Shown here: in pieces, positions 1 to 64,000 of the stretch
Layout of the letters: the number at the start of each line of letters is the position of its first letter
Numbering within the stretch: position 1 is the stretch's first letter
NCBI GenBank assembly: GCA_024403415.1
Contig: JAKSRY010000002.1
Location: 62,001 to 126,000, forward strand
DNA length: 64,000 bases
Direction of reading: 5' to 3'
Source: Lachnospiraceae bacterium
GTDB lineage: Bacteria; Bacillota; Clostridia; Lachnospirales; Lachnospiraceae
Program-made: the position numbers and the translations under genes
Notes under the pieces: generated by a model
The model's input: the letters and a program-made list of their open reading frames with translations, nothing else
Databases searched by the model: none
What the model was told of the DNA's origin: nothing

Positions 1-2240
1 GAGAACCAAAAGACGGAGATTATGTTGCAATTCTCGACTGGGTTAGTACTAAAGCAGAAACCTATCGAGGAGAAGTAAGCTCAGTTTTATGGGGATTTCT
101 GTTTGGATTCCTGCTTTCGGCATTCATTCTAAATACAAGAAAGCTAAATTCTGTTTTCATTGAAGAAACAGTAGAAAAGTCCGGAAATATCGGTCTTCCC
201 AATATGACAAAATGTTCTATTTTGGGAACGAACATAGCTGTGACCAATATGGGAAATACAGTCTCTTATTTAACACAGAATCTTGATCTTTTGCGGGGAA
301 AATATATTTGTGTGTCCAATGTACATACGACGGTAATGTCATACAAGGATGCGGAATATCAGAAGGTGCAGAATAATGCAGTTCTTGCTCTGCCGGATGG
401 AAAACCGCTGTCTTATGTCAGCAGAAAAAGAGGATATTTTCAGGCGGACAGAGTTGCAGGTCCCGATCTTATGACGGAAATATTTAAGATTTCGGCTGAA
501 AAGGGATACAGACATTTCTTTTTTGGAAGTACAGAAGATACTTTGGATAAGCTTACAAAGAAACTTGAAGAAAGATATCCCGGGATTAATATTGTCGGAA
601 CATATTCACCTAAATATTATGCAAACGTGAACGATATTCCGAAAGAAGAAAACGAAGAACATATCAGACTGATAAATGATGCAAAGCCTGATTTTATCTG
701 GATTGGTCTTGGGGCTCCAAAACAGGAGTTGTGGATGGCTGCTCATGAAGGCTGTTTTAACGGCATCATGCTTGGCGTAGGGGCAGGATTTGATTTCCAC
801 GCAGGAACTGTCAAAAGAGCACCCAAAATTCTTCAGATGTTATATCTTGAATGGTTCTATCGTCTGTTACAGGATCCCAAGCGTCTCTTTAAGAGATATT
901 TCGATACAAATATGACCTTTATCAGAAAGACTCATATTGAAAATAAGAAACTTAAGAAAAACGAAATTTCTCATGAAAAGAAGAGACTCCTTATATATGC
1001 ACATTATTATGCTCCGGATGTCGCATCCACCGGTCAGATTCTGACAGAGCTTGCAGAGGGAATCGAAGATAAATTTGATGTAACGGTAGTTGCTGCTGTT
1101 CCGTCATATAGTGGAAAAATAGACGATTATTATAAAGAACACAGATTTTATCAGCAGAGCCTTAGAGGCGTCCGAGTTCTCAGAGTCAGAGTTCCTGAAT
1201 TTACCAAAGCCAATAAACTCAGCCGTGTAAGAAATATCGCCCAGTATTATTTCAGAGCACGTAAAGTGACTAAGAAGGTTGGCGGACAGGATTATATTCT
1301 TTCAATTAGTCAGCCACCAATTCTGGGCGGAATGCTTGGAAGATATGGTAAGAGAATTAAGAAAGCCAAGTTCATTTACAATATTCAGGATTTTAATCCC
1401 GAACAGATTGAATCGGTATCTTACAGTAAGAACAAGCCGCTTATTTCAGTGCTTAAATATCTTGACTATAAGAACTGCCGTAAGTCTGATTTGATAATTA
1501 CTGTTGGAAGAGATCTGGGTGAGACGATCGAAAGGCGATTTGCGAAAGAAAAGAAGGTTCCACATTATACAATTATCAATAACTGGATTGATGAAACTGC
1601 GATATATCCACTTGAAGAAAGAAATGAGGAAGTCGTTTCATTTAAGAAAAAAAACGGCCTTGAAAATAAGTTTATCTTTATGTATTCAGGTAATCTCGGA
1701 TTATACTATGATCTGGAAAATATGCTTAAGGTAATTGAAAAGATTCCGGAGAAGAAGTCTGCAGATGGGCGCGAGGTGGCATATGTTTTTATAGGAAACG
1801 GAACGCTTAAGTCAAAACTCGAAGAATATGTAAAATCTCATAATATGGATAATGTCATATTTTTGCCATATCAGGATAAAGAGAAACTGGTGTACAGCCT
1901 GAATGCCGCAGATGTCCACATTTGTGTAAATGCAAAAGGAATTAAAGGTGTAAGTTGCCCAAGTAAGTATTATGGAATAGCGGCAGTCGGCAAACCGGTG
2001 CTTGCATCTCTTGAAGAAGGAACGGAAATCAGATGCCTTATTGAGGAGACAGAAAGCGGACTTATTTCAGAACCGGAAGACTATGCTTCATTCGAAAAGA
2101 ATACAAGAGCATTTATTGCTCTTGACCATGATGCGCTAAGGGTGATGGGACAAAGGGGACACGATAAGTTAATTACGGAACTTAAGAAAGATATTTCTAT
2201 TCAGAAATATACGGAAGCAATATTGGGAATCGAGGATTAA
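1..2240 (+). CDS. GT26-GT4 double glycosyltransferase fusion with an N-terminal membrane segment, open at left edge
   Basis: Counting from the internal ATG at 204, residues 1 to about 240 form a WecG/TagA/CpsF (GT26) transferase, shown by LPDGKPLS, WIGLGAPKQE, GVGAGFDFHAG and the LEW/RL/PKRL/RY tail. Residues about 265-678 form a GT4-type transferase starting YAHYYAPDVAS. GT26 enzymes transfer a sugar to a lipid-linked acceptor; GT4 enzymes are retaining nucleotide-sugar transferases. The frame has no stop from base 3 to 204, and those bases encode about 67 protein-like residues with one membrane segment (SSVLWGFLFGFLLSAFIL) and a basic tail, resembling the cytoplasmic end of a Wzz-like chain-length regulator. 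No ribosome site precedes the ATG at 204. The gene therefore probably extends beyond the window as a three-part fusion. The two transferase domains are well supported; the identity of the upstream part is inference. Confidence 0.85.
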   Translation, partial: EPKDGDYVAILDWVSTKAETYRGEVSSVLWGFLFGFLLSAFILNTRKLNSVFIEETVEKSGNIGLPNMTKCSILGTNIAVTNMGNTVSYLTQNLDLLRGKYICVSNVHTTVMSYKDAEYQKVQNNAVLALPDGKPLSYVSRKRGYFQADRVAGPDLMTEIFKISAEKGYRHFFFGSTEDTLDKLTKKLEERYPGINIVGTYSPKYYANVNDIPKEENEEHIRLINDAKPDFIWIGLGAPKQELWMAAHEGCFNGIMLGVGAGFDFHAGTVKRAPKILQMLYLEWFYRLLQDPKRLFKRYFDTNMTFIRKTHIENKKLKKNEISHEKKRLLIYAHYYAPDVASTGQILTELAEGIEDKFDVTVVAAVPSYSGKIDDYYKEHRFYQQSLRGVRVLRVRVPEFTKANKLSRVRNIAQYYFRARKVTKKVGGQDYILSISQPPILGGMLGRYGKRIKKAKFIYNIQDFNPEQIESVSYSKNKPLISVLKYLDYKNCRKSDLIITVGRDLGETIERRFAKEKKVPHYTIINNWIDETAIYPLEERNEEVVSFKKKNGLENKFIFMYSGNLGLYYDLENMLKVIEKIPEKKSADGREVAYVFIGNGTLKSKLEEYVKSHNMDNVIFLPYQDKEKLVYSLNAADVHICVNAKGIKGVSCPSKYYGIAAVGKPVLASLEEGTEIRCLIEETESGLISEPEDYASFEKNTRAFIALDHDALRVMGQRGHDKLITELKKDISIQKYTEAILGIED

Positions 2241-2244
2241 TTAA

Positions 2245-3240
2245 ATGAATAATCAGCCATTAGTATCAATTATTATTCCAAATTACAATCAGGAAAAGTA
2301 TATAGAAGAAACAATGGAAACTGTTCTTGCTCAGACCTATAAGAACATTGAGGTTTTGGTAACAGATGATGGTTCCACAGATAATTCGCTTAATCTTCTT
2401 AATAAAATTGCAGCAGGGGATAGCAGGGTTACTGTTCTTACGCAGGAAAATATGAATGCTTCTGTTGCAAGAAATAAAGCAATTGCTCATGCAAAGGGTG
2501 AATTTTTCTTATTCATGGATTCAGATGACACTATGTATCCTGATGCAATTGAAGTGCTTGTTGAGGCACAGCAGGAGTTCAATGCAGATCTTGTAATCGG
2601 AAATATGGACGAATTTATTAATGATCATGAGATGACAGCAGTAGATGAGTTCTTTAAGGAACGTGGAGTAGGTGAAGATTTTAGGGATTTTTTGGATATT
2701 CTTCCGGCAGTTCCGAATAAATTGTACAAGGCTTCTATAGTAAGAGAAAAGCATGTGAATTTTGGAAATGTAAGAATAGGTCAGGATACTAATTTCTTTC
2801 TTAAATATTTATGCTGCTGTAAAAGAATAGCTTACATCCCTAATATTATTTTTAGCTGGAGACTTATACCGACAAGCGTAACACACGCCATGGATTTTCA
2901 TATTTTTGATATTACCAATTCCTTTGCCAATACTAAGAAATTTTATATCAAAAATGGTATGGAAAAGGAGTATATGGATTACATACGCCTGTTTGAATAC
3001 CGTACGTATTACAGCCAGATGGATAAGCAGCGTAAGTTTAAGACAAGGCAGGAGCGACTCCTTGTTGCAAACTATTTTGATTATCATTTAAAGCAGTTGG
3101 GTGATGTAAGAACCTGCCCACAGTATGAGAAATATAAGTCAGTAATTAAGAAGTGTAAAATGAAACAGAGAATGAAGTGGCTGTATACAACCAAACTGTT
3201 TGCAGCATTTTATAACTATAAAAACAGGAATATTATTTAG
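2245..3240 (+). CDS. GT2 family glycosyltransferase
   Basis: A 331-residue inverting GT-A transferase, cytoplasmic and membrane-associated by family habit. The N-terminal nucleotide-sugar domain begins VSIIIPNYNQEKYIEETM, followed by DDGSTDNS and the metal-binding DSDD (FLFMDSDDTMYPDA). The C-terminal region is variable and ends in basic residues typical of acceptor-side or membrane contact. It starts four bases after the stop of the GT26-GT4 fusion, so the two are probably translated together. Donor and acceptor sugars cannot be read from the sequence. Confidence 0.9.
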   Translation: MNNQPLVSIIIPNYNQEKYIEETMETVLAQTYKNIEVLVTDDGSTDNSLNLLNKIAAGDSRVTVLTQENMNASVARNKAIAHAKGEFFLFMDSDDTMYPDAIEVLVEAQQEFNADLVIGNMDEFINDHEMTAVDEFFKERGVGEDFRDFLDILPAVPNKLYKASIVREKHVNFGNVRIGQDTNFFLKYLCCCKRIAYIPNIIFSWRLIPTSVTHAMDFHIFDITNSFANTKKFYIKNGMEKEYMDYIRLFEYRTYYSQMDKQRKFKTRQERLLVANYFDYHLKQLGDVRTCPQYEKYKSVIKKCKMKQRMKWLYTTKLFAAFYNYKNRNII

Positions 3241-3255
3241 TAGAAGGTTTGTTAA

Positions 3256-4776
3256 TTGAGAGTTAAAAGTACCCTTTACAACAGCATAGTCGCAGTTCTT
3301 TCATATATTGCCCTTGCAGTACTGGGTATTGTATTAAGAAAGTTTTTCCTACAGTATCTTCCAACGGAGTATCTGGGATATGAAGGCCTGTTCAGCAATA
3401 TTTTTGCCATACTGAGTGTTGCGGACCTTGGAATTAACGGAATTATTCTTTACAGAATGTATCCTGCAATTAACAGAAACGATGAGCAGGAACTGCAGAA
3501 ACTGATGTCTGTCTATAAGTTTTTGTACAGGATAGTAGGAACAGGTGTTGCTGTTATAGGTGTTGCCATAATTCCGCTGCTTAAGGTCATCATACCTGAT
3601 AATCAGTTAAACTGGTCATACGTATACCTTGTATATCTGCTGCAGCTCATAATATCGCTGTGTTCATATTTCCTTGCATATAAGCGTGTAATGTTTATTG
3701 CAACCATGCAGGAAGCGGTAGCTACAAAGATAGAAACCTCTGCAACCTTTATATCTACAGTTATTAAAATTGCAGTCATTTTGATTACGAGAAATTACAT
3801 TCTCTATATTGTCATCGGAGTGTTAAACAATATTGCGATGAATGCGGTTATTGCATATCGTGCAAATGTGAAATACCCATATATAAAGAAGAGTATAAAG
3901 GTAACTAAAGGCGATATAAGCAGCCTTGGGCTTGGACATGACCTTAAGAATAATCTGTTCCAGAAATTGAGTATTGCCATTTACGGAGGAACGGACAGCA
4001 TTTTGATTTCAATGCTGCTTGGTATTAATTATGTGGGACTGCTTTCAAATTACATACTTATTTCCGGATACGTAAGTAATTTTTTGACAAAGCTGCTTAA
4101 CCCTTTCCAGGTAGCAATAGGTAATTTCGTGCATGACGAAAAGGCCGAAAAGAAAGAAGCCATGTTTAACATGTTTGACAGACTGGGCTTCTTTATGGCT
4201 GTTTTTGTTTCAACATGTTTCTTTGCACTTTTTGAGCCTTTTATCGGGATTATATATGGTGAAAAATATTTGCTTGGAACTATGTATGTACTTATGTTTG
4301 CAATTAATCAGTACATTACCTATAATCACAAATTCCTTTATTTTTACAGATCGGCTTTTGGTAAATTCGAAGTTGATAAATGGTATGCGTTCATAGCAGC
4401 CGTACTTAATATTGTTGCATCGGTTATTCTTGCAAAATATATGGGTATTGCCGGTATTATGCTTGGAACTGTTATTGGGCATATCGGATTCTGGATTGGA
4501 AGGGCAAAGGTTGTTTTTGAAGAATACCTTCCCGGACTTGCGCCTAGATATATTTTCAGGCAGCTGATGAATATCGTCATCTGGGGAATTGAGTTTGGCG
4601 GAACCTTCTATATATGTTCATTCCTTCCGAACGGATGGCTGTGGATAGCGATAAGAGTATTGATATGTCTTATTGTACCGAATCTTCTTAATGTGATTAT
4701 TTTTATGAGAACAAATGATATGAAGATGATTCTTGAGTATGTTAAAAAGAGTAAATCTGCCATTAAAGAAAAATAA
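3256..4776 (+). CDS. Wzx-type polysaccharide flippase (first of two)
   Basis: A 506-residue polytopic membrane protein of the MATE-like polysaccharide transporter (Wzx/RfbX) group, expected to flip undecaprenyl-diphosphate-linked repeat units outward. The N-terminus (STLYNSIVAVLSYIALAVLGIVLRKFFLQ) followed by LGYEGLFSNIFAILSVADLGI is typical, and about a dozen hydrophobic segments run to the end. The start is TTG at 3256, with AGAAGG eight bases upstream; no in-frame ATG lies nearby. It is similar in length and layout to the flippase at 47774, but the sequences are clearly different, suggesting that two assembly routes share the locus. Confidence 0.88.
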   Translation: MRVKSTLYNSIVAVLSYIALAVLGIVLRKFFLQYLPTEYLGYEGLFSNIFAILSVADLGINGIILYRMYPAINRNDEQELQKLMSVYKFLYRIVGTGVAVIGVAIIPLLKVIIPDNQLNWSYVYLVYLLQLIISLCSYFLAYKRVMFIATMQEAVATKIETSATFISTVIKIAVILITRNYILYIVIGVLNNIAMNAVIAYRANVKYPYIKKSIKVTKGDISSLGLGHDLKNNLFQKLSIAIYGGTDSILISMLLGINYVGLLSNYILISGYVSNFLTKLLNPFQVAIGNFVHDEKAEKKEAMFNMFDRLGFFMAVFVSTCFFALFEPFIGIIYGEKYLLGTMYVLMFAINQYITYNHKFLYFYRSAFGKFEVDKWYAFIAAVLNIVASVILAKYMGIAGIMLGTVIGHIGFWIGRAKVVFEEYLPGLAPRYIFRQLMNIVIWGIEFGGTFYICSFLPNGWLWIAIRVLICLIVPNLLNVIIFMRTNDMKMILEYVKKSKSAIKEK

Positions 4777-4823
4777 AAACTGATTATATGAAATTACACT
4801 GTTAAGTAAAAGTAGGAGCGAAA

Positions 4824-6200
4824 ATGTTAATTAATTCGGTAGAATTTTTAGTTTTCTTTCCAATTGTATTACTGTTTCTTCTAATCATGCCAAAGAGCTG
4901 GAGAATCATTTGGATGCTGGCAGCAGGATACTTCTTCTTCATGAGTTGGAGCCCTGCCAATGTCGGATTCCTTGTATTTACCACGCTGACGACATATTTT
5001 GCGGCAAGGTATCTTGAAAAGAAGCAATCAAAGCCGATAGTTGCTGTTACAGTTATAGTTAATATCATAATTATTCTTCTCGGAAAGTATTTTAATCTTA
5101 TTCCGGTACCTGTAGGTGTGTCTTTTTACACATTGCAGGCATTGGGTTATGTTATCGATATATATCGTAAAAAGACAGCACCGGAGAAGAACCTTCTAAA
5201 ATATGCCTTATTTGTCTCATTTTTCCCGATTATCCAGTCCGGACCTATAGAACGTTCAACAGGATTACTTAAGCAGATACAGAAATATGATGAGATACAG
5301 CTTGGTGATCTTGAAAGAATCAGGGGCGGTCTTCTTCTGATAGTATGGGGGCTGTTCCAGAAGATGGTTATTGCCGACAGAGCAGCAATTCTGGTGAATA
5401 AAGTGTACGGAGATTATTCAGCATATGGTGCTTTTGAAATCATAATTGCATCGCTGATGTTTTCTGTTGAAATCTATTGCGATTTTGGTGGATATTCAAA
5501 CATTGCCATTGGTATTGCCAGGATAATGGGCTTTGATGTAATGCAAAACTTCAGACAGCCTTACCTTGCAACTTCAATTAAGGACTTCTGGAGAAGATGG
5601 CATATATCTCTTACAAGCTGGCTTACGGATTATGTATATATTTCCCTTGGCGGAAACCGTAAAGGTCAGGCTAAAAAGTATATTTTTATAATAATAGTAT
5701 TTGCTGTGAGTGGAATCTGGCATGGAAGGGCATTTAGCTTTATTGTCTGGGGATTGCTTCACGCAATTTATCAAATCGTTGGAGATCTTAAAACCAAAAT
5801 ATTTAAGAGGACGGCAGACTTGAAGCCGACCGGTATTGTAAAGATAGTTAAAATTGTAGTTACCTTTATGCTTGTCAATTTTGCATGGATGTTCTTTGCA
5901 GCCTCAGGGCTGAATGCGGCAATCGATACGATAAAGCAGATATTTAAGGTGACAAGAACCTCTTCCATATTTGAACTTGGACTTGAGAAGGGTGACTGGA
6001 TTGTACTCATCCTGGCATTTGTTATTGTTTTAATCGTAGATATTTTGCATGAAAAGAATATTTCCATAAAGGCCCTGCTTGATAAAAATATATTTGTACT
6101 AAGATGGATTGTTTATGCGGCGGCATTACTTGTGATTATCATATTTGGTATCTATGGGGTTGAATACGATACGGCTACATTTATGTATGCGCAGTTTTGA
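4824..6200 (+). CDS. MBOAT family O-acyltransferase (first of three)
   Basis: A 458-residue membrane-bound O-acyltransferase of the AlgI/DltB type. It has many hydrophobic segments, the DFWRRWHISLTSWLTDYVYI block and the catalytic-histidine motif GIWHG (about residue 300). Known relatives pass an acyl group, usually acetyl, through the membrane to a partner protein that modifies an extracytoplasmic glycan or teichoic acid. The following gene at 6220 encodes the expected SGNH-like partner. AGGAG precedes the ATG. Which glycan and acyl group are involved cannot be read from the sequence. Confidence 0.9.
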   Translation: MLINSVEFLVFFPIVLLFLLIMPKSWRIIWMLAAGYFFFMSWSPANVGFLVFTTLTTYFAARYLEKKQSKPIVAVTVIVNIIIILLGKYFNLIPVPVGVSFYTLQALGYVIDIYRKKTAPEKNLLKYALFVSFFPIIQSGPIERSTGLLKQIQKYDEIQLGDLERIRGGLLLIVWGLFQKMVIADRAAILVNKVYGDYSAYGAFEIIIASLMFSVEIYCDFGGYSNIAIGIARIMGFDVMQNFRQPYLATSIKDFWRRWHISLTSWLTDYVYISLGGNRKGQAKKYIFIIIVFAVSGIWHGRAFSFIVWGLLHAIYQIVGDLKTKIFKRTADLKPTGIVKIVKIVVTFMLVNFAWMFFAASGLNAAIDTIKQIFKVTRTSSIFELGLEKGDWIVLILAFVIVLIVDILHEKNISIKALLDKNIFVLRWIVYAAALLVIIIFGIYGVEYDTATFMYAQF

Positions 6201-6219
6201 TGATTAAGATATAGGACAT

Positions 6220-7218
6220 ATGAAAAAAGGACTGAAAATTACAATTTCATTAGTATGTATCCTGACGCTGCTTATTCTTGGGCTTAAGGGGTTGAGATAT
6301 CTTGTAACAGATGATACGAGGTCTTTCACACGTTTGATGATGCATGACTTATATACTCAGGAGGAGAATATTGATTATCTCTTTGTGGGTTCGTCTCATT
6401 GTTATCGTTCGGTTATTCCATCAGTTATAGATGAGAAAAAGGGTGGAAACAGCTTCAATTGCGGAAGCTCCGCTCAAAGAATGGATGGGTCTCTCACGTT
6501 AATCAAAGAGGTTTTAATAGAGCATCAGCCTAAAGTAATCGTGCTTGATATTTACTATGACATGATTGATACAGTCAATCACAGTGAAAGGGATCAGCTT
6601 ACAAGTACCTATGCAATAGCTGATTATATGAAATTTTCATGGAACAAGATAAGTTATCTGCTTAATGCAAGTTCGATGGATTATTATACCAATTCATTCA
6701 TTGTTGGAAGACGCAATTGGAAGAAGCTTTATGATTTTGACTATATTAAGAGTCTCCTCGATAAAAAATCATCAGAAGAGTATAAGAATTATGTGTGGAA
6801 GCATGATGAAGATGATGAAGGATACTATTGTGACAGGGGATATGTGGCATTTGATGGAAAGGCAGAGGATGATTGTTCGGAAGAAGATATGGAGCCTATC
6901 AGGATTGCCATAGATTCTTTCACCGAAGAATGGAAGGAAGAGCTTAAAGAAGTTGTTTCAATATGCAGGAAAAACGATATAAAGCTTATAGTTGTAGCCG
7001 CACCATTACCTTCCAAAACTCTTAATCTGATACAGAATTATGATGAATATGTATCATTTATTTCAACAATGTTGAAGGAAATGGATGTAGACTATTACGA
7101 TTTTAATCTTCCTGAATATAAGATTGATGAAATAGGAGATGACTGTTTTAAGGATAGAGATCACTTAAATAGTAAGGGGGCACAAATATATAGTAATTCA
7201 TTGGCTGATTTGTTGTAA
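6220..7218 (+). CDS. SGNH-like extracytoplasmic acyltransfer partner of the first MBOAT
   Basis: A 332-residue protein with one N-terminal membrane anchor (about residues 7-25) and an outward-facing SGNH-like domain. It carries a nucleophile-type block VGSSHCYRS (Ser58/Ser59) and a C-terminal D-x-x-H element (DRDHLNSKG), the expected catalytic pair for this fold. DltD, AlgJ and AlgX-type partners of MBOAT proteins have this layout. It starts 19 bases after the MBOAT gene, so both likely act as one O-acylation module. A hydrolase acting on acylated polysaccharide is an alternative. Confidence 0.72.
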   Translation: MKKGLKITISLVCILTLLILGLKGLRYLVTDDTRSFTRLMMHDLYTQEENIDYLFVGSSHCYRSVIPSVIDEKKGGNSFNCGSSAQRMDGSLTLIKEVLIEHQPKVIVLDIYYDMIDTVNHSERDQLTSTYAIADYMKFSWNKISYLLNASSMDYYTNSFIVGRRNWKKLYDFDYIKSLLDKKSSEEYKNYVWKHDEDDEGYYCDRGYVAFDGKAEDDCSEEDMEPIRIAIDSFTEEWKEELKEVVSICRKNDIKLIVVAAPLPSKTLNLIQNYDEYVSFISTMLKEMDVDYYDFNLPEYKIDEIGDDCFKDRDHLNSKGAQIYSNSLADLL

Positions 7219-7264
7219 TCATTAGCAGGTGCATTTGTATTAGAGATATTTAATGGAGTATTTC

Positions 7265-9037
7265 ATGAAGTTTGGGTTGTCAAAAAAAGAATTAATCATT
7301 AGAGTTATCTTCTTTATAGTAGTAGCAATAATATTTGGTGTTTTTGTCAGACGTTTGTTTCTAGGGATGGATGTTGGAGATGAAGTATTTAACATCTGCA
7401 ATAGTTTTAGGGTTTTACATGGTAACCGTTTGCTAGTAGATGTCTGGGATTTCTATCAGTTTGGAGATTGCTTTTTAGCACCATTTGTCTGGATATATGT
7501 CAAAATTGTCGGTTCTACTGATGGGATTGTTCTTGCATGCAGATTATTTTATTTGTTTATCAATGTATGTGTGGGTGTTTTTGCATACTGGGCACTAAAT
7601 GATTATTTTAAGTCTTTTTATGCAAGAATTTCAGTTAGTCTGGCTATCATTTTTTATGCACCATTTTCGATGTATTATCTTTGGTATGATACTGCAGGTC
7701 AGTTATTCTTTTTGATAGGTGTGTTATTGTTATTAAAGGATATGAAATCGCCAAAGATAAGGTGGAAAATTTTAGCAGGCTTGTTCCATTGTTTTATGGT
7801 TATTGCATATCCATCAGCCATAGTTGTTGGTTTAGTTGAATTGATTATTTTTTTCATATTGAATAAAAAACGTAAAGAGAAATTAGGTACATTTTGGTAT
7901 TTAATGGGTTGGGTGATACCTGTTTTTTTGTTGTTAATATATGGAATAATTCAAAAATTCGATTTTTACTTATTTGATAATCCTATCTCAAATGTTAATC
8001 AGACAAGTGAGACAGCTGTGGTACATTTTAATTTAATAGATATAAATCTTGGAGAGCTATTTAGTAGAGAAGCTACAGGCATAGTCGGAAAAATATGGAA
8101 TTCTATTACAAGTCTCATTAGCATAGGGTCGGTGAAGAATTTGCTCTTGTTAGTGATTTTTTTGATATTATTTGTCATTGTGATTAAATTTTCATGGAAA
8201 AGAAATATTATTTGGATTAGAAAAGTAGTTTATATGATAGCAGGTCTGGCAATGTTCGCACTAGCTCTGTTTTTCAGTGAAGAAGATAATCGAGCAGTTA
8301 TATTTGCATATTTCTTTCTTGCAATTTTATTGGTTGCCGGTCTGGTCGCTGATAAAGACGCTATTAAAAATAATAAACATATTATTGTGATAGCTATAAT
8401 ACCCAGTATAGTGTTTTTCCCAATTATTAGTATGACCGCTACCCATGGTGGGAGCAAGGCCTTTATGGGGTTATGGGTTTTGAGTTTGATGGGCTTGGGA
8501 ATATATGTAGAATCTGGCAAATTCATCTTGGAAAAGATAAAAAATTATTATAGTCCTATTCATCTGTTATGTGTATTGGGTTTAATAGTGTTTTTATTTA
8601 ATAATCAGTTTTTTGAATATGAAGGGACAGCTCAAAATATGAACTACTATGTAGATCATGGTGTATATAAAGGGTTAACGATACCTAATGAATATGCGGT
8701 GTTTATCGATTTTGAAGATGAGATAAAATCAATTATGTCCGATGACGTCGAATCTATAGCTTTGTTTGATGAATGGCCGGCGGCTAAATATTTAGCTATA
8801 AATGGTAAAAAAATACAAATGCCAGAGTCAGGAAGACCATATAAATATGTTGAAGGGATGGATTATGCCAATTTCATGACCTATTGGGAAAGGTTTGGAT
8901 TTCCTGATGCTATTATTATAAAAAACGACCCGGAATGGTATGATATTCAGCAAATAGATAAAACTCCCGGTTGTGATTATCGACAAGTAAAGCAATCTGA
9001 AAAATACATTGTTTTCGAAAATAAGGACGTAAAATGA
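7265..9037 (+). CDS. GT-C-like polytopic membrane glycosyltransferase
   Basis: About 590 residues with roughly ten membrane spans and a soluble C-terminal tail. The first outer loop has an acidic motif (GMDVGDEVFN) followed by the HGNRLLVDVWDFYQFGD region, the arrangement seen in GT-C enzymes that use polyprenyl-phosphate sugars on the outer face. ATG 7265 is preferred because GGAG lies six bases before it; ATG 7253, twelve bases upstream and in frame, is possible. From here the DNA becomes visibly richer in A and T than in the first 7.2 kb. A polymerase role (Wzy) cannot be excluded. Confidence 0.65.
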   Translation: MKFGLSKKELIIRVIFFIVVAIIFGVFVRRLFLGMDVGDEVFNICNSFRVLHGNRLLVDVWDFYQFGDCFLAPFVWIYVKIVGSTDGIVLACRLFYLFINVCVGVFAYWALNDYFKSFYARISVSLAIIFYAPFSMYYLWYDTAGQLFFLIGVLLLLKDMKSPKIRWKILAGLFHCFMVIAYPSAIVVGLVELIIFFILNKKRKEKLGTFWYLMGWVIPVFLLLIYGIIQKFDFYLFDNPISNVNQTSETAVVHFNLIDINLGELFSREATGIVGKIWNSITSLISIGSVKNLLLLVIFLILFVIVIKFSWKRNIIWIRKVVYMIAGLAMFALALFFSEEDNRAVIFAYFFLAILLVAGLVADKDAIKNNKHIIVIAIIPSIVFFPIISMTATHGGSKAFMGLWVLSLMGLGIYVESGKFILEKIKNYYSPIHLLCVLGLIVFLFNNQFFEYEGTAQNMNYYVDHGVYKGLTIPNEYAVFIDFEDEIKSIMSDDVESIALFDEWPAAKYLAINGKKIQMPESGRPYKYVEGMDYANFMTYWERFGFPDAIIIKNDPEWYDIQQIDKTPGCDYRQVKQSEKYIVFENKDVK

Positions 9038-10008
9038 TTTCTGTTGTTATTCCAATATATAATGCTGATCAATATTTAAATAGATGTCTTCAAAGTATCA
9101 AAAATCAAACATACTCTGATTTTGAAGTTATTATGGTAAATGATGGATCTTCAGATAATTCAAAAGAGATTTGCGTAAATTATGCCGATAATGACTCGCG
9201 ATTTATTTATCTTGAACAAATCAATATGGGACCTGATATTGCAAGAAAGACCGGAGTTCAAAAAGCCACAGGTGAATATCTGATGTATGTAGATGCAGAT
9301 GATTACATAAAGTCTTCGATGCTACAGATTCTTATTGAGAAGAGCGAAGAATATAATGCAGATATTGTTTGTTCCAACGTGACCAGATTTGATGACAGGG
9401 GCAAAGAATGGAATTCTGATGATTGGGTTACGGAAATAATAGAGTGTAATGATTTTAGAGACATTTTTAAGGAGTATTTTGTTACAAGACGTATTATTGG
9501 CTGTTATTATGCAAAATTATATAAGACTGAATTATTCAAAGAGTATGGATTTATTAAAGACTCATTGATTGGAGAAGATATATCAGGGGTGATTTATGCT
9601 TTACAAAAAGCGCAAAAGATTATTTTGATTCCAGAGTCATTTTACTTTTATTATTGGAATTTGAGCAGTATTTCTCATACTAAATATAATATGCGCCATA
9701 AAATTTCTTTAGATAACTATATCAGACTCAAAAAAGAAGTTATTGGAATGGATATTATAGAGGAAAAATATGTATGTGGATATTTTGCTGAGTTTGAAAT
9801 GGCTGTTGCTACTGCAATGAGTAGAGCGAGAGCATATGATATTGATACTATAAATGTCTTACGTTCTGATTTGAAAAACTATTGGAAAATGATAAAATCA
9901 AATCCTAAGACTCCATTTTATATGAAAATGTGTATAAGGTGTTTTATTTTTTCACCGAAATTATTTATTTTTTTATATCGAATAGTATATCTAGTTACAG
10001 GGAGATAA
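9034..10008 (+). CDS. GT2 family glycosyltransferase
   Basis: A 324-residue GT-A transferase beginning MISVVIPIYNADQYLNRCL, with NDGSSDNS and the metal site DADD (LMYVDADDYIKSS). The C-terminal half resembles the EpsJ/CpsJ group of capsule transferases and ends in a hydrophobic stretch that may hold it to the membrane. The ATG overlaps the TGA of the preceding membrane protein (ATGA), indicating translational coupling. Donor sugar unknown. Confidence 0.9.
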   Translation: MISVVIPIYNADQYLNRCLQSIKNQTYSDFEVIMVNDGSSDNSKEICVNYADNDSRFIYLEQINMGPDIARKTGVQKATGEYLMYVDADDYIKSSMLQILIEKSEEYNADIVCSNVTRFDDRGKEWNSDDWVTEIIECNDFRDIFKEYFVTRRIIGCYYAKLYKTELFKEYGFIKDSLIGEDISGVIYALQKAQKIILIPESFYFYYWNLSSISHTKYNMRHKISLDNYIRLKKEVIGMDIIEEKYVCGYFAEFEMAVATAMSRARAYDIDTINVLRSDLKNYWKMIKSNPKTPFYMKMCIRCFIFSPKLFIFLYRIVYLVTGR

Positions 10009-10009
10009 A

Positions 10010-10771
10010 ATGCGAACTCTTTTTTTTTCAATAGTTACAGTATGTTATAATGCTGAAGATACCATCGAACAGACTATGAAATCTGTATTGGAACAAACCT
10101 ATGCAAACATAGAATATATTATTGTTGATGGAGACTCTAAAGACAACACTTGTAATATTATTCAAAAATATACTATAGATAAACGGATTAAGTATTTGTC
10201 TGAAGAAGACACGGGATTATACAACGCTATGAACAAGTCCCTCAATATGATAACTGGGGATTATGTTATTTTTATGAATAGTGGCGATTTTTTTGTGGAT
10301 GAAAATGTTTTGCAAAATATTTGCAATGAAATGCATGAAGATGAGTTGCCCGATTTAATTTATGGAAATGTTATAAGACAAACCATTAATGGGAAGCGCA
10401 GAGAGTGTTATGGTGGACGAATAAGTGTAAAGAGAAACCTTCTGCTTGGACGCATGATATCTCATCAAGTGATGTTTTTTAAAACGGATGTGATAAAGAA
10501 TTATTGTTACGATGAAACTTATATAATAACAGCAGATTTCAATCTTCTAGCAAGAATGCTTAAAAATAAGTGTTCCATGGAGTATATAGATATCGATGTC
10601 TCGGTAATGGAAAACCGTGAGGGGATAAGTGCGAATCCAACTAATCTTCAAAGAATGAGGGAAGAGGACGACAGGACCATTAGGGGGTGCTTCCCATTTT
10701 GGTATGTTGTTTTAAGACCGATAAAGTATATTAAGAGAAGCTGTGATAATTTTCATTGTAAAAAACATTGA
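10010..10771 (+). CDS. GT2 family glycosyltransferase, WcaA-like
   Basis: A compact 253-residue GT2 enzyme with FSIVTVCYNAEDTIEQTM, VDGDSKDNT and an acidic block MNSGDFFVDENV in place of the classical DDD motif. This NSGD form is characteristic of the WcaA/PgaC-like subgroup of capsule and O-antigen transferases (SIVTVCYN, YISEEDTGLYDAMNKG-type core, here EEDTGLYNAMNKS). It starts one base after the previous stop. It is followed by a 123-base gap with a possible promoter. Confidence 0.88.
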   Translation: MRTLFFSIVTVCYNAEDTIEQTMKSVLEQTYANIEYIIVDGDSKDNTCNIIQKYTIDKRIKYLSEEDTGLYNAMNKSLNMITGDYVIFMNSGDFFVDENVLQNICNEMHEDELPDLIYGNVIRQTINGKRRECYGGRISVKRNLLLGRMISHQVMFFKTDVIKNYCYDETYIITADFNLLARMLKNKCSMEYIDIDVSVMENREGISANPTNLQRMREEDDRTIRGCFPFWYVVLRPIKYIKRSCDNFHCKKH

Positions 10772-10787
10772 CCGTTCATGCTGCTTC

Positions 10788-10814
10788 TTTACAGTATTGG
10801 AGTATGAATATAAT
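10788..10814 (+). promoter_or_regulatory. Possible sigma-A promoter upstream of the 10895 acyltransferase
   Basis: In the 123-base gap after the GT2 gene, TTTACA (10788-10793) and TATAAT (10809-10814) are separated by 15 bases. The hexamers match consensus well, but the spacer is shorter than the usual 17. AT-rich DNA produces such matches by chance, so this is weak. The same gap holds the AGGTGA ribosome site for the GTG start at 10895 and nothing else recognisable. Confidence 0.25.
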
Positions 10815-10894
10815 GATATGAGTGTTTACGGAAAAGATTATTAATTAGCATCTGGTAAAAACTTGGTGGAAATATATAGTTTAGGTGAATTATT

Positions 10895-11518
10895 GTGATA
10901 TCTAAAGTAATCCAAAAAATCAGAAAGATCCGAGCAGATCGACGCAAAAGGAATTATATGAATTACCTTAACAGTTATTGTGATCTGTCTAAAGACAGTT
11001 ACTTTGACGAAGGATTCAGTGTTGATTTACGAAAACCTGACAGCGGAAAAAAGTATCTTACGGTTGGAAAGAATTGCCTTATTTCAGGTCATTTCGTCTT
11101 TGAAACTGAGACAGGAGAAATTACCGTAGGAGACAGAGTTCATATAGGCGGAAGTACATTTATCTCAAGAAGTTCCATCATTATTGAGGACGATGTTACA
11201 ATCGCATGGGGATGTACCGTGTATGATCATAATTCGCATCCTTCCGCATGGGAAGATCGGAAGAATGATACTCTGCAGGAGTATTTGGATGTTATTGAAT
11301 GTGGCAATCCTATTAAAAATAAGAATTGGGAGAATGTTAAGACTTCCGGTATTCATATTAAAAGTAAAGCATGGATTGGCATGAACGTAATAATCTTAAA
11401 GGGCGTCACAATCGGAGAAGGTGCCATTGTGGCAGCAGGAAGCGTTGTTGTTAAGGACGTTCCGGATTGGGCTGTTGTAGGTGGAAATCCTGCAACTGTA
11501 GTTGGAAAAAGCAGGTAA
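10895..11518 (+). CDS. Left-handed beta-helix (hexapeptide) O-acyltransferase
   Basis: A 207-residue acyltransferase of the WcaF/LacA/NodL group. Hexapeptide repeats run through the C-terminal half ([15 protein letters not shown]-type turns, [23 protein letters not shown]), with the usual catalytic-site region around VYDHNSHPS and the tail GNPATVVGK. It would acetylate a sugar hydroxyl in the cytoplasm from acetyl-CoA. The start is GTG 10895 with AGGTGA six bases upstream. It lies between glycosyltransferase genes, so its target is probably a residue of the same glycan. Confidence 0.88.
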
Positions 11519-11521
11519 GCT

Positions 11522-12442
11522 ATGAATGATGAAATTATGGTATCAGTTCCTATGCTTGTGTATAATCACGAGAAAACTGTTGCCAGAGCCATTGAAAGTA
11601 TATTAAAGCAAAAAACTCAATACAGATACGAAATAATAGTTGCAGATGATGCTTCAACAGATAATTCCCCCAATATTATCCGTGAATATGCCAGGAAATA
11701 TCCGGATATAATAGTGCCGGTTCTAAGAGAAAAGAATCTTGGCATGCAGGATAATAATATTGAAACCTTAAAGTTATGTAGGGGCAAATATATATCAGGG
11801 TGTGAAGGAGATGATTACTGGCTGACCGAAGATAAGATGGAAAAGCAGATATCATTTTTGGAGAATAATCCTGATTATTCAGCCTGTGTAACTAAATGTA
11901 AATTTATTGTGGATGGAAAAGAAGAACCATATCCTTTTGCAAGTACAGATTCTTTGGATATAAAGGATATGTTAAATAAAGGGGAAGTGAAGAGGTATGC
12001 AACTTGTACAATTGCGTGTAGGAATGTGTACCAAGATAATCTCAATCTCTTAGATTATTACAGGACCGGCGGAGTCGGTGATATTGTGACAGTAAGTATC
12101 TGTATTATGCTTGGAAAAATAAAATATATGGATGATGTCACAGGGATCTATGAACGTTTGACAAAAGGAAATGGAAGTTCGTTTTCGGAGAAAAGGCTGG
12201 TTGAACAGGTCTCAATGATAAAAAAAGCTATACAGCAATGTAAGAGACTTACCGGTAAAAAGTATGATAAGTATTGGAATCGTTATATAGCTATTTTTAA
12301 TAGGGCCGCATACTATGAAACCAAATCCCAAATTGGGAAAAAAGACAGTAACACCTGGTATAATGAATTGTCCTTTACAGAAAAGTTATATTTAAGAAGA
12401 CAATTGATAATTGATTACATCAATTATAAGAGGAATCGGTGA
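11522..12442 (+). CDS. GT2 family glycosyltransferase
   Basis: A 306-residue GT-A transferase opening VSVPMLVYNHEKTVARAIESIL, with ADDASTDNS and the acidic site EGDDYW. EGDDYW is typical of a capsule subgroup in which the usual DxD is replaced by GDD-W. It begins three bases after the hexapeptide acyltransferase and is followed three bases later by the GT-D-like gene, so all three probably share one transcript. Specificity unknown. Confidence 0.88.
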   Translation: MNDEIMVSVPMLVYNHEKTVARAIESILKQKTQYRYEIIVADDASTDNSPNIIREYARKYPDIIVPVLREKNLGMQDNNIETLKLCRGKYISGCEGDDYWLTEDKMEKQISFLENNPDYSACVTKCKFIVDGKEEPYPFASTDSLDIKDMLNKGEVKRYATCTIACRNVYQDNLNLLDYYRTGGVGDIVTVSICIMLGKIKYMDDVTGIYERLTKGNGSSFSEKRLVEQVSMIKKAIQQCKRLTGKKYDKYWNRYIAIFNRAAYYETKSQIGKKDSNTWYNELSFTEKLYLRRQLIIDYINYKRNR

Positions 12443-12445
12443 AAA

Positions 12446-13423
12446 ATGAACTATTTTTATTGGATTTGGGCGGAAGCTCGAGGCATTAGGAGAGCAAGAT
12501 ATGAAAGGAAAACGCAGATTAGTTCTGTTAAAAATATAAAGAAATATGCAGGTAAAAAAGTATTAAATAGTAAGCAAGCAAACAAAATGATATATGACGC
12601 CATAGTTGAAAAAAAGCCTTTCTTTGCAGGAAGATTGGGCGGAAGCGAAATGAAATTGATTGCGTACACTTATCGAAACAGATACTTTCCATTCAGAACC
12701 GATGCGCGTGCAGATTATTTAAGACATCTATGTCAATTATCAGGTTTTTTTCCTAATGAAATGTCAATGGGAGAGAAATTTGTTGAATTAATGACTGAAG
12801 CAGTGAGTGAAATAGACTTAAACGGCATTTGGTCATTGTATATGGAGGAATGGTATTTACATTCATATGCACCAAAAAGTGAATTGACATTTTTACATAA
12901 TTTAGAGCCCTGGAATGTGGATACAAATAATTCAGAGGATGTCAGGTGGACATATGCACTTAAAGGAAAAAGGGTGCTGGTTATTCATCCGTTTGAGGAA
13001 TCTATTATTAATCAGTTTAATAAGCGAAAAGAATTATTTAAAAATTTAGATGAAAAGCTTTTGCCGGATTTTGAATTGCTAACTATTAAAGCAGTTCAAT
13101 CATTGGGAGAAAATGATAACGGGTATAATAATTGGTTTGAAGCATATGAGTATATGTTAGAACAGTGCAAATCAATGGATTTTGATGTAGCAATCATTGG
13201 GTGTGGAGCTTATGGTTTTCCGCTAGGTGCTGAAATTAAGAAAATGGGGAAGTGTGCCATTCATCTTGGAGGAGTTGCTCAACTGCTATTCGGAATTAGG
13301 GGAAAACGTTGGGATTCGTATGGTGGAGTTTATGAATCTATGATTAATGACAGTTGGATACGACCATCAGGAGAAGAAATTACCGATATCGTGAAAAGCG
13401 TTGAGGATGGTTGTTATTGTTAA
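12446..13423 (+). CDS. Uncharacterised polysaccharide-locus protein, possibly GT-D-fold glycosyltransferase
   Basis: A 325-residue soluble protein with no membrane span. It contains AGRLGGSEMKLI near residue 65, a central VLVIHPFEESI and a C-terminal block with DVAIIGCGAYGFPLGAEIKKMGK and HLGGVAQLLFGI. The first motif sits where GT-D (DUF1792) enzymes have a RxGDGE-type metal or donor site, and the glycine-rich C-terminal part is plausible for nucleotide-sugar binding. The match is by eye and partial, since Asp of GDGE is replaced by Ser. Proteins of this type recur in capsule loci as hypothetical proteins. A glycosyltransferase role is inferred from that motif and from its neighbours. Confidence 0.6.
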   Translation: MNYFYWIWAEARGIRRARYERKTQISSVKNIKKYAGKKVLNSKQANKMIYDAIVEKKPFFAGRLGGSEMKLIAYTYRNRYFPFRTDARADYLRHLCQLSGFFPNEMSMGEKFVELMTEAVSEIDLNGIWSLYMEEWYLHSYAPKSELTFLHNLEPWNVDTNNSEDVRWTYALKGKRVLVIHPFEESIINQFNKRKELFKNLDEKLLPDFELLTIKAVQSLGENDNGYNNWFEAYEYMLEQCKSMDFDVAIIGCGAYGFPLGAEIKKMGKCAIHLGGVAQLLFGIRGKRWDSYGGVYESMINDSWIRPSGEEITDIVKSVEDGCYC

Positions 13424-13435
13424 TGGAGTTAAGGT

Positions 13436-14335
13436 ATGAAAATACTTATTACAGGTATAAATGGTTTTATAGGGAGCCATTTTGCTGATAGGATGGCGGA
13501 AGATGGTCATGTTATATGTGGAATAGACAGATTTGTTGGGAATGGAAAGTATCCAACAGATTTGTTTGATATCACTAGGGAAGATGTAGGAAAATATCTT
13601 TCAGAATTGAAACCTGATGTAATAGTTAACTGTGCCGGACAGGCAAGCGTCCCAAATTCAATTTCACATCCTCAGGATGACCTTCAGGAAAATACCATCA
13701 TTGTGCACAAGTTGTTGTTTGGAATGCAGCAGGCAGGACTTACCAATACCCGCTTTATACAGTTATCAAGTGCTGCAGTATATGGTAATCCGGTGAGTTT
13801 GCCAATAGACGAAAATGCTACGGTAAATCCGTTATCACCATATGCTCTTCACAAGAAGATGGCTGAAGATGTCTGTTTATTTTTTGCGGATAATTGCAAT
13901 GTTGATGTGAAGATTCTTCGCATTTTTTCCGTGTACGGATGTGGGCTTCGTAAACAGATTTTGTGGGATTTATATCAAAAATATCTTAATACGGGAAAAT
14001 TAACTTTATTGGGAACCGGAAACGAGAGCAGAGATTACATACACATCGATGATCTCGTTGAAGTTATGAAGATTGCCACGATAAGCGGAAGCAAAGAAAA
14101 AATATGGAATGTTGCATCAGGTGTAGAAACGTACATTAGGGATGTAGCTCAAATATATGCTAAGAATTTGGGACTTAATGAAAGCAACGTTCTGTTTGAT
14201 GGAAAGGTGAGAGCGGGAGATCCATTAAACTGGTGTGCTGATATTTCGAGAATTAAAGGCGAAGGATTCAAACCTTTAAAAAATATATCAGATGGAATTG
14301 CAGAATATATTGACTGGATTAAGAATGTGAATTAA
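13436..14335 (+). CDS. Extended SDR: NAD-dependent sugar-nucleotide epimerase/dehydratase
   Basis: A 299-residue Rossmann enzyme with ITGINGFIGSH at the N-terminus, LSSAAVYG around residue 112, the catalytic YALHK (YxxxK) and SRDYIHIDDL, all hallmarks of the GalE/RmlD/WbpP superfamily. It would epimerise, dehydrate or reduce a nucleotide-linked hexose for one of the nearby transferases. Exact chemistry is not readable; the FSVYGCGLRK segment is compatible with either an epimerase or a 4-reductase. Its TAA overlaps the next ATG by one base. Confidence 0.88.
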   Translation: MKILITGINGFIGSHFADRMAEDGHVICGIDRFVGNGKYPTDLFDITREDVGKYLSELKPDVIVNCAGQASVPNSISHPQDDLQENTIIVHKLLFGMQQAGLTNTRFIQLSSAAVYGNPVSLPIDENATVNPLSPYALHKKMAEDVCLFFADNCNVDVKILRIFSVYGCGLRKQILWDLYQKYLNTGKLTLLGTGNESRDYIHIDDLVEVMKIATISGSKEKIWNVASGVETYIRDVAQIYAKNLGLNESNVLFDGKVRAGDPLNWCADISRIKGEGFKPLKNISDGIAEYIDWIKNVN

Positions 14336-15477
14336 TGAAGAAAAAAGTAAGAGTTTTATTTATTGCATACAATGATAAACAATGGATGGGCGGCATTTAT
14401 TATGTCAAGAATATTGTTTATCAGTTTTTGGAGTATTCCAAAACTCAAAGTGAGATTAGTTATGAAGCACATGTTCTCTTAGATGACAGTGTTCTTGAAG
14501 TGTTTGATTTTTGCAATGATTATAAGAATGCAAAGCTAATTGTTAAGAGAAAAAACATGTGGGATCAAGGAAATGGATTTATATGCCGTAATTTGCGTGA
14601 ATTAGGCTGGATATTCAGAGTCTACGGAAGGCGAATTGATTATATCTATCCAAGTTTTTCAACTAAAAGTATTTATCGCAAAAAAATCATATCCTGGATT
14701 CCGGATTTTCAGCATGTAAAATATCCGGAGTTCTTTACGAAGGAAGAAAATGAAGCCAGAGACAGGAACTTCGAAGATATAGCAAAGCACCATTCAAAGC
14801 TTGTTCTTAGTAGTCAGGATGCATTTGAAACATACCAAAAATTATATCCGGACTGTTGCGAAAATGTCGGAGTGGTTCATTTCGTATCAGCGCTAAAGGA
14901 AGAAGACATATATGAAAATGTAGATGAATTACTGGTAAAATATGGTATTCCGGAAAAATACTTTATTGTATCAAATCAGTTCTACAGGCATAAAAACCAT
15001 TTAGTATTGTTTAAGGCTATTAATATACTAAGAGAATCAGGGTATTCTGATATTCAGTTGGTGTGTACCGGAATGCCGAAGGATGTTAAGGATGCTTCTT
15101 ATATTGAAGAGGTTAACGACTATATTAATCAAAATGATTTGAAAAATAACATCAAAATATTGGGACTTATTTCAAGAAAAGAGCAACTGGCATTGATGCG
15201 TAATGCAATTGCAGTCATTCAACCTTCTTTGTTTGAAGGTTGGGGAACCTGTACTGAGGATGCCAAGGTATTAGGTAAGATAACAGTTTTATCAGATATT
15301 CCGGTTCACAGAGAGCAGTCTGATGAGAATACGCTTTTCTTTGATAAAAATAATTCTGACGAACTGGCCAAGATAATAAATTGCTTGTGGGTGGATTATA
15401 AGAACAAGAACGCAGTTTATAAGTTTGACGTAAAAAATTCTGTTTGTTATGGTGAACAATTTGCGAAGATGCTCTAG
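14335..15477 (+). CDS. GT4-like retaining glycosyltransferase
   Basis: A 380-residue GT-B enzyme. The N-terminal acceptor domain begins VRVLFIAYNDKQWMGGIYYV. The C-terminal donor domain carries YFIVSNQFYRHKNH and the E-x7-E-like stretch QPSLFEGWGTCTEDAK. WVPDFQH-type sequence (here SWIPDFQHVKYPEFF) is common in mannosyl and rhamnosyl transferases of capsule loci. It directly follows the SDR by a one-base overlap. This is the last glycan gene before the regulator and the ACP cluster. Confidence 0.85.
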   Translation: MKKKVRVLFIAYNDKQWMGGIYYVKNIVYQFLEYSKTQSEISYEAHVLLDDSVLEVFDFCNDYKNAKLIVKRKNMWDQGNGFICRNLRELGWIFRVYGRRIDYIYPSFSTKSIYRKKIISWIPDFQHVKYPEFFTKEENEARDRNFEDIAKHHSKLVLSSQDAFETYQKLYPDCCENVGVVHFVSALKEEDIYENVDELLVKYGIPEKYFIVSNQFYRHKNHLVLFKAINILRESGYSDIQLVCTGMPKDVKDASYIEEVNDYINQNDLKNNIKILGLISRKEQLALMRNAIAVIQPSLFEGWGTCTEDAKVLGKITVLSDIPVHREQSDENTLFFDKNNSDELAKIINCLWVDYKNKNAVYKFDVKNSVCYGEQFAKML

Positions 15478-15507
15478 GACTATGAAATTAATTGATAAGG
15501 ACTAAAA

Positions 15508-16344
15508 ATGAATTCTAGTAAAGTAGGAAAAACAATTTCTTTTTTAAGAAAACACTATCATATGACGCAACATGAACTGGCCGAGAAGTTAGGAGTGACT
15601 GATAAAGCAGTTTCAAGATGGGAAAATGGTTATGGCACACCAGATATCTCATTACTGACTAAATTAGGGGTTGCGTTGGATGTGGATATAGAAAGTATAT
15701 TAGAAGGCAATTTGACCCATTGGGATATGCAATGGGAAGGATTGCTTTTTTTGGACTATCCGGAAGAAATAATGCCGACAGATTATATGTATGGTATACG
15801 AATCGTAGAGTTCCAGATTGGTTTTTTCGCACTCGCAGGAATTAAAAAAATTTCAATATATGGTAAAGAAGAATTACTTATTACCGTTAAGGCAATAATG
15901 GGAAATGGAAGCAAATATGGATGTGAATTTTGCTATATGAGAATGGACGGAAAAACGTCGAATGGTGATGTCGTTAAAAAAAATAACAAAGATAAATCTT
16001 TGATGATTATTGAAGGTCTTTGCTTCTTATATGGCAAGGACTTAACAAAAGTGTTCAGAAGAATCATATATGGTGAGGATAAGAAAATAAATATTGAATC
16101 TTTTGACGGTAGTGACTGTAAACTTTTTTTCAGTAAAAAAGCTAGTTGGATGAAAGAGGATATCAAGAGTTATTCATTGGAGAGAGGAACAATTGCTTTT
16201 TTGATTAAAGACAAAGATGATTTGTTAGATGCATCAAATCTTTTGAGGATTATTGAAAAGCATCAAAAGGAAAGAATCAACTGCATTAGCGAAATAGCTA
16301 TGAGAAGAGGATTGATTGAAAATGTTAATATCACCTCTTTATGA
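15508..16344 (+). CDS. XRE-family regulator fused to a degenerate sugar-nucleotidyltransferase-like domain
   Basis: Residues 1 to about 65 are a helix-turn-helix DNA-binding domain (MTQHELAEKLGVTDKAVSRWENG). From about residue 75 (MQWEGLLFLDYPEEIMP, then FFALAGIKKISIYG) the sequence resembles the fold of glucose-1-phosphate nucleotidyltransferases, but the catalytic GGxGTR loop is absent. The likely role is a transcription factor whose second domain binds a sugar nucleotide or phosphate without turning it over. It sits exactly between the glycosyltransferase block and the ACP pathway. A perfect inverted repeat lies just downstream at 16364-16393. The HTH is certain; the ligand domain is a by-eye similarity. 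Confidence 0.75.
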   Translation: MNSSKVGKTISFLRKHYHMTQHELAEKLGVTDKAVSRWENGYGTPDISLLTKLGVALDVDIESILEGNLTHWDMQWEGLLFLDYPEEIMPTDYMYGIRIVEFQIGFFALAGIKKISIYGKEELLITVKAIMGNGSKYGCEFCYMRMDGKTSNGDVVKKNNKDKSLMIIEGLCFLYGKDLTKVFRRIIYGEDKKINIESFDGSDCKLFFSKKASWMKEDIKSYSLERGTIAFLIKDKDDLLDASNLLRIIEKHQKERINCISEIAMRRGLIENVNITSL

Positions 16345-16363
16345 GTATATGATTCAAAGAGTG

Positions 16364-16393
16364 AATAATTGATGATAATATGAGACAATTATT
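16364..16393 (+). promoter_or_regulatory. Inverted repeat, candidate operator before the ACP pathway
   Basis: AATAATTG (16364-16371) and CAATTATT (16386-16393) are perfect reverse complements separated by 14 bases. They lie in the 101-base gap between the XRE regulator and the first gene of the ACP pathway. There is no following T run, so a terminator is unlikely. An operator for the neighbouring regulator is plausible. The AT-rich arms make a chance origin possible. Confidence 0.35.
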
Positions 16394-16445
16394 GGTGGTG
16401 AAATGGTGATATTTTCGAAATAAGCATTAGATAATGAATAGGTAG

Positions 16446-17087
16446 ATGCAAAGAATGATAATAGAAAGAGTTGTTTCTGATTTACTTGATTCTAATATGT
16501 ATTTGATATGCGAGAATCAAAGGACAATAATAGTTGATCCATGTATAATAGATAAGAAGATATTCAATGTTGATTATATTTTGTTAACGCATGAACATTA
16601 TGATCATATTAGTGGTGTGAATTATTGGAAAAGCAAGACCGGTGCAAAAGTTATTGCAAGTGAAATATGCGCTGAAAAATGTATTGATTCCAGAAAAAAT
16701 CTTTCAAGATATTTTGATTCCTTTTGCGATATACAGACATGGTTAGAGGGGTATGTTGCACCGCAAGTTAGTGATTACGAATGTGAAGTTGACTTAACAT
16801 TTAATAAAAATTGTAAAATAGAATGGGAAGGTCACTCTATTTGTATAAAGGAATGCCCAGGACATTCATTAGGCAGTTGCTTGATTTTTCTGGATGATAA
16901 GTTTGTTTTTTCTGGGGATTCTATTTTTGAAAACATGAAAACTGAGAGTGGATTTCCAGGTGGGAGTCGTAAGGCGTGGCGTGAAGTTGGATATCCGCTT
17001 GTGGAATCTTTAAGGGATGATTATATTGTTTATCCGGGGCATTTTAAGGAGTTTATATTTAAGGATAGATATAAGAATAATAAATAA
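16446..17087 (+). CDS. Metallo-beta-lactamase-fold hydrolase, candidate thioesterase of the ACP pathway
   Basis: A 213-residue glyoxalase-II-like MBL protein with the full metal-ligand set: HEHYDH (about residues 50-55), the His of CPGHSLGS, the Asp of SGDSIF and the His of YPGHF. Related enzymes hydrolyse thioesters, lactones or similar bonds. As the first gene of the ACP cluster it could release or edit a thioester-bound intermediate; this is inference from position. ATG 16446 sits only a few bases after AGG. The in-frame ATG 16455 is 12 bases from it, so the start is uncertain by three residues. Confidence 0.82.
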   Translation: MQRMIIERVVSDLLDSNMYLICENQRTIIVDPCIIDKKIFNVDYILLTHEHYDHISGVNYWKSKTGAKVIASEICAEKCIDSRKNLSRYFDSFCDIQTWLEGYVAPQVSDYECEVDLTFNKNCKIEWEGHSICIKECPGHSLGSCLIFLDDKFVFSGDSIFENMKTESGFPGGSRKAWREVGYPLVESLRDDYIVYPGHFKEFIFKDRYKNNK

Positions 17088-17111
17088 TGTGTGTTTGGAG
17101 TGGGAGAAAAG

Positions 17112-17327
17112 ATGTCAGATTGTGAAAAACTTAAAATAGTTGAGGAATTATTGGAACTCGAATCAGGAAGTATAAAAACAGATACTAAGCTGGTAGATAT
17201 TGAGGAATGGGACTCTTTGGCAGTTATTTCATTGTTGGCATATTTAGATACAGAGTATAATAAAAAAATTACTTCTAGTGAAGTAAAAAAACTTGTGTAT
17301 ATTAAAGATATAATGAATCTGATATAG
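17112..17327 (+). CDS. Acyl carrier protein 1
   Basis: A 71-residue ACP of helical type with the phosphopantetheine site EEWDSL (Ser35). GGGAG lies five to six bases before ATG 17112, which is preferred over an in-frame GTG at 17091. It is visibly related to the ACP at 22320: both begin with EKL, share an ELE-rich first helix and have DIEE just before the DS site. It would carry thioester intermediates for the condensing, reducing and dehydrating enzymes that follow. No phosphopantetheinyl transferase is in the window, so activation must come from elsewhere. Confidence 0.9.
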   Translation: MSDCEKLKIVEELLELESGSIKTDTKLVDIEEWDSLAVISLLAYLDTEYNKKITSSEVKKLVYIKDIMNLI

Positions 17328-17338
17328 GGGTACTTATT

Positions 17339-18955
17339 ATGGTTTGTCGCAGATGTGGCGCAGATTGGGAAAGAGAAAATTTAATAAAAAATAAATATGT
17401 TTGCAGGGAATGTGGTATGCACATGAGAATACCTGCTAAAGACAGAATTTCATTTGTCGTAGACAAAAACAGCTTTCAAGAAATGTTTGTCGACGTAAAA
17501 TTGCCTAACAAATTTATTGATTCTGAATATCAGGAAAAACTTGTGAAAGCAGAAAATGTATCTGGTATGGATGAGGCAGTTATTACTGGAACTGCAAAAG
17601 TTTTTGGGGAAAAGATAGCAATTGTGGTATGTGACTCTTCTTTTATGATGGGAAGTATGGGGTATGTTGTTGGTGAGAGAATAACATGTATGATTGATTA
17701 TGCCACGCAAAGCAATTTGCCAATATTTATATTTTGTTGTTCAGGTGGTGCCCGGATGCAAGAAGGATTACGTTCGTTGATGCAAATGGAGAAAACTGCT
17801 TCAGCGCTTGCAAGACATAGCGATAAATCGCTTTTTTGCTCAACAATATTAACTGATCCTACAACAGGAGGTGTTACTGCCAGTTTTGCCATGTTGGGGG
17901 ATGTTATTATGGCAGAACGGGATACGACAATAGGTTTTGCCGGAAAAAGAGTTATTAAACAAACTATTGGAAGAGAATTGCCGGCTTCTTTTCAGAGTGC
18001 AGAGTTCCAGCTCGAACATGGTATGATTGATGGTATTGTTGAAAGAAAAAGAATGCGAAAAATGATTCAGTTTCTAACGATAACCAACAGACAATGTCAG
18101 AGATACGATGGATTTGTTGATAGAAATAAATTACGATTTAATAGGTTATATAATCTACGTGAAAAGAAGTCAAATATATCTGCTTGGCAGAAAGTAAAGA
18201 TGAATAGAAAATATGACATATATCAGCCGTTGGACTTTATCAGAGATATCTTTGATGTATTTGTAGAACTAAAAGGCGATAGGTTATATGGAGATGATTC
18301 TTCAATTGCAGGTGGATTAGCGTTACTTTCTGGGCAACCTGTGACTGTTATTGCAACAAGACGAGGTAAAAATGCACAAGAAATAATTGCAAATAATTAT
18401 GGTATGCCTTCACCGGAAGGCTATAGAAAAGCACTTAGGCTTATGCGTCAAGCTGAAAAATATAATAGGCCTATTATTACATTTATTAACACTCCGGGTG
18501 CTTATCCAGGTGAGGAAGCAGAAGAACGAGGTCAAGGAGAAGCTATTGCGCGTAATTTGTTTGAAATGTCAAAACTGACAGTTCCTATTTTAGCTATAAT
18601 AGTAGGAGAAGCTGGCAGTGGTGGGGCGCTTGCTTTGGCAGTTGCCAATGAAGTGTGGATGTTGGAAAATGCGACATATTCGATATTGTCACCTGAGGGT
18701 TATGCTTCTATTGTATGGAAAGATGCATCAAGGGCAGAAGAAGCTGCAGAAAAGATGAATATTACCGCAGAGAGCTTAAAGAAAAATGAAGTGATAGACA
18801 AAATAATTAGGTGCGGAGACAATGAAGACACAGATAGGATGAAAGAGTGCTCTGCACATATCAAAAAAGAGATAGAAGAATTTCTGACGAGAATGAGTAA
18901 ATTGGATAGGGACACAATAAAAATTCTCAGAGAAGAGAGATTTAGAAAATATTAG
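17339..18955 (+). CDS. accDA: Fused acetyl-CoA carboxylase carboxyltransferase (AccD-AccA)
   Basis: A 538-residue fusion of both carboxyltransferase subunits, which make malonyl-CoA from acetyl-CoA and carboxybiotin. The N-terminal zinc ribbon has Cys3, Cys6, Cys22 and Cys25. The AccD part (to about residue 255) has CSGGARMQEG and DPTTGGVTASFAMLGD. The AccA part (about 270-538) has NTPGAYPGEEAEERGQGEA, GEAGSGGALA and LSPEGYASI. In most Firmicutes these are separate genes. No biotin carboxylase or biotin carrier is encoded nearby, so it must borrow housekeeping AccB and AccC. Its position implies dedicated malonyl supply for the two ketosynthases. Confidence 0.93.
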   Translation: MVCRRCGADWERENLIKNKYVCRECGMHMRIPAKDRISFVVDKNSFQEMFVDVKLPNKFIDSEYQEKLVKAENVSGMDEAVITGTAKVFGEKIAIVVCDSSFMMGSMGYVVGERITCMIDYATQSNLPIFIFCCSGGARMQEGLRSLMQMEKTASALARHSDKSLFCSTILTDPTTGGVTASFAMLGDVIMAERDTTIGFAGKRVIKQTIGRELPASFQSAEFQLEHGMIDGIVERKRMRKMIQFLTITNRQCQRYDGFVDRNKLRFNRLYNLREKKSNISAWQKVKMNRKYDIYQPLDFIRDIFDVFVELKGDRLYGDDSSIAGGLALLSGQPVTVIATRRGKNAQEIIANNYGMPSPEGYRKALRLMRQAEKYNRPIITFINTPGAYPGEEAEERGQGEAIARNLFEMSKLTVPILAIIVGEAGSGGALALAVANEVWMLENATYSILSPEGYASIVWKDASRAEEAAEKMNITAESLKKNEVIDKIIRCGDNEDTDRMKECSAHIKKEIEEFLTRMSKLDRDTIKILREERFRKY

Positions 18956-19026
18956 TTAATTCAGACTAAATGAATATAAGATGACTTGACCATTCATTGT
19001 TTAGAGTTAGGTGGTAGAAGGAATAT

Positions 19027-19668
19027 ATGATAAAACTAGTTATTTTTGGTGCCGGTGGGTTAGGAAAAGAAGTAGTTAATCTGATAAAAGCAATTAATAG
19101 TGTTGAAAATAAGTACGAATTATTAGGTTATGTCGTTGACACAAAATATTTTAATGGTAACCAGAAAGTTCATGGATACGACGTACTTGGAACAGAAAAA
19201 TGGATTATTGACCATGCTGATGCCGTTAAATGCGTATGTGCGGTTGGACGTCCTTTAGATCGGCGTAGCATAATGCAACGTTTGGAAAAAGATGGGGTGC
19301 AATTTGAAACACTTATTCATCCAGATTGTTTTATAGACGAAACTGCAGTTATAGGAGATGGGACAATAATACAGTCAAAGTGTTCTGTTTCGTGTGATGT
19401 GACCATAGGTAAGGGGGGCTTACTCAATGGCGATGTTATTATAGGGCATGACTGTACAATAGGTGAATATGTTACAATATACCCTAGAGGACAAATATCT
19501 GGAAAGGCAGTAATAGGAAACGGATGTTTGCTAGGGTCTATGACTTTTCTGAACGAAAAGGTTAAAGTTGGTGATGAAGCAGTGATAGCACCGGGGAGTA
19601 TAGTTTTGACTCGTGTTAAGGAAAAAACGCATGTTATGGGAAACCCCGCAAAGAGGATTGATATATAA
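19027..19668 (+). CDS. NeuD/PglD-family sugar N- or O-acyltransferase
   Basis: A 213-residue protein with an N-terminal Rossmann-like substrate domain (VIFGAGGLGKEVV) and a C-terminal left-handed beta-helix with the catalytic-histidine motif IGHDCTIGEY, ending GNPAKRIDI. Relatives acetylate sialic acids, aminosugars such as UDP-bacillosamine precursors, or related acceptors. Being inside an ACP cluster it may take an acyl-ACP rather than acetyl-CoA. GAAGGA six bases before ATG is a good ribosome site. Its stop codon touches the next ATG. Confidence 0.85.
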   Translation: MIKLVIFGAGGLGKEVVNLIKAINSVENKYELLGYVVDTKYFNGNQKVHGYDVLGTEKWIIDHADAVKCVCAVGRPLDRRSIMQRLEKDGVQFETLIHPDCFIDETAVIGDGTIIQSKCSVSCDVTIGKGGLLNGDVIIGHDCTIGEYVTIYPRGQISGKAVIGNGCLLGSMTFLNEKVKVGDEAVIAPGSIVLTRVKEKTHVMGNPAKRIDI

Positions 19669-20433
19669 ATGTATCCAGTGATTAATTTAGATAAAAAAAA
19701 CATATTAATATTCGGAGCATCCAAGGGAATAGGGCAGGCGTGTGCAAAAGTGTGTGACAGGTTAGATGCACAAGTAATATTATCGGCCAGGGATATACGA
19801 GGTTTGAATAATACAAAATCTATGCTTAATCGTAATGCACACATATATGATTATGACTTGACAAACACAGAAGGAATAGAGAGTCTGATTAGCCAAATTG
19901 TTACTGAATGTGGTAAACTAGATGGTATAATATATTGTTCAGGAGTTACAGACAATAGGCCGTTGGCTATGCAAAAACCGGAATTTGTTAACAATTTGTT
20001 TAAGGTCAATTTTATGTCATACATGGAGACGGTGCGATGCTTTGCAAAGAAAGCAAATCATAATGAGTGTTCCAGCGTAGTAGGAATTGCTTCGGTAGCA
20101 TCGGAACTTGGAACAAAAGCTCATGAAGCATATGCAGCAAGCAAAGGGGCTATGATAGCAGCAAGCAAAAGTATGGCATCAGAACTTCATACTAAAGGAA
20201 TTAGAGTGAACTGTGTGTCGCCTGGAACAACAAGAACCGAGATGATAGAAGAATATCTGAGTAATTGTGAAAATACGGGTTCTGACGTAGGAAATCGTCT
20301 GTTGGAACGGCAATATTTGGGAATGATCGAGCCGGAATATATTGGTTATGCAGTGGCTTTTCTGTTGAGCGACGCATCCAAGTTTGTGACTGGATTTAAT
20401 TTGCCAGTTGACGGAGGTCTGCTTTCGGTTTAA
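19669..20433 (+). CDS. FabG-like short-chain reductase 1
   Basis: A 254-residue classical SDR with GASKGIG for NAD(P)H binding, NFMS and SVASEL regions, the catalytic YAASK and the C-terminal PVDGG. It most likely reduces a 3-oxoacyl-ACP to the 3-hydroxyacyl-ACP. It is a tandem paralogue of the next gene: both share the unusual RLLERQYLG block before the C-terminal dinucleotide region. Two related reductases may handle different chain lengths or opposite stereochemistry. Confidence 0.88.
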   Translation: MYPVINLDKKNILIFGASKGIGQACAKVCDRLDAQVILSARDIRGLNNTKSMLNRNAHIYDYDLTNTEGIESLISQIVTECGKLDGIIYCSGVTDNRPLAMQKPEFVNNLFKVNFMSYMETVRCFAKKANHNECSSVVGIASVASELGTKAHEAYAASKGAMIAASKSMASELHTKGIRVNCVSPGTTRTEMIEEYLSNCENTGSDVGNRLLERQYLGMIEPEYIGYAVAFLLSDASKFVTGFNLPVDGGLLSV

Positions 20434-20450
20434 TTGTTAGGAGCAAGCAA

Positions 20451-21218
20451 GTGATAAATTTAATTGATTTTACAGGAAAGAACATAATAGTTACAGGTGC
20501 TTCTTCCGGTATAGGTAAAAGTATTTCAGTAAGCCTTAGCAAGTTGGGGGCTAATGTGGTTCTTATAGCAAGGCGTGAAGAAGAACTTAAAAGCGTCAAA
20601 AATTTGTTAGAAGATGGTAATCATATGATTATTCCATATGATCTTAAAAATCTGGATGGAATAAAAGATATGGTTGATGATGTCGTTTCAACAGTAGGTA
20701 AGTTAGACGGAATGTTCTATGCGGCTGGTATTGGAAATGCTCATCCGGTTAAATTATTGAGCAATGATATTTTAAAGGAATTATTTGAAGTAAACTATTA
20801 TCCTTTTATCGAATTGATACGATGTATATCTCGAAAAGGAAAATACAATAGTGGTGCAAGAATTGTAGGAGTATCTTCTATAGCGGCTAAATGTGGTGAT
20901 GCCGGACTGACAGGATATTCATCTACAAAAGCAGCTATGGAGGCTGCAATTCGAAGCATGTCAAGGGAACTTAGTTCAAAAGGCATTGTTATTAATTCGT
21001 TAGCGCCTGCTATGACGAATACAATAATGTATACCGATTATGTTGAGCGATATGGAGAAAATAGTAATAGTGAGAAGCGATTACTCGAACGGCAATATTT
21101 AGGAATTGCAGATGTGCAGGATATTGTGAATTGTGGTTTGTTTTTGTTAAGTGATATATCAAAATATATCGCAGGAGTTACATTTTATGCTGATGGTGGT
21201 TACACTTCTGTTCAGTAG
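20451..21218 (+). CDS. FabG-like short-chain reductase 2
   Basis: A 255-residue classical SDR with GASSGIG, the catalytic YSSTK and the C-terminal YADGG. Translation starts at GTG 20451 with AGGAG seven bases upstream. It is a diverged copy of the preceding SDR, sharing RLLERQYLG and overall layout. By context it is a second 3-oxoacyl-ACP reductase. Reduction of another carbonyl in the pathway, for example an aldehyde or alpha-hydroxyketone from the LuxC or transketolase steps, is an alternative. Confidence 0.88.
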   Translation: MINLIDFTGKNIIVTGASSGIGKSISVSLSKLGANVVLIARREEELKSVKNLLEDGNHMIIPYDLKNLDGIKDMVDDVVSTVGKLDGMFYAAGIGNAHPVKLLSNDILKELFEVNYYPFIELIRCISRKGKYNSGARIVGVSSIAAKCGDAGLTGYSSTKAAMEAAIRSMSRELSSKGIVINSLAPAMTNTIMYTDYVERYGENSNSEKRLLERQYLGIADVQDIVNCGLFLLSDISKYIAGVTFYADGGYTSVQ

Positions 21219-21232
21219 GGAGAAAAAAGGTT

Positions 21233-22303
21233 ATGGCATATGCAAAGTATAATAATATTTCAATAGAAGGGATTTCAGTATGCGTTTCAGACAAATGGAC
21301 TAGTCTGTATGATATTTCCGAACAGGATGAAAAAACCATTAGTAAGTTTATGAAACGAACAGGAGTCACTGGACGATATGATGCCGGTGTAAGACAAACA
21401 TCTGCAGATTTTTGTTATAGCGCGGCTAAAGAACTAATTGAGAAGAACAATATTCCTCTTAATAAAGTAGGCGTGTTGGTATTGGTTACGCAGACAGCAG
21501 ACTATAATACTCCTTCAACAGCTTGTGTTTTACAAATGCGACTCGGACTGGATACAAATTGTATAGCATTTGATGTGAATCTGGGATGTTCGGGGTATGT
21601 TAATGGGATAAATATAGTTTCTTCTCTACTAAATTCTGTGGATGCAGAATATGGATTGCTATTATGTGGTGATACAACAGCAAAAGAGAAAAGCCAGAAA
21701 TACCGAACGAGGTTGACTAATTCTGCGAGCATGTTGTTTGGGGATGCTGGCTCTGCAACATTATTAAGAAAGAAAACGGAAGCTGATAATATAAGCATTT
21801 TACTTAATACAGATGGAGAAGGATTTAAGGCCTTAATCACACCATATGGTGGTTGGAGAAATCCTGATGTGGATGATCCGTCGGAACTCGCCGATTACAT
21901 GGATGATATAGAAGTCTTTAACTTTGCAACGACTAAAGTTCCTGAACAGATATTCAATATTATGAAAATAAATGGAACGACAATAGATGACTATGACTGC
22001 TTGGCGCTACATCAAGCTAATTTATATATAATGAAACAAATACAGAAGAAAACAGGGTTTTCTTCTGAACAGATGTTGGTGTCTATTGATAAGTTTGGTA
22101 ATACATCATCGGCATCGATACCAACAGCGCTTGTGGCAAACTTTGGTGACGATAATTCTGATAGGGTAATTAGAATTATGGGTTCAGGGTTTGGTGTTGG
22201 TCTTTCGTGGGCAACGATTGATATGGCAGTGAATGTGAAAAATGTTTTACCTGTTATTCAAACATCCGAATATTTTGAGGATGGTTATAATAAAATTAAT
22301 TAG
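21233..22303 (+). CDS. 3-oxoacyl-ACP synthase III-like ketosynthase 1
   Basis: A 356-residue KASIII (FabH-like) thiolase-fold enzyme with the full catalytic triad: Cys119 in NLGCSG, His260 in LHQAN and Asn290 in FGNTSS. FabH condenses a primer acyl thioester with malonyl-ACP. It is longer than housekeeping FabH (about 320 residues), with an extra C-terminal tail ending in an acidic segment, a form common in secondary-metabolite clusters. It is the first of two such genes separated only by an ACP gene. The primer cannot be read from the sequence. Confidence 0.9.
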   Translation: MAYAKYNNISIEGISVCVSDKWTSLYDISEQDEKTISKFMKRTGVTGRYDAGVRQTSADFCYSAAKELIEKNNIPLNKVGVLVLVTQTADYNTPSTACVLQMRLGLDTNCIAFDVNLGCSGYVNGINIVSSLLNSVDAEYGLLLCGDTTAKEKSQKYRTRLTNSASMLFGDAGSATLLRKKTEADNISILLNTDGEGFKALITPYGGWRNPDVDDPSELADYMDDIEVFNFATTKVPEQIFNIMKINGTTIDDYDCLALHQANLYIMKQIQKKTGFSSEQMLVSIDKFGNTSSASIPTALVANFGDDNSDRVIRIMGSGFGVGLSWATIDMAVNVKNVLPVIQTSEYFEDGYNKIN

Positions 22304-22319
22304 TAAAGGAGATAATGAG

Positions 22320-22538
22320 ATGACAGAAAGAGAAAAATTAGCAATGTTAGAGGAAATGCTTGAATTGGAAGAGGGTGCTCTGAATGTGGATATGGAATTG
22401 GATGATATTGAGGAATATGATTCGATGTCAAAACTGTCCTTGATTGTTCTTATGGAAGATGAGTTTGGAGTAAAACTCGACGCAAATACAATTAGGGGAT
22501 TTAAGACAGTTGGAGATATTCTTAAATTGATGGTGTGA
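22320..22538 (+). CDS. Acyl carrier protein 2
   Basis: A 72-residue ACP with the phosphopantetheine serine in EEYDSM (Ser35). ATG 22320 follows a strong AAAGGAG; the longer frame starting at 22242 overlaps the ketosynthase and is not credible. It is related to ACP 1 at 17112. It lies between the two KASIII genes, so it may be the malonyl or growing-chain carrier for one of them. Met rather than Leu after the modified Ser is a small departure from the common DSL. Confidence 0.9.
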   Translation: MTEREKLAMLEEMLELEEGALNVDMELDDIEEYDSMSKLSLIVLMEDEFGVKLDANTIRGFKTVGDILKLMV

Positions 22539-22618
22539 TGTCTTTGACTAATACGTTATTAAGCATAAGACAGAATTGGTAATTAATATATTATATATTA
22601 TAGGTAAATGACGCATAT

Positions 22619-23707
22619 ATGGGAAAATTTGTAAATACAGGGATAAGAATAGAGGCAATTGCGACAGTTGTACCAAACAATTACTATGGGCATGAAAAGA
22701 ACGTGCAAATGTTTGGAGAAGAAACAGTAGATAAATTTGAAAAAATAACTAACATTTTTGCAACTTATAAAGTATCAAAACATCAAACTGTTTCTGATTT
22801 GGGATATGTTGCAGCAGTTGAGATTATAAACAAATTAAAACTAAATAAACATGATATAGGAGTATTGGTATTTGCATCTCCTGCACCAGACTATATACAA
22901 CCACCTACAGCTTGTGTACTTCAATATAGATTAGGCTTACCGAATGATTGTGCAGCTCTTGATATTACTCATGGCTGTAGTTCGTTTCCATATGGGAGTC
23001 AAGTTGTCTATTCTATGATGGCCTCTTCTGATTGCAGATATGGATTATTAATTGTAGGAGATAGTAATTCTAAAAATGTTAATCAAAAAGATAATTCATA
23101 TATGTTATGTTCTGATGCGGCGTCAGCAATATTGTTCATTCGAGATAGTGATGCAGTTAATAAAACAATGTTAAAGACGGATGGTAGTAGATATAAGGAC
23201 ATCATTATACCTGGGCGAGGCATGAGGGACTTAAATCCTATCGACAGCGAGGTGGTTTGTTCTGATGGAGTTTCTCGGTCAAAGTACAATTGGTATATGA
23301 ATGGAATGAATGTGTTTGTTTTTGCTACCAGAGATGTTCCAAAAGCAGTTAAGGAATATCTAGAATGGACAGATACAGATTTTGAGAAGTATGATGCAAT
23401 AGCATTTCATCAGGCAAATGGCATAATAATAGACAGATTAGTTAAAACGCTGAAACTTAAGGAAGAAAAGGTGCCGAACGTAATACATGATTATGGTAAC
23501 ACGGGGGGGAATTCGTTGCTACTAGCCTTGTGTGAAAAATATGGAAATATAGAGCTAAACAAAACAATTGAAGTATTGGGTGTGGCGTTTGGCGTTGGTT
23601 TGTCATTAGGAGTTACTTCGTTTTCAATAAATATAGATAATATTTTCCCCATTATAAAAACTGATAATCAGTTTGACGATGGAATTATTGAGTTAGAAGA
23701 TTTATGA
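22619..23707 (+). CDS. 3-oxoacyl-ACP synthase III-like ketosynthase 2
   Basis: A 362-residue KASIII paralogue of the 21233 enzyme with its own intact triad: Cys120 in THGCSS, His264 in FHQAN and Asn294 in YGNTGG. The two share the TACVLQ-RLGL segment before the active site but differ in the cysteine loop (GCSG against GCSS) and in the primer-pocket region, implying different substrates. The ATG has no clear ribosome site (AGG about ten bases upstream). An 80-base gap separates it from ACP 2, the largest gap in this part of the cluster. Confidence 0.9.
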   Translation: MGKFVNTGIRIEAIATVVPNNYYGHEKNVQMFGEETVDKFEKITNIFATYKVSKHQTVSDLGYVAAVEIINKLKLNKHDIGVLVFASPAPDYIQPPTACVLQYRLGLPNDCAALDITHGCSSFPYGSQVVYSMMASSDCRYGLLIVGDSNSKNVNQKDNSYMLCSDAASAILFIRDSDAVNKTMLKTDGSRYKDIIIPGRGMRDLNPIDSEVVCSDGVSRSKYNWYMNGMNVFVFATRDVPKAVKEYLEWTDTDFEKYDAIAFHQANGIIIDRLVKTLKLKEEKVPNVIHDYGNTGGNSLLLALCEKYGNIELNKTIEVLGVAFGVGLSLGVTSFSINIDNIFPIIKTDNQFDDGIIELEDL

Positions 23708-23763
23708 CGACCATAATAGTAGCTTTAATAGTAAAATATAAACCCGGTTTGGAGGAAAAATAA

Positions 23764-24231
23764 ATGGAAGCGTTGTTTAATATTGGGGCTTATGAGATAC
23801 AAGAATATCAGCAGAATAGATATCCAATGTTTTTTTTGGATGTAATTGAAGAAGCTCGTCCTGGTGAGTATGCACGAGGAAGAAAGAGTTTTACATACAA
23901 TGAATGGTATTTTCCAGTTCATTTTGCAGATGAACCCAATGTACCTGGTATGATTCAAATTGAGTTACTAGCTCAGACATTTATTATGACTTTTTTGACA
24001 ATTCCTGAACATAAGGGTAAAAAAACCGCTTTTTTAGGAATGAATAATATGAGGATGAGAAAGAAAATAGTTCCGGGTGATACGATTGTTGTAGAGGCAA
24101 CTCTCAAAAGTTTTAAGCGTGGTGTAGCAACTGGATATGTTGAGGGAAGAGTAGGGGGTGAATTTGCTCTTTCGGCAGATATCAAAATTGGATTGCCCGA
24201 CATGATGCGCGAGTTTATTCCTAAAAAGTAG
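23764..24231 (+). CDS. FabZ-like hotdog-fold 3-hydroxyacyl-ACP dehydratase
   Basis: A 155-residue single-hotdog protein matching FabZ: RYPMFFLD near the N-terminus, then PVHFADEPNVPGMIQIELLAQ holding catalytic His53 and Glu67. The usual first His of the HRYP motif is Asn18 here. FabZ removes water from 3-hydroxyacyl-ACP to give a trans-2-enoyl-ACP. No enoyl reductase follows in the cluster, so the product may stay unsaturated, or the protein may act as an isomerase or hydratase. GGAGG precedes the ATG. Confidence 0.87.
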   Translation: MEALFNIGAYEIQEYQQNRYPMFFLDVIEEARPGEYARGRKSFTYNEWYFPVHFADEPNVPGMIQIELLAQTFIMTFLTIPEHKGKKTAFLGMNNMRMRKKIVPGDTIVVEATLKSFKRGVATGYVEGRVGGEFALSADIKIGLPDMMREFIPKK

Positions 24232-24248
24232 TTATTTTATTAGAATGG

Positions 24249-25769
24249 ATGCGAAAAGTAAAAATGGGAAATGTACCTAATGTCAAGATAGGGTTAATTG
24301 CAGGCGGAAGAGATTGGTTGCCGGATGCTTTAGTGATTAAAAGCCGTGAAAAAATAATTTCAATTTTTCGTGATATGTATCCTGATATGGAAATACATGA
24401 ATGTCCTGTGATTATCAATGATAATGAGTTAAATGTAAAAAGAGCATTAAAGGATGTCTATAAAGCTGAATGTAATGCATTGTGTTTATTGTATGCAAAC
24501 TATGGACCAGAGTTAATGGCACGACAAGTGATAGAGTCATTTGAAGGTCCTGTTATGTTCATTGGAATTGCTGATAATGAATCAGAGAATTTAATGGCTA
24601 ATAGGCTTGATACATTGAGCGGGTATATAAATGCAAACTATGGGATTGGATTATATAACTCAAAAGCCTATATTCCTATGAGACCAATTGGAGATGAGAT
24701 TCATTGTGTCAAGCAGATGCAAAAGTTTTATAGCATAGCAAGAGCATTGTTAGGAATTAACGAATTGAAGGTTATGTCTATTGGTCCTCGCCCATCAAAC
24801 TATGCAGGCACTAATGCCGATAATGCATTGTTACGTGAATTTGGAATAGATATAGTAGAGTTTTCAGAGTTGGAGTTGTTGTCATCCTATTCACGCCATA
24901 ACGGAGATGCTAGAATTAAAAGCATTGCAGAGCAAATGAGAACTGATTTAGGGGTGGATGACCAGGATACATTAATGAAACTTGATAAAATGGCTCAGTT
25001 GGAAATAACAATTAGCGATTGGGTTAGAGTAAATAAGGGTAATCGTAAGTATGTTACTATGGCTGCTAGTTGTTGGCCATCATTTCCTTCGTATTTTGGT
25101 ATCTCGCCCTGTTATGTTTGGGGAAGAATGACCGCTAATAATATTCCTATTTCATGTGAAGTAGATATATATGGAGCTGTTTCAGAATATATCGGACAGT
25201 GTATTAGTGGTAACAGCGTGACACTTTTAGATATTAATAATAATATACCAGACAAAATATATAAGGACTTTATATATGAAAAAGATTTTGGAGGACACAA
25301 GTACAAAATAGGAGATGTTTTTATTGGGTATCATTGTGGAGTCACAAGTTCGAATATGTTAGTATCAGCTCAATTGGAATGCCATTATATAAACAAAAAT
25401 TATTTAGGTACTGATAATACATATGGTGTTTTGTTTGGACAAATAGTATCGGGTGATGTGACCTTATTCAGGATACAACCTTCAAAAACAGGAGGACTTC
25501 AGGCATATGTTATTCAAGGACAGATTTTGCCAGTATCATTGGAAACATATGGAGGTTACGGAGTTTTCGCAGTGAGAGAGATGGATAGGTTTGTGAGAAA
25601 TGTAATCATAGAGCATTATTTCCCAAATCATACTGTAGTGATAAGAGGGCATTTTGGAAGTGAGATCATGTCACTAATGAAAATGATGGGAATCAAAGTA
25701 TACTATAATTATCCAAGCAATATGTTATATGAAAGTGAAAATGCTTTTGAATTTATTGAAGAATTATAG
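24249..25769 (+). CDS. L-fucose/L-arabinose isomerase-family protein (aldose-ketose isomerase-like)
   Basis: A 506-residue protein of the L-fucose isomerase fold, slightly shorter than housekeeping FucI. Family features are AASCWPSFPSYFG (the CWPEFQ-type region), ISCEVDIYGA (metal-ligand Glu region), LLDINN (metal-ligand Asp region), a YHCGVTS segment and RGHFGSEIM near the C-terminus, where FucI-type enzymes place the His ligand. The family interconverts aldoses and ketoses with Mn2+. Inside an ACP cluster and directly upstream of ACP 3 and the transketolase, it could make the ketose donor or isomerise a transketolase product. No sugar-catabolism genes accompany it. Confidence 0.8.
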   Translation: MRKVKMGNVPNVKIGLIAGGRDWLPDALVIKSREKIISIFRDMYPDMEIHECPVIINDNELNVKRALKDVYKAECNALCLLYANYGPELMARQVIESFEGPVMFIGIADNESENLMANRLDTLSGYINANYGIGLYNSKAYIPMRPIGDEIHCVKQMQKFYSIARALLGINELKVMSIGPRPSNYAGTNADNALLREFGIDIVEFSELELLSSYSRHNGDARIKSIAEQMRTDLGVDDQDTLMKLDKMAQLEITISDWVRVNKGNRKYVTMAASCWPSFPSYFGISPCYVWGRMTANNIPISCEVDIYGAVSEYIGQCISGNSVTLLDINNNIPDKIYKDFIYEKDFGGHKYKIGDVFIGYHCGVTSSNMLVSAQLECHYINKNYLGTDNTYGVLFGQIVSGDVTLFRIQPSKTGGLQAYVIQGQILPVSLETYGGYGVFAVREMDRFVRNVIIEHYFPNHTVVIRGHFGSEIMSLMKMMGIKVYYNYPSNMLYESENAFEFIEEL

Positions 25770-25790
25770 AATTATTTTAGGAGGATTAAA

Positions 25791-26030
25791 ATGAATAACA
25801 AAGAAAAGTACAACAATGCATTTATTGTCAGTTTTGATGTGACTGAAGATCAACTGGCTGGACTTGAATATCAGGGAGTTCCTGCATGGGATTCAGTTGG
25901 CCATATGGGATTGATTAGCGAGATAGAGGATGCCTTTGATATTCAGTTTGAAACAGATGATATTGTAGACTTTAACAGCTATGAAAAAGGTATTGAATTA
26001 TTAAAAAAATATGATGTTACAGTTGAATAA
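25791..26030 (+). CDS. Acyl carrier protein 3
   Basis: A 79-residue ACP-like protein with the phosphopantetheine serine in PAWDSV (Ser35) after a longer, more hydrophobic first region than ACP 1 and 2. AGGAGG lies seven bases before the ATG. It is not close to the first two ACPs and sits between the isomerase and the transketolase, so it may serve a different step, such as accepting or presenting a C2 or hydroxyacyl unit. This assignment rests on position alone. Confidence 0.85.
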   Translation: MNNKEKYNNAFIVSFDVTEDQLAGLEYQGVPAWDSVGHMGLISEIEDAFDIQFETDDIVDFNSYEKGIELLKKYDVTVE

Positions 26031-26047
26031 TTAGAGATGATATTAAT

Positions 26048-26890
26048 ATGAGTAATAATTCAATTTTGCAAATTGATACAATCAAAAAACATGCATTTAA
26101 TATGCGCAGAACTGCCCTTGAAATGGCTTATATGTGTGGAAAGTCGGCACATATAGGTGGCGGATTATCAGAAATAGATGCATTGGCTGTTTTATATGGT
26201 AATGTAATGAATTTATCAGATTCAAATCTTGGTTATGAGAGTAAAGATAAGTTCATTTTAAGCAAGGGGCATGGTGTTCTAGGACTATATTCTGCTTTGT
26301 TTGAGTACGGAATAATAAATCGAGATGCACTAAGTACTTTTATGGAGGATGGATCAGACTTAATTGCGCATCCTGTTATGAAGCCAGAATGGGGAATTGA
26401 AGCTTCAAGTGGAAGTCTGGGTCAGGGCATTTCCATGGGAGTGGGGCTTGCTTTGGCAGCCAAGAAAAAAGGATATACATATGATACATTTGTATTATGT
26501 GGAAATGGTGAATGTAACGAGGGATCTGTGTGGGAAGCATGTATGTCTGCGGTTAATTTTGCATTAGATAATTTTACCTTGTATATTGATAATAATCATA
26601 TGCAGAGCGATGGATTAAGCAGTAGTGTTATTGATGTGTCAGACAAATATGCTAACATGTTGAAAAGTCTTGGATTTCAGGTTATCGAAGTAGATGGTAA
26701 TAATATTGAGCAACTGCTAAATGCTTTTTTGACACCGCATGCTGAGGGATGTCCTAAAGTTATAGTGGGTAGTTCTGTTAAAGGTAAAGGAATTAGTTTT
26801 ATGGAGTCAAATAACGATTGGCACCATAATAGGTTGACGAAAGAGCAATTTGATGCTGCTTTAGAGGAATTGGAGAAATATAATGATTGA
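26048..26890 (+). CDS. Transketolase N-terminal subunit (ThDP-binding)
   Basis: A 280-residue N-terminal half of a split transketolase. It has the ThDP-Mg motif from GNGECNEGS to YIDNN, the conserved histidine regions HIGGG, LSKGHG and IAHPV, and SSGSLGQG. Transketolase moves a two-carbon ketol unit from a ketose to an aldehyde. The C-terminal half is the next gene, overlapping by eight bases. Split transketolases are common in Firmicutes and Archaea, but not inside an ACP pathway. A housekeeping role is unlikely from context. Confidence 0.92.
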   Translation: MSNNSILQIDTIKKHAFNMRRTALEMAYMCGKSAHIGGGLSEIDALAVLYGNVMNLSDSNLGYESKDKFILSKGHGVLGLYSALFEYGIINRDALSTFMEDGSDLIAHPVMKPEWGIEASSGSLGQGISMGVGLALAAKKKGYTYDTFVLCGNGECNEGSVWEACMSAVNFALDNFTLYIDNNHMQSDGLSSSVIDVSDKYANMLKSLGFQVIEVDGNNIEQLLNAFLTPHAEGCPKVIVGSSVKGKGISFMESNNDWHHNRLTKEQFDAALEELEKYND

Positions 26891-27854
26891 AGTGACTCGG
26901 GCTAAAGCGAAACTGTGGTCTCGATTAGGGGCAAGGGCAACCTTTGGACAGGCTATATTAGAGCTGGCAAAGGAAAGAGATGATTTTTATGTTTTATCCG
27001 CTGATTTAGGGCAGTCATCAGGACTTAGTAGATTTAAGGAAGAATTTTCCGAACGTTTTATTAATGTTGGAATTGCAGAACAGAACTTGATTGGTGTTTC
27101 AGCTGGATTGGCTAAGGATGGAACAAATGTATTTGCAACCTCCTTTTCACCATTTGTAACCATGCGCGCTTGTGAGCAGGTTCGTATGAATATGGGTTAT
27201 ATGCAACTAAACATAAAGACAGTTGGTTTGGGAAGTGGTCTTATTATGTCACAACTCGGCAACTCTCATTACGGAATAGAAGATGGATCTATTATGAGAT
27301 CTATCCCAGGTATGACAGTTGTGAATCCTGCAGATGGAGCTGAAATATTCAAGACTGTAGAGGCATTGTGTGATTTTGAAGGACCAGTATATCTGAGGTT
27401 GACCGGAGGACCCAATCTTCCCATTGTATATAGTGAAGATTTTGATTTTCAAATTGGAAAATCAATAACGTTGAGAGTAGGTGCAAATGTTGCATTAATC
27501 GCAACAGGAACTATGGTATATTATGCTATGAAAACTGCAGATATATTGGCTGAAAAAGGAATATCAGCAACAGTCATTGATATGCATACTATTAAGCCAT
27601 TGGATAAAGAATGTTTGGAAGGATTAACAAATCATTCCTTAATTGTAACTATAGAAGAAGCTTCTGTTATTGGAGGACTTGGTAGTGCTGTGGCTGAATA
27701 TTATTCAGCAAAAGAGAATAAACCGCCTCAATTCATTTTTGGAATAGATGATTATTTTCCGCATGCAGGAAGTTATGAATACTTGTTGGAACAGTGTGGA
27801 CTGACAGCAGAACATATATCTGAGAAGATACTCAAATATTTTGATGAAGGATGA
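26883..27854 (+). CDS. Transketolase C-terminal subunit
   Basis: A 323-residue C-terminal half of the split transketolase, with the pyrimidine-binding domain (TFGQAILELA, NVGIAEQN with the catalytic Glu, GNSHYGIEDG) and the C-terminal domain from about residue 200. It pairs with the preceding subunit. All expected cofactor-interface residues visible by eye are present, so the enzyme should be active. In this setting possible acceptors are the aldehyde from LuxC or an acyl-ACP. Confidence 0.92.
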   Translation: MIEVTRAKAKLWSRLGARATFGQAILELAKERDDFYVLSADLGQSSGLSRFKEEFSERFINVGIAEQNLIGVSAGLAKDGTNVFATSFSPFVTMRACEQVRMNMGYMQLNIKTVGLGSGLIMSQLGNSHYGIEDGSIMRSIPGMTVVNPADGAEIFKTVEALCDFEGPVYLRLTGGPNLPIVYSEDFDFQIGKSITLRVGANVALIATGTMVYYAMKTADILAEKGISATVIDMHTIKPLDKECLEGLTNHSLIVTIEEASVIGGLGSAVAEYYSAKENKPPQFIFGIDDYFPHAGSYEYLLEQCGLTAEHISEKILKYFDEG

Positions 27855-27888
27855 GGTTTAAGAGCTTGGTGTATATAAAGGTTAATAG

Positions 27889-29304
27889 TTGACTATGTGG
27901 GATTTAAGACAATATGGAAATAATACATTAGCGATAGATGATAGTGGCAAATCTATTTCATATTCTATGTTTGAAGAAGAATGTAATTTGTTAGCTAAAA
28001 TTATTGGTAGACGATGCGTTGTATTTATATTATGTGAAAATTCAATAGGTTCTATTATAGGGTATGTAGGATGCGTAAATAACAAAATTGTACCGGTATT
28101 ATTGAACGCCAATTTAGAGAAGACACTGTTAAATAGTCTTATTGACACATACAGACCAGAATATATATGGTTACCCAAATCTAAAGAAGATGACTTCATC
28201 ACATACGATGAGGTCTATTTTTCGTGGGGATATTCGCTTATAAGAACAACAGTATCAGAAGATTATTCAATTAATAGTGATCTGTGTTTATTACTCACAA
28301 CATCAGGTTCTACTGGGAGTCCTAAGTTTGTTCGTCAGAGTTATGACAATGTATTGTCAAATGCTAAAGCTATTGTTAGCTATTTGAATATTGATCAATC
28401 AGAAAGACCAATAACTACACTGCCAATGAATTATACATATGGATTATCAATTATTAATAGCCATATATTAACTGGTGCCACTTTGTTGATTACGGATAAG
28501 GGATTAATGCAGAAGGAGTTTTGGAAATTCTTTTCGGAACAGGGAGCCACATCATTTGGCGGTGTTCCATATACATATGAAATGTTAAAACGCTTAAAAT
28601 TTTTTAATATGGATTTGCCAAGTCTGAGATATATGACACAAGCAGGAGGGAAAATAACTCCTGAGTTGCACAAATTATTTGCTGAGTATGCAGCAGTTAC
28701 AGGTAAAAAATTTATTGTTATGTATGGACAATGCGAAGCTACTGCAAGAATGGGTTACTTGCCGGCAGAAATGTCAATAAAGAAATGCGGTTCTATGGGG
28801 ATAGCTATTCCAGGAGGAACATTTAAGGTTGTCAATACAGATGGTCAGATTATTGAAGAACCATATGTGACGGGTGAACTTGTCTATGAGGGAGATAATG
28901 TAACTTTAGGCTACGCTGAATGTATTGCTGATTTAGCTAAAGGTGACGAACGAAATAAAATTCTTCATACAGGAGATATGGCTCAGTTTGATGAAGATGG
29001 ATATTATTATATTGTTGGAAGAAAGAAGAGATTTCTGAAGATATATGGTAATAGGGTTAACTTGGATGAGATAGATAGACTTATAAAGGGACATTTTGAG
29101 GATGTTGAGGTTGCCTGTTCAGGAATAGATGATCACCTTTATATATTTATTACCAAAGAAGAGTTTGCTAACAATGTTAAGAATTATGTAGTGAGTACGA
29201 CAAAACTCAATCAGGCCGCATTTAAGGTTATAGTTATCGATGAGATACCGAAAAACGATTCTGGAAAAGTGTTATATAAGGAATTAAATAAATTTTTTAC
29301 TTAG
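27889..29304 (+). CDS. AMP-forming acyl ligase (acyl-CoA/ACP synthetase-like)
   Basis: A 471-residue ANL-superfamily adenylating enzyme with the P-loop TTSGSTGSPK, the YGQCEAT motif, HTGDMAQFDEDG, the hinge GRKKRFLKIYG and the C-terminal catalytic Lys region NDSGKVLYKEL. It activates a carboxylate as acyl-AMP and loads it on CoA or an ACP. It is most similar in feel to small-molecule and D-alanine-type ligases. The start could be TTG 27889, seven bases after AGG, or ATG 27895. It sits between transketolase and thioesterase, so it may prime one of the ACPs. Confidence 0.88.
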   Translation: MTMWDLRQYGNNTLAIDDSGKSISYSMFEEECNLLAKIIGRRCVVFILCENSIGSIIGYVGCVNNKIVPVLLNANLEKTLLNSLIDTYRPEYIWLPKSKEDDFITYDEVYFSWGYSLIRTTVSEDYSINSDLCLLLTTSGSTGSPKFVRQSYDNVLSNAKAIVSYLNIDQSERPITTLPMNYTYGLSIINSHILTGATLLITDKGLMQKEFWKFFSEQGATSFGGVPYTYEMLKRLKFFNMDLPSLRYMTQAGGKITPELHKLFAEYAAVTGKKFIVMYGQCEATARMGYLPAEMSIKKCGSMGIAIPGGTFKVVNTDGQIIEEPYVTGELVYEGDNVTLGYAECIADLAKGDERNKILHTGDMAQFDEDGYYYIVGRKKRFLKIYGNRVNLDEIDRLIKGHFEDVEVACSGIDDHLYIFITKEEFANNVKNYVVSTTKLNQAAFKVIVIDEIPKNDSGKVLYKELNKFFT

Positions 29305-29316
29305 GAAAATATCTGT

Positions 29317-29991
29317 ATGAAATTAATATGTTTTTCACATGCTGGTGGGAGTGCAGAATTCTTTTCAGAGTTAAGGAGATTGTTGATTCCTGCGGGCATA
29401 GAAGTGATTACTTCCGAATACGCAGGACATGGGAAAAAGATGGGAACTAAGGCATACAGACACTTTGATGAACTGGTATGTGATATGATTGATAATATAA
29501 TGGCAATAGTTGATGAAACAGAAGAGTATGCTCTTTTGGGATACAGTATGGGAAGTGTTGTATTATCAGAAGTGGTTCGAAACATGCATAGTAAATTGCC
29601 ATCAAAGATATTTATTGCTGCCCATGGTCCCAAGATTATTCATAATGTAGATTGGAATGAAGTAAGCGATGAATACTTAAGAGATAGGATAACAGATTTT
29701 GGAGGGATAGCTGATAAACTTAAAAATAATCAAGTGTATTGGAGAATGTATGGTCCAATATATAGAAATGATTTCAGAATGTTAGATGAAGTCACTTTTT
29801 TAAGGAAAGTTATTGCACATGATATTCCAGCGATTATTATGTACTCTCCCGAGGATGATTTATGCGAAAATATTGAAGATTGGAATTATTATTTCACGTA
29901 CAAGAACTGCTATTTTAAGTTTGATGGCGGTCATTTTTTTATAAATGATAAGTGGGAAATTGTTGCAAATATTATTAAAGAGAATATTTGA
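29317..29991 (+). CDS. Type II thioesterase (alpha/beta hydrolase)
   Basis: A 224-residue GrsT/SrfAD-like thioesterase with the N-terminal ICFSHAGGS, nucleophile elbow GYSMGS, acidic residue in SPEDD and the catalytic His in GGHFF. Such enzymes remove wrong acyl groups from carrier proteins in NRPS and PKS systems. Its presence supports carrier-bound chemistry that needs editing, or it may release the product. It begins 12 bases after the ligase. Confidence 0.9.
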   Translation: MKLICFSHAGGSAEFFSELRRLLIPAGIEVITSEYAGHGKKMGTKAYRHFDELVCDMIDNIMAIVDETEEYALLGYSMGSVVLSEVVRNMHSKLPSKIFIAAHGPKIIHNVDWNEVSDEYLRDRITDFGGIADKLKNNQVYWRMYGPIYRNDFRMLDEVTFLRKVIAHDIPAIIMYSPEDDLCENIEDWNYYFTYKNCYFKFDGGHFFINDKWEIVANIIKENI

Positions 29992-30002
29992 AGGTGAAGA
30001 AA

Positions 30003-32321
30003 GTGAACTTTGATGATTTACTAAAAAATGCACCATATTCATTGACAAAAGAGCAAAAAGCGAAAATGCTCACTGAGCGTTTGATTGAACTTACGGAATA
30101 TCATAAAGGTCGATGTCCTGAGTATCAAAGAATGCTTATGGGGATGTCATATAATAAGTCGAAGGTAAGTTCTTATAAGGATTTGCCTTTTTTACCTGTC
30201 AGATTGTTCAAAGATTTATCTTTAAAAAGTGTTGATGATGATGGTGTGGTTAAAACCATGACTTCATCAGGAACTTCTGGGCAATCAGTTTCAAAGATAT
30301 ATCTTGATAAAGCGACTTCGGCAAATCAGCAGAAGACTATGGTTAAGATTGTCAACGAATTTACAGGTACAAGTCGGATGCCCATGATAATAGTTGACTG
30401 CCCGTCTGTTGTAAAAGATAGGAGAATGTTTTCCGCAAGAGGCGCAGGTATACTTGGGTTCTCTATTTTTGGATCGAAGAAAGTATATGCGCTCAATGAC
30501 GATATGCAGCTTGATGTGGCCGGGCTTAAAGAATTTCTTGATAAATATAAGGGTGAGAAAATTTTACTTTTTGGCTTTACCTTTATGGTTTGGCAGTATT
30601 TTTATAAGGAACTTGTTAGACTGAAGGCAGAAGGGATAGAGTTTGACCTTTCAAATGGAATTCTCATTCATGGTGGGGGCTGGAAGAAACTGATTAGTGA
30701 AGCTGTCAGCCCTTCAGAGTTTCATGATAGATTAAAAACGGTTTGCGGTTTAGATAGAATACATGATTACTACGGTATGGTTGAGCAGACAGGTTGCATA
30801 TATATGCAATGTGAGTGTGGACATCTTCATGCAAGTATTTTTTCTGATGTAATTGCAAGAAATCCTAAAGATTTTAGTGAATGTGCGTACGGAGAAAAAG
30901 GTATTCTTCAGGTTGTTTCAACAATTCCTGAATCATATCCGGGGCATTCACTTCTTACAGAGGATGAAGGAATTATATTAGGCGAAGATGATTGTCCTTG
31001 TGGAAGAAAAGGAAAGTATTTTAGTATTTTGGGAAGAATAAAAAATGCTGAAATAAGAGGATGCAGTGATACTTTTGCAGCCAATATCGATATGCTAAAT
31101 AAAAAACAGGAAGATGACAGCGATGAGTCTGCGATATTGAACAAGATAACATTCCTTATTGGAAATAAGGATATCGTACTCAATATGTGTGATGTTGCAA
31201 CAAAACAGCCTTTTGACGAAGAAGTTGTTGCTTTTTTAAATGATATATCCAAAGAACTCATGCGGGATAAAGATGCAAAATCATTCCCCGATATTGTTAC
31301 ATTGGGATTTTGGCTAAGAAAGGCATCAATCAGTAGTCTTAAGGAAAGGTTTTGCGCAAATGACGCATTTAGAGTTGGGCGAGGCGTTGCATTCCATATT
31401 GCACCTTCCAATGTACCGGTGAATTATGCATATTCACTTTTTACGGGTTTAATCTGTGGTAATGCTAATATCACAAGAGTTCCAACTAAGGATTTTCCAC
31501 AAATAGGTATAATAAATAGAGCTATTAATAAAGTGTTACAAGAACATCCTAAGATGAAAAACTATATATGCCTTGTTAGGTATGATAGAAATAAAGCTGT
31601 TAACGATTACCTTTCGGATATCTGTGATACCAGAATAATCTGGGGAGGGGACAAGACAATTGAAGAAATTAGAAAATCGCCTATTTCCGCCAGGTCAACA
31701 GATATTACATTTGCAGATAGATATTCACTTGCAGTTATAGATTCAGAAGAGTACCTTGCAGTTGCGGATAAGGAAAGGTTTGCTGTAGATTTTTATAATG
31801 ATACATATCTATCAGATCAGAATGCCTGTACAAGCCCGCGTGTGATAGTTTGGATGGGGTCTAATATTAATAGGGCTAAAGAGGAATTTTGGACTAATCT
31901 TAAGAATTTAGTTGATGAGAAGTATGAGCTGCAGGCAGTTCAGGCTGTAGACAAGTTGACAAATGCTTATGAAGCATATGCTTCGGGGATTTCCAAACTG
32001 ACTAAGGTAAGTGATGATAATAATGCAATTGTCAGACTGAGTACTGATTTGTTGCAAAATGATTTGATGGATTACAGATGTCACTCAGGATTCTTCTATG
32101 AGTATGATTGTACGGATATTCTTGAAGTAAGAGACTTTTGTGATAATGTTCATTGCCAGACGGTTGGAGTAGTAGGAGATACATCTATTGTTGAATCGCT
32201 TCTTAAAAGTGGAATTAAAGGAATAGACAGAGTTGTTAAAATCGGACACACTATGGATTTTGATTTGATTTGGGATGGTTATAATTTAGTTGAAAGATTA
32301 ACAAGAACAATCGGAATGTGA
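30003..32321 (+). CDS. LuxE-LuxC fusion: acyl-protein synthetase and acyl-CoA/ACP reductase
   Basis: About 772 residues joining two parts of the fatty-acid reductase complex. The N-terminal LuxE/PaaK-like domain (about 1-360) has SSGTSGQS, LLFGFTFMVWQ and HGGGWKK, and activates or transfers acyl groups. The C-terminal LuxC domain (about 400-770) has GRGVAFHIAPSNVPVN and catalytic Cys609 in DQNACTSPR, and reduces an acyl thioester or ester to an aldehyde with NADPH. GTG 30003, eight bases after AGG, is preferred over TTG 29988. The fusion of what are separate proteins in Vibrio would channel the acyl group. Expected product: an aldehyde. Confidence 0.9.
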   Translation: MNFDDLLKNAPYSLTKEQKAKMLTERLIELTEYHKGRCPEYQRMLMGMSYNKSKVSSYKDLPFLPVRLFKDLSLKSVDDDGVVKTMTSSGTSGQSVSKIYLDKATSANQQKTMVKIVNEFTGTSRMPMIIVDCPSVVKDRRMFSARGAGILGFSIFGSKKVYALNDDMQLDVAGLKEFLDKYKGEKILLFGFTFMVWQYFYKELVRLKAEGIEFDLSNGILIHGGGWKKLISEAVSPSEFHDRLKTVCGLDRIHDYYGMVEQTGCIYMQCECGHLHASIFSDVIARNPKDFSECAYGEKGILQVVSTIPESYPGHSLLTEDEGIILGEDDCPCGRKGKYFSILGRIKNAEIRGCSDTFAANIDMLNKKQEDDSDESAILNKITFLIGNKDIVLNMCDVATKQPFDEEVVAFLNDISKELMRDKDAKSFPDIVTLGFWLRKASISSLKERFCANDAFRVGRGVAFHIAPSNVPVNYAYSLFTGLICGNANITRVPTKDFPQIGIINRAINKVLQEHPKMKNYICLVRYDRNKAVNDYLSDICDTRIIWGGDKTIEEIRKSPISARSTDITFADRYSLAVIDSEEYLAVADKERFAVDFYNDTYLSDQNACTSPRVIVWMGSNINRAKEEFWTNLKNLVDEKYELQAVQAVDKLTNAYEAYASGISKLTKVSDDNNAIVRLSTDLLQNDLMDYRCHSGFFYEYDCTDILEVRDFCDNVHCQTVGVVGDTSIVESLLKSGIKGIDRVVKIGHTMDFDLIWDGYNLVERLTRTIGM

Positions 32322-32330
32322 GTTTATTAT

Positions 32331-34112
32331 ATGGTTAAAAACTTTTTTATCAATGTTAAAACCTTTTTTGTTATGTTTAAGCAGGTTATGACTGTTATTA
32401 ACAAAAAGCATAAAGCTCAATGTATTTTTTTGCTGTTTGGGGCATTTGTATGTGCATTTCTTGAAACACTTGGTGTTGGAGCAATAATTCCATTCGTGTT
32501 GGTTATGTTCTCGGCAGAAGAAATGATGACTAATCAATATGTTGTTATGATATCAAAAGTATTTCACATTGAGAACTATCATCAGCTTCTTATAGCAACA
32601 GCAATATTAATTATTGTAGTTTATGTTGTCAAGAATGTCGTTTTGCTGCTCTTTCAATATTTAAGAGCAAAAGTTCACAATAGTATAGAAAAAGAATTGA
32701 TGACACAGCAGTACAGAATGTTTATGTTAAGACCATATTCATATTATCTTCACGTAAATACAGCGGAAGTGATGCGTGGGTTGAACTCTGACATTACTCA
32801 GGTCATATGTGTTCTTGACAACTTTATTAATCTTACCTCTGAAGTTCTTACTATGATAATGATAGGTGCATTTATTGTGCTATTAGACCCAATCATTGCA
32901 GTGGGATTAATTGCAATAGCGATGCTGATCGCACTTGTTTTTATTGTTGGATTTAAGAAGAAATCTGCAGAGTTTGGGCAGAAGTGTAGAGAGATTTTTT
33001 TGCAAAGGTCTAAAGTAGTAATAGAATCTGTGAGTGGTTATAAAGAAATATCTATTCAGCAGAAAAAAGAATTCTTTATAGAAAAATATGATGACATTAA
33101 TGAAAAAGCGTGCAAATTAAATACAAAATATCTTTTTATTATGGGTATACCGAGTAGGGCAATTGAAACACTTTTTATAGCGGCACTTCTCATTCTTGCC
33201 TGTGTAAGAATTGAGGCTTTTAGCGATAATTCAGGATTTGTTTCACTTATCGGTGCTATGGGAGTGGCGGCAATTAGAATATTGCCATCTATTTCGAATA
33301 TTTCAGTAAATGTTAATGGATTGATAAGTGGAAGAGTAGGACTTGAGGCGGCATTTAATAATGTTGAACAGGTTAAGGCCGATGAAAAAATATATACTGC
33401 GAAAGTTAAAGAATTGCAGAGTAAGAAAGCAAGAAAGTACTTTTCTGATAAGATAGAATTAACAAATGTAACATTCCGATATGATAAGACAGACGTTGAT
33501 ATTCTTAAAGATGTTTCATTAACTATTAATAAGAATGAGTCCGTTGGATTTATTGGGGAATCCGGAGCAGGAAAGTCAACATTACTTGACGTTATGTTGG
33601 GGTTGCTGAAACCACAGGTAGGTGCAGTGACTATGGATGGCGTTAGTATTGAAGAAATTCCTTTTGATTGGGCAGATAATGTTGGATATGTTCCTCAAAC
33701 CGTCTTTTTATTAGACGACACAATAAGGAATAATATTGCCTTTGGTGTAAAAGAAGAGGATATCGATGATGATAAGATTTGGGAATGCCTAAAAGAAGCG
33801 CAGTTAGAGGCTTTTGTTCGTAATTTACCGGATGGATTAGACACAGAACTTGGAGAGCGAGGAATCAGATTTTCGGGTGGCCAAAGACAACGAGTTGCTA
33901 TTGCAAGAGCATTATATCATGACCCGGAGATTTTGGTTTTGGATGAAGCAACCTCAGCTCTTGATAATAATACTGAAAAAGATATTATGGCATCGATTGA
34001 CGGCCTTAGAGGAAAGTTAACGATTATTATTGTTGCACATAGACTGACTACGATTGAGAATTGCAATAAAGTATATGTGGTGAAAAATGGTAAAGTAACT
34101 GCAAATTTGTAA
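32331..34112 (+). CDS. ABC exporter half-transporter (PglK/MsbA-like)
   Basis: A 593-residue fusion of a six-span membrane domain and an ATPase: Walker A GESGAGKST, Q-loop YVPQT, signature FSGGQRQR, Walker B VLVLDEATSALD-type and the switch His in VAHRLTT. Full length for the family, functioning as a homodimer. PglK-type members flip lipid-linked oligosaccharides and MsbA-type members move lipids. As the last gene of the ACP block, nine bases after the LuxE-LuxC gene, it may export the product or a lipid-linked sugar carrying it. Confidence 0.92.
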   Translation: MVKNFFINVKTFFVMFKQVMTVINKKHKAQCIFLLFGAFVCAFLETLGVGAIIPFVLVMFSAEEMMTNQYVVMISKVFHIENYHQLLIATAILIIVVYVVKNVVLLLFQYLRAKVHNSIEKELMTQQYRMFMLRPYSYYLHVNTAEVMRGLNSDITQVICVLDNFINLTSEVLTMIMIGAFIVLLDPIIAVGLIAIAMLIALVFIVGFKKKSAEFGQKCREIFLQRSKVVIESVSGYKEISIQQKKEFFIEKYDDINEKACKLNTKYLFIMGIPSRAIETLFIAALLILACVRIEAFSDNSGFVSLIGAMGVAAIRILPSISNISVNVNGLISGRVGLEAAFNNVEQVKADEKIYTAKVKELQSKKARKYFSDKIELTNVTFRYDKTDVDILKDVSLTINKNESVGFIGESGAGKSTLLDVMLGLLKPQVGAVTMDGVSIEEIPFDWADNVGYVPQTVFLLDDTIRNNIAFGVKEEDIDDDKIWECLKEAQLEAFVRNLPDGLDTELGERGIRFSGGQRQRVAIARALYHDPEILVLDEATSALDNNTEKDIMASIDGLRGKLTIIIVAHRLTTIENCNKVYVVKNGKVTANL

Positions 34113-34168
34113 TATGTCTCGAATAATATGGTATTCATTATATAGCGATAGTGTTGTTGGGTAAAGAT

Positions 34169-35290
34169 ATGAAAAAATATGCACATTTTCTCATTCATAA
34201 TAGTGTTGGGTGGAATAAAATTTTTATTGAGATGATAGTCTCGGATAATAGGTTTCAACTTGATAATCATTTGTTTATAACAGTTAACGAAGAACTATAT
34301 TCAATCTTTAAGAATAAATGCGATATTATTTATGAATCGATTAATGACTATTCCAAATTGGTAAATAAATATGGTGATGAAGCCTGCTGGCTTATCTTGC
34401 ATAGTTTGCCTGCCGGTTGGGGACGTGATTTTAGAATCGACAAGAAATTCTATGATAAAATTATATGGCGTACCTGGGGACATGATTCTTCACCCGCTAG
34501 ATATTATTCAGGATTGTTAAGTATTTTAAGACACCCCAAATGGATATTGAAGGGTGATTGGAAACTTGTTCTAAAAGATATTAAGAATATGAGAGGTTTT
34601 AAGAAACTCAGGCAATTCAAGGCAATTGGGTTAGGGTCCAGTATCGACAGATTTGCAATTCTTAAATATTTTCGAAATAAGAAAAAAGCTAATACATATG
34701 TTTTATGTTATGGGCAGCCTGGAGAGTATGAGATTCTTCACGAAAATAAGAGTAATAACAGTCAAGATGGATTGTATCATGTGATGGTTGGGCACTCAGG
34801 ATATGGTGATGATCATATTAAGATAATAGATATGCTTAAAGCATATGAAAAAGAGAAGATAAAACTTCATTTCATACTTTCATATGGAGAAAAAGATTAT
34901 ATTGAGTCGGTAGTAAGCTATATTAAAGGCAATTGGCACGGACAGTATGAGGTACTATCGGAATCATTAAGTTATAATGACTATTCTAACTATTTAAGCT
35001 ATATGGATGCAGCGATATTGGATGGAATGGAGTCATATGCATTGGGAAATGTTGCGATATTAATGTTCTATGGTAAAAAGGTATTTTTGAATTCTAAAGG
35101 ACTGTTATCGTATGCATTTACCAAATTCAACATTTATCATGAATCGACTGATAAAATCGGTAAATTGTCGTTTGATGAGTTTATACAACCGGTAAAAGGA
35201 TGTACTCAAAATGAGAGATATCATCTACTTACTTATGATGAAATTCTTGAACAATGGAAAAAGATGTTTGATGACTTAGATGCAGAGTAA
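34169..35290 (+). CDS. WecF-like (GT56) 4-acetamido-4,6-dideoxyhexose transferase
   Basis: About 373 residues related to WecF/RffT, the dTDP-Fuc4NAc:lipid II transferase: HFLIHNSVGWNKIFIEM near the start, WRTWGHDSSP in the middle and the GHSGYGDDHI and SYGEKDYIE blocks in the C-terminal half. It would add a 4-amino-4,6-dideoxyhexose to a lipid-linked glycan on the cytoplasmic face. ATG 34169 follows GGG by seven bases and fits better than GTG 34151. The next gene, an aminosugar transaminase, would make its donor. Confidence 0.85.
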   Translation: MKKYAHFLIHNSVGWNKIFIEMIVSDNRFQLDNHLFITVNEELYSIFKNKCDIIYESINDYSKLVNKYGDEACWLILHSLPAGWGRDFRIDKKFYDKIIWRTWGHDSSPARYYSGLLSILRHPKWILKGDWKLVLKDIKNMRGFKKLRQFKAIGLGSSIDRFAILKYFRNKKKANTYVLCYGQPGEYEILHENKSNNSQDGLYHVMVGHSGYGDDHIKIIDMLKAYEKEKIKLHFILSYGEKDYIESVVSYIKGNWHGQYEVLSESLSYNDYSNYLSYMDAAILDGMESYALGNVAILMFYGKKVFLNSKGLLSYAFTKFNIYHESTDKIGKLSFDEFIQPVKGCTQNERYHLLTYDEILEQWKKMFDDLDAE

Positions 35291-35296
35291 AAAATT

Positions 35297-36412
35297 ATGG
35301 AAAAAATACTAGTTACTAAAACTTCTCTTCCTCCAATGGAAGAGTATATAGAAGAAATTAAAGAATTATGGGATTCACATTGGATAACCAATATGGGTAC
35401 TAAGCATAACGAGTTCCAGGATAAACTTGTTGAATACATGCATGTGAACAATGTGGAGTTGATGGTCAATGGACACATGGCATTGGAAATGGCTATTCAG
35501 GCATTTGACTTAAAGGGCGAGGTTATTACTTCACCTTTTACTTTTGCATCAACTACACATGCAATTGTTCGTAATGGACTTACTCCGGTATTTTGCGATA
35601 TTAAAGAAGACGATTTTACAATAGATCCTGCTAAAATCGAAGCGTTAATAACAGATAAAACATGTGCAATAGTGCCTATACATGTCTATGGTAACATTTG
35701 TGACGTTGAGGCAATTGAACAAATTGCCAAGAAACATAATCTGGTTGTTATATATGATGCAGCCCATACTTTTGGTGAAAGTTATAATGGAACGGGTGTC
35801 GGTAATTTTGGCGATGCATCCATATTTAGCTTTCATGCGACAAAAGTATTTAACTCTATTGAAGGTGGGTGTGTATGCTTTAAAAATAATCGTCTGAGAG
35901 AAATTTTATACAATCTCAAAAATTTTGGAATTAAAAATCAGGAATGTGTCGAGGCAGTTGGTGCTAATGCTAAGATGAATGAATTCCAGGCAGCAATGGG
36001 TGTATGCAATTTGCGACACATAGATCAGTATATAGAAGATAGAAAAAGAGTTGTAAAAAAATATCAGAGTCTTCTGACTAATGTTCCTGGTATTACTATT
36101 TGGAAAGAGCAGAATAATGTAAAGCATAATTATGCATATTTTCCTATTTTAGTGGACGAAAAAGCATATGGAGAGAGTCGAGATACACTTTTCAAAAGAT
36201 TAGATGATGCAGGTATAGGAGCTAGAAAATATTTTTATCCCATTACAAGTGCTTTCGATGCTTATAAAGGGAAATATGATCCGGGAGATACACCAATAGC
36301 GCATAAAATGTCAGAAACAGTTTTAACGTTGCCGTTGTATCCGGAGTTAGATGATATGACGATAGAAAAAATTTGTTTTGTTATTAAAATGTCAAATAAT
36401 CGGAGGTGTTAG
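35297..36412 (+). CDS. DegT/DnrJ/EryC1 sugar aminotransferase, VioA/FdtB-like
   Basis: A 371-residue PLP-dependent aminotransferase acting on a nucleotide-linked 4-keto (or 3-keto) 6-deoxyhexose. The PLP lysine is in FHATKVFNSIEGG; PFTFASTTHAI and IYDAAHTFGE are also family marks. The N-terminal LPPMEEYIEEI-LWDSHWITNMG is like the VioA group that makes dTDP-4-amino-4,6-dideoxyglucose. It starts six bases after the GT56 gene. Formation of the 4-keto precursor (RmlA, RmlB) must occur outside the window. Amination of a LuxC-derived aldehyde is a less likely alternative. Confidence 0.9.
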   Translation: MEKILVTKTSLPPMEEYIEEIKELWDSHWITNMGTKHNEFQDKLVEYMHVNNVELMVNGHMALEMAIQAFDLKGEVITSPFTFASTTHAIVRNGLTPVFCDIKEDDFTIDPAKIEALITDKTCAIVPIHVYGNICDVEAIEQIAKKHNLVVIYDAAHTFGESYNGTGVGNFGDASIFSFHATKVFNSIEGGCVCFKNNRLREILYNLKNFGIKNQECVEAVGANAKMNEFQAAMGVCNLRHIDQYIEDRKRVVKKYQSLLTNVPGITIWKEQNNVKHNYAYFPILVDEKAYGESRDTLFKRLDDAGIGARKYFYPITSAFDAYKGKYDPGDTPIAHKMSETVLTLPLYPELDDMTIEKICFVIKMSNNRRC

Positions 36413-36414
36413 TG

Positions 36415-37560
36415 ATGACATATATTATGTCTGTTTTTCCTTGGGATGGATGGAAGACTAAGAAAATAGTTAAAAAGATGAATGTTATTAGTGGCAAAAT
36501 TACAGTTATTGTTTGCCCGGTTGTTGATGGTAGAAAGTCTTTTTCAAGAAAGATATTGAGATTACTACAAATATTTCTGTGTTTATTTCCAAAGAATGTT
36601 TTACTTAATAAAGTTGAAATCAGTGAATCTGATAAAGTGATTTATTATAATCAAGTTAATCATTGGGAAAGTGTGTGGGAGTCCTTTAGTAGTAAAGGGA
36701 TTAAGACAATAAAAAAGCTGGCAAAACTAGGTAATGCGTGGGCATTATACGACTATTCATTTGAAAAACCTGAATTAGACTATTTTGAATATCATGTCTC
36801 ATGGCATTGCAATCTTAAGTGTAAGGGTTGTGGACATTATAGTAATTTGCAGAGTAATCCGCGATTTGCAAATTTTGAACAATATAAGAAGGATTTAAGT
36901 CGTCTGCACGAACTTGTTCAAAACATCCGAACTATTAAGTTGTTAGGCGGGGAACCATTTCTTAACCCTCAGTTATCAGAGTTTGTAATGCAGACGAGAA
37001 AAGAATTTCCCGGAGCAATAATTCGAGTAGTGTCTAATGGATTGCTGATTCCTAAAATTGGTGATGATGTAATGAAAGCCATTGCTGATAATAATGCAAC
37101 ATTAGAGATAACACAGTATCCGCCTACTGCTAAAATAGTTAATCAGATAGAGGCAAAATGTAAGCAATTTAATATACCATTATTTGTTTCTCCGCTTGTA
37201 AAAGAGTTTTTTTCTTCATCAGATGGCAGTGAGATAGGGGATATTCAAGAAAATTGGGATCGTTGTGAGGTTAAAATATGTCATTTTTTGTGTGATGGTT
37301 ATTTAGCTGTTTGCGGGGCACCAATTTTTGTTAAGGAGATGGCAGATAAAATAGACTACAAAGGTGTAGTTGATAAGAAGGATATGATAAATATTTATGA
37401 TAATGAACTTACCGGTGAAAAGTTAGTGGAATTGATGAATACACCCATTAATTTTTGTAAGTATTGTGTAAAAACAAGATTTTTTAAGTGGGAAAGTGGT
37501 TGCAGAGAATACTTTACGGATCAGATGCTGAAATCTCAAATAAATGAATTGAAGGGATGA
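36415..37560 (+). CDS. Radical SAM protein of unknown function with C-terminal Cys clusters
   Basis: About 381 residues. A roughly 120-residue N-terminal region precedes the radical SAM core, whose cluster ligands are Cys132, Cys136 and Cys139 (CNLKCKGC), followed by LLGGEPFLNP. The C-terminal third has CEVKICHFLCDG, a CG pair and CKYC, suggestive of a SPASM/twitch auxiliary cluster. Such proteins occur in glycan loci and may carry out epimerisation, dehydration or other radical chemistry on a sugar; the substrate is unknown. CGGAGG eight bases before ATG 36415 fixes the start. Confidence 0.85.
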   Translation: MTYIMSVFPWDGWKTKKIVKKMNVISGKITVIVCPVVDGRKSFSRKILRLLQIFLCLFPKNVLLNKVEISESDKVIYYNQVNHWESVWESFSSKGIKTIKKLAKLGNAWALYDYSFEKPELDYFEYHVSWHCNLKCKGCGHYSNLQSNPRFANFEQYKKDLSRLHELVQNIRTIKLLGGEPFLNPQLSEFVMQTRKEFPGAIIRVVSNGLLIPKIGDDVMKAIADNNATLEITQYPPTAKIVNQIEAKCKQFNIPLFVSPLVKEFFSSSDGSEIGDIQENWDRCEVKICHFLCDGYLAVCGAPIFVKEMADKIDYKGVVDKKDMINIYDNELTGEKLVELMNTPINFCKYCVKTRFFKWESGCREYFTDQMLKSQINELKG

Positions 37561-37564
37561 TGCT

Positions 37565-38956
37565 ATGCAATTTTCCAGTCCGGTTTTTTTATTCTTGTTT
37601 TTACCTTCGGTTTTTCTGTTATATTATTTGCTTAAAAATATAAAGTATAGAAATGTCATATTACTTGTAGCAAGTATTGCTTTTTATGCATATAATGAAC
37701 CGATACTTGTTGTTGTTCTGTTATGTAGCATAATTGCTAATTTTTTCTTGGGTATATTTATAGAAAAAACTAAGAAAAAAATAATTATGATTATCGCTAT
37801 ACTATTAGATATTAGTGTTCTTTTTATTTTTAAGTATATGACTTTTATATTGAAAAATCTTAGTTATATATTTGGAAATGAAGTTATATATGTTGTATTA
37901 CCAATTGGTATATCATTTTACATATTTCAGCTTATTAGTTATTGCATAGATGTATATCGAGGTGAAAGTGAAGCACAGAGAAATATAATAAACTTTGCAT
38001 TATATGTGTCGATGTTTCCTCAATTAGTTGCAGGACCTATTGTTCGATATGTGGATATCAAAAAAAGTATAACCAGTAGAGTGACTTGTTTCGCAGATTT
38101 TGAGTATGGTGTCAGACGTTTTTCTGTAGGGCTAATCAAGAAGGTGCTTGTGGCAGATTATCTTGGTCAATGTGCAGATAAGATATTTCATCTGGTAGAA
38201 TTTCAGCAGGTATCCATGGTGACAGCCTGGGTTGGTGCAATTGCTTACACTTATGAAATCTATTATGATTTTTCCGGATATTCGGATATGGCAATAGGCA
38301 TAGGAAGGTGTCTTGGTTTTAAGTTCGAAGAGAATTTTAATTATCCGTATGTTGCTAAAAGTGTTTCGGACTTTTGGAAGCGATGGCATATATCGTTAAC
38401 AAAGTGGTTTAAAGATTATGTGTATATACCGCTTGGGGGCAATCGTGTATCTAAAGCAAGGCATATATTGAATTTATTAATTGTATGGTTGTTGACGGGA
38501 TTTTGGCATGGCGCCAATTGGACCTTCCTTTTATGGGGAGGAATGTATTTTGTCGTTCTGCTTTTTGAAAAGAAAACCACTATTATTAATAAATTACCAA
38601 GTTGTCTAGGAAAAGTATATACCATGGTAATAGTTGTGATTGGATGGGTTTTATTTAAGTCTCCTAATATTCATGTCGCAACTACATTTCTTAAGGATAT
38701 GGTGGGTATCAATGGAATAGTAGACTCTAACTCGGCATTAGTGGCAAAGTCAGTTTGCGTCATAGGGATTATCGCAATATTATTTAGTTATCCGGTAGTA
38801 ACAATTGTAAAAACAAAAATGGAACAGGCATCAAAACAATCGCTCAAACGTGTTTTTGAAGTTATAATCGATATATTGATTGTTTTACTATATATATATA
38901 GTCTTTTTGTTATTCTTAATGGTTCGTATAGCCCATTTATCTATTTTAATTTCTGA
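37565..38956 (+). CDS. MBOAT family O-acyltransferase (second of three)
   Basis: A 463-residue AlgI-like MBOAT with DFWKRWHISLTKWFKDYVYI and the histidine motif GFWHGANW, plus the classical AlgI-like start SPVFLFLFLPSVFLLYYLL. It is closer to alginate acetylases than the other two MBOATs in the window. It starts four bases after the radical SAM gene. The next gene is an AlgJ/AlgX-type partner, so this is a complete two-protein O-acetylation module. Confidence 0.93.
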   Translation: MQFSSPVFLFLFLPSVFLLYYLLKNIKYRNVILLVASIAFYAYNEPILVVVLLCSIIANFFLGIFIEKTKKKIIMIIAILLDISVLFIFKYMTFILKNLSYIFGNEVIYVVLPIGISFYIFQLISYCIDVYRGESEAQRNIINFALYVSMFPQLVAGPIVRYVDIKKSITSRVTCFADFEYGVRRFSVGLIKKVLVADYLGQCADKIFHLVEFQQVSMVTAWVGAIAYTYEIYYDFSGYSDMAIGIGRCLGFKFEENFNYPYVAKSVSDFWKRWHISLTKWFKDYVYIPLGGNRVSKARHILNLLIVWLLTGFWHGANWTFLLWGGMYFVVLLFEKKTTIINKLPSCLGKVYTMVIVVIGWVLFKSPNIHVATTFLKDMVGINGIVDSNSALVAKSVCVIGIIAILFSYPVVTIVKTKMEQASKQSLKRVFEVIIDILIVLLYIYSLFVILNGSYSPFIYFNF

Positions 38957-38968
38957 TTGGAGAAACTA

Positions 38969-40165
38969 ATGAAAAAAGTTAGCACAATATTGATATGTGC
39001 AATAAACATATCGTGCTTTTTAATCATTTTATTCATGATTGTTTTGGTAAAAATATGGCCACAAGGATATACCGGAAATAAATTTTTAGATTATTTTCTT
39101 AATTATATTTCTCCCCAAATGATATGGGAGGATGCGAACTGGACACAGAAATATCCATACGATGATTCAATGGTTGACAAATATCTCAAATTCGTGGAAA
39201 TGAAAGAGAAGAATATGGAGATTTTTTGTACAAAATTTATTCAAGACAGAGAACCGATAGCTGATAGTGTGAACTATGTTAATCAGAATATTTTGTTATA
39301 TGATTTAGAAACGATAGACGATGAGGTGGCTGATAAGCTATACGTTCAAGAAAATGTTAAAAGTGTGTTGAATTTTAATGACGAACTTGCAGATAGAGAC
39401 ATCCCCTTCTTTTTTGTACTTACTCCAAGTAAAGACAGCGTAAGTTATTATCGAGATGGTGGAAAAAGCACTAAAATTGTAAACAGAAGTCGTTTTTTTG
39501 CAGATGGTCTGATTGAAAATGGAATTGACCTATTATATATTGCCCCACAGCATAGTGAAAATATTACATATGATGTAAGTACACATTGGAAACCCTGGGA
39601 TGCTATAAACTGTACAAGGTTAATGGCGGAAAAAATTGGACATAAATTAAAATGTGATATTGATCTCAAAATATGGGATGAAGATAATTTCTATGATTTA
39701 TTAGCTGAGTATGAGAATGTGAAAAAAGAGATTTTTGATAATAATGGTTATACTTATGAGGTTCCGGTACCATATAAGAAGTATAATATCACATTGGAGT
39801 ATGCAGAAAATGAAGTATGGAGTGGTGATTTTATAGATTCCTTAATTCACAGTCCAGATGAATGGGTAACCGAATATGCTGCGTATCATAACATATATAG
39901 AATAAGAAATTCTCTCATATATAGTATTCATAATGAAGATGCATTTATGAATGCGAAATTGTTGATTATTGGTGATTCTTTTAATTGGCCAGTCAGCTCA
40001 TACTTGAGTCTAGGTATAAGCGATATAGATGTGATTTATAATGCCGGGTTTCCAGGTAGTATACTAAATTATATTGAGCAGAAGAATCCAGATTTGGTAG
40101 TGATGGTGTACAACGATGCTGAGTTTTATGATATGTATAACAATGAAGCATTCAATTTAAAATAA
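38969..40165 (+). CDS. AlgJ/AlgX-like (DHHW-type SGNH) partner of the second MBOAT
   Basis: About 398 residues with an N-terminal membrane anchor and an extracytoplasmic SGNH-like domain. FFVLTPSKDSV, the DVSTHWKPWDA element (the D-x-x-HW signature) and the late nucleophile motif IIGDSFNWP match AlgJ/AlgX/DHHW proteins, which place acetyl groups on secreted polysaccharide. GGAG six bases upstream favours ATG 38969 over TTG 38957. It forms a unit with the preceding MBOAT. Confidence 0.85.
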   Translation: MKKVSTILICAINISCFLIILFMIVLVKIWPQGYTGNKFLDYFLNYISPQMIWEDANWTQKYPYDDSMVDKYLKFVEMKEKNMEIFCTKFIQDREPIADSVNYVNQNILLYDLETIDDEVADKLYVQENVKSVLNFNDELADRDIPFFFVLTPSKDSVSYYRDGGKSTKIVNRSRFFADGLIENGIDLLYIAPQHSENITYDVSTHWKPWDAINCTRLMAEKIGHKLKCDIDLKIWDEDNFYDLLAEYENVKKEIFDNNGYTYEVPVPYKKYNITLEYAENEVWSGDFIDSLIHSPDEWVTEYAAYHNIYRIRNSLIYSIHNEDAFMNAKLLIIGDSFNWPVSSYLSLGISDIDVIYNAGFPGSILNYIEQKNPDLVVMVYNDAEFYDMYNNEAFNLK

Positions 40166-40238
40166 TTATGATTTAGGTCGTTATGTTTAGAAGCGCATAG
40201 GACAATATATACAATGAAGAAAAGGTATAGGGAGATAT

Positions 40239-41342
40239 ATGAAAACAAAGATAGTATCCTTATATTTACCACAGTTTTATGAAACAACATATAATAATGA
40301 GTGGTGGGGAGTAGGATATACTGATTGGGTAGCGACTAAAAAATCGATTCCTCTTTTTAAAAATCACAAGCAACCACATGCTCCATTAAATGATAATTAT
40401 TATAATCTTGGAGAAGAATGTGGAGATACAATAAGGTGGCAGGCTAAAATAGCGCGTGAATATGGAGTCGATGGATTTTGTATATATCATTATTGGTTTC
40501 CTTCTGGTAAATATTTAGAAAAACCTGCAGATATTTTGTATAATAACTCTGACATAGATATAGATTATTGTTTTTCTTGGGATGCAAGTTCCTGGAGAAG
40601 GACTTGGACAGCTTCTAGCAATGAAACAGAAGTGTTGGTTCAGCAGAATTTTGGTAATGAGGATGTTTGGACACTACATTACAAAGATTTGCGAAAATTC
40701 TTTTTGGATACAAGATATATTCAAATTGATAACAAACCGGTTTTTTGTATATACAAGTCAGAACAAATAGAATGTCTTGAAGAAATGAAAAAATGCTGGG
40801 ACAGACTTGCAAGAGAGGATGGCTTTGCTGGTATTTATTTGGTTGTTGGAGATGCTAATAATCGTAATCGACAGTTTTTTGAGATAGTAGATGCATTTTA
40901 CAATTATGAACCGCAATATTCTTTTGGGAGACAACACAAGTCCTTGCATAATTTTTTGCATTTATCTATAGGAGCTATTAAGAAAAAATTGAATAAGTAT
41001 TTGGGAACTTCTTTTTTTCCAGATAAAAGGAGTGCCCAATATATATATAGGTGTATAGAGAAAAATGATAGAGAAATAGAAAAAAAGGTATTTTTTGGTC
41101 TCTTTGCGAACTATGATGATACTCCAAGACGTGGTATAAAGGGAGTGGTATATACCAATAATAAAGTGGATATGTTTGAAAAATGCCTTGAAATTCAGTT
41201 AAAAAAATCCATAGAGCTTGATAATGAACTATTGTTTATAACTGCGTGGAACGAGTGGGGTGAATCTGCTTACCTTGAACCTGATAAGGAAAATGGATAC
41301 GCATATTTAGAAGCAATTAAGAGGGTGAAATCGAGAATCTGA
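40239..41342 (+). CDS. WbsX/GH99-like protein
   Basis: A 367-residue WbsX-family protein: YLPQFYETTYNNEWWGVGYTDW near the start, YGVDGFCIYHYWF, and the C-terminal AWNEWGES with a probable catalytic Glu. The family is related to glycoside hydrolase family 99 and is found in O-antigen and capsule loci as a putative glycosyltransferase or endo-acting glycan hydrolase. No signal peptide is seen, so it is probably cytoplasmic. Its biochemical role in polysaccharide loci is unsettled. Confidence 0.87.
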   Translation: MKTKIVSLYLPQFYETTYNNEWWGVGYTDWVATKKSIPLFKNHKQPHAPLNDNYYNLGEECGDTIRWQAKIAREYGVDGFCIYHYWFPSGKYLEKPADILYNNSDIDIDYCFSWDASSWRRTWTASSNETEVLVQQNFGNEDVWTLHYKDLRKFFLDTRYIQIDNKPVFCIYKSEQIECLEEMKKCWDRLAREDGFAGIYLVVGDANNRNRQFFEIVDAFYNYEPQYSFGRQHKSLHNFLHLSIGAIKKKLNKYLGTSFFPDKRSAQYIYRCIEKNDREIEKKVFFGLFANYDDTPRRGIKGVVYTNNKVDMFEKCLEIQLKKSIELDNELLFITAWNEWGESAYLEPDKENGYAYLEAIKRVKSRI

Positions 41343-41360
41343 GGTGTGCAAAAGAAAGAG

Positions 41361-42590
41361 ATGAAAGGCAAGAAAAGTATTGTACATATAACAACAATTG
41401 ACATTGGAGGGGCATATAAAGCAGTAAACCGCATTGTTAAGGCTACAAATATATTGAACGATGTAGAGGCAGATATCTTATTGAGAAACAAATGTGATGA
41501 AAGTAATTTAGGTCATGAGTTTTTGACGAATTTCTGCACTCGATTTATATCCAAATGTAGAAATTATATTAATAATATATTTTTTTCTCAAAATGAAATT
41601 AAGGCGGATCGATTTGGTTGTAGTGTTGAGAATAATAAAATAGTTCGAAATGCTGATATAATAGTTATTCATTGGATTAACTCCTTTTTATCGATTAAAT
41701 CAATTAAGCAAATCCTTGATATGGGAAAACCAACAATAATCATGTTACATGATATGTGGCATATAACAGGAGGATGTGCTTATTCAGGTGAATGTGAAGA
41801 TTATTTGAATGATTGTAGCCAATGTGTCATTTTAAAAAAAGATGGTGGAAAGTGTTCATTAGCACATAAAGCATTGTGTGAAAAGGAAGAAGCTTATCAT
41901 AACAAAAATGTTACAGTGGTTGCACCTGGAACCTGGATTGCAGAATGCGCTAGGCAAGGAAGAGTTTTTAAGAATCACCCGGTTAGAATAATACCCAATT
42001 GTTTGGATATAGATGTATTTAGACACTATGAAAAGAAAGAAGCACGAAATATACTAGGAATAACTGGAGATAGGCCAGTTGTGTTATATATAGCAATGTC
42101 AGCTGGGATAAATAATAAAAGAAAAGGATTTGATTATCTGGTTAATGCCCTCTCACATTTTGAGGATGGTAGTTTAGAGTTAGTTGTTGTCGGAAATGTT
42201 GACGAAGCCTCTATGACACAGATAAACCAGCAAAAGAAGTATTTAGGATATGTTGGAGATGAAAAGAGATTGGCTTTAGCTTATTCGGCAGCGGATATAA
42301 CAGTTGTGCCATCTTTACAGGAGACTTTTTGTTATACATCTTGCGAGTCATTAGCATGTGGCACTCCGGTTGTGGCTTTTAAGGTTGGCGGATTAATAGA
42401 TCAGATTCAGCATATGCAGAATGGGTATTTGGCCGATATTCGTAATAGTGACGATTTGGCTCGTGGCATACAATATTTTATTGATAACCCTAAAGATGCT
42501 GCCATTGTTAGGGAAAGTGTGCTGAAATTTGGATTTGATAACATTGCGGAAAAGTGGGACGAGCTTTTCAATAGTATCCTATACAATTGA
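41361..42590 (+). CDS. GT4 family glycosyltransferase with Cys-rich insertion
   Basis: About 409 residues of GT-B fold. The N-terminal IVHITTIDIGGAYKAVNRI and the middle HDMWHITGGC, followed by a cluster of Cys around CEDYLNDCSQC, are typical of the WcaC-like subgroup. The C-terminal donor domain has VVPSLQETFCYTSCESLACGTPV. ATG 41361 best matches the family start; a GTG at 41346 is also in frame. It retains the EX7E-type acid pair, so it should be active. Confidence 0.88.
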   Translation: MKGKKSIVHITTIDIGGAYKAVNRIVKATNILNDVEADILLRNKCDESNLGHEFLTNFCTRFISKCRNYINNIFFSQNEIKADRFGCSVENNKIVRNADIIVIHWINSFLSIKSIKQILDMGKPTIIMLHDMWHITGGCAYSGECEDYLNDCSQCVILKKDGGKCSLAHKALCEKEEAYHNKNVTVVAPGTWIAECARQGRVFKNHPVRIIPNCLDIDVFRHYEKKEARNILGITGDRPVVLYIAMSAGINNKRKGFDYLVNALSHFEDGSLELVVVGNVDEASMTQINQQKKYLGYVGDEKRLALAYSAADITVVPSLQETFCYTSCESLACGTPVVAFKVGGLIDQIQHMQNGYLADIRNSDDLARGIQYFIDNPKDAAIVRESVLKFGFDNIAEKWDELFNSILYN

Positions 42591-42620
42591 AAAGATTGTC
42601 AATCTGTGTAAGGCATCTGT

Positions 42621-44585
42621 ATGAAGGTTATGGTTAATAAACTAATAAAAAACAATTTGTTTTGGCGAGGATTAATAGGGATATTTGTTGTTGTATGTGT
42701 ATACATAACTTTCGGACTTTCAACTATTGATTATAAAGGCGATATTTTTAAATATGCACATATAATAATGTGTAGCTTCAGCGTATTTTTGTACTATGTT
42801 TTTGACAGGATTTCTTATGATATTGAAATAAAATATAAAGAAATCTATTGTTTTAATATCTTTCTTGCTTTGGTAACAGTGCTTCTTGCGGTTTCAGGAA
42901 TTATAGATGGCATAATAAATGGATTTCATTATTACTTGATTTCGAAATTTATTTTTGCCGTCTTTTTTGTTTGGCTTTTACATTGCCGAAGGCACTATAA
43001 GTTCAAGTGTTCCATTGCAATAAAGGAATATATAGGGCTTATAATAATTATTATAGTCTCATTGATATTAATGTATAATCCATACATTTTTGCATTTAAA
43101 TGGGATGGGTTATTGTATAATGAAGCATTTGAAAATGCAAATTTGTTTAAGATCAGTTCTATGGGCTTTTATGGGCATATATCACAGGGGGCAGGGGTGC
43201 CTATCTCCTTTTTCAAAAGTTTGGTATTGGGTAATACTGATATTGCCATTTATCTTACAAATGCAGTGACATTTGTGGCTGGAATTATTTCATTTTGGGG
43301 AATTATTAGAAGAGTTGTACCTGAGAAAAGTATATTTTTATACACAATACTTACAGCAATATATGCGTGGTCTCCTTGGGTTCTTGGAATGTCAGGATAT
43401 GCAAGTGTAGATTATTTTACAGCTAACTGGTTTATGATAGTTCTGTATTTTACCATTTCGAAGCAATATTTCCTTCAAGTTGTATCAGGACTTTTTTATG
43501 CAATGACAAAAGAACCGGCATTAATAATATATGGAAGTTTATGTTTTGGGGTGGTTTTGACCGACATATATGAGAATAGGCGTGTAAAACATGTTTTTTC
43601 ACGAAGTAGATATTATGGAATGCTGTCTGTGGCAGCAATATGGCTAATCACACTTGAGTTTATGGGGATGTGGAGTATGCCTGGAAGTGAAGCGAGAGTA
43701 GATCTTTCTTATTCACTAGATCAAGTAGGAATCCTTTATGTCTTCAATTTTGGTTGGCTTGTTTGGGAGATAGTATTAGTTGGAGTAATTGCATATTGTT
43801 TTAGGAGAAATGGAACAGGAAGTAAATATAACGGGATTATTAATTTATTTCCGATGATATGTGCTGTATTTGCTTTTTCACTATTCAGTCTGATGTTTGT
43901 TACAGTTCATAATCCAAGATATGTGGATATTGTTCCATTATGTGGCTATGTGATGGTGGCAGTTATTATACTCATTTTTTCAGATAAAATGGGAAAAGCA
44001 GTCAGTATTATAATAGGGACACTGCTTGCACTTCTTATGCTGGTTTCTTCTTATGTTTCAATAGATCCTGTGTCAAGATTATTATATTATGATGAAGCGT
44101 TAAGGGACACTGTTATATTTACTGCAGATTTGAACAATCATACGTACGGTGATGCAACCGTATATAATAAGCAGGCTCTTGATATGGAAGGTTCGATCAG
44201 TTTAGCTTTTGGCGATGCTATAGGAGATAAAAGAAAAATATTAATAGATGGGAAATCTCCACAAGCATATTATTTTGATGGGATGATTGGGCTGGAAAAG
44301 GTCCTGGATGATGATTATAAATGGGTTAGAGAGTATTTTGACACTGAAAGAGAAATAAGGGTTTTCAAGCCTAATGATAGAACTGTTACTGTTGATGTAG
44401 GCTTAGTAAGCAATCTTGAATCTGTACAGAAAATAACAGCAGATGGCGGCGAATATATATACTTATATTATGCAGGAATGGGTGATGCTTTGGCAGAAGA
44501 GCTTGTTGAAGATTGCAATGTTATTGAAATTAAGGAATATATTTATCGAGGTTGGAGGCTTAAGGGAATAGTGTTCAACTCATGA
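42621..44585 (+). CDS. Large polytopic membrane protein, GT-C-like
   Basis: A 654-residue protein with about a dozen membrane spans and a soluble tail from about residue 500. The first large outer loop carries FKWDGLLYNEAFENANLFK and a following GHISQGAGVP, compatible with a GT-C active-site loop (acidic residue and His). It could transfer a polyprenyl-phosphate-linked sugar, or act as a Wzy-like polymerase. It follows the GT4 gene by 30 bases. It resembles the 7265 protein only in overall architecture. Confidence 0.6.
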   Translation: MKVMVNKLIKNNLFWRGLIGIFVVVCVYITFGLSTIDYKGDIFKYAHIIMCSFSVFLYYVFDRISYDIEIKYKEIYCFNIFLALVTVLLAVSGIIDGIINGFHYYLISKFIFAVFFVWLLHCRRHYKFKCSIAIKEYIGLIIIIIVSLILMYNPYIFAFKWDGLLYNEAFENANLFKISSMGFYGHISQGAGVPISFFKSLVLGNTDIAIYLTNAVTFVAGIISFWGIIRRVVPEKSIFLYTILTAIYAWSPWVLGMSGYASVDYFTANWFMIVLYFTISKQYFLQVVSGLFYAMTKEPALIIYGSLCFGVVLTDIYENRRVKHVFSRSRYYGMLSVAAIWLITLEFMGMWSMPGSEARVDLSYSLDQVGILYVFNFGWLVWEIVLVGVIAYCFRRNGTGSKYNGIINLFPMICAVFAFSLFSLMFVTVHNPRYVDIVPLCGYVMVAVIILIFSDKMGKAVSIIIGTLLALLMLVSSYVSIDPVSRLLYYDEALRDTVIFTADLNNHTYGDATVYNKQALDMEGSISLAFGDAIGDKRKILIDGKSPQAYYFDGMIGLEKVLDDDYKWVREYFDTEREIRVFKPNDRTVTVDVGLVSNLESVQKITADGGEYIYLYYAGMGDALAEELVEDCNVIEIKEYIYRGWRLKGIVFNS

Positions 44586-44634
44586 GAATGAAAGAACTTG
44601 CTATACCTCGTGGTAGTTTGGTGCATTTTAATAT

Positions 44635-45723
44635 ATGAATAGTAAACAGACACAATTGATTAAAAAAATAAAATATTTTGACTTTATAGGCGAGAAGGGT
44701 GACTATGATAATCATGTTGCTATGGAAGATATATCTGTAGTGTATGAAGGGGCAAAAGTTAAGGATGCAAAAGATATAACCCTTTCTATAATAATTCCAA
44801 CAATGAATAGACCGTTATTATTAAAAGAGGCTATTGAATCTGCACTTAATCAAAATACAGATGTTGACTTTGAAATAGTAATATTAAATAATGAGGGACT
44901 TATAGAAGGGGGAAATTCCAAAACTGATGACATTATTTTGACAATGAATAGTGACCGCGTCATGTACTATAAGAATAAAAGTACTGTTATAAGTGCAGAT
45001 AATTGGAATACATTATTGTTTCTAGCAAGAGGGAAATGGATATGTATGTTGCATGATGATGATGTACTTGCTCCGAACGCAGTTCAGATGTTATATGATG
45101 CTACGAGGATGAATAAAAAAATAAGTTTTGTTGGCTGTATCAATGTACCATTTTCCGGAGAAGAGAGAGTAGAAGCTGATTTAAGATCGATTAAGGTTAA
45201 AAAGGTAAGCGCAACAGAATTTATGTATGGTATGCCAGTCTCACTCCTTGGTGCTTTTTTTGACAGGAAGAAGGCCATAGAAATTGGCGGTTTTGAAAAC
45301 AGAAGCTATATGCAGGACTACTCATTTATTGCTAAATATGCACATGTCTTTGATATGTACTTACTTAAGCGTGGATTGTATGGTTATCGTATAAGCGATG
45401 TCCAAGATTCTGCAAATAATGAAATGAATTTTGTGCGTAGAGTAGCGGACTATTATTTGTGGTTATCTATTGCAAAAAGGCGTGGGATGTTAAGGAGATT
45501 ATTTGAAAAGAATTGTCAATATAATATAGTTCATAGAATTGAGTGGTATAATTCAGATACCAAATATGAAGGAAATTATATAGACCTTAATGAATTGCTG
45601 GATGTATGTGAGATTAACAAGAAAAAATTGCACAGCTATGAATATATGCTTATGAAAGGTTTGCATGGTTTAGTTATTATTAAAGATAAATTATTGAACA
45701 TTATCACGCAGGGAAGATGTTGA
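44635..45723 (+). CDS. GT2 family glycosyltransferase
   Basis: A 362-residue GT-A transferase with LSIIIPTMNRPLLLKEAIESAL and the metal site LHDDDVLAPNA. About 45 residues precede the catalytic domain. The C-terminal region is variable. It is followed by a 62-base spacer and another transferase gene. Donor unknown. Confidence 0.87.
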   Translation: MNSKQTQLIKKIKYFDFIGEKGDYDNHVAMEDISVVYEGAKVKDAKDITLSIIIPTMNRPLLLKEAIESALNQNTDVDFEIVILNNEGLIEGGNSKTDDIILTMNSDRVMYYKNKSTVISADNWNTLLFLARGKWICMLHDDDVLAPNAVQMLYDATRMNKKISFVGCINVPFSGEERVEADLRSIKVKKVSATEFMYGMPVSLLGAFFDRKKAIEIGGFENRSYMQDYSFIAKYAHVFDMYLLKRGLYGYRISDVQDSANNEMNFVRRVADYYLWLSIAKRRGMLRRLFEKNCQYNIVHRIEWYNSDTKYEGNYIDLNELLDVCEINKKKLHSYEYMLMKGLHGLVIIKDKLLNIITQGRC

Positions 45724-45785
45724 ATTAGCTGAAGAATTAATAATCTCAAATATAATAGATGATAAATTGATAAGGATGTTATGAT

Positions 45786-46742
45786 ATGAATAAAGAAGAA
45801 TTTAAGTTAATAACACCAGTAGCTTTTATTACATACATTAGATTAGATACAACTATTCAGGCATTTGAATCTATAAGGAATGCCAGACCGTCAAAATTGT
45901 ATCATATATCAGATGCAGCAAATACTGAAGAAAAACAAAAAAAAGTTGAGGAAGTACGAAACTATGTGCGGGAGAATATTGATTGGCCCTGTGAATTTAT
46001 TACCAATTATGCTTCTGCTAATATCGGATGTAAAAATCGAATTGTCAGTGGTCTTGATTGGGTGTTTAGTCAGGAAGAAAAGGCCATCATTATAGAGGAT
46101 GATGTTGTTGTTTCTAAGAGTTTTTACAGATTTGCCCAAGAGATGCTTGATAGGTATTCCGACAACGATCAGGTCATGATGGTGACATCAGGAAATGGTG
46201 TTACAACATATGATAATGGTAATGATTATTGGTTCAGTCATAACTGCTCTATATGGGGATGGGCAACCTGGAGACACGCATGGGAAAAAAATGATGTGAA
46301 TTTGACACAATGGCCAAAATTAAAAAAGGATAAGATTCTATATAAGTTTTATGACGAAAGAGCAGCGCGAATATATGAGAGAGGGATCGATAGTGTATAT
46401 TCTGGTGAATTAAACACCTGGGACTACGGATGGCTTCTTGCAAAAGCTGTTTATAATGGAATGGAAATCGTTCCATGCGTTAATATGATGAAGAATGTTG
46501 GGATAGAGTCAGAAGAAGCTACACATAAGAGCGGAATTGATGCAGAACTTGTAGTAAATGAAATTTCATTCCCGTTGAAACATCCAGATGTTGTTATAAG
46601 AGAAAAGAAATATGACGATGAATATGCCAATATATGGTTTAAAACTAGTAAAATGGAATTGTTTATAAGACGAATTATTCCTGCACCTGTTCTTAAATCA
46701 ATTAGATTATTCTTGGTTAGAATAAGAATCATAAAGGCATGA
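45786..46742 (+). CDS. GT2/GNT-I-like glycosyltransferase
   Basis: A 318-residue GT-A-like protein that starts VAFITYIRLDTTIQAFESI and has the acidic metal site IIIEDDVVVSKSF and the SHNCSIWGWATWRHAW segment. This W-rich motif is found in a bacterial family related to eukaryotic GlcNAc-transferase I. The EDD motif and length support an active transferase. A good promoter-like sequence follows this gene. Confidence 0.8.
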   Translation: MNKEEFKLITPVAFITYIRLDTTIQAFESIRNARPSKLYHISDAANTEEKQKKVEEVRNYVRENIDWPCEFITNYASANIGCKNRIVSGLDWVFSQEEKAIIIEDDVVVSKSFYRFAQEMLDRYSDNDQVMMVTSGNGVTTYDNGNDYWFSHNCSIWGWATWRHAWEKNDVNLTQWPKLKKDKILYKFYDERAARIYERGIDSVYSGELNTWDYGWLLAKAVYNGMEIVPCVNMMKNVGIESEEATHKSGIDAELVVNEISFPLKHPDVVIREKKYDDEYANIWFKTSKMELFIRRIIPAPVLKSIRLFLVRIRIIKA

Positions 46743-46787
46743 TTGCAAGTAATGCTGTCTACACAATATCTTGTATATATTTGTATT

Positions 46788-46816
46788 TTGACTACACTAA
46801 TGGTATTATATAGTAT
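46788..46816 (+). promoter_or_regulatory. Candidate sigma-A promoter upstream of the 46834 glycosyltransferase
   Basis: In the 91-base gap before 46834, TTGACT (46788-46793) is followed after exactly 17 bases by TAGTAT (46811-46816). An overlapping TATAGT (46809-46814) gives a 15-base spacer. The ribosome site GAGGTG lies just downstream, eight bases before the ATG. This is the best promoter-like sequence seen in the window; it remains a by-eye match. Confidence 0.4.
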
Positions 46817-46833
46817 AGTGAGGTGTTTATGCT

Positions 46834-47784
46834 ATGTCGAAAACTATTAGTGTTTTGATTCCTACTTATAATGAAGAGGAGAACGTTGTTCCATTATCTA
46901 ATGCTCTTGTTGAGATGTTCGATACAAGTTTACCGCAATACTTATATGAGATAGTTTTTATTGATAATGATTCTAAAGATAATACTAGGCCGTTACTTCG
47001 AGGGCTTTGTTCAAGGAACCCGAAGATAAAGGCCATTTTTAATGCAAAAAATTTCGGGCAGTTTAATTCTCCATATTATGGCCTTATGCAGACAACTGGA
47101 GATTGTGTGGTTTTGCTTTGCGCGGACTTTCAGGACCCCATTGAGATGATTCCCAAATTCGTTGAAGAGTGGGAAAACGGGTCGGCAATTGTTATCGGCC
47201 AAAAAATCAAATCTAAAGAGAAGCGAATCATGTATTTCTTCAGATCAATTTACTACAGAATGATCAAGAAGATGTCAGATGTTGAACAGATTGAACATTT
47301 TACAGGTTTTGGTTTATACGACAGAGCGTTTATTGATGTTCTTAAAGATCTGAAAGATCCTACTCCTTTCCTTAGAGGGATAGTTGCTGAACTGGGATGG
47401 AAGAAAAAAATAATCCCATATGAGCAACAGAAACGCAGAGCCGGTAAGACGAGTAATAATTTCTATAGATTGTACGATGCTGCAATGTTGGGATTCACAT
47501 CTTATACTAAAATAGGGTTAAGATTAGCTACGTTTATTGGTTTTTTTGCGGCAGCGGCAAGTATTGCCATGGCAATCTTTTATTTGGTGATAAAGATTGT
47601 TAAATGGGATGAATATTCAATGGGTACTGCTTCTATTGCGGTGGGATTATTCTTTCTCGGTGCTGTTCAACTTATCTTTATTGGATTAATGGGTGAGTAT
47701 ATATTAAGTATGAATCAGAGAATGATGAATCGACCACTTGTTATTGAAGAAGAGAGGATAAATTTTGATATAGATGAAACTTAA
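46834..47784 (+). CDS. GtrB/DPM1-like polyprenyl-phosphate glycosyltransferase
   Basis: A 316-residue GT2 enzyme with SVLIPTYNEEENV, CADFQDP as the metal site, RRAGKTSNNFYRL and two C-terminal membrane hairpins (about residues 235-260 and 270-295). GtrB-type enzymes make undecaprenyl-phosphate-glucose or a related carrier sugar from a UDP-sugar. That product is the usual donor for GT-C enzymes acting outside the membrane, such as the 7265 and 42621 proteins. It overlaps the next gene by 11 bases. Confidence 0.9.
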   Translation: MSKTISVLIPTYNEEENVVPLSNALVEMFDTSLPQYLYEIVFIDNDSKDNTRPLLRGLCSRNPKIKAIFNAKNFGQFNSPYYGLMQTTGDCVVLLCADFQDPIEMIPKFVEEWENGSAIVIGQKIKSKEKRIMYFFRSIYYRMIKKMSDVEQIEHFTGFGLYDRAFIDVLKDLKDPTPFLRGIVAELGWKKKIIPYEQQKRRAGKTSNNFYRLYDAAMLGFTSYTKIGLRLATFIGFFAAAASIAMAIFYLVIKIVKWDEYSMGTASIAVGLFFLGAVQLIFIGLMGEYILSMNQRMMNRPLVIEEERINFDIDET

Positions 47785-49294
47785 TCGTGCAGCAAATGCG
47801 AAAAAGGGTATCATATATGGCATCGTCAATAAATTTTTGACATTATTGTCACAATTCGTTGTGCAAACCGTTGTTATTAGGCAACTCGGAATAGAATACG
47901 GGGGTTTGCGCGGACTTTTTTCTTCAATATTGATGATGCTCAGTTTAGTTGAACTTGGCTTTGGAAGTGCAGTTGTTTTTAGTATGTATAAGCCTATAGC
48001 CGAAGATAACATAGAAACAATATGTGCATTACTTAATTTTTATAAAAAGGTTTATAGGGTAATGGGGTGGATAATTTTGGCCATAGGCATTGTTATCATG
48101 CCATTTCTTACATCGTTGATTGATGGAGAATATCCTATAGAAATCAATATATATGTGGTATTCGTGTTATTTTTAATGAATACAGTATTTTCATATTGGT
48201 TATTTGCTTATAAATCATCGCTTTTAAGTGCATATCAAAGAACTGATGTTAGTAGTAATATACAGTCAGTTACATATGTTGGAATGTCATTGTTCCAAGT
48301 TCTGGTTTTAATAATCACACATAATTTTTATGTTTATTTGATAATCGCAATAATATTTACAATTATCAATAATATTGTGGTTTCCTTTGTTGTAGATAAG
48401 ATGTATCCAGAAATAAAATGTTATGGTTCTATTCCAAAGGATTTATTGCAGAATATCAAAATCAAGGTCGGTGGGCTTTTTATAGGGCAACTTTGCGGAA
48501 CAACAAGGAATGCTTTTGATAATATCTTTATATCTATGTTTCTTGGACTTACGCAGGCCGCGATGTATGGCAACTATTTTTATGTTCTTAATGCTTTGCA
48601 AGGTATTTCATCCATTGTGGTTGCACCACTAATGGGAGGAGTAGGAAACAGTATTGCTACAGAAACAAAGGAAAAGAATCTAAAAGATATGATGCAACTG
48701 GATTTCATTTATCTTTTGATTTGCGGATGGATGGCAATTTGCATGTTGTGTCTATATCAACCATTTATGAGTTTGTGGATGGGGAGAGAGTTGATGTTTC
48801 CGATGGATATTGTAGTGTTATTTCCTATTTATTTCTACTTGATTCATATGGGAAATATGCGTGCAGTTTATTCTGATGCTGCGGGGCTGTTCTGGGAAAA
48901 TAGGACACGTTCAATTGTAGAAACGATAGCCAATATTAGCTTAAACTATTTTTTAGGAAAATATTTCGGAGTCTTTGGAATCTTGTTGGCAACACTAATA
49001 ACAGTTTTTATATGCGCTTTTTGTTGGGCAGCGTTTGTTCTTTTTAAGCATTATTTTGGAAAAGGTTTGCGAGAGTATTTTCTTCATCAGTTTTGTTATG
49101 CGATAGTGACAATAATTGTTGGAGGAATAACTTATTTGGCGTGCATAAAATTAACCAAGATGGACATTGGTGGAATTGTTTGCAGAGGGGGATTGTGTGT
49201 ATTAATCCCAGCGATTCTTTATTATATAACATATTGTAAAACTAAGATATTTAAGGAATCTGTTTTGTGGCTAAAAAGGGTTGTTAGCAAATAG
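47774..49294 (+). CDS. Wzx-type polysaccharide flippase (second of two)
   Basis: A 506-residue polytopic transporter of the Wzx/RfbX group with GIVNKFLTLLSQFVVQTVVIRQLG and LGSSILMMLSLVELGFG-type N-terminal features (here LFSSILMMLSLVELG). It is the same length as the 3256 flippase but diverged in sequence. Two different flippases in one locus point to two repeat units, or to two loci joined together. It overlaps the GtrB-like gene. Confidence 0.88.
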   Translation: MKLNRAANAKKGIIYGIVNKFLTLLSQFVVQTVVIRQLGIEYGGLRGLFSSILMMLSLVELGFGSAVVFSMYKPIAEDNIETICALLNFYKKVYRVMGWIILAIGIVIMPFLTSLIDGEYPIEINIYVVFVLFLMNTVFSYWLFAYKSSLLSAYQRTDVSSNIQSVTYVGMSLFQVLVLIITHNFYVYLIIAIIFTIINNIVVSFVVDKMYPEIKCYGSIPKDLLQNIKIKVGGLFIGQLCGTTRNAFDNIFISMFLGLTQAAMYGNYFYVLNALQGISSIVVAPLMGGVGNSIATETKEKNLKDMMQLDFIYLLICGWMAICMLCLYQPFMSLWMGRELMFPMDIVVLFPIYFYLIHMGNMRAVYSDAAGLFWENRTRSIVETIANISLNYFLGKYFGVFGILLATLITVFICAFCWAAFVLFKHYFGKGLREYFLHQFCYAIVTIIVGGITYLACIKLTKMDIGGIVCRGGLCVLIPAILYYITYCKTKIFKESVLWLKRVVSK

Positions 49295-49334
49295 TTCTTA
49301 TAATATTGTCGTTATATTAAATGGGATTTAATAA

Positions 49335-50276
49335 ATGAAGCATTTTAGCGGGGTCAGTATTAATAAGTATATAATAGGAATTATCATTATATCGTGTGTG
49401 TGTATAGGTGCTATTCTTTCCCAAAACGAAAAATATCCAGAAGGGAAAATATACGTTGAAACCACTATAGATGATGCTATTAGGATAACACAAAAACAGG
49501 ATGCTTATTTTCTGATTTATGAGTATGGATGGTTTATAGATGATAGTATAAATTCGAAATGTTATCGTTTGACGTCTATATGGGTAGAGAATGACTCACA
49601 TGTAAAAATTTGGGACATTAATTTTGAAGAATCTGATATAGAAGGTGTCGTTAAATTATATGGTGAGGATGATTACTTAGGAAGTATTCATGGAGATGAA
49701 GTATATAAATCTATTTTTGTAACAATAGATGATAGTATCACTGATATTGACAAAGTGGAGGCGGGTTATTGCGATAGTGTTTCGTTTACAACAGAATCGC
49801 TGTTATATCATCAAGATAGTGAAAAAGAGGCTTTCCTAAAAGAAAAGACAACAGTAATAAACGATGCAGGAGTGACTGTTACAAGTAAATTTAAGGCTAT
49901 GGACGATGTAATAGTTAACCATGTGAGATTGCCTGCCAATTTACTTAAGGTTGAAAATGAAAAAAGTATTGCAACCAATTATTCAAGTGTTACAGCCAAT
50001 GTGAACGCGAAAACATTAACAGACTATAGAGAAAATAGTTATCATGAATGCTGTGTTATGGACAATATGAAAGATGTGACACTTGAGGGTGGATTATGCA
50101 ATATGTCTGTGCAGTTGAATTATTATAATAGCAATGATGTGGTGGCTAGAATTGTAGATTTCGGCTTCAGATATAAAGTATATTTTGATTGCTATAACAA
50201 TAAAGAACTGAGTGAAGGAGATACTATTCAGACTTCTTATAGTTACTCTTATCATATAAACGGAGGACTGAAATAA
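49335..50276 (+). CDS. Uncharacterised membrane-anchored extracytoplasmic protein
   Basis: A 313-residue protein not recognised as any family. An N-terminal hydrophobic segment (about residues 11-28) precedes a soluble, acidic, beta-rich-looking domain with no obvious catalytic motif. It contains several Cys after the anchor (in SKCYRL, AGYCDS, HECCVM and GLCNMS), which could form disulfides outside the cell. It lies between the second flippase and the aldolase-like gene, with good coding character and a start 40 bases after the flippase. A role in surface glycan attachment or sensing is only a guess. Confidence 0.65.
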   Translation: MKHFSGVSINKYIIGIIIISCVCIGAILSQNEKYPEGKIYVETTIDDAIRITQKQDAYFLIYEYGWFIDDSINSKCYRLTSIWVENDSHVKIWDINFEESDIEGVVKLYGEDDYLGSIHGDEVYKSIFVTIDDSITDIDKVEAGYCDSVSFTTESLLYHQDSEKEAFLKEKTTVINDAGVTVTSKFKAMDDVIVNHVRLPANLLKVENEKSIATNYSSVTANVNAKTLTDYRENSYHECCVMDNMKDVTLEGGLCNMSVQLNYYNSNDVVARIVDFGFRYKVYFDCYNNKELSEGDTIQTSYSYSYHINGGLK

Positions 50277-50279
50277 AAT

Positions 50280-51905
50280 ATGAATATAAATAGAATTAAT
50301 CTTCTGGATTGTACTCTGCGTGATGGCGGATATATCAATGACTGGGAATTTGGCCATGATAATTTAATAAGTGTCTATGAAAGACTTGCCAAGGCAGGGG
50401 TGGACATTGTTGAAGTTGGGTTTATAGATGACAGAAGACCTTATGATTACAATAGGAGTATTTTCCCAAATACTGCATCCATAGCTAAAACTTTGGGTAA
50501 AGCAGTTCTAAAACCCAGAATGGTTGTTGGAATGATAGATTACGGAACCTGCAATCTTGAATATATACAGCCATGTGAAGAGTGCTTTTTAGATGGAATA
50601 AGAGTAATCTTTAAGAAGAGCAAAATGCAGGAAGCTATGGAATACTGCAAAGCGCTTAAGGATAAAGGATATGCTGTTTTTTCACAGTTGGTTTCAATTA
50701 CAAGTTATTCGGATGAAGAACTTATGGAACTAATCAAGCTTGTAAATGATGTAAAACCATACGCAGTTTCGATGGTGGATACATATGGTTTGCTTAGCCC
50801 CGGAGAACTGCTGCATTATTATGAAATTTTAGACAGGGAGGTTTCTCCTGAGGTGATCATAGGATTTCATGCTCATAATAATCTTCAGCTTGCATATGCA
50901 AACAGTCTTGCTTTTATCGAAAAGCAGACTGACAGAAATATAATTGTTGACGGAACACTGTTTGGTATGGGTAAGTCAGCAGGAAATGCGCCTGTAGAAC
51001 TGATTGGAAGATATCTCAACGCCAAGGGATACCAATATGACATTAATTCAATGTTAGAAGCAATAGAGGAATCGATTAAAGAGGTTCACGCAGTATCACC
51101 ATGGGGATATCAGACCAAGTTTTTCCTGTCTGCAGAAAACAGATGTCACCCTAACTATGTTACATTTTTTGAATCAAAGGGAAATCTTTCCAAATCAAAA
51201 CTCAATGAACTACTGTCTAAAATAGAGCCGGAGGAGAGTAAGCTTCTTTATGACAAGGCACTTGCAGAAAAACTGTATCAGGATTATGTAAGTGAGACAG
51301 TTGTTGATGAAAAAGCTGTTATTAAGCTTAATACCGAGATTGATAATCGTCAGGTTCTGGTTGTGGGACCGGGTAAAAATATAGAATTACAGAAACAGAA
51401 GGTTAATTCTTATATTGAGAATAAGAAGCCGTTTATTGTTTCAATTAACTACATACCGCGAAATATTAAAGTGGATGCAGTTTTTATAACAAAGCTTGGG
51501 AGATATAAGGAGATGGCAGATGAATTGCATGACAATCCTGATGCGGTTCAGATAGTTACCTCAAATGTTGAAGTAATAGATTCTGATGCTGCCATTATTT
51601 TTAACAGAGAGCCGCTTCTTGAAAAAAAAGAGGATATCCTTGATAATTCGTTCCTTATGATGTTAAAGATATTATATCGTTCCGGAGTGAGAAATATAGC
51701 GCTTGCAGGACTTGATGGATATTCTGACAAGGAAGATAACTATTTTGAACCTACGATGGAATACGGATTTGCCAAGAGTGTTGCAAGACATTTGAATCGT
51801 CATATTCACAGCGTTCTTACGGAAGACTATAAGGATGTGGAATTTGACTTTGTTACATATTCACATTATATGGAAGATGAGGATCCTGAATCTGCAGGAT
51901 TCTGA
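50280..51905 (+). CDS. HMGL/DmpG-like aldolase fused to a C-terminal MptE/DUF115-like domain
   Basis: A 541-residue two-part protein. Residues 1 to about 270 form a DRE-TIM metallolyase barrel: LLDCTLRDGGYINDW, EVGFIDDR, VDTYGLLSPGE and FHAHNNLQLA with the metal-binding His pair. DmpG relatives cleave 4-hydroxy-2-oxo acids to pyruvate and an aldehyde, or run in reverse. The C-terminal part (about 355-541, from VLVVGPGKNIEL to the NREPLL and ALAGLDGYSDKED blocks) resembles the MptE/DUF115 fold. The next gene is a pyruvate-type ThDP enzyme, so the two may act on the same 2-oxo acid. The fusion itself recurs in LPS-type loci. Confidence 0.8.
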   Translation: MNINRINLLDCTLRDGGYINDWEFGHDNLISVYERLAKAGVDIVEVGFIDDRRPYDYNRSIFPNTASIAKTLGKAVLKPRMVVGMIDYGTCNLEYIQPCEECFLDGIRVIFKKSKMQEAMEYCKALKDKGYAVFSQLVSITSYSDEELMELIKLVNDVKPYAVSMVDTYGLLSPGELLHYYEILDREVSPEVIIGFHAHNNLQLAYANSLAFIEKQTDRNIIVDGTLFGMGKSAGNAPVELIGRYLNAKGYQYDINSMLEAIEESIKEVHAVSPWGYQTKFFLSAENRCHPNYVTFFESKGNLSKSKLNELLSKIEPEESKLLYDKALAEKLYQDYVSETVVDEKAVIKLNTEIDNRQVLVVGPGKNIELQKQKVNSYIENKKPFIVSINYIPRNIKVDAVFITKLGRYKEMADELHDNPDAVQIVTSNVEVIDSDAAIIFNREPLLEKKEDILDNSFLMMLKILYRSGVRNIALAGLDGYSDKEDNYFEPTMEYGFAKSVARHLNRHIHSVLTEDYKDVEFDFVTYSHYMEDEDPESAGF

Positions 51906-51973
51906 TGATACACTGATTTGTGTTTTGAATAATGCATCAGAGTTAAATAAAAGATAAATGCGGAGGCATTATT

Positions 51974-53884
51974 ATGCAGCAGAAACTTTCGGAATATATA
52001 GCAGACTTCCTGGTTGAACATGAAGTTAAAGATGGTTTTACAGTTACAGGTGGTGGTGCCATGCATCTGAATGATGCATTTGGACATAAAGAAGGCCTTC
52101 ACATGATATATAACCATCATGAGCAGGCCTGTTCCATAGCAGCTGAAGGCTATGCAAGGCTGACAGGAAGAATAGCACTTGTGTGTGTAACTTCCGGACC
52201 GGGTGGAACCAATGCAATCACAGGGGTGCTTGGCGGTTGGCAGGATTCTATTCCTATGTTTGTTATTTCCGGTCAGGTTAAAAGAATTACAACTACGGCA
52301 TCGACCGATGTTCCTTTAAGACAGCTTGGTGATCAGGAATTTCAGATAACCGATACTGTTAAGAATATGACAAAATATGCAGTTATGGTTAATGATCCCG
52401 AAAAGATAAGATATCATCTTGAAAAGGCGTGGTATCTTGCAAATACAGGAAGAAAGGGACCTGTATGGCTTGATATTCCGCTCGATGTACAGGCTGCAAA
52501 AATTGAACCGGATAAGCTGGAGGGATTTAATCCTGCGGAATTTGATGAGTTGTCAGATGTTTCCTATGACGAACTTCAGAGACGTGATGACTTAGTATCA
52601 AAATATAATGTGCCAAAGAGTGAACTCAATCATATTTCAACTGTCGAATATGATGAAAATATTTCGGCAGATATTTTGGAAAAGATTGCTAAAGCGAAAA
52701 AGCCTGTTATTCTTGCAGGAACAGGGGTAAGACTTGCAGGTGCATTTGATGAATTCAGAGAGTTCATAGATCTTCTGAATATTCCGGTGCTTACTGCCTG
52801 GAACGCTCATGATCTTATTGAAGCAGACCATCCGCTATTTGCCGGAAAGCCCGGAACTGTCGGAACCCGCGGAGGCAATTTTGTTGCGCAAAATTGTGAT
52901 CTGCTTCTTGTTCTCGGATGCAGAATGAATATCAGAATCATAAGCTATAACGATCATCAGTTTGCAAAGAATGCATATAAGATTGTAGTTGATATAGATG
53001 AAAATGAACTTCATAAGCCAACTGTAGATGTAGACATGCCTGTACATGCTAACTTAAAGGATGTGCTTATTTCACTGAATAAAATACTTGAAGCAAAAAA
53101 GAAATCAGAAGAGGAAAATAATCCGGAGGATAATAAATATAAGGACTGGATTAAATGGTGCGTTGATATCAATCAGAAGTACCCGGCTACAAGACCACAG
53201 TTCTTTAGTGTTTCAAAGCCAATGAATCCATATGCGTTTACCACGCGATTTTTTGATGTTCTTGAAGAAAATGATATTGTTGTATGCGGTAATGGCAGCG
53301 CATGCGTTGTAACCTTCCAGGCAGCGGATATTAAAAAAGGTCAAAGACTGTTCACTAACTCCGGATGTGCAGCCATGGGATATGGTTTTCCTGCGTCTAT
53401 TGGTGCGGCTGTTGCTAAGAAGGGTGAAAGAATTATCTGCGTGGACGGTGACGGAAGTTTTCAAATGAACCTCCAGGAACTGCAGACGGTAGTATATAAC
53501 AGACTTAATCTTAAAATATTTTATCTTAACAATAATGGATATCATTCCATACGTCAGACACAGACAAATCTTTTTAATCCACCAATGGTAGGTGTAAGTG
53601 ATGGAAACGGATTGTCTTTTCCGGATGCTAAGAAGATAGCCTATGCATATGATATCCCATATATTCTTATAGATGACCTTAATGATGTACGGGATAAAAT
53701 GCAGGAGGCATTTCTGAAGGATGGCCCTGTATTTATAGAAGTTGAGGTGGATGATAAACAGTTTTTTGAACCCAAACTTTCATCAAAAGTTCTTCCGGAT
53801 GGAAGAATTGTATCACCTGAACTTGATGATATGTATCCGTTTCTTGACCGTGAAGAATATGAGGCATGCAGATTTAAGAATTAG
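51974..53884 (+). CDS. ThDP-dependent acetolactate-synthase-like enzyme (possible YerE analogue)
   Basis: A 636-residue ThDP enzyme of the AHAS/pyruvate oxidase superfamily. Catalytic Glu50 is in NHHEQACS; the central domain carries ILAGTGVRLAG and GKPGTVGTRGG; the ThDP-Mg motif runs from VDGDGS to LNNNG. It is longer than typical AlsS (about 560), mainly through an insertion around residues 175-235. With rfbF, rfbG, rfbH and an SDR downstream, it may be like YerE of yersiniose synthesis, which adds an acetyl branch from pyruvate to a CDP-4-keto-3,6-dideoxyhexose. True acetolactate synthase is an alternative, but no ilv genes are near. Confidence 0.87.
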   Translation: MQQKLSEYIADFLVEHEVKDGFTVTGGGAMHLNDAFGHKEGLHMIYNHHEQACSIAAEGYARLTGRIALVCVTSGPGGTNAITGVLGGWQDSIPMFVISGQVKRITTTASTDVPLRQLGDQEFQITDTVKNMTKYAVMVNDPEKIRYHLEKAWYLANTGRKGPVWLDIPLDVQAAKIEPDKLEGFNPAEFDELSDVSYDELQRRDDLVSKYNVPKSELNHISTVEYDENISADILEKIAKAKKPVILAGTGVRLAGAFDEFREFIDLLNIPVLTAWNAHDLIEADHPLFAGKPGTVGTRGGNFVAQNCDLLLVLGCRMNIRIISYNDHQFAKNAYKIVVDIDENELHKPTVDVDMPVHANLKDVLISLNKILEAKKKSEEENNPEDNKYKDWIKWCVDINQKYPATRPQFFSVSKPMNPYAFTTRFFDVLEENDIVVCGNGSACVVTFQAADIKKGQRLFTNSGCAAMGYGFPASIGAAVAKKGERIICVDGDGSFQMNLQELQTVVYNRLNLKIFYLNNNGYHSIRQTQTNLFNPPMVGVSDGNGLSFPDAKKIAYAYDIPYILIDDLNDVRDKMQEAFLKDGPVFIEVEVDDKQFFEPKLSSKVLPDGRIVSPELDDMYPFLDREEYEACRFKN

Positions 53885-53941
53885 CTTATAAGGTGTGAAT
53901 ACAGGATTTAATTTAAGAAGAAATATGTAGGAGTTGTTAAT

Positions 53942-54175
53942 ATGTCAGCTATAGAAAAGATATGTGAAATATTGAGAGATTTCTTTGATGATGATTCAAT
54001 TGTGATTGATGAAACATCTGCAGCTAAAGATGTTGATGGTTGGGATTCACTGGCCAATGTTCAGATTATGTTGTCAATTGAGGAAGAATTTGGTGTGAAT
54101 TTTGATCTTGACGATATGGTAAAGTTTAAGTGCATTGGAGACATAGTTGAATGCATTGAGAGAAAGAGCAAATAA
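53942..54175 (+). CDS. Acyl carrier protein 4
   Basis: A 77-residue ACP with DGWDSL (Ser36) and a typical EEEFGVNF third-helix region. AGGAG precedes the ATG. It stands 20 kb from the ACP pathway, next to a hexapeptide acyltransferase, an MBOAT and an SGNH protein. That order recalls the Dlt system (DltC carrier, DltB MBOAT, DltD), so it may feed an acyl group to the third MBOAT. Confidence 0.9.
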   Translation: MSAIEKICEILRDFFDDDSIVIDETSAAKDVDGWDSLANVQIMLSIEEEFGVNFDLDDMVKFKCIGDIVECIERKSK

Positions 54176-54176
54176 T

Positions 54177-54812
54177 ATGAAAAAGATATTTCAGATAAAT
54201 ATAATTAAGTTCATATACTATAACTATCTATGTAAAAAAGTAAAAAGAGATAAAGGGGCTAAACTTATACCCTATCGAGGAGCCAGGATTGAACTTAAAA
54301 AGGGAGCATGTCTTATTCTTCATGCCAATCTAAATGTATGCATAGGAAAAGTTAAGGGCTCACATGAAGAGGCTTATGTTCAGCTTCATGAGAATTCGGT
54401 ACTTGAAGTAAACGGACATGTTATGGTTGCCTACGGAGCGATGATTCAGGCACATCCAAATGCTAAAATAACAATCGGACAGTCATATCTTAATACGCGA
54501 GCAACAATAGTTGCCGAGAAGGAAATAAATATTGGAAATGATGTTTTGATTTCTAGAGACTCTATTATTTTTGACAGTGATTTTCATCCTGTATTTAATG
54601 AAGAGGGTGAACGGGCAAATGAACCTAAAGCTGTAAATATCGAAAATCATGTATGGATAGGAGTTAAGGCAGTAATTCTTCGAGGGGTAACGCTTCATGA
54701 AGGAGCAGTGATTGGAGCAACTGCGCTTGTTACAGCGGATGTTAAAGAAAAGGTTATGATATCCGGAATGCCGGGAAGAGCATTTGGATATATTGATTGG
54801 AGAACGAAGTAA
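54177..54812 (+). CDS. Left-handed beta-helix (hexapeptide) acyltransferase
   Basis: About 211 residues with hexapeptide repeats (ITIGQSYLNTRATIVAEKEINIG, HVWIGVKAVILRGVTLHEGAVIG) and an active-site-like FDSDFHPVF loop. The basic N-terminal 40 residues may bind membrane or ACP. ATG 54177, one base after the ACP stop, is preferred to the TTG at 54147 inside the ACP gene. The tight coupling suggests it may use acyl-ACP 4 as donor. Confidence 0.85.
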   Translation: MKKIFQINIIKFIYYNYLCKKVKRDKGAKLIPYRGARIELKKGACLILHANLNVCIGKVKGSHEEAYVQLHENSVLEVNGHVMVAYGAMIQAHPNAKITIGQSYLNTRATIVAEKEINIGNDVLISRDSIIFDSDFHPVFNEEGERANEPKAVNIENHVWIGVKAVILRGVTLHEGAVIGATALVTADVKEKVMISGMPGRAFGYIDWRTK

Positions 54813-54818
54813 AGTTAT

Positions 54819-56270
54819 ATGTCATTTGTATCAATCGAATTTGCTTTATTTTTAATAATAACTTTATGTATATATTATGTTTGTCCTAAGAAGTTAAGAA
54901 GTTTTATTCTTCTTGCAGCAAGCTATTATTTTTATATTCAAAGCGATTTGGTCTATGCCATAATCCCATTTGTTATGACAGGAGTAATCTATCTTTCAGG
55001 TTTTTTAATGGAAAAATATCAAGATAGAAAGAAAGTGATACTGGTTGTCTCAGTAGTTTTATGCTGCCTTACGCTGGTATTGTTCAAATATTCTTCATTC
55101 ATCTTTAGTAAAATAGGGATGGGCTCTCTTTTTGAAAATCTGATTTTGCCGGTGGGTATTTCTTTTTTTACATTTAGAAGTATTGGATATCTCATAGATA
55201 CATATAACAATCCAAAAAATCGAGAGCATAATTATATATCGTTATCTCTTTTTGTATGTTTTTTTCCTATGCTACTTGAAGGACCCATTGAAAAAGCTAA
55301 AAGCTTCCTTCCTCAGATTAAGGAAATGAATCATAGAAGACTGTTCTCATTTGAGACGCTTTTTGATGGTGCTGCATTAATGATATTTGGTTACTTTGTA
55401 AAGATGGTTATTGCCGACAGGGTAACTATTTTTTCTGATTATGTTTTCGATGATTTTTATAATCAGGGCAGTATAATGCTTGTACTGGGAGCACTTGCAT
55501 ACTCAATACAGATATATACGGATTTCCTTGCTTATACGATGATTGCACTTGGTATAGCAAAAATAATGGGAATTAACCTTACAGATAATTTTAATACTCC
55601 ATATTTTTCGCGGAGTATTAAGGATTTTTGGGGAAGATGGCATATTTCACTTAGTACATGGCTTAAGGATTACATATATATACCTCTCGGTGGCAGTCGA
55701 AAAGGTAAAATGCGAACCTATGTTAATCTTATGATTACATTTATCATAAGTGGCATATGGCATGGCTCTGGAATGAGATATATCTTATGGGGATTAATGC
55801 ACGGTGTGTATCAGGTGATTGGAAGATTAACCGGTCCCCCAAAAGATAGAATAACCCATAAATTGAAGTGGAAAGTTGATTCATTTGGTTATAAACTGCT
55901 ACAGACAGTTATTACCTTTATACTGGTTACGATATCCTGGATATTATTCAGGGTACAATCGGTTTCTGATTTTTTCAGATTCATTAAGGGGATTTTTGAA
56001 AGACCAGATTTTGCAAGGGTATCAGAGTATGGTATTTATTGCGAAGGGTTTGAGAAACGAGATTTTTGGATATTAATTACAGGTATACTGATTCTGTTTA
56101 TCGTCAGCATATTAAGATATAAGAAGAGCATGCGAATAGAAGAGCTATTAAAGAAACAGCCATGTGTATTCAGAATGTTAATCCTATTAGCTTTTATTGC
56201 ACTTATTCTTTTGTTTGGAGAGTATGGGTTAGGTACATTTACACATCCTTTTGTATATATTCAGTTCTAG
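54819..56270 (+). CDS. MBOAT family O-acyltransferase (third of three)
   Basis: A 483-residue MBOAT with DFWGRWHISLSTWLKDYIYI and the GIWHGSG histidine motif. It is closer to the first MBOAT (4824) than to the second, sharing the KMVIADR segment and a similar C-terminal end. It would accept an acyl group inside and deliver it to the SGNH protein encoded ten bases downstream. The nearby ACP gene makes an acyl-ACP donor possible instead of acetyl-CoA. Confidence 0.9.
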   Translation: MSFVSIEFALFLIITLCIYYVCPKKLRSFILLAASYYFYIQSDLVYAIIPFVMTGVIYLSGFLMEKYQDRKKVILVVSVVLCCLTLVLFKYSSFIFSKIGMGSLFENLILPVGISFFTFRSIGYLIDTYNNPKNREHNYISLSLFVCFFPMLLEGPIEKAKSFLPQIKEMNHRRLFSFETLFDGAALMIFGYFVKMVIADRVTIFSDYVFDDFYNQGSIMLVLGALAYSIQIYTDFLAYTMIALGIAKIMGINLTDNFNTPYFSRSIKDFWGRWHISLSTWLKDYIYIPLGGSRKGKMRTYVNLMITFIISGIWHGSGMRYILWGLMHGVYQVIGRLTGPPKDRITHKLKWKVDSFGYKLLQTVITFILVTISWILFRVQSVSDFFRFIKGIFERPDFARVSEYGIYCEGFEKRDFWILITGILILFIVSILRYKKSMRIEELLKKQPCVFRMLILLAFIALILLFGEYGLGTFTHPFVYIQF

Positions 56271-56279
56271 GAGTTATGT

Positions 56280-57356
56280 ATGAAGAAGGCATTATTGTCA
56301 ATCCTTGGAATAATAATTTTCCTTTTAGGTGCAGGCTATCTTTTTTTACATATAACATATGCAACTAGGGATAATCTTAGTCATACAGGTAGAAATATGA
56401 CAGGTTTCTATGCCGAAAATGATAATACTGTAGATGTGGTTATTATTGGAACAAGTAGTACATTTTCAGCTTATGCACCAATGCTACTGTGGGAGGAATA
56501 TGGGATAACATCTTATGATTTGTGTACGAACATGATGTTTGAAGATGCAATGCAGTTTGCTATTTATGAATGTATGAAAACACAGTCTCCCGAAGTGATG
56601 GTTATTGATCTTGCATCATTTCTATTTGGATGTACAGCCGAATCCTTTGAAGGAAATGATAAAGTTATACGATATAATACTGACGGGTACAAGAATTCAA
56701 TCAATAGGAAGCATTTGATAGATACCATTGTTCAAGATGAGAATGAACGGTGGCAGTATTATTTTGACTTAATGTATTATCATAAGCATGGGGAGATTAA
56801 ATTAGAAAACTGGAATTATTCCAGAAGTAATCCTAATAAGGGATATAATTGTTTGGTATATGTTTATCCGGAAGGTGATACCACGATGCTGAGAGAGCGT
56901 GATAGTGATTACAGGCTTCCTGATAATGAAATTGAATTGTTGAATGAGTTGATTAAAACAGCCGATGAAGCAGGCTGCTGGGTTATATATACTATACCGC
57001 CATATAAAGATAGTGAAGAGGATTTGGAAGAGCATGACAGGGCAGGCTTTATTAAAAAATATTTAGAGGATGAAGGAAAGACTGTTCTAGATTTATATGA
57101 GGTTAAAAATCAGATAGGAATTGATGAGAACACGGATTATTCATCTGATTATATGCATTATCATATTTTTTCAGCCCAAAAGATAACTCGTTATTTAGGA
57201 GAATATTTGAAAAATAAATATTCGCTTGAAGATCATCGTGGAGATGGTAAATATGCCAGTTGGCATGATAGTCTTCAGGAATGGCACGAAAACCAAGAGG
57301 ATTATGAGAAAAGGGTTCAGAAACTCATAGATGTGGGAGCCTATTCTGAGGGATAA
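56280..57356 (+). CDS. SGNH/DltD-like extracytoplasmic partner of the third MBOAT
   Basis: A 358-residue protein with an N-terminal anchor (about residues 5-25) and an outer domain whose nucleophile block is VVIIGTSSTFSAY and whose late YMHYH segment may hold the catalytic His. The IGTS-S form and the position after an MBOAT are like DltD. It ends with a hydrophilic tail of about 45 residues rich in His and Glu. It completes the third MBOAT/SGNH pair. Confidence 0.72.
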   Translation: MKKALLSILGIIIFLLGAGYLFLHITYATRDNLSHTGRNMTGFYAENDNTVDVVIIGTSSTFSAYAPMLLWEEYGITSYDLCTNMMFEDAMQFAIYECMKTQSPEVMVIDLASFLFGCTAESFEGNDKVIRYNTDGYKNSINRKHLIDTIVQDENERWQYYFDLMYYHKHGEIKLENWNYSRSNPNKGYNCLVYVYPEGDTTMLRERDSDYRLPDNEIELLNELIKTADEAGCWVIYTIPPYKDSEEDLEEHDRAGFIKKYLEDEGKTVLDLYEVKNQIGIDENTDYSSDYMHYHIFSAQKITRYLGEYLKNKYSLEDHRGDGKYASWHDSLQEWHENQEDYEKRVQKLIDVGAYSEG

Positions 57357-57376
57357 GACAGAATGGAGAGACAATT

Positions 57377-58297
57377 GTGAAAATAGCAATGACCGGAGCT
57401 ACTTCAATGATAGGGGTAGCACTTATTAAAAATTGTATTGATAAAGATATAGAGGTGTTGGCATTTGCCAACCCGGGCTCAAAAAGACTTGATATAATTC
57501 CAAGAGACGAACATGTGAGAATTGTGGAGTGTGCTCTTGATGAATTAAAAAATTACGATCCTATAGATGAAAAATGTGACTATTTCTTTCATATAGCGTG
57601 GGCAGCAACTACTCACGCCGGAAGAAATGATGTGAAAGCACATATAGATAATATTGAATATACTATAGATGCCATTAACCTTGCTTCTAAGTTGAAATGC
57701 AAAAAATTCATTGGAACAGGATCCCAGGCAGAGTATGGACGTGTTAATGTTCCGCTTGCCTCGGATACACCTGTTAATCCTGAAGTGCCATATGGGGTTG
57801 CAAAGCTTGCAGCAGGTGGTATGAGCAGAATAAGAGCCAATCAGCTTGAAATGGAACATAACTGGGTACGAATACTGAGCTCTTACGGGCCTAATGATAC
57901 CCAACAGACGCTTATGTCAAGTCTTTTGAGAAGTCTGATGGCGGGAAAACATTTTGCTACCTCAGAAGGAATTCAGATATGGGATTTTATTCATTGTGAT
58001 GATGTTGCAAAAGCTCTTCTTCTGGTTGCACAAAAGGGTAAGAACGGTAAAGTATATCCTATAGGTTCAGGAGTCGGAAGGCCACTTCGAGAATTTATTG
58101 AAGAGGTGTGCACTCTGGTGGATGAAAGAAAAGGAAATCCTAAAGGAACCACTCTTAAAAATGTTGGTTTTGGAGAAGTTAAATATGGTCAACTTCAGAT
58201 TATGCATCTTGTGGCAGATATTTCAGAACTTACCGAAGATACAGGTTTTGTTCCTCAAATCTCTTTTGAGAGTGGTGTAAGAGCAATGATTAATTAA
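57377..58297 (+). CDS. Extended SDR, candidate reductase/epimerase of a CDP-dideoxy sugar
   Basis: A 306-residue NAD(P)-dependent sugar SDR with MTGATSMIGVALI at the N-terminus, IGTGSQAEYG and catalytic YGVAK (YxxxK). Its layout is that of 4-reductases and epimerases acting on CDP-linked sugars, such as those making abequose, paratose or yersiniose. GTG 57377 is preceded by GGAG. It sits upstream of rfbFGH. Assignment to the same sugar is by context, not by a diagnostic residue. Confidence 0.85.
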   Translation: MKIAMTGATSMIGVALIKNCIDKDIEVLAFANPGSKRLDIIPRDEHVRIVECALDELKNYDPIDEKCDYFFHIAWAATTHAGRNDVKAHIDNIEYTIDAINLASKLKCKKFIGTGSQAEYGRVNVPLASDTPVNPEVPYGVAKLAAGGMSRIRANQLEMEHNWVRILSSYGPNDTQQTLMSSLLRSLMAGKHFATSEGIQIWDFIHCDDVAKALLLVAQKGKNGKVYPIGSGVGRPLREFIEEVCTLVDERKGNPKGTTLKNVGFGEVKYGQLQIMHLVADISELTEDTGFVPQISFESGVRAMIN

Positions 58298-58440
58298 TAT
58301 TAGTCTGAATGTATATTAAAATTTATTTTTTATTATGTGTTTTTATATTATAATGAAAAGAGTGCTTAAAGAAGATTTGCTCATAGACAAGCATAATTAT
58401 TGTTGTATCAAAATAAAGAGAATTGATGGGTGGAGTAGTA

Positions 58441-59136
58441 ATGGATATTAAGAATTATAAGCTTACAGTAGTAATACCCTGTTATAACGAAAAGGAAAAT
58501 ATAATAAATATTGTTAACAAAGTTAAGAAAGTTAAGGTTCCGCAACTTGAAATTATTGTGGTTGACGATGCAAGTACAGATGGTACTACAGACATAGTAA
58601 GGGAAAAGATAGAGCCGATTGTTGACCAGGTAGTATATCATGAAGTTAATGGCGGTAAGGGCGCCGCACTAAGAACCGGTTTTGCTCATGCTACTGGAGA
58701 TATAGTTATAGTTCAGGATGCAGACTTAGAGTATGAGCCCCATGAGTATCCTAAAGTTGTTGAACCCATTGCATCCGGTAAGGCACGTGTATGTTATGGC
58801 TCAAGATTTCTTAATGCCAAGGCTAAGGGATATCTTGCAAATCGTCTTGCTAACAGATTCCTGACCGGTCTTTCCAATATTTTTACACATCAGAAGCTGA
58901 CAGACATGGAAACATGTTACAAGGCTTTTTTAAGAGATATCATACAGTCAGTTGATATTATGGAAAACAGATTTGGTTTTGAACCGGAAATTACAGCTAA
59001 AATCTCAAAGAAGAGAATCAGAATTTATGAAGTTCCCATATCTTATAATCCAAGGACCAAATCGGAAGGTAAGAAAATAGGATTGAAGGATGGAATGAGA
59101 GCCATCTATTGTATCTTAAAATATCGTAAAGGTTAA
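58441..59136 (+). CDS. DPM1-like GT2 family glycosyltransferase
   Basis: About 232 residues, consisting only of the GT2 catalytic domain: [30 protein letters not shown] as the metal site and the [10 protein letters not shown] segment. DPM1-type enzymes of this size make polyprenyl-phosphate sugars without membrane spans, or transfer to lipid carriers. GGAG five bases upstream favours ATG 58441 over the TTG at 58423. It follows the longest non-coding gap of the window (143 bases), which holds a TATAAT without a convincing -35 partner. Confidence 0.88.
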
Positions 59137-59181
59137 TTGATATCAAAACCATACAAAGATGGAAGGATAGAAAATATATAA

Positions 59182-61113
59182 ATGTCAAAAGTAATTGAAA
59201 TATTTGTGCCCGGAAGGTTGTGCCTTTTTGGAGAGCATACCGACTGGGCCGGACAACATAAGAATATGAATTCAGCCATAGTACCAGGTCGTTCCATAGT
59301 CACAGGTATTGAACAGGGAATAACTGCATTGGCGCAAAAATCCGATGATTTTGAATTTAAGTGTAATATAGATTCAATACCGGAGGTTTCGTTTTCAAGT
59401 CCTATGGATGTAAAAACATTAAAAGAAACTGCCAAAAGCGGTGAGTTCTTCTCATATGTTGCCGGAGTAGCTTCGTATATGTGTGAATGGTACCATGTTG
59501 GTGGTGTAAGCATTGAGATTACTTCCATGACACTTCCAATGAAAAGTGGACTTTCATCGAGCGCTGCAGTTTGCGTTCTTGTTGCTAAGGCATTTAATGA
59601 ATTATATGGACTCCATCTTAATACGCAGGGAGTTATGAATATAGCTTACTGGGGAGAGCAGAGAACGCCTTCAAGATGCGGACGACTTGACCAGGCATGT
59701 GCCTTTGGTGTGAATCCTGTTTCCATGGTATTTGATGGAAATGAGATTGAAGTAGACCGTATCAAACTTGGCGGTCCATTGTATTATGTATTTGCAGATT
59801 TGATGGCAGAAAAAAATACAGTTAAAATTCTTGCTGACTTGAACAGAGCATATCCTTTTCCACATAATGATATGGAAAAAGAGGTTCAGTATGTTCTTGG
59901 TGAGAAAAATCAGGAGATTACGGGACGCGCAATAAAGTATATGGAAAGTGGCGATGCTTTATCTTTGGGTGAACTTATGAAAGAAGCCCAAAGAATGTTT
60001 GATGAAAAACTTAAGCCTATGTGTCCGGAAGAATTGACAGCTCCGGTGTTACATTCTGTTTTTGATGATGAGAGGGTTAAGGCATTAAGTTTTGGTGCAA
60101 AGGGAGTAGGTTCTCAGGGCGATGGCACTGTTCAGATACTTGCAAAGGATGAACAGTCGCAAAAGGAATTGGTTGATTATCTTCAAAATGAAAGAGGAAT
60201 GACCGCCTACAAACTGACGCTTAAGCCCGCGTCAGCTGTTAAAAAGGCCGTTATTCCGGTAGCGGGTTTTGGAACAAGACTGTATCCTGCAACAAGAGGA
60301 ATTAAGAAGGAATTTTGCCCGGTTATAGATAAAGATGGTTTGGTTAAACCAGCTATTTTAGTTTTACTTGAGGAACTTGATAATATCGGTATTGAAGAAA
60401 TATGTCTCATTATTAATGAAGAGGAAAAGCCTTTTTACGAGAAATATTTTAAGGAACCCCTATCAGAAGAGCATTACGCGAAGTTGTCGCTTCAGATGCG
60501 AGAATATGAAAAACAGATAAGACGAATAGGAAATAAGATTTCTTTTGTAATACAAAAAGAACAGTCCGGTTTTGGACATGCAGTTTATCAGAGCAGGGAA
60601 TTTACAAATGGTGAGCCGATACTGTTGTTACTTGGAGACACTATCTATCAGAGCAATACAGCTATTCCATGTACAAAACAGTTGATCGATGCATATGACA
60701 AGTATGGAACCGGGATGATAGCAGTTCATAGTATTCCACTTAAAGATGTGGTTCATTATGGTATCTTTGCAGGTGTATGGGAGAATAAAGAGCAGGATGT
60801 TATGAAAATAACACGTATCAGTGAAAAACCTGATTGTGACTATGCACAAGATTTCCTTTCGATGTCTACCACTGCTTCAAGAGAAAATTATTATGCTGCT
60901 TTTGGGGCGTATATTATCACTAAAGATGTCTATGACAGATTAAATGTTATGGTTGAAGATAATATTCGTGAAAATGGTGAAATTCAGTTGACCTCATCGC
61001 TTGCATTTGTGATGGAACAGAAGGGCATGATGGCCTTTGTTCCCGATGGCGAGTCATATGATATAGGTAATGCAGGAGCATATAGGGAAACTTTTATTAA
61101 TTTTGGACAGTAA
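59182..61113 (+). CDS. Bifunctional GHMP sugar kinase-sugar nucleotidyltransferase
   Basis: A 643-residue fusion. The N-terminal GHMP kinase (about 1-345) has PGRLCLFGEHTDW, SGLSSSAAV for phosphate binding and GAKGVGSQGDG. The C-terminal GalU-like nucleotidyltransferase (from about residue 354) has PVAGFGTRLYPAT and the Lys-rich KKEFCPVIDKDG. The protein would phosphorylate a free sugar at C1 and then make its NDP (probably UDP) form, as Bacteroides FKP does for fucose, but with the domain order reversed. Galactose or glucuronate are possible substrates; none can be fixed from motifs. Confidence 0.87.
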   Translation: MSKVIEIFVPGRLCLFGEHTDWAGQHKNMNSAIVPGRSIVTGIEQGITALAQKSDDFEFKCNIDSIPEVSFSSPMDVKTLKETAKSGEFFSYVAGVASYMCEWYHVGGVSIEITSMTLPMKSGLSSSAAVCVLVAKAFNELYGLHLNTQGVMNIAYWGEQRTPSRCGRLDQACAFGVNPVSMVFDGNEIEVDRIKLGGPLYYVFADLMAEKNTVKILADLNRAYPFPHNDMEKEVQYVLGEKNQEITGRAIKYMESGDALSLGELMKEAQRMFDEKLKPMCPEELTAPVLHSVFDDERVKALSFGAKGVGSQGDGTVQILAKDEQSQKELVDYLQNERGMTAYKLTLKPASAVKKAVIPVAGFGTRLYPATRGIKKEFCPVIDKDGLVKPAILVLLEELDNIGIEEICLIINEEEKPFYEKYFKEPLSEEHYAKLSLQMREYEKQIRRIGNKISFVIQKEQSGFGHAVYQSREFTNGEPILLLLGDTIYQSNTAIPCTKQLIDAYDKYGTGMIAVHSIPLKDVVHYGIFAGVWENKEQDVMKITRISEKPDCDYAQDFLSMSTTASRENYYAAFGAYIITKDVYDRLNVMVEDNIRENGEIQLTSSLAFVMEQKGMMAFVPDGESYDIGNAGAYRETFINFGQ

Positions 61114-61122
61114 AGGAAAACT

Positions 61123-61899
61123 ATGAAGGTTGTTATTTTAGCAGGTGGAAAAGGAACAAGAATAGCTGAGGAATCGATTATTAAACCGAAACCTCTAATT
61201 GAAATAGGTGATAAGCCTATTCTTTGGCATATTATGAAGGAATATTCTCATTTTGGTTTTAACGAGTTTATTATCTGCTGTGGCTATAAGCAGCATATGG
61301 TTAAAGAATGGTTTAACAATTATTATATTACGAATTCTGACATAACATTTGATTTTACCAAAGAAAATGCAATAACTGTTCACAAGACAAATACTGATCC
61401 TTGGAAGGTGACTTGCGTGGATACAGGTCTTGACACAATGACAGGTGGACGTATTTTAAGAATTAAGCCATATATTGGGGATGAACCGTTTTTGCTTACT
61501 TATGGGGATGGAGTATGTGATGTTAATATTGCAGATCTTGTAGAATTCCATAAGAGTCACGGCAAGAAGGCCACTCTTACAGCTGTAATTCAGAAGCAGG
61601 AAAAGGGTGTTCTTGATATAAGTGAAATAGGCGCAGTTAAGTCCTTCAGAGAGAAGAAAGATAAGGATGAATCACCTATTAACGCAGGTTTTATGGTGTT
61701 GGAACCCTCTGTATTTGATTATCTTAAGGATGACACTACCGTATTTGAGCAGGAACCGCTTGAAAAGCTTGCAGCAGAAGGTGAACTGATGAGCTACAGA
61801 CATGAGGGATTTTGGCAATGTATGGATTCTCTCAGAGAAAAGCAGATGCTTGAAGCAATGTGGGCTAAAGGAAATGCCCCTTGGAAAACCTGGAATTAG
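61123..61899 (+). CDS. rfbF: Glucose-1-phosphate cytidylyltransferase
   Basis: A 258-residue RfbF/AscA/DdhA enzyme making CDP-glucose from CTP and glucose-1-phosphate, the first step to CDP-3,6-dideoxyhexoses. ILAGGKGTRIAEES, KPKPLIEIGDKPILWHIM and TYGDGVCDVNI are diagnostic of the cytidylyl subgroup. Full length. It is followed by rfbG and rfbH in pathway order. Confidence 0.95.
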   Translation: MKVVILAGGKGTRIAEESIIKPKPLIEIGDKPILWHIMKEYSHFGFNEFIICCGYKQHMVKEWFNNYYITNSDITFDFTKENAITVHKTNTDPWKVTCVDTGLDTMTGGRILRIKPYIGDEPFLLTYGDGVCDVNIADLVEFHKSHGKKATLTAVIQKQEKGVLDISEIGAVKSFREKKDKDESPINAGFMVLEPSVFDYLKDDTTVFEQEPLEKLAAEGELMSYRHEGFWQCMDSLREKQMLEAMWAKGNAPWKTWN

Positions 61900-61965
61900 A
61901 TGGCTAAAAGACCATTGAGAAGGGTTACAACATGTTGATAGTATAACATTGAAAAGGTATGTGAT

Positions 61966-63105
61966 ATGTATAGTTTTGAACAATTATCATATTTTTATAA
62001 GGATAAAAAGATACTTATTACCGGGCATACAGGATTTAAGGGAAGCTGGTTATGCAGAGTTTTGACGAAGATGGGAGCAAAGGTTTCCGGTTTTGCACTT
62101 GAGCCGCCGACTAATCCCTCTATATTTAACACTCTTAATATCGAAAACTCAATCAACTCATACATTGGAGATGTAAGGGATCTTAAAGCCTTAAAGGCTG
62201 TCTTTGAAAAGGAATGTCCCGAGATTGTTATTCATATGGCAGCACAGCCGCTTGTTCGTGAATCCTACAGTAATCCGGTTGGTACCTATGAGACCAATGT
62301 AATGGGGACAGTGAATGTTCTTGAATGTTGCAGAAACACTAAGTCAGTTCGTTCGGTTGTAAATGTTACTACCGACAAAGTATATAAAAACAACGAATGG
62401 GAAAGAGGATATGTGGAAACAGATTACCTTGATGGCTATGATCCGTATTCTAACAGCAAATCCTGTTCGGAACTGGTTACGCACAGCTATATCCAGTCAT
62501 TTTTCAATCCTGAAACCTGTAAAGAAAATTTGGTTGATGATCTTGGACCTGCCAGAATTTCAACCTGCAGAGCAGGTAATGTAATAGGTGGTGGTGATTT
62601 TGCAACAGACAGAATTATTCCTGACTGCTTCAGAGCTGCGGCGAATATGGAAGATATAATTGTACGTAACCCATATTCCACAAGACCTTATGAACATGTG
62701 CTTGAGCCTCTTTTTGCATATCTGATGGTTGCAAAGGAGCAGTTTGAAGACCGAAAGTATATGGGAAATTATAATGTCGGTCCTGATGATGACAGTAATG
62801 TTAATACCGGTAATTTGACAGATATGTTCTGTGAAAAGTGGAATAAATTGAGTCTTTCCGATTGCGAAGGAAATCCAAGACCTCTGTTGAAGTGGATTAA
62901 CAAACATGATGGTGGTCCTCATGAAGCCGGTTTTCTTAAATTGAATTGTGATAAATTAAAGAAAACCTTTGACTGGCATCCAGTGTGGGATATAAATACA
63001 ACAATGGACAAACTGGTTGAATGGTATTCGGTATACCTTAATAAAGGTGATATTGAAGCCTGTACAGATCGACAGATTGAAGAGTTTATTAATAGTGGGA
63101 GATAA
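61966..63105 (+). CDS. rfbG: CDP-glucose 4,6-dehydratase
   Basis: A 379-residue extended SDR making CDP-4-keto-6-deoxyglucose. Motifs: ITGHTGFKGSWL, VVNVTTDKVYKN with the Thr/Asp/Lys of the active site, and catalytic YSNSK. It is about 20 residues longer than typical RfbG, mostly in an insert near residues 180-190. It lies 66 bases after rfbF and six bases before rfbH. Confidence 0.95.
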   Translation: MYSFEQLSYFYKDKKILITGHTGFKGSWLCRVLTKMGAKVSGFALEPPTNPSIFNTLNIENSINSYIGDVRDLKALKAVFEKECPEIVIHMAAQPLVRESYSNPVGTYETNVMGTVNVLECCRNTKSVRSVVNVTTDKVYKNNEWERGYVETDYLDGYDPYSNSKSCSELVTHSYIQSFFNPETCKENLVDDLGPARISTCRAGNVIGGGDFATDRIIPDCFRAAANMEDIIVRNPYSTRPYEHVLEPLFAYLMVAKEQFEDRKYMGNYNVGPDDDSNVNTGNLTDMFCEKWNKLSLSDCEGNPRPLLKWINKHDGGPHEAGFLKLNCDKLKKTFDWHPVWDINTTMDKLVEWYSVYLNKGDIEACTDRQIEEFINSGR

Positions 63106-63111
63106 ATATAT

Positions 63112-64000
63112 ATGTTTGAAAATATGACAGAAGCAGAAGCTAAAGAAAAAATACTTGCAGAAGTTAAAGAATATTGTGATACCTTTCATAATAAGAAAAA
63201 AGATTTTAAGGAGGGTGACAGAATTCCTTATGCTTCACGAGTATATGACAGTGAGGAGATGACCAATCTTGTCGATTCAGCCCTGGAGTTCTGGCTTACA
63301 TCCGGAAGATATACAGACCAGTTTGAAAAACAGCTTGGTGAATATCTTGGTGTTAAGTATGTTTCACTTGTTAACTCAGGCTCATCAGCTAACTTGAATG
63401 CGTTTATGGCATTAACATCTCCACTTCTTGGAGACAAGAGAATTAAACGTGGAGATGAAGTAATTACGGTTGCAGCAGGTTTTCCGACAACTGTTACTCC
63501 AATTATTCAGTTCGGTGCTGTTCCAGTTTTTGTAGATGTTACAATTGGACAGTATAATATCGATGTGACTAAGCTTGAAGAAGCATATTCTGAAAAGACC
63601 AAGGCAGTTATGATGGCGCATACTCTTGGTAATCCATTTGATCTTAAAGCAGTAAAAGAATTTTGTGACAGACATGATATATGGCTTGTAGAAGATAATT
63701 GTGATGCACTTGGAAGCCAGTATACCATTGATGGAGTTACTAAGTTTACCGGAACAATAGGGGATATCGGTACATCATCTTTTTACCCACCACATCATAT
63801 GACAATGGGTGAAGGTGGTGCCGTATATACCAATAATCCGCTGCTTCACAGATGTATTCGTTCTATGAGAGACTGGGGACGTGATTGCATTTGTCCTTCA
63901 GGAAAAGACAATTTCTGTGGTCATCGTTTTGATAAACAGTATGGAGAGCTCCCATTAGGATATGACCATAAATATGTTTATTCACACTTTGGCTATAATC
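63112..64000 (+). CDS. rfbH: CDP-4-keto-6-deoxyglucose 3-dehydrase (E1), cut by right edge
   Basis: The first 296 residues of RfbH/AscC/DdhC, a PMP- and [2Fe-2S]-dependent enzyme that removes the C3 hydroxyl. Diagnostic is [12 protein letters not shown], where His replaces the usual PLP lysine of the aminotransferase fold. The iron-sulfur Cys set is Cys197, Cys259, Cys261 and Cys269; the C-x-C-x7-C part is classical, while the first gap is 61 residues rather than the known 57, owing to a short insertion near residue 206. The partner reductase (DdhD/AscD) would lie outside the window. Confidence 0.95.

Follow-up and report, generated by a model that had tools for sequence, protein, structure and literature searches.

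The 18 genes at 16446-34112 of the window (the whole 64,000-nucleotide stretch of Lachnospiraceae DNA that was analysed) are a real, conserved gene set of a cell-surface sugar locus. We consider it evenly balanced whether they specify a pathway to a surface-glycan building block, possibly for a flagellin glycan, in which two modules cooperate: module A, the acyl-chain genes, and module B, comprising a carrier protein (ACP3), a split transketolase (TK), an acyl ligase and LuxE-LuxC.

Gene content and conservation

As originally predicted, 18 co-directional genes with minimal gaps occupy the interval: all 18 ORFs were found on the + strand, with intergenic gaps of at most 80 bases (Table 1). Pfam and NCBIfam matches bear out the families that had been named (MBL, AccDA, NeuD, the SDRs, the dehydratase, FucI-like, split TK, ligase, thioesterase, LuxE-LuxC and ABC). 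The two KASIII-type ketosynthases (KS) have the intact triads read from them earlier, the Cys, His and Asn residues aligning with those of solved 3-oxoacyl-ACP synthases. Two of the three ACPs are recognised by Pfam; ACP3, which has no family match in Pfam at 1e-3 or in NCBIfam at 1e-10, is identified by its WDS site and by 80-85% identical counterparts in two other loci. The listed ORF of ACP2, starting at 22242, is probably extended at the N-terminus; judged by its 78-aa counterpart, the true start would lie at about 22317.

Table 1. Genes of the block and the DegT gene beyond it (positions in the window)
Gene product	Position	Strand	Evidence
MBL-fold hydrolase, possible ACP thioesterase	16446..17087	+	Pfam Lactamase_B 7e-17; 46% counterpart in B. 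proteoclasticus P6B7
ACP1	17091..17327	+	Pfam PP-binding 1.5e-4; WDSL site
AccD-AccA fusion, acetyl-CoA carboxylase carboxyltransferase (malonyl supply)	17339..18955	+	Pfam ACCA 2e-104
NeuD/PglD-type hexapeptide acyltransferase	19027..19668	+	NCBIfam NeuD TIGR03570 174.8 bits, cut-off 160.8
SDR1, ketoreductase-like	19669..20433	+	Pfam adh_short_C2 1e-48
SDR2, ketoreductase-like	20451..21218	+	Pfam adh_short_C2 7.5e-42
KS1, KASIII-type	21233..22303	+	Cys-His-Asn present
ACP2	22242..22538 as listed	+	Pfam PP-binding 2.3e-6; 67% to 78-aa ACP in P6B7
KS2, KASIII-type	22619..23707	+	Cys-His-Asn present
FabZ-like (FabA/Z-like) hot-dog dehydratase (DH)	23764..24231	+	His and Glu align
FucI-type aldose-ketose isomerase	24249..25769	+	Pfam Fucose_iso_C 4e-21
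ACP3, carrier protein of LuxE/TK core	25791..26030	+	WDSVGHM site; 54% in Rhizobium, 85% in P6B7
Split TK, N-terminal ThDP-binding chain (TKN)	26048..26890	+	Pfam Transketolase_N 1.8e-29; C. hydrogenoformans split TK 1.5e-55
Split TK, C-terminal chain (TKC)	26883..27854	+	Transket_pyr + Transketolase_C; E. coli H461, D469, R520 equivalents = G, L, G
AMP-forming acyl ligase, presumed ACP3 loader	27889..29304	+	Pfam AMP-binding 3.7e-41
Type II thioesterase	29317..29991	+	Pfam Thioesterase 1.9e-19
LuxE-LuxC fusion, acyl-protein synthetase + acyl reductase, one ORF	29988..32321	+	Pfam LuxE 7e-54, LuxC 2.7e-26
ABC transporter, PglK/MsbA-like (flippase-like)	32331..34112	+	NCBIfam PglK 301.8 bits, under cut-off 1000
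DegT aminotransferase, beyond the predicted interval	35297..36412	+	55-60% identical homologue in 8/104 other LuxE loci

Joint presence of these families in other genomes, proposed beforehand as a check, was found. Butyrivibrio proteoclasticus P6B7 has almost all of the block, with 34-85% identity between the shared proteins and the gene order KS-ACP-KS-DH-FucI-ACP3-TK common to both; in the part matching AccD-AccA, P6B7 has an MmdA-type carboxyltransferase and FabD. The part DH-FucI-ACP-TK-TK-ligase-LuxE-LuxC recurs in a rumen Clostridiales genome, the block is conserved in part in RGIG8162, and two Rhizobium plasmid records carry TKN-TKC-NeuD-ACP3-ligase-LuxE-LuxC-SDR, so that ACP3, ligase, LuxE and LuxC are linked to TK in another phylum as well. 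Conservation across genomes rules out a chance neighbourhood of the block genes.

For locus counts, the best 80 of 516 LuxE relatives were sampled, and the sample therefore leans to close relatives. Among 110 loci, four (L196-L199) were picked by TK and not by LuxE; 106 have any LuxE match and 105 a match over at least 30% of its length (the LuxE loci). Repeats of loci already in the set (L107, L122, L141, L160, L161 and L174) were left out of the counts, as was L115, whose TKC is 324/325 identical to that of L057 on another contig. The maps covered the block proteins only. A core of ACP, AMP ligase, LuxE and LuxC is widespread, and 35 of the 105 LuxE loci hold a total of 36 split-TK pairs within 6 kb of LuxE. 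Of 397 genomes, 28 match LuxE strongly, and this group contains ten of the 11 genomes that have a close TKC homologue (Fisher p = 6e-12, a rough value, as is the hypergeometric one below, the genomes and loci being related by descent). These 28 were picked by hand with E no higher than 1e-92 (a limit of 1e-20 gives 48), and the 397 genomes were taken as common to both searches. An SDR lies no more than 1.2 kb from the TK pair in 26/36 cases and FucI in 3/36, the two together in none of the 36, which gives a weak indication of mutual exclusion (hypergeometric 0.017, related loci).

In the window, ACP, AMP ligase, LuxE and LuxC are clustered with glycosyltransferases, as in surface-glycan cassettes. 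The locus enclosing the block, with glycosyltransferases, MBOATs and DegT around it (Pfam, window ORFs), had not figured in the original prediction. No flagellin or flagellar genes were seen among those window ORFs submitted to Pfam, which were part of the total. The dedicated malonyl supply, discrete KSs, MBL, type II thioesterase and ABC exporter, together with FabD and the carboxyltransferase of P6B7, would also suit a stand-alone, polyketide-like small molecule secreted by the ABC protein. We regard such a product as most improbable, since that protein resembles the PglK/MsbA flippases (scores under both NCBIfam cut-offs), ABC matches are confined to 10 of the 105 LuxE loci, and glycosyltransferases lie around the block in the window and close to it in P6B7 and RGIG8162.

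The LuxE-LuxC core and the transketolase channel

The Cys residues of LuxE (GCS) and LuxC (DQNAC) align with those of the Lux fatty acid reductase LuxC-LuxE (PDB 7xc6), and we take them to be the catalytic, acyl-accepting ones. A thioesterase precedes LuxE directly, as in the Lux system, presumably in a LuxD-like place. In contrast to that system, LuxE and LuxC are fused in the window and their companions are TK and glycan genes. The AMP ligase has oxalyl-CoA synthetase as its best PDB match.

The two-gene layout of the TK, a ThDP-binding chain followed by a chain with the Pyr and C-terminal domains, is that of a split transketolase. Canonical transketolases carry the motif RSFHR and the sulfofructose (SF) transketolase RAFDR, according to the cited part of PMC11659671. 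At this place the window TK reads R-S-F-G-G, with His and the second Arg both replaced by Gly. Absence of the phosphate-orienting RSFHR motif, together with Leu at the Asp469-equivalent, sets it apart from the canonical sugar-phosphate transketolases, and absence of RAFDR from the sulfo-TK SqwGH. The possibility raised beforehand that this TK is the only housekeeping copy can be dismissed: there are five TK-type places in the genome, the block copy included, one of them a split pair (C34) with canonical His, Asp and Arg.

These changes recur. In a residue table of 51 TKCs, which includes four near-duplicates, the His461 and Asp469 equivalents are lost in 40/40 TKCs within 5 kb of LuxE and the Arg520 equivalent in 38/40 (36 and 34, respectively, once the near-duplicates are removed). 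All three residues are kept in the C34 copy, E. coli TktA, human TKT and the proteins of C. hydrogenoformans, Collinsella, Enterococcus and Fusobacterium. The loss is not a mark of LuxE linkage alone: His and Asp are also missing from TKs of glycan loci whose fetched stretch shows no LuxE (L090, L196, L197, L199 and, allowing for alignment wobble, L198) and from two Rhizobium TKs with FGGY sugar kinases as neighbours, both of which keep the Arg. Nor is the channel of the LuxE-near TKs uniform, because the R358-equivalent is changed in 13/40 and there is variation at the Ser and Phe positions.

In E. coli TK, the substitutions D469T, R520Q and S385Y shifted activity from phosphorylated towards non-phosphorylated, aliphatic and aromatic aldehydes, as stated in the cited part of PMC5073344. 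Since Asp469 and Arg520, the positions engineered there, are those lost here, the extension of an acid-derived aldehyde by the TK gains support; judged by sequence, loss of phosphate-site residues in the channel is as expected for such an acceptor. Alternatively, the split TK might produce a branched-chain sugar by joining its C2 unit to a keto sugar carried on a nucleotide, LuxE-LuxC serving another step. A Paenibacillus TK with the same His/Asp loss (L210) lies beside CDP-glucose dehydratase genes with no LuxE match, and in L153 an ORF that reads as a putative sugar-nucleotide dehydratase/epimerase is directly 5' of a TK pair 71-73% identical to that of the window. However, the linkage of TK to ACP3, ligase, LuxE and LuxC on the Rhizobium plasmids makes this reading very unlikely.

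The isomerase and the ketosynthase genes

The FucI-type protein matches Fucose_iso_C at 75.5 bits, above the gathering score of 29.3; it has no match in PDB, by sequence or by profile, and a scan of genome contigs gave no relatives. It is 42% identical to a copy in its own genome (C35) and 47% to two block-type copies, and on these identities is a paralogue of the common family copy. Across an alignment of 15 rows, 14 of them distinct, residues E304, D306, E313, H362 and H461 do not vary. Its only NCBIfam match at 1e-3 is the sulfoquinovose (SQ) isomerase SftI (NF048012), an assignment that we reject at 67.5 bits against a curated cut-off of 700.

FucI genes occur in three of the 105 LuxE loci. 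An obligatory partnership is ruled out by L153, whose TKC is 73% identical to that of the window with no FucI adjoining, and by the 33 of 36 LuxE-linked TK pairs that have none in the fetched stretch, although a few of these loci end close to TK. A rather unlikely role, in our judgement, is that of donor supplier, FucI converting a free aldose to a free ketose whose C2 ketol TK moves onto the LuxC aldehyde. There is a precedent in Lachnospiraceae, where the isomerase SqvD yields unphosphorylated SF, from which the split TK SqwGH removes the C2 unit; this sulfoquinovose pathway likewise joins an aldose-ketose isomerase to a split TK acting on an unphosphorylated ketose, but is catabolic, keeps the second Arg (RAFDR) and, as described in the cited part of the report, includes no ACP, KS or LuxE/C (PMC11659671). 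The SQ isomerase match of FucI, far under its cut-off as it is, speaks for this role, and the combined loss of His and Arg from the TK would fit an unphosphorylated donor. Against this, the 33 TK pairs without FucI mean that the donor is usually available otherwise.

KS genes were found in seven LuxE loci, and thus the acid that enters module B need not derive from module A. The two modules might be independent, A making an acyl group (for example 3-hydroxyacyl) that NeuD adds to an amino sugar and B a separate ketol-derived unit, with no single chimera. A NeuD-type acyltransferase together with DegT is usual for N-acyl amino sugars. Moreover, module B stands without a KS match in 98 of the 105 LuxE loci, or in what was fetched of them, including L125, which carries DH-FucI-ACP3-TK-ligase-LuxE-LuxC and has no KS match over the first 39 kb of a contig of 51 kb; two KS loci, L084 and L102, have LuxE/C while TK and FucI are both absent from the stretch fetched. 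The presence of TK in five of the seven KS loci and the gene order shared with P6B7 speak for cooperation instead, and we find independence somewhat doubtful.

The original prediction had an acyl chain reduced to an aldehyde, extended by C2 and isomerised to a chimera, and set homologous clusters lacking isomerase and TK against itself. Such clusters occur in part: among 83 loci that combine LuxE/C, ligase and ACP3, 48 have no TKC, and L084, L102, L125 without a KS match and L153 without FucI beside it also bear on this. The association of LuxE/LuxC with TK and the channel losses favour the aldehyde-extending part of the prediction; a single linear path through all 18 genes is a candidate reading.

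Proposed pathway and known systems

From the gene content, its conservation as a unit, the TK-LuxE association and the residue losses we infer a route in all its reactions and the order in which they run, as well as its substrates and product. Module A (AccDA, KS1, KS2, SDR1, SDR2, dehydratase, ACP1/2 and MBL) would use malonyl units to build a short acyl chain. In module B, the AMP ligase and ACP3 would present a carboxylic acid that LuxE-LuxC would convert to an aldehyde; the split TK would then add a two-carbon ketol, giving R-CHOH-CO-CH2OH. In most TK-bearing relatives the SDR beside TK would process the ketone, and in the window the FucI-type isomerase, standing in the SDR's place, would interconvert the ketol and an aldose form. 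Acylation by NeuD and amination by DegT probably follow, ahead of glycan assembly.

We also offer, as an unlikely but specific version, a phosphate-independent route from acyl-ACP to sugar, in which the malonyl-built chain becomes an aldehyde, TK makes a 1,3-dihydroxy-2-ketone, and FucI yields an aldose or DegT a 2-amino-1,3-diol. If true, a fatty-acid-type chain would be the source of a sugar or sphingoid-like head group, with no need for serine palmitoyltransferase or for a nucleotide-sugar precursor. Because the recurring TK is altered at positions engineered in E. coli TK, there is a concrete, testable reaction, aldehyde plus C2 ketol, and such TKs would be nature's equivalent of the transketolases evolved in the laboratory to take aliphatic aldehydes.

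The original prediction knew of no described system with this set. A TK-LuxE-LuxC-ligase-ACP-FabG part is, however, already in print for Dickeya zeae (PMC7575072, PMC4522980), where LuxC, LuxE, an acyl ligase, two transketolase genes, an ACP, SDRs, an acetyltransferase and an aminotransferase stand in a glycan setting. Compared by gene list only, the printed list differs in having no FucI isomerase, KASIII, AccDA, dehydratase or MBL, and to the extent of the isomerase and KS the claim stands. The Dickeya authors suggest a flagellin liposugar, with no TK chemistry given in the cited sections; in the passages cited here, a possible 'liposugar', with no reaction, is so far the explanation for LuxE/LuxC cassettes of glycan and flagellin islands. 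Flagellin glycosylation islands of Aeromonas group II (PMC7874193) and Enterobacteriaceae (PMC4875605) hold ACP, FabG, AMP ligase, LuxE and LuxC and share the acid-to-aldehyde core in a surface-glycan locus, but the main texts of these two reports do not mention a transketolase.

For the TK step, the azinomycin enzyme AziC5/C6 extends N-acetylglutamate semialdehyde by two carbons ahead of an aminotransferase, according to the cited part of PMC9570651. Azinomycin/vazabitide-type pathways, as described there, resemble the proposed route in taking a carboxylate to an aldehyde, with two-carbon extension by TK and an aminotransferase, but they use acyl-phosphate reduction in place of LuxE-LuxC and yield an amino acid product. 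A LysW-type Streptomyces plasmid has a split TK beside DegT, its TKC 40% identical to that of the window; unlike the window protein, it has retained the equivalents of H461 and R520, with Tyr at D469.

Gene content and conservation of the block

All 18 genes of the original prediction were found, on a single strand and with intergenic gaps of no more than 80 bases. Alignment, where it could be applied to catalytic residues, shows both KASIII triads intact, as had been proposed, and the dehydratase His and Glu and the LuxE and LuxC cysteines in place. The acyl carrier protein ACP3 matched neither a Pfam model (1e-3) nor an NCBIfam model (1e-10), but no other protein of the unit is as well conserved (80–85% in two further loci, 54% in Rhizobium). 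The block is housed in a large surface-polysaccharide locus, with glycosyltransferases, hexapeptide transferases, MBOATs and a DegT aminotransferase around it. An HTH regulator lies immediately ahead of the block and is 57% identical to a regulator upstream of another LuxE cassette. Elsewhere in the same glycan locus, an HMGL-like protein and an acetolactate-synthase-type ThDP enzyme, the latter with a homologue in locus L072, possibly form a second carbon–carbon bond-forming unit.

Coordinates of the features discussed (L, fetched loci)
Feature	Sequence	Position
HTH regulator	window	15508-16344
18-gene block	window	16446-34112
HMGL-like protein and ThDP enzyme	window	50280-53884
HMGL-like protein	window	50280-51905
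ThDP enzyme	window	51974-53884
NeuB-cluster gene	L090	1991-3058
Second split transketolase	L090	16939-18832
HTH regulator relative	L060 (genome G213)	13001-13843
ACP-LuxE-LuxC-ligase cassette and neighbouring genes	L073 (partly L063)	626-12308
Iron-type alcohol dehydrogenase	L083	13426-14547
Iron-type alcohol dehydrogenase	L084	12239-13366

The block is a conserved unit. In Butyrivibrio proteoclasticus P6B7, the gene order is MmdA-type carboxyltransferase, two NeuD-type transferases (32 and 51%), FabD, MBL (46%), SDR (42%), SDR (41%), KS1 (55%), ACP2 (67%), KS2 (36%), dehydratase (73%), FucI (48%), ACP3 (85%), the N- and C-terminal transketolase (TK) chains TKN (67%) and TKC (77%), ligase (66%), thioesterase (34%), LuxE (75%) and LuxC (54%), with DegT (60%) and an ABC transporter (37%) within 7 kb past LuxC. 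Neither an ACP1 counterpart nor a window-type AccDA was seen in P6B7. The rumen MAG RGIG8162 retains NeuD-dehydratase-FucI-ACP3-TKN-TKC-ligase-LuxE-LuxC; the initial 39 kb of the contig gave no KS match.

Distribution of the LuxE–LuxC cassette and its transketolase

LuxE/LuxC matched at 1e-20 in 48 of 397 family genomes, and scanning GTDB with aligned LuxE sequences gave at least 516 relatives, of which the best 80 were retained. After seven had been dropped beforehand, 105 loci with a LuxE/C match were compared, many of which end at contig or fetch limits.

Block families among the 105 LuxE/C loci
Family	Loci
AMP ligase	98
ACP3	83
SDR	63
Thioesterase	46
DegT	42
TKC	39
TKN	37
NeuD-type protein	30
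Dehydratase	20
MBL	7
KS1	6
KS2	3
AccDA	3
FucI	3

Where LuxE/C, ligase and ACP3 occur together (83 loci), both TK genes are present in 34 and TKC is absent in 48; TK accompanies KS in five of seven KS-bearing loci, L084 and L102 having neither TK nor FucI. In 35 loci, LuxE has a TK pair no more than 6 kb away (36 pairs in all). Close TKC homologues (1e-80) were found in 11 of 397 genomes, 10 of them among the 28 strong-LuxE genomes (p = 6e-12; p = 7e-11 with the window's genome left out). A phylum-wide draw gave close TKC (1e-80) in 4/398 genomes, and the fetched 17–20 kb from the three other than the window's contained no LuxE match. Some related loci are glycan loci of the nonulosonic-acid or flagellin type, carrying NeuB, CMP-sugar and epimerase genes (assigned via cluster representatives).

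Beyond the phylum, plasmids of Rhizobium anhuiense and R. beringeri, two of ten Rhizobium records among the best plasmid matches, carry TKN-TKC-NeuD-like-ACP-ligase-LuxE-LuxC-SDR, the former also with DegT and FabZ. For five more plasmid TKs (Collinsella, Fusobacterium, Enterococcus, Paenibacillus, Streptomyces; 38–43% identity), no LuxE match was present within 8–9 kb; the Streptomyces plasmid has a DegT-TK-TK-LysW arrangement, which we take to be of the vazabitide kind.

Eight loci (L060, L068, L118, L120, L133, L167, L169, L173) contain two LuxE–LuxC pairs, as if one pathway had two reductions. Their second LuxE is 48–58% identical to that of the window, and all except L060 and L133 have a TK gene in the same stretch.

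The original prediction knew of no described system with this set. Judging from the accessible text of the papers, this does not hold for the LuxE/LuxC-ACP-ligase-FabG cassette, which is in print for Aeromonas (PMC7874193) and Enterobacteriaceae (PMC4875605), or for its version with two transketolase genes in Dickeya zeae (PMC7575072, PMC4522980). It seems to stand for the FucI or KS extension, of which we found no description, nor any proposal of a TK reaction for such clusters, in the accessible full-text literature, with few subscription journals covered.

Active sites of the transketolase and the isomerase

An alignment to E. coli TktA shows R358, S385, E411, F434 and H473 retained in the TKC of the window, with Gly, Leu and Gly at H461, D469 and R520; the R. 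anhuiense and R. beringeri enzymes have Gly, Leu and Thr. For C. hydrogenoformans TK, RSFHR has been published as the phosphate-orienting motif (PMC11659671), and changes at S385, D469 and R520 of the E. coli enzyme shifted the accepted aldehydes from phosphorylated ones to aliphatic and aromatic ones (PMC5073344). Of the TKCs no more than 5 kb from LuxE (n = 40), none keeps the His or the Asp, two keep the Arg (that of L144 and the second of L153), all 40 the catalytic Glu and 27 the first Arg; without four near-duplicates (n = 36) these counts are 0, 0, 2, 36 and 24. His, Asp and Arg are all kept in the C34 copy, another split TK of the window's genome, and in the C. hydrogenoformans, human, E. 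coli, Collinsella, Enterococcus and Fusobacterium enzymes. His and Asp are also lost in several glycan-locus TKs with no LuxE in the fetched stretch, in the Paenibacillus TK and in two Rhizobium TKs beside FGGY kinases, which keep the Arg; such loss away from LuxE counts against a specific tie between the two. Among these glycan-locus TKs is a second split TK on the window's contig, about 18 kb beyond the window's end (L090, which also has a NeuB-cluster gene), without the channel His and Asp.

FucI matched at 1e-5 in 95 of 150 family genomes (89 at 1e-70 or better), mostly at 39–43% identity. In the window's genome and in G128, the two inspected, the gene for this common copy comes after one for an FGGY-type kinase, suggesting an ordinary kinase–isomerase pair. 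In an unrooted quick tree, whose branches are long, the three block-type FucI proteins stand apart from twelve common ones (eleven of them distinct) with support of 100. Among the 70 charged or Cys positions that do not vary in the common form, at least one block copy differs at 36, and all three keep the residue at 34, 17 of these being D, E or H (including E304, D306, E313, H362 and H461). All three block-type genes lie 282–354 bases ahead of the TK pair with ACP3 between, and occupy the place of the SDR, which is within 1.2 kb of the pair in 26 of 36 LuxE-linked cases. Since L153 has a close TK with no FucI beside it, and a 41% copy is all that its genome shows, FucI is an option; as a required partner of TK it is ruled out.

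A possible route from acid to ketol

The most economical reading is acid to aldehyde to ketol. The ligase and ACP3 would handle an acid, LuxE–LuxC would convert it to the aldehyde and TK would convert this to a ketol; SDR or FucI would follow, with amination and acylation last. Azinomycin offers a biochemical precedent, with TK acting on a carboxylate-derived semialdehyde before an aminotransferase (PMC9570651). A KS-made chain may feed the ligase-LuxE-LuxC-TK module. FucI may act on the TK product or, less probably, make the donor ketose, for which the sulfo-TK pathway is a precedent (PMC11659671).

Two observations concern cassettes in other settings. In L073, the neighbours of the cassette (MaoC, HpaB-type, acetyl-CoA hydrolase/transferase and Fe-ADH-cluster genes) are suggestive of 4-hydroxybutyrate chemistry. 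In L083 and L084, both lacking TK, an alcohol dehydrogenase of the iron type (by Pfam for L083) lies directly ahead of the LuxE–LuxC fusion, and alcohol is a possible other fate of the aldehyde in loci of this type.
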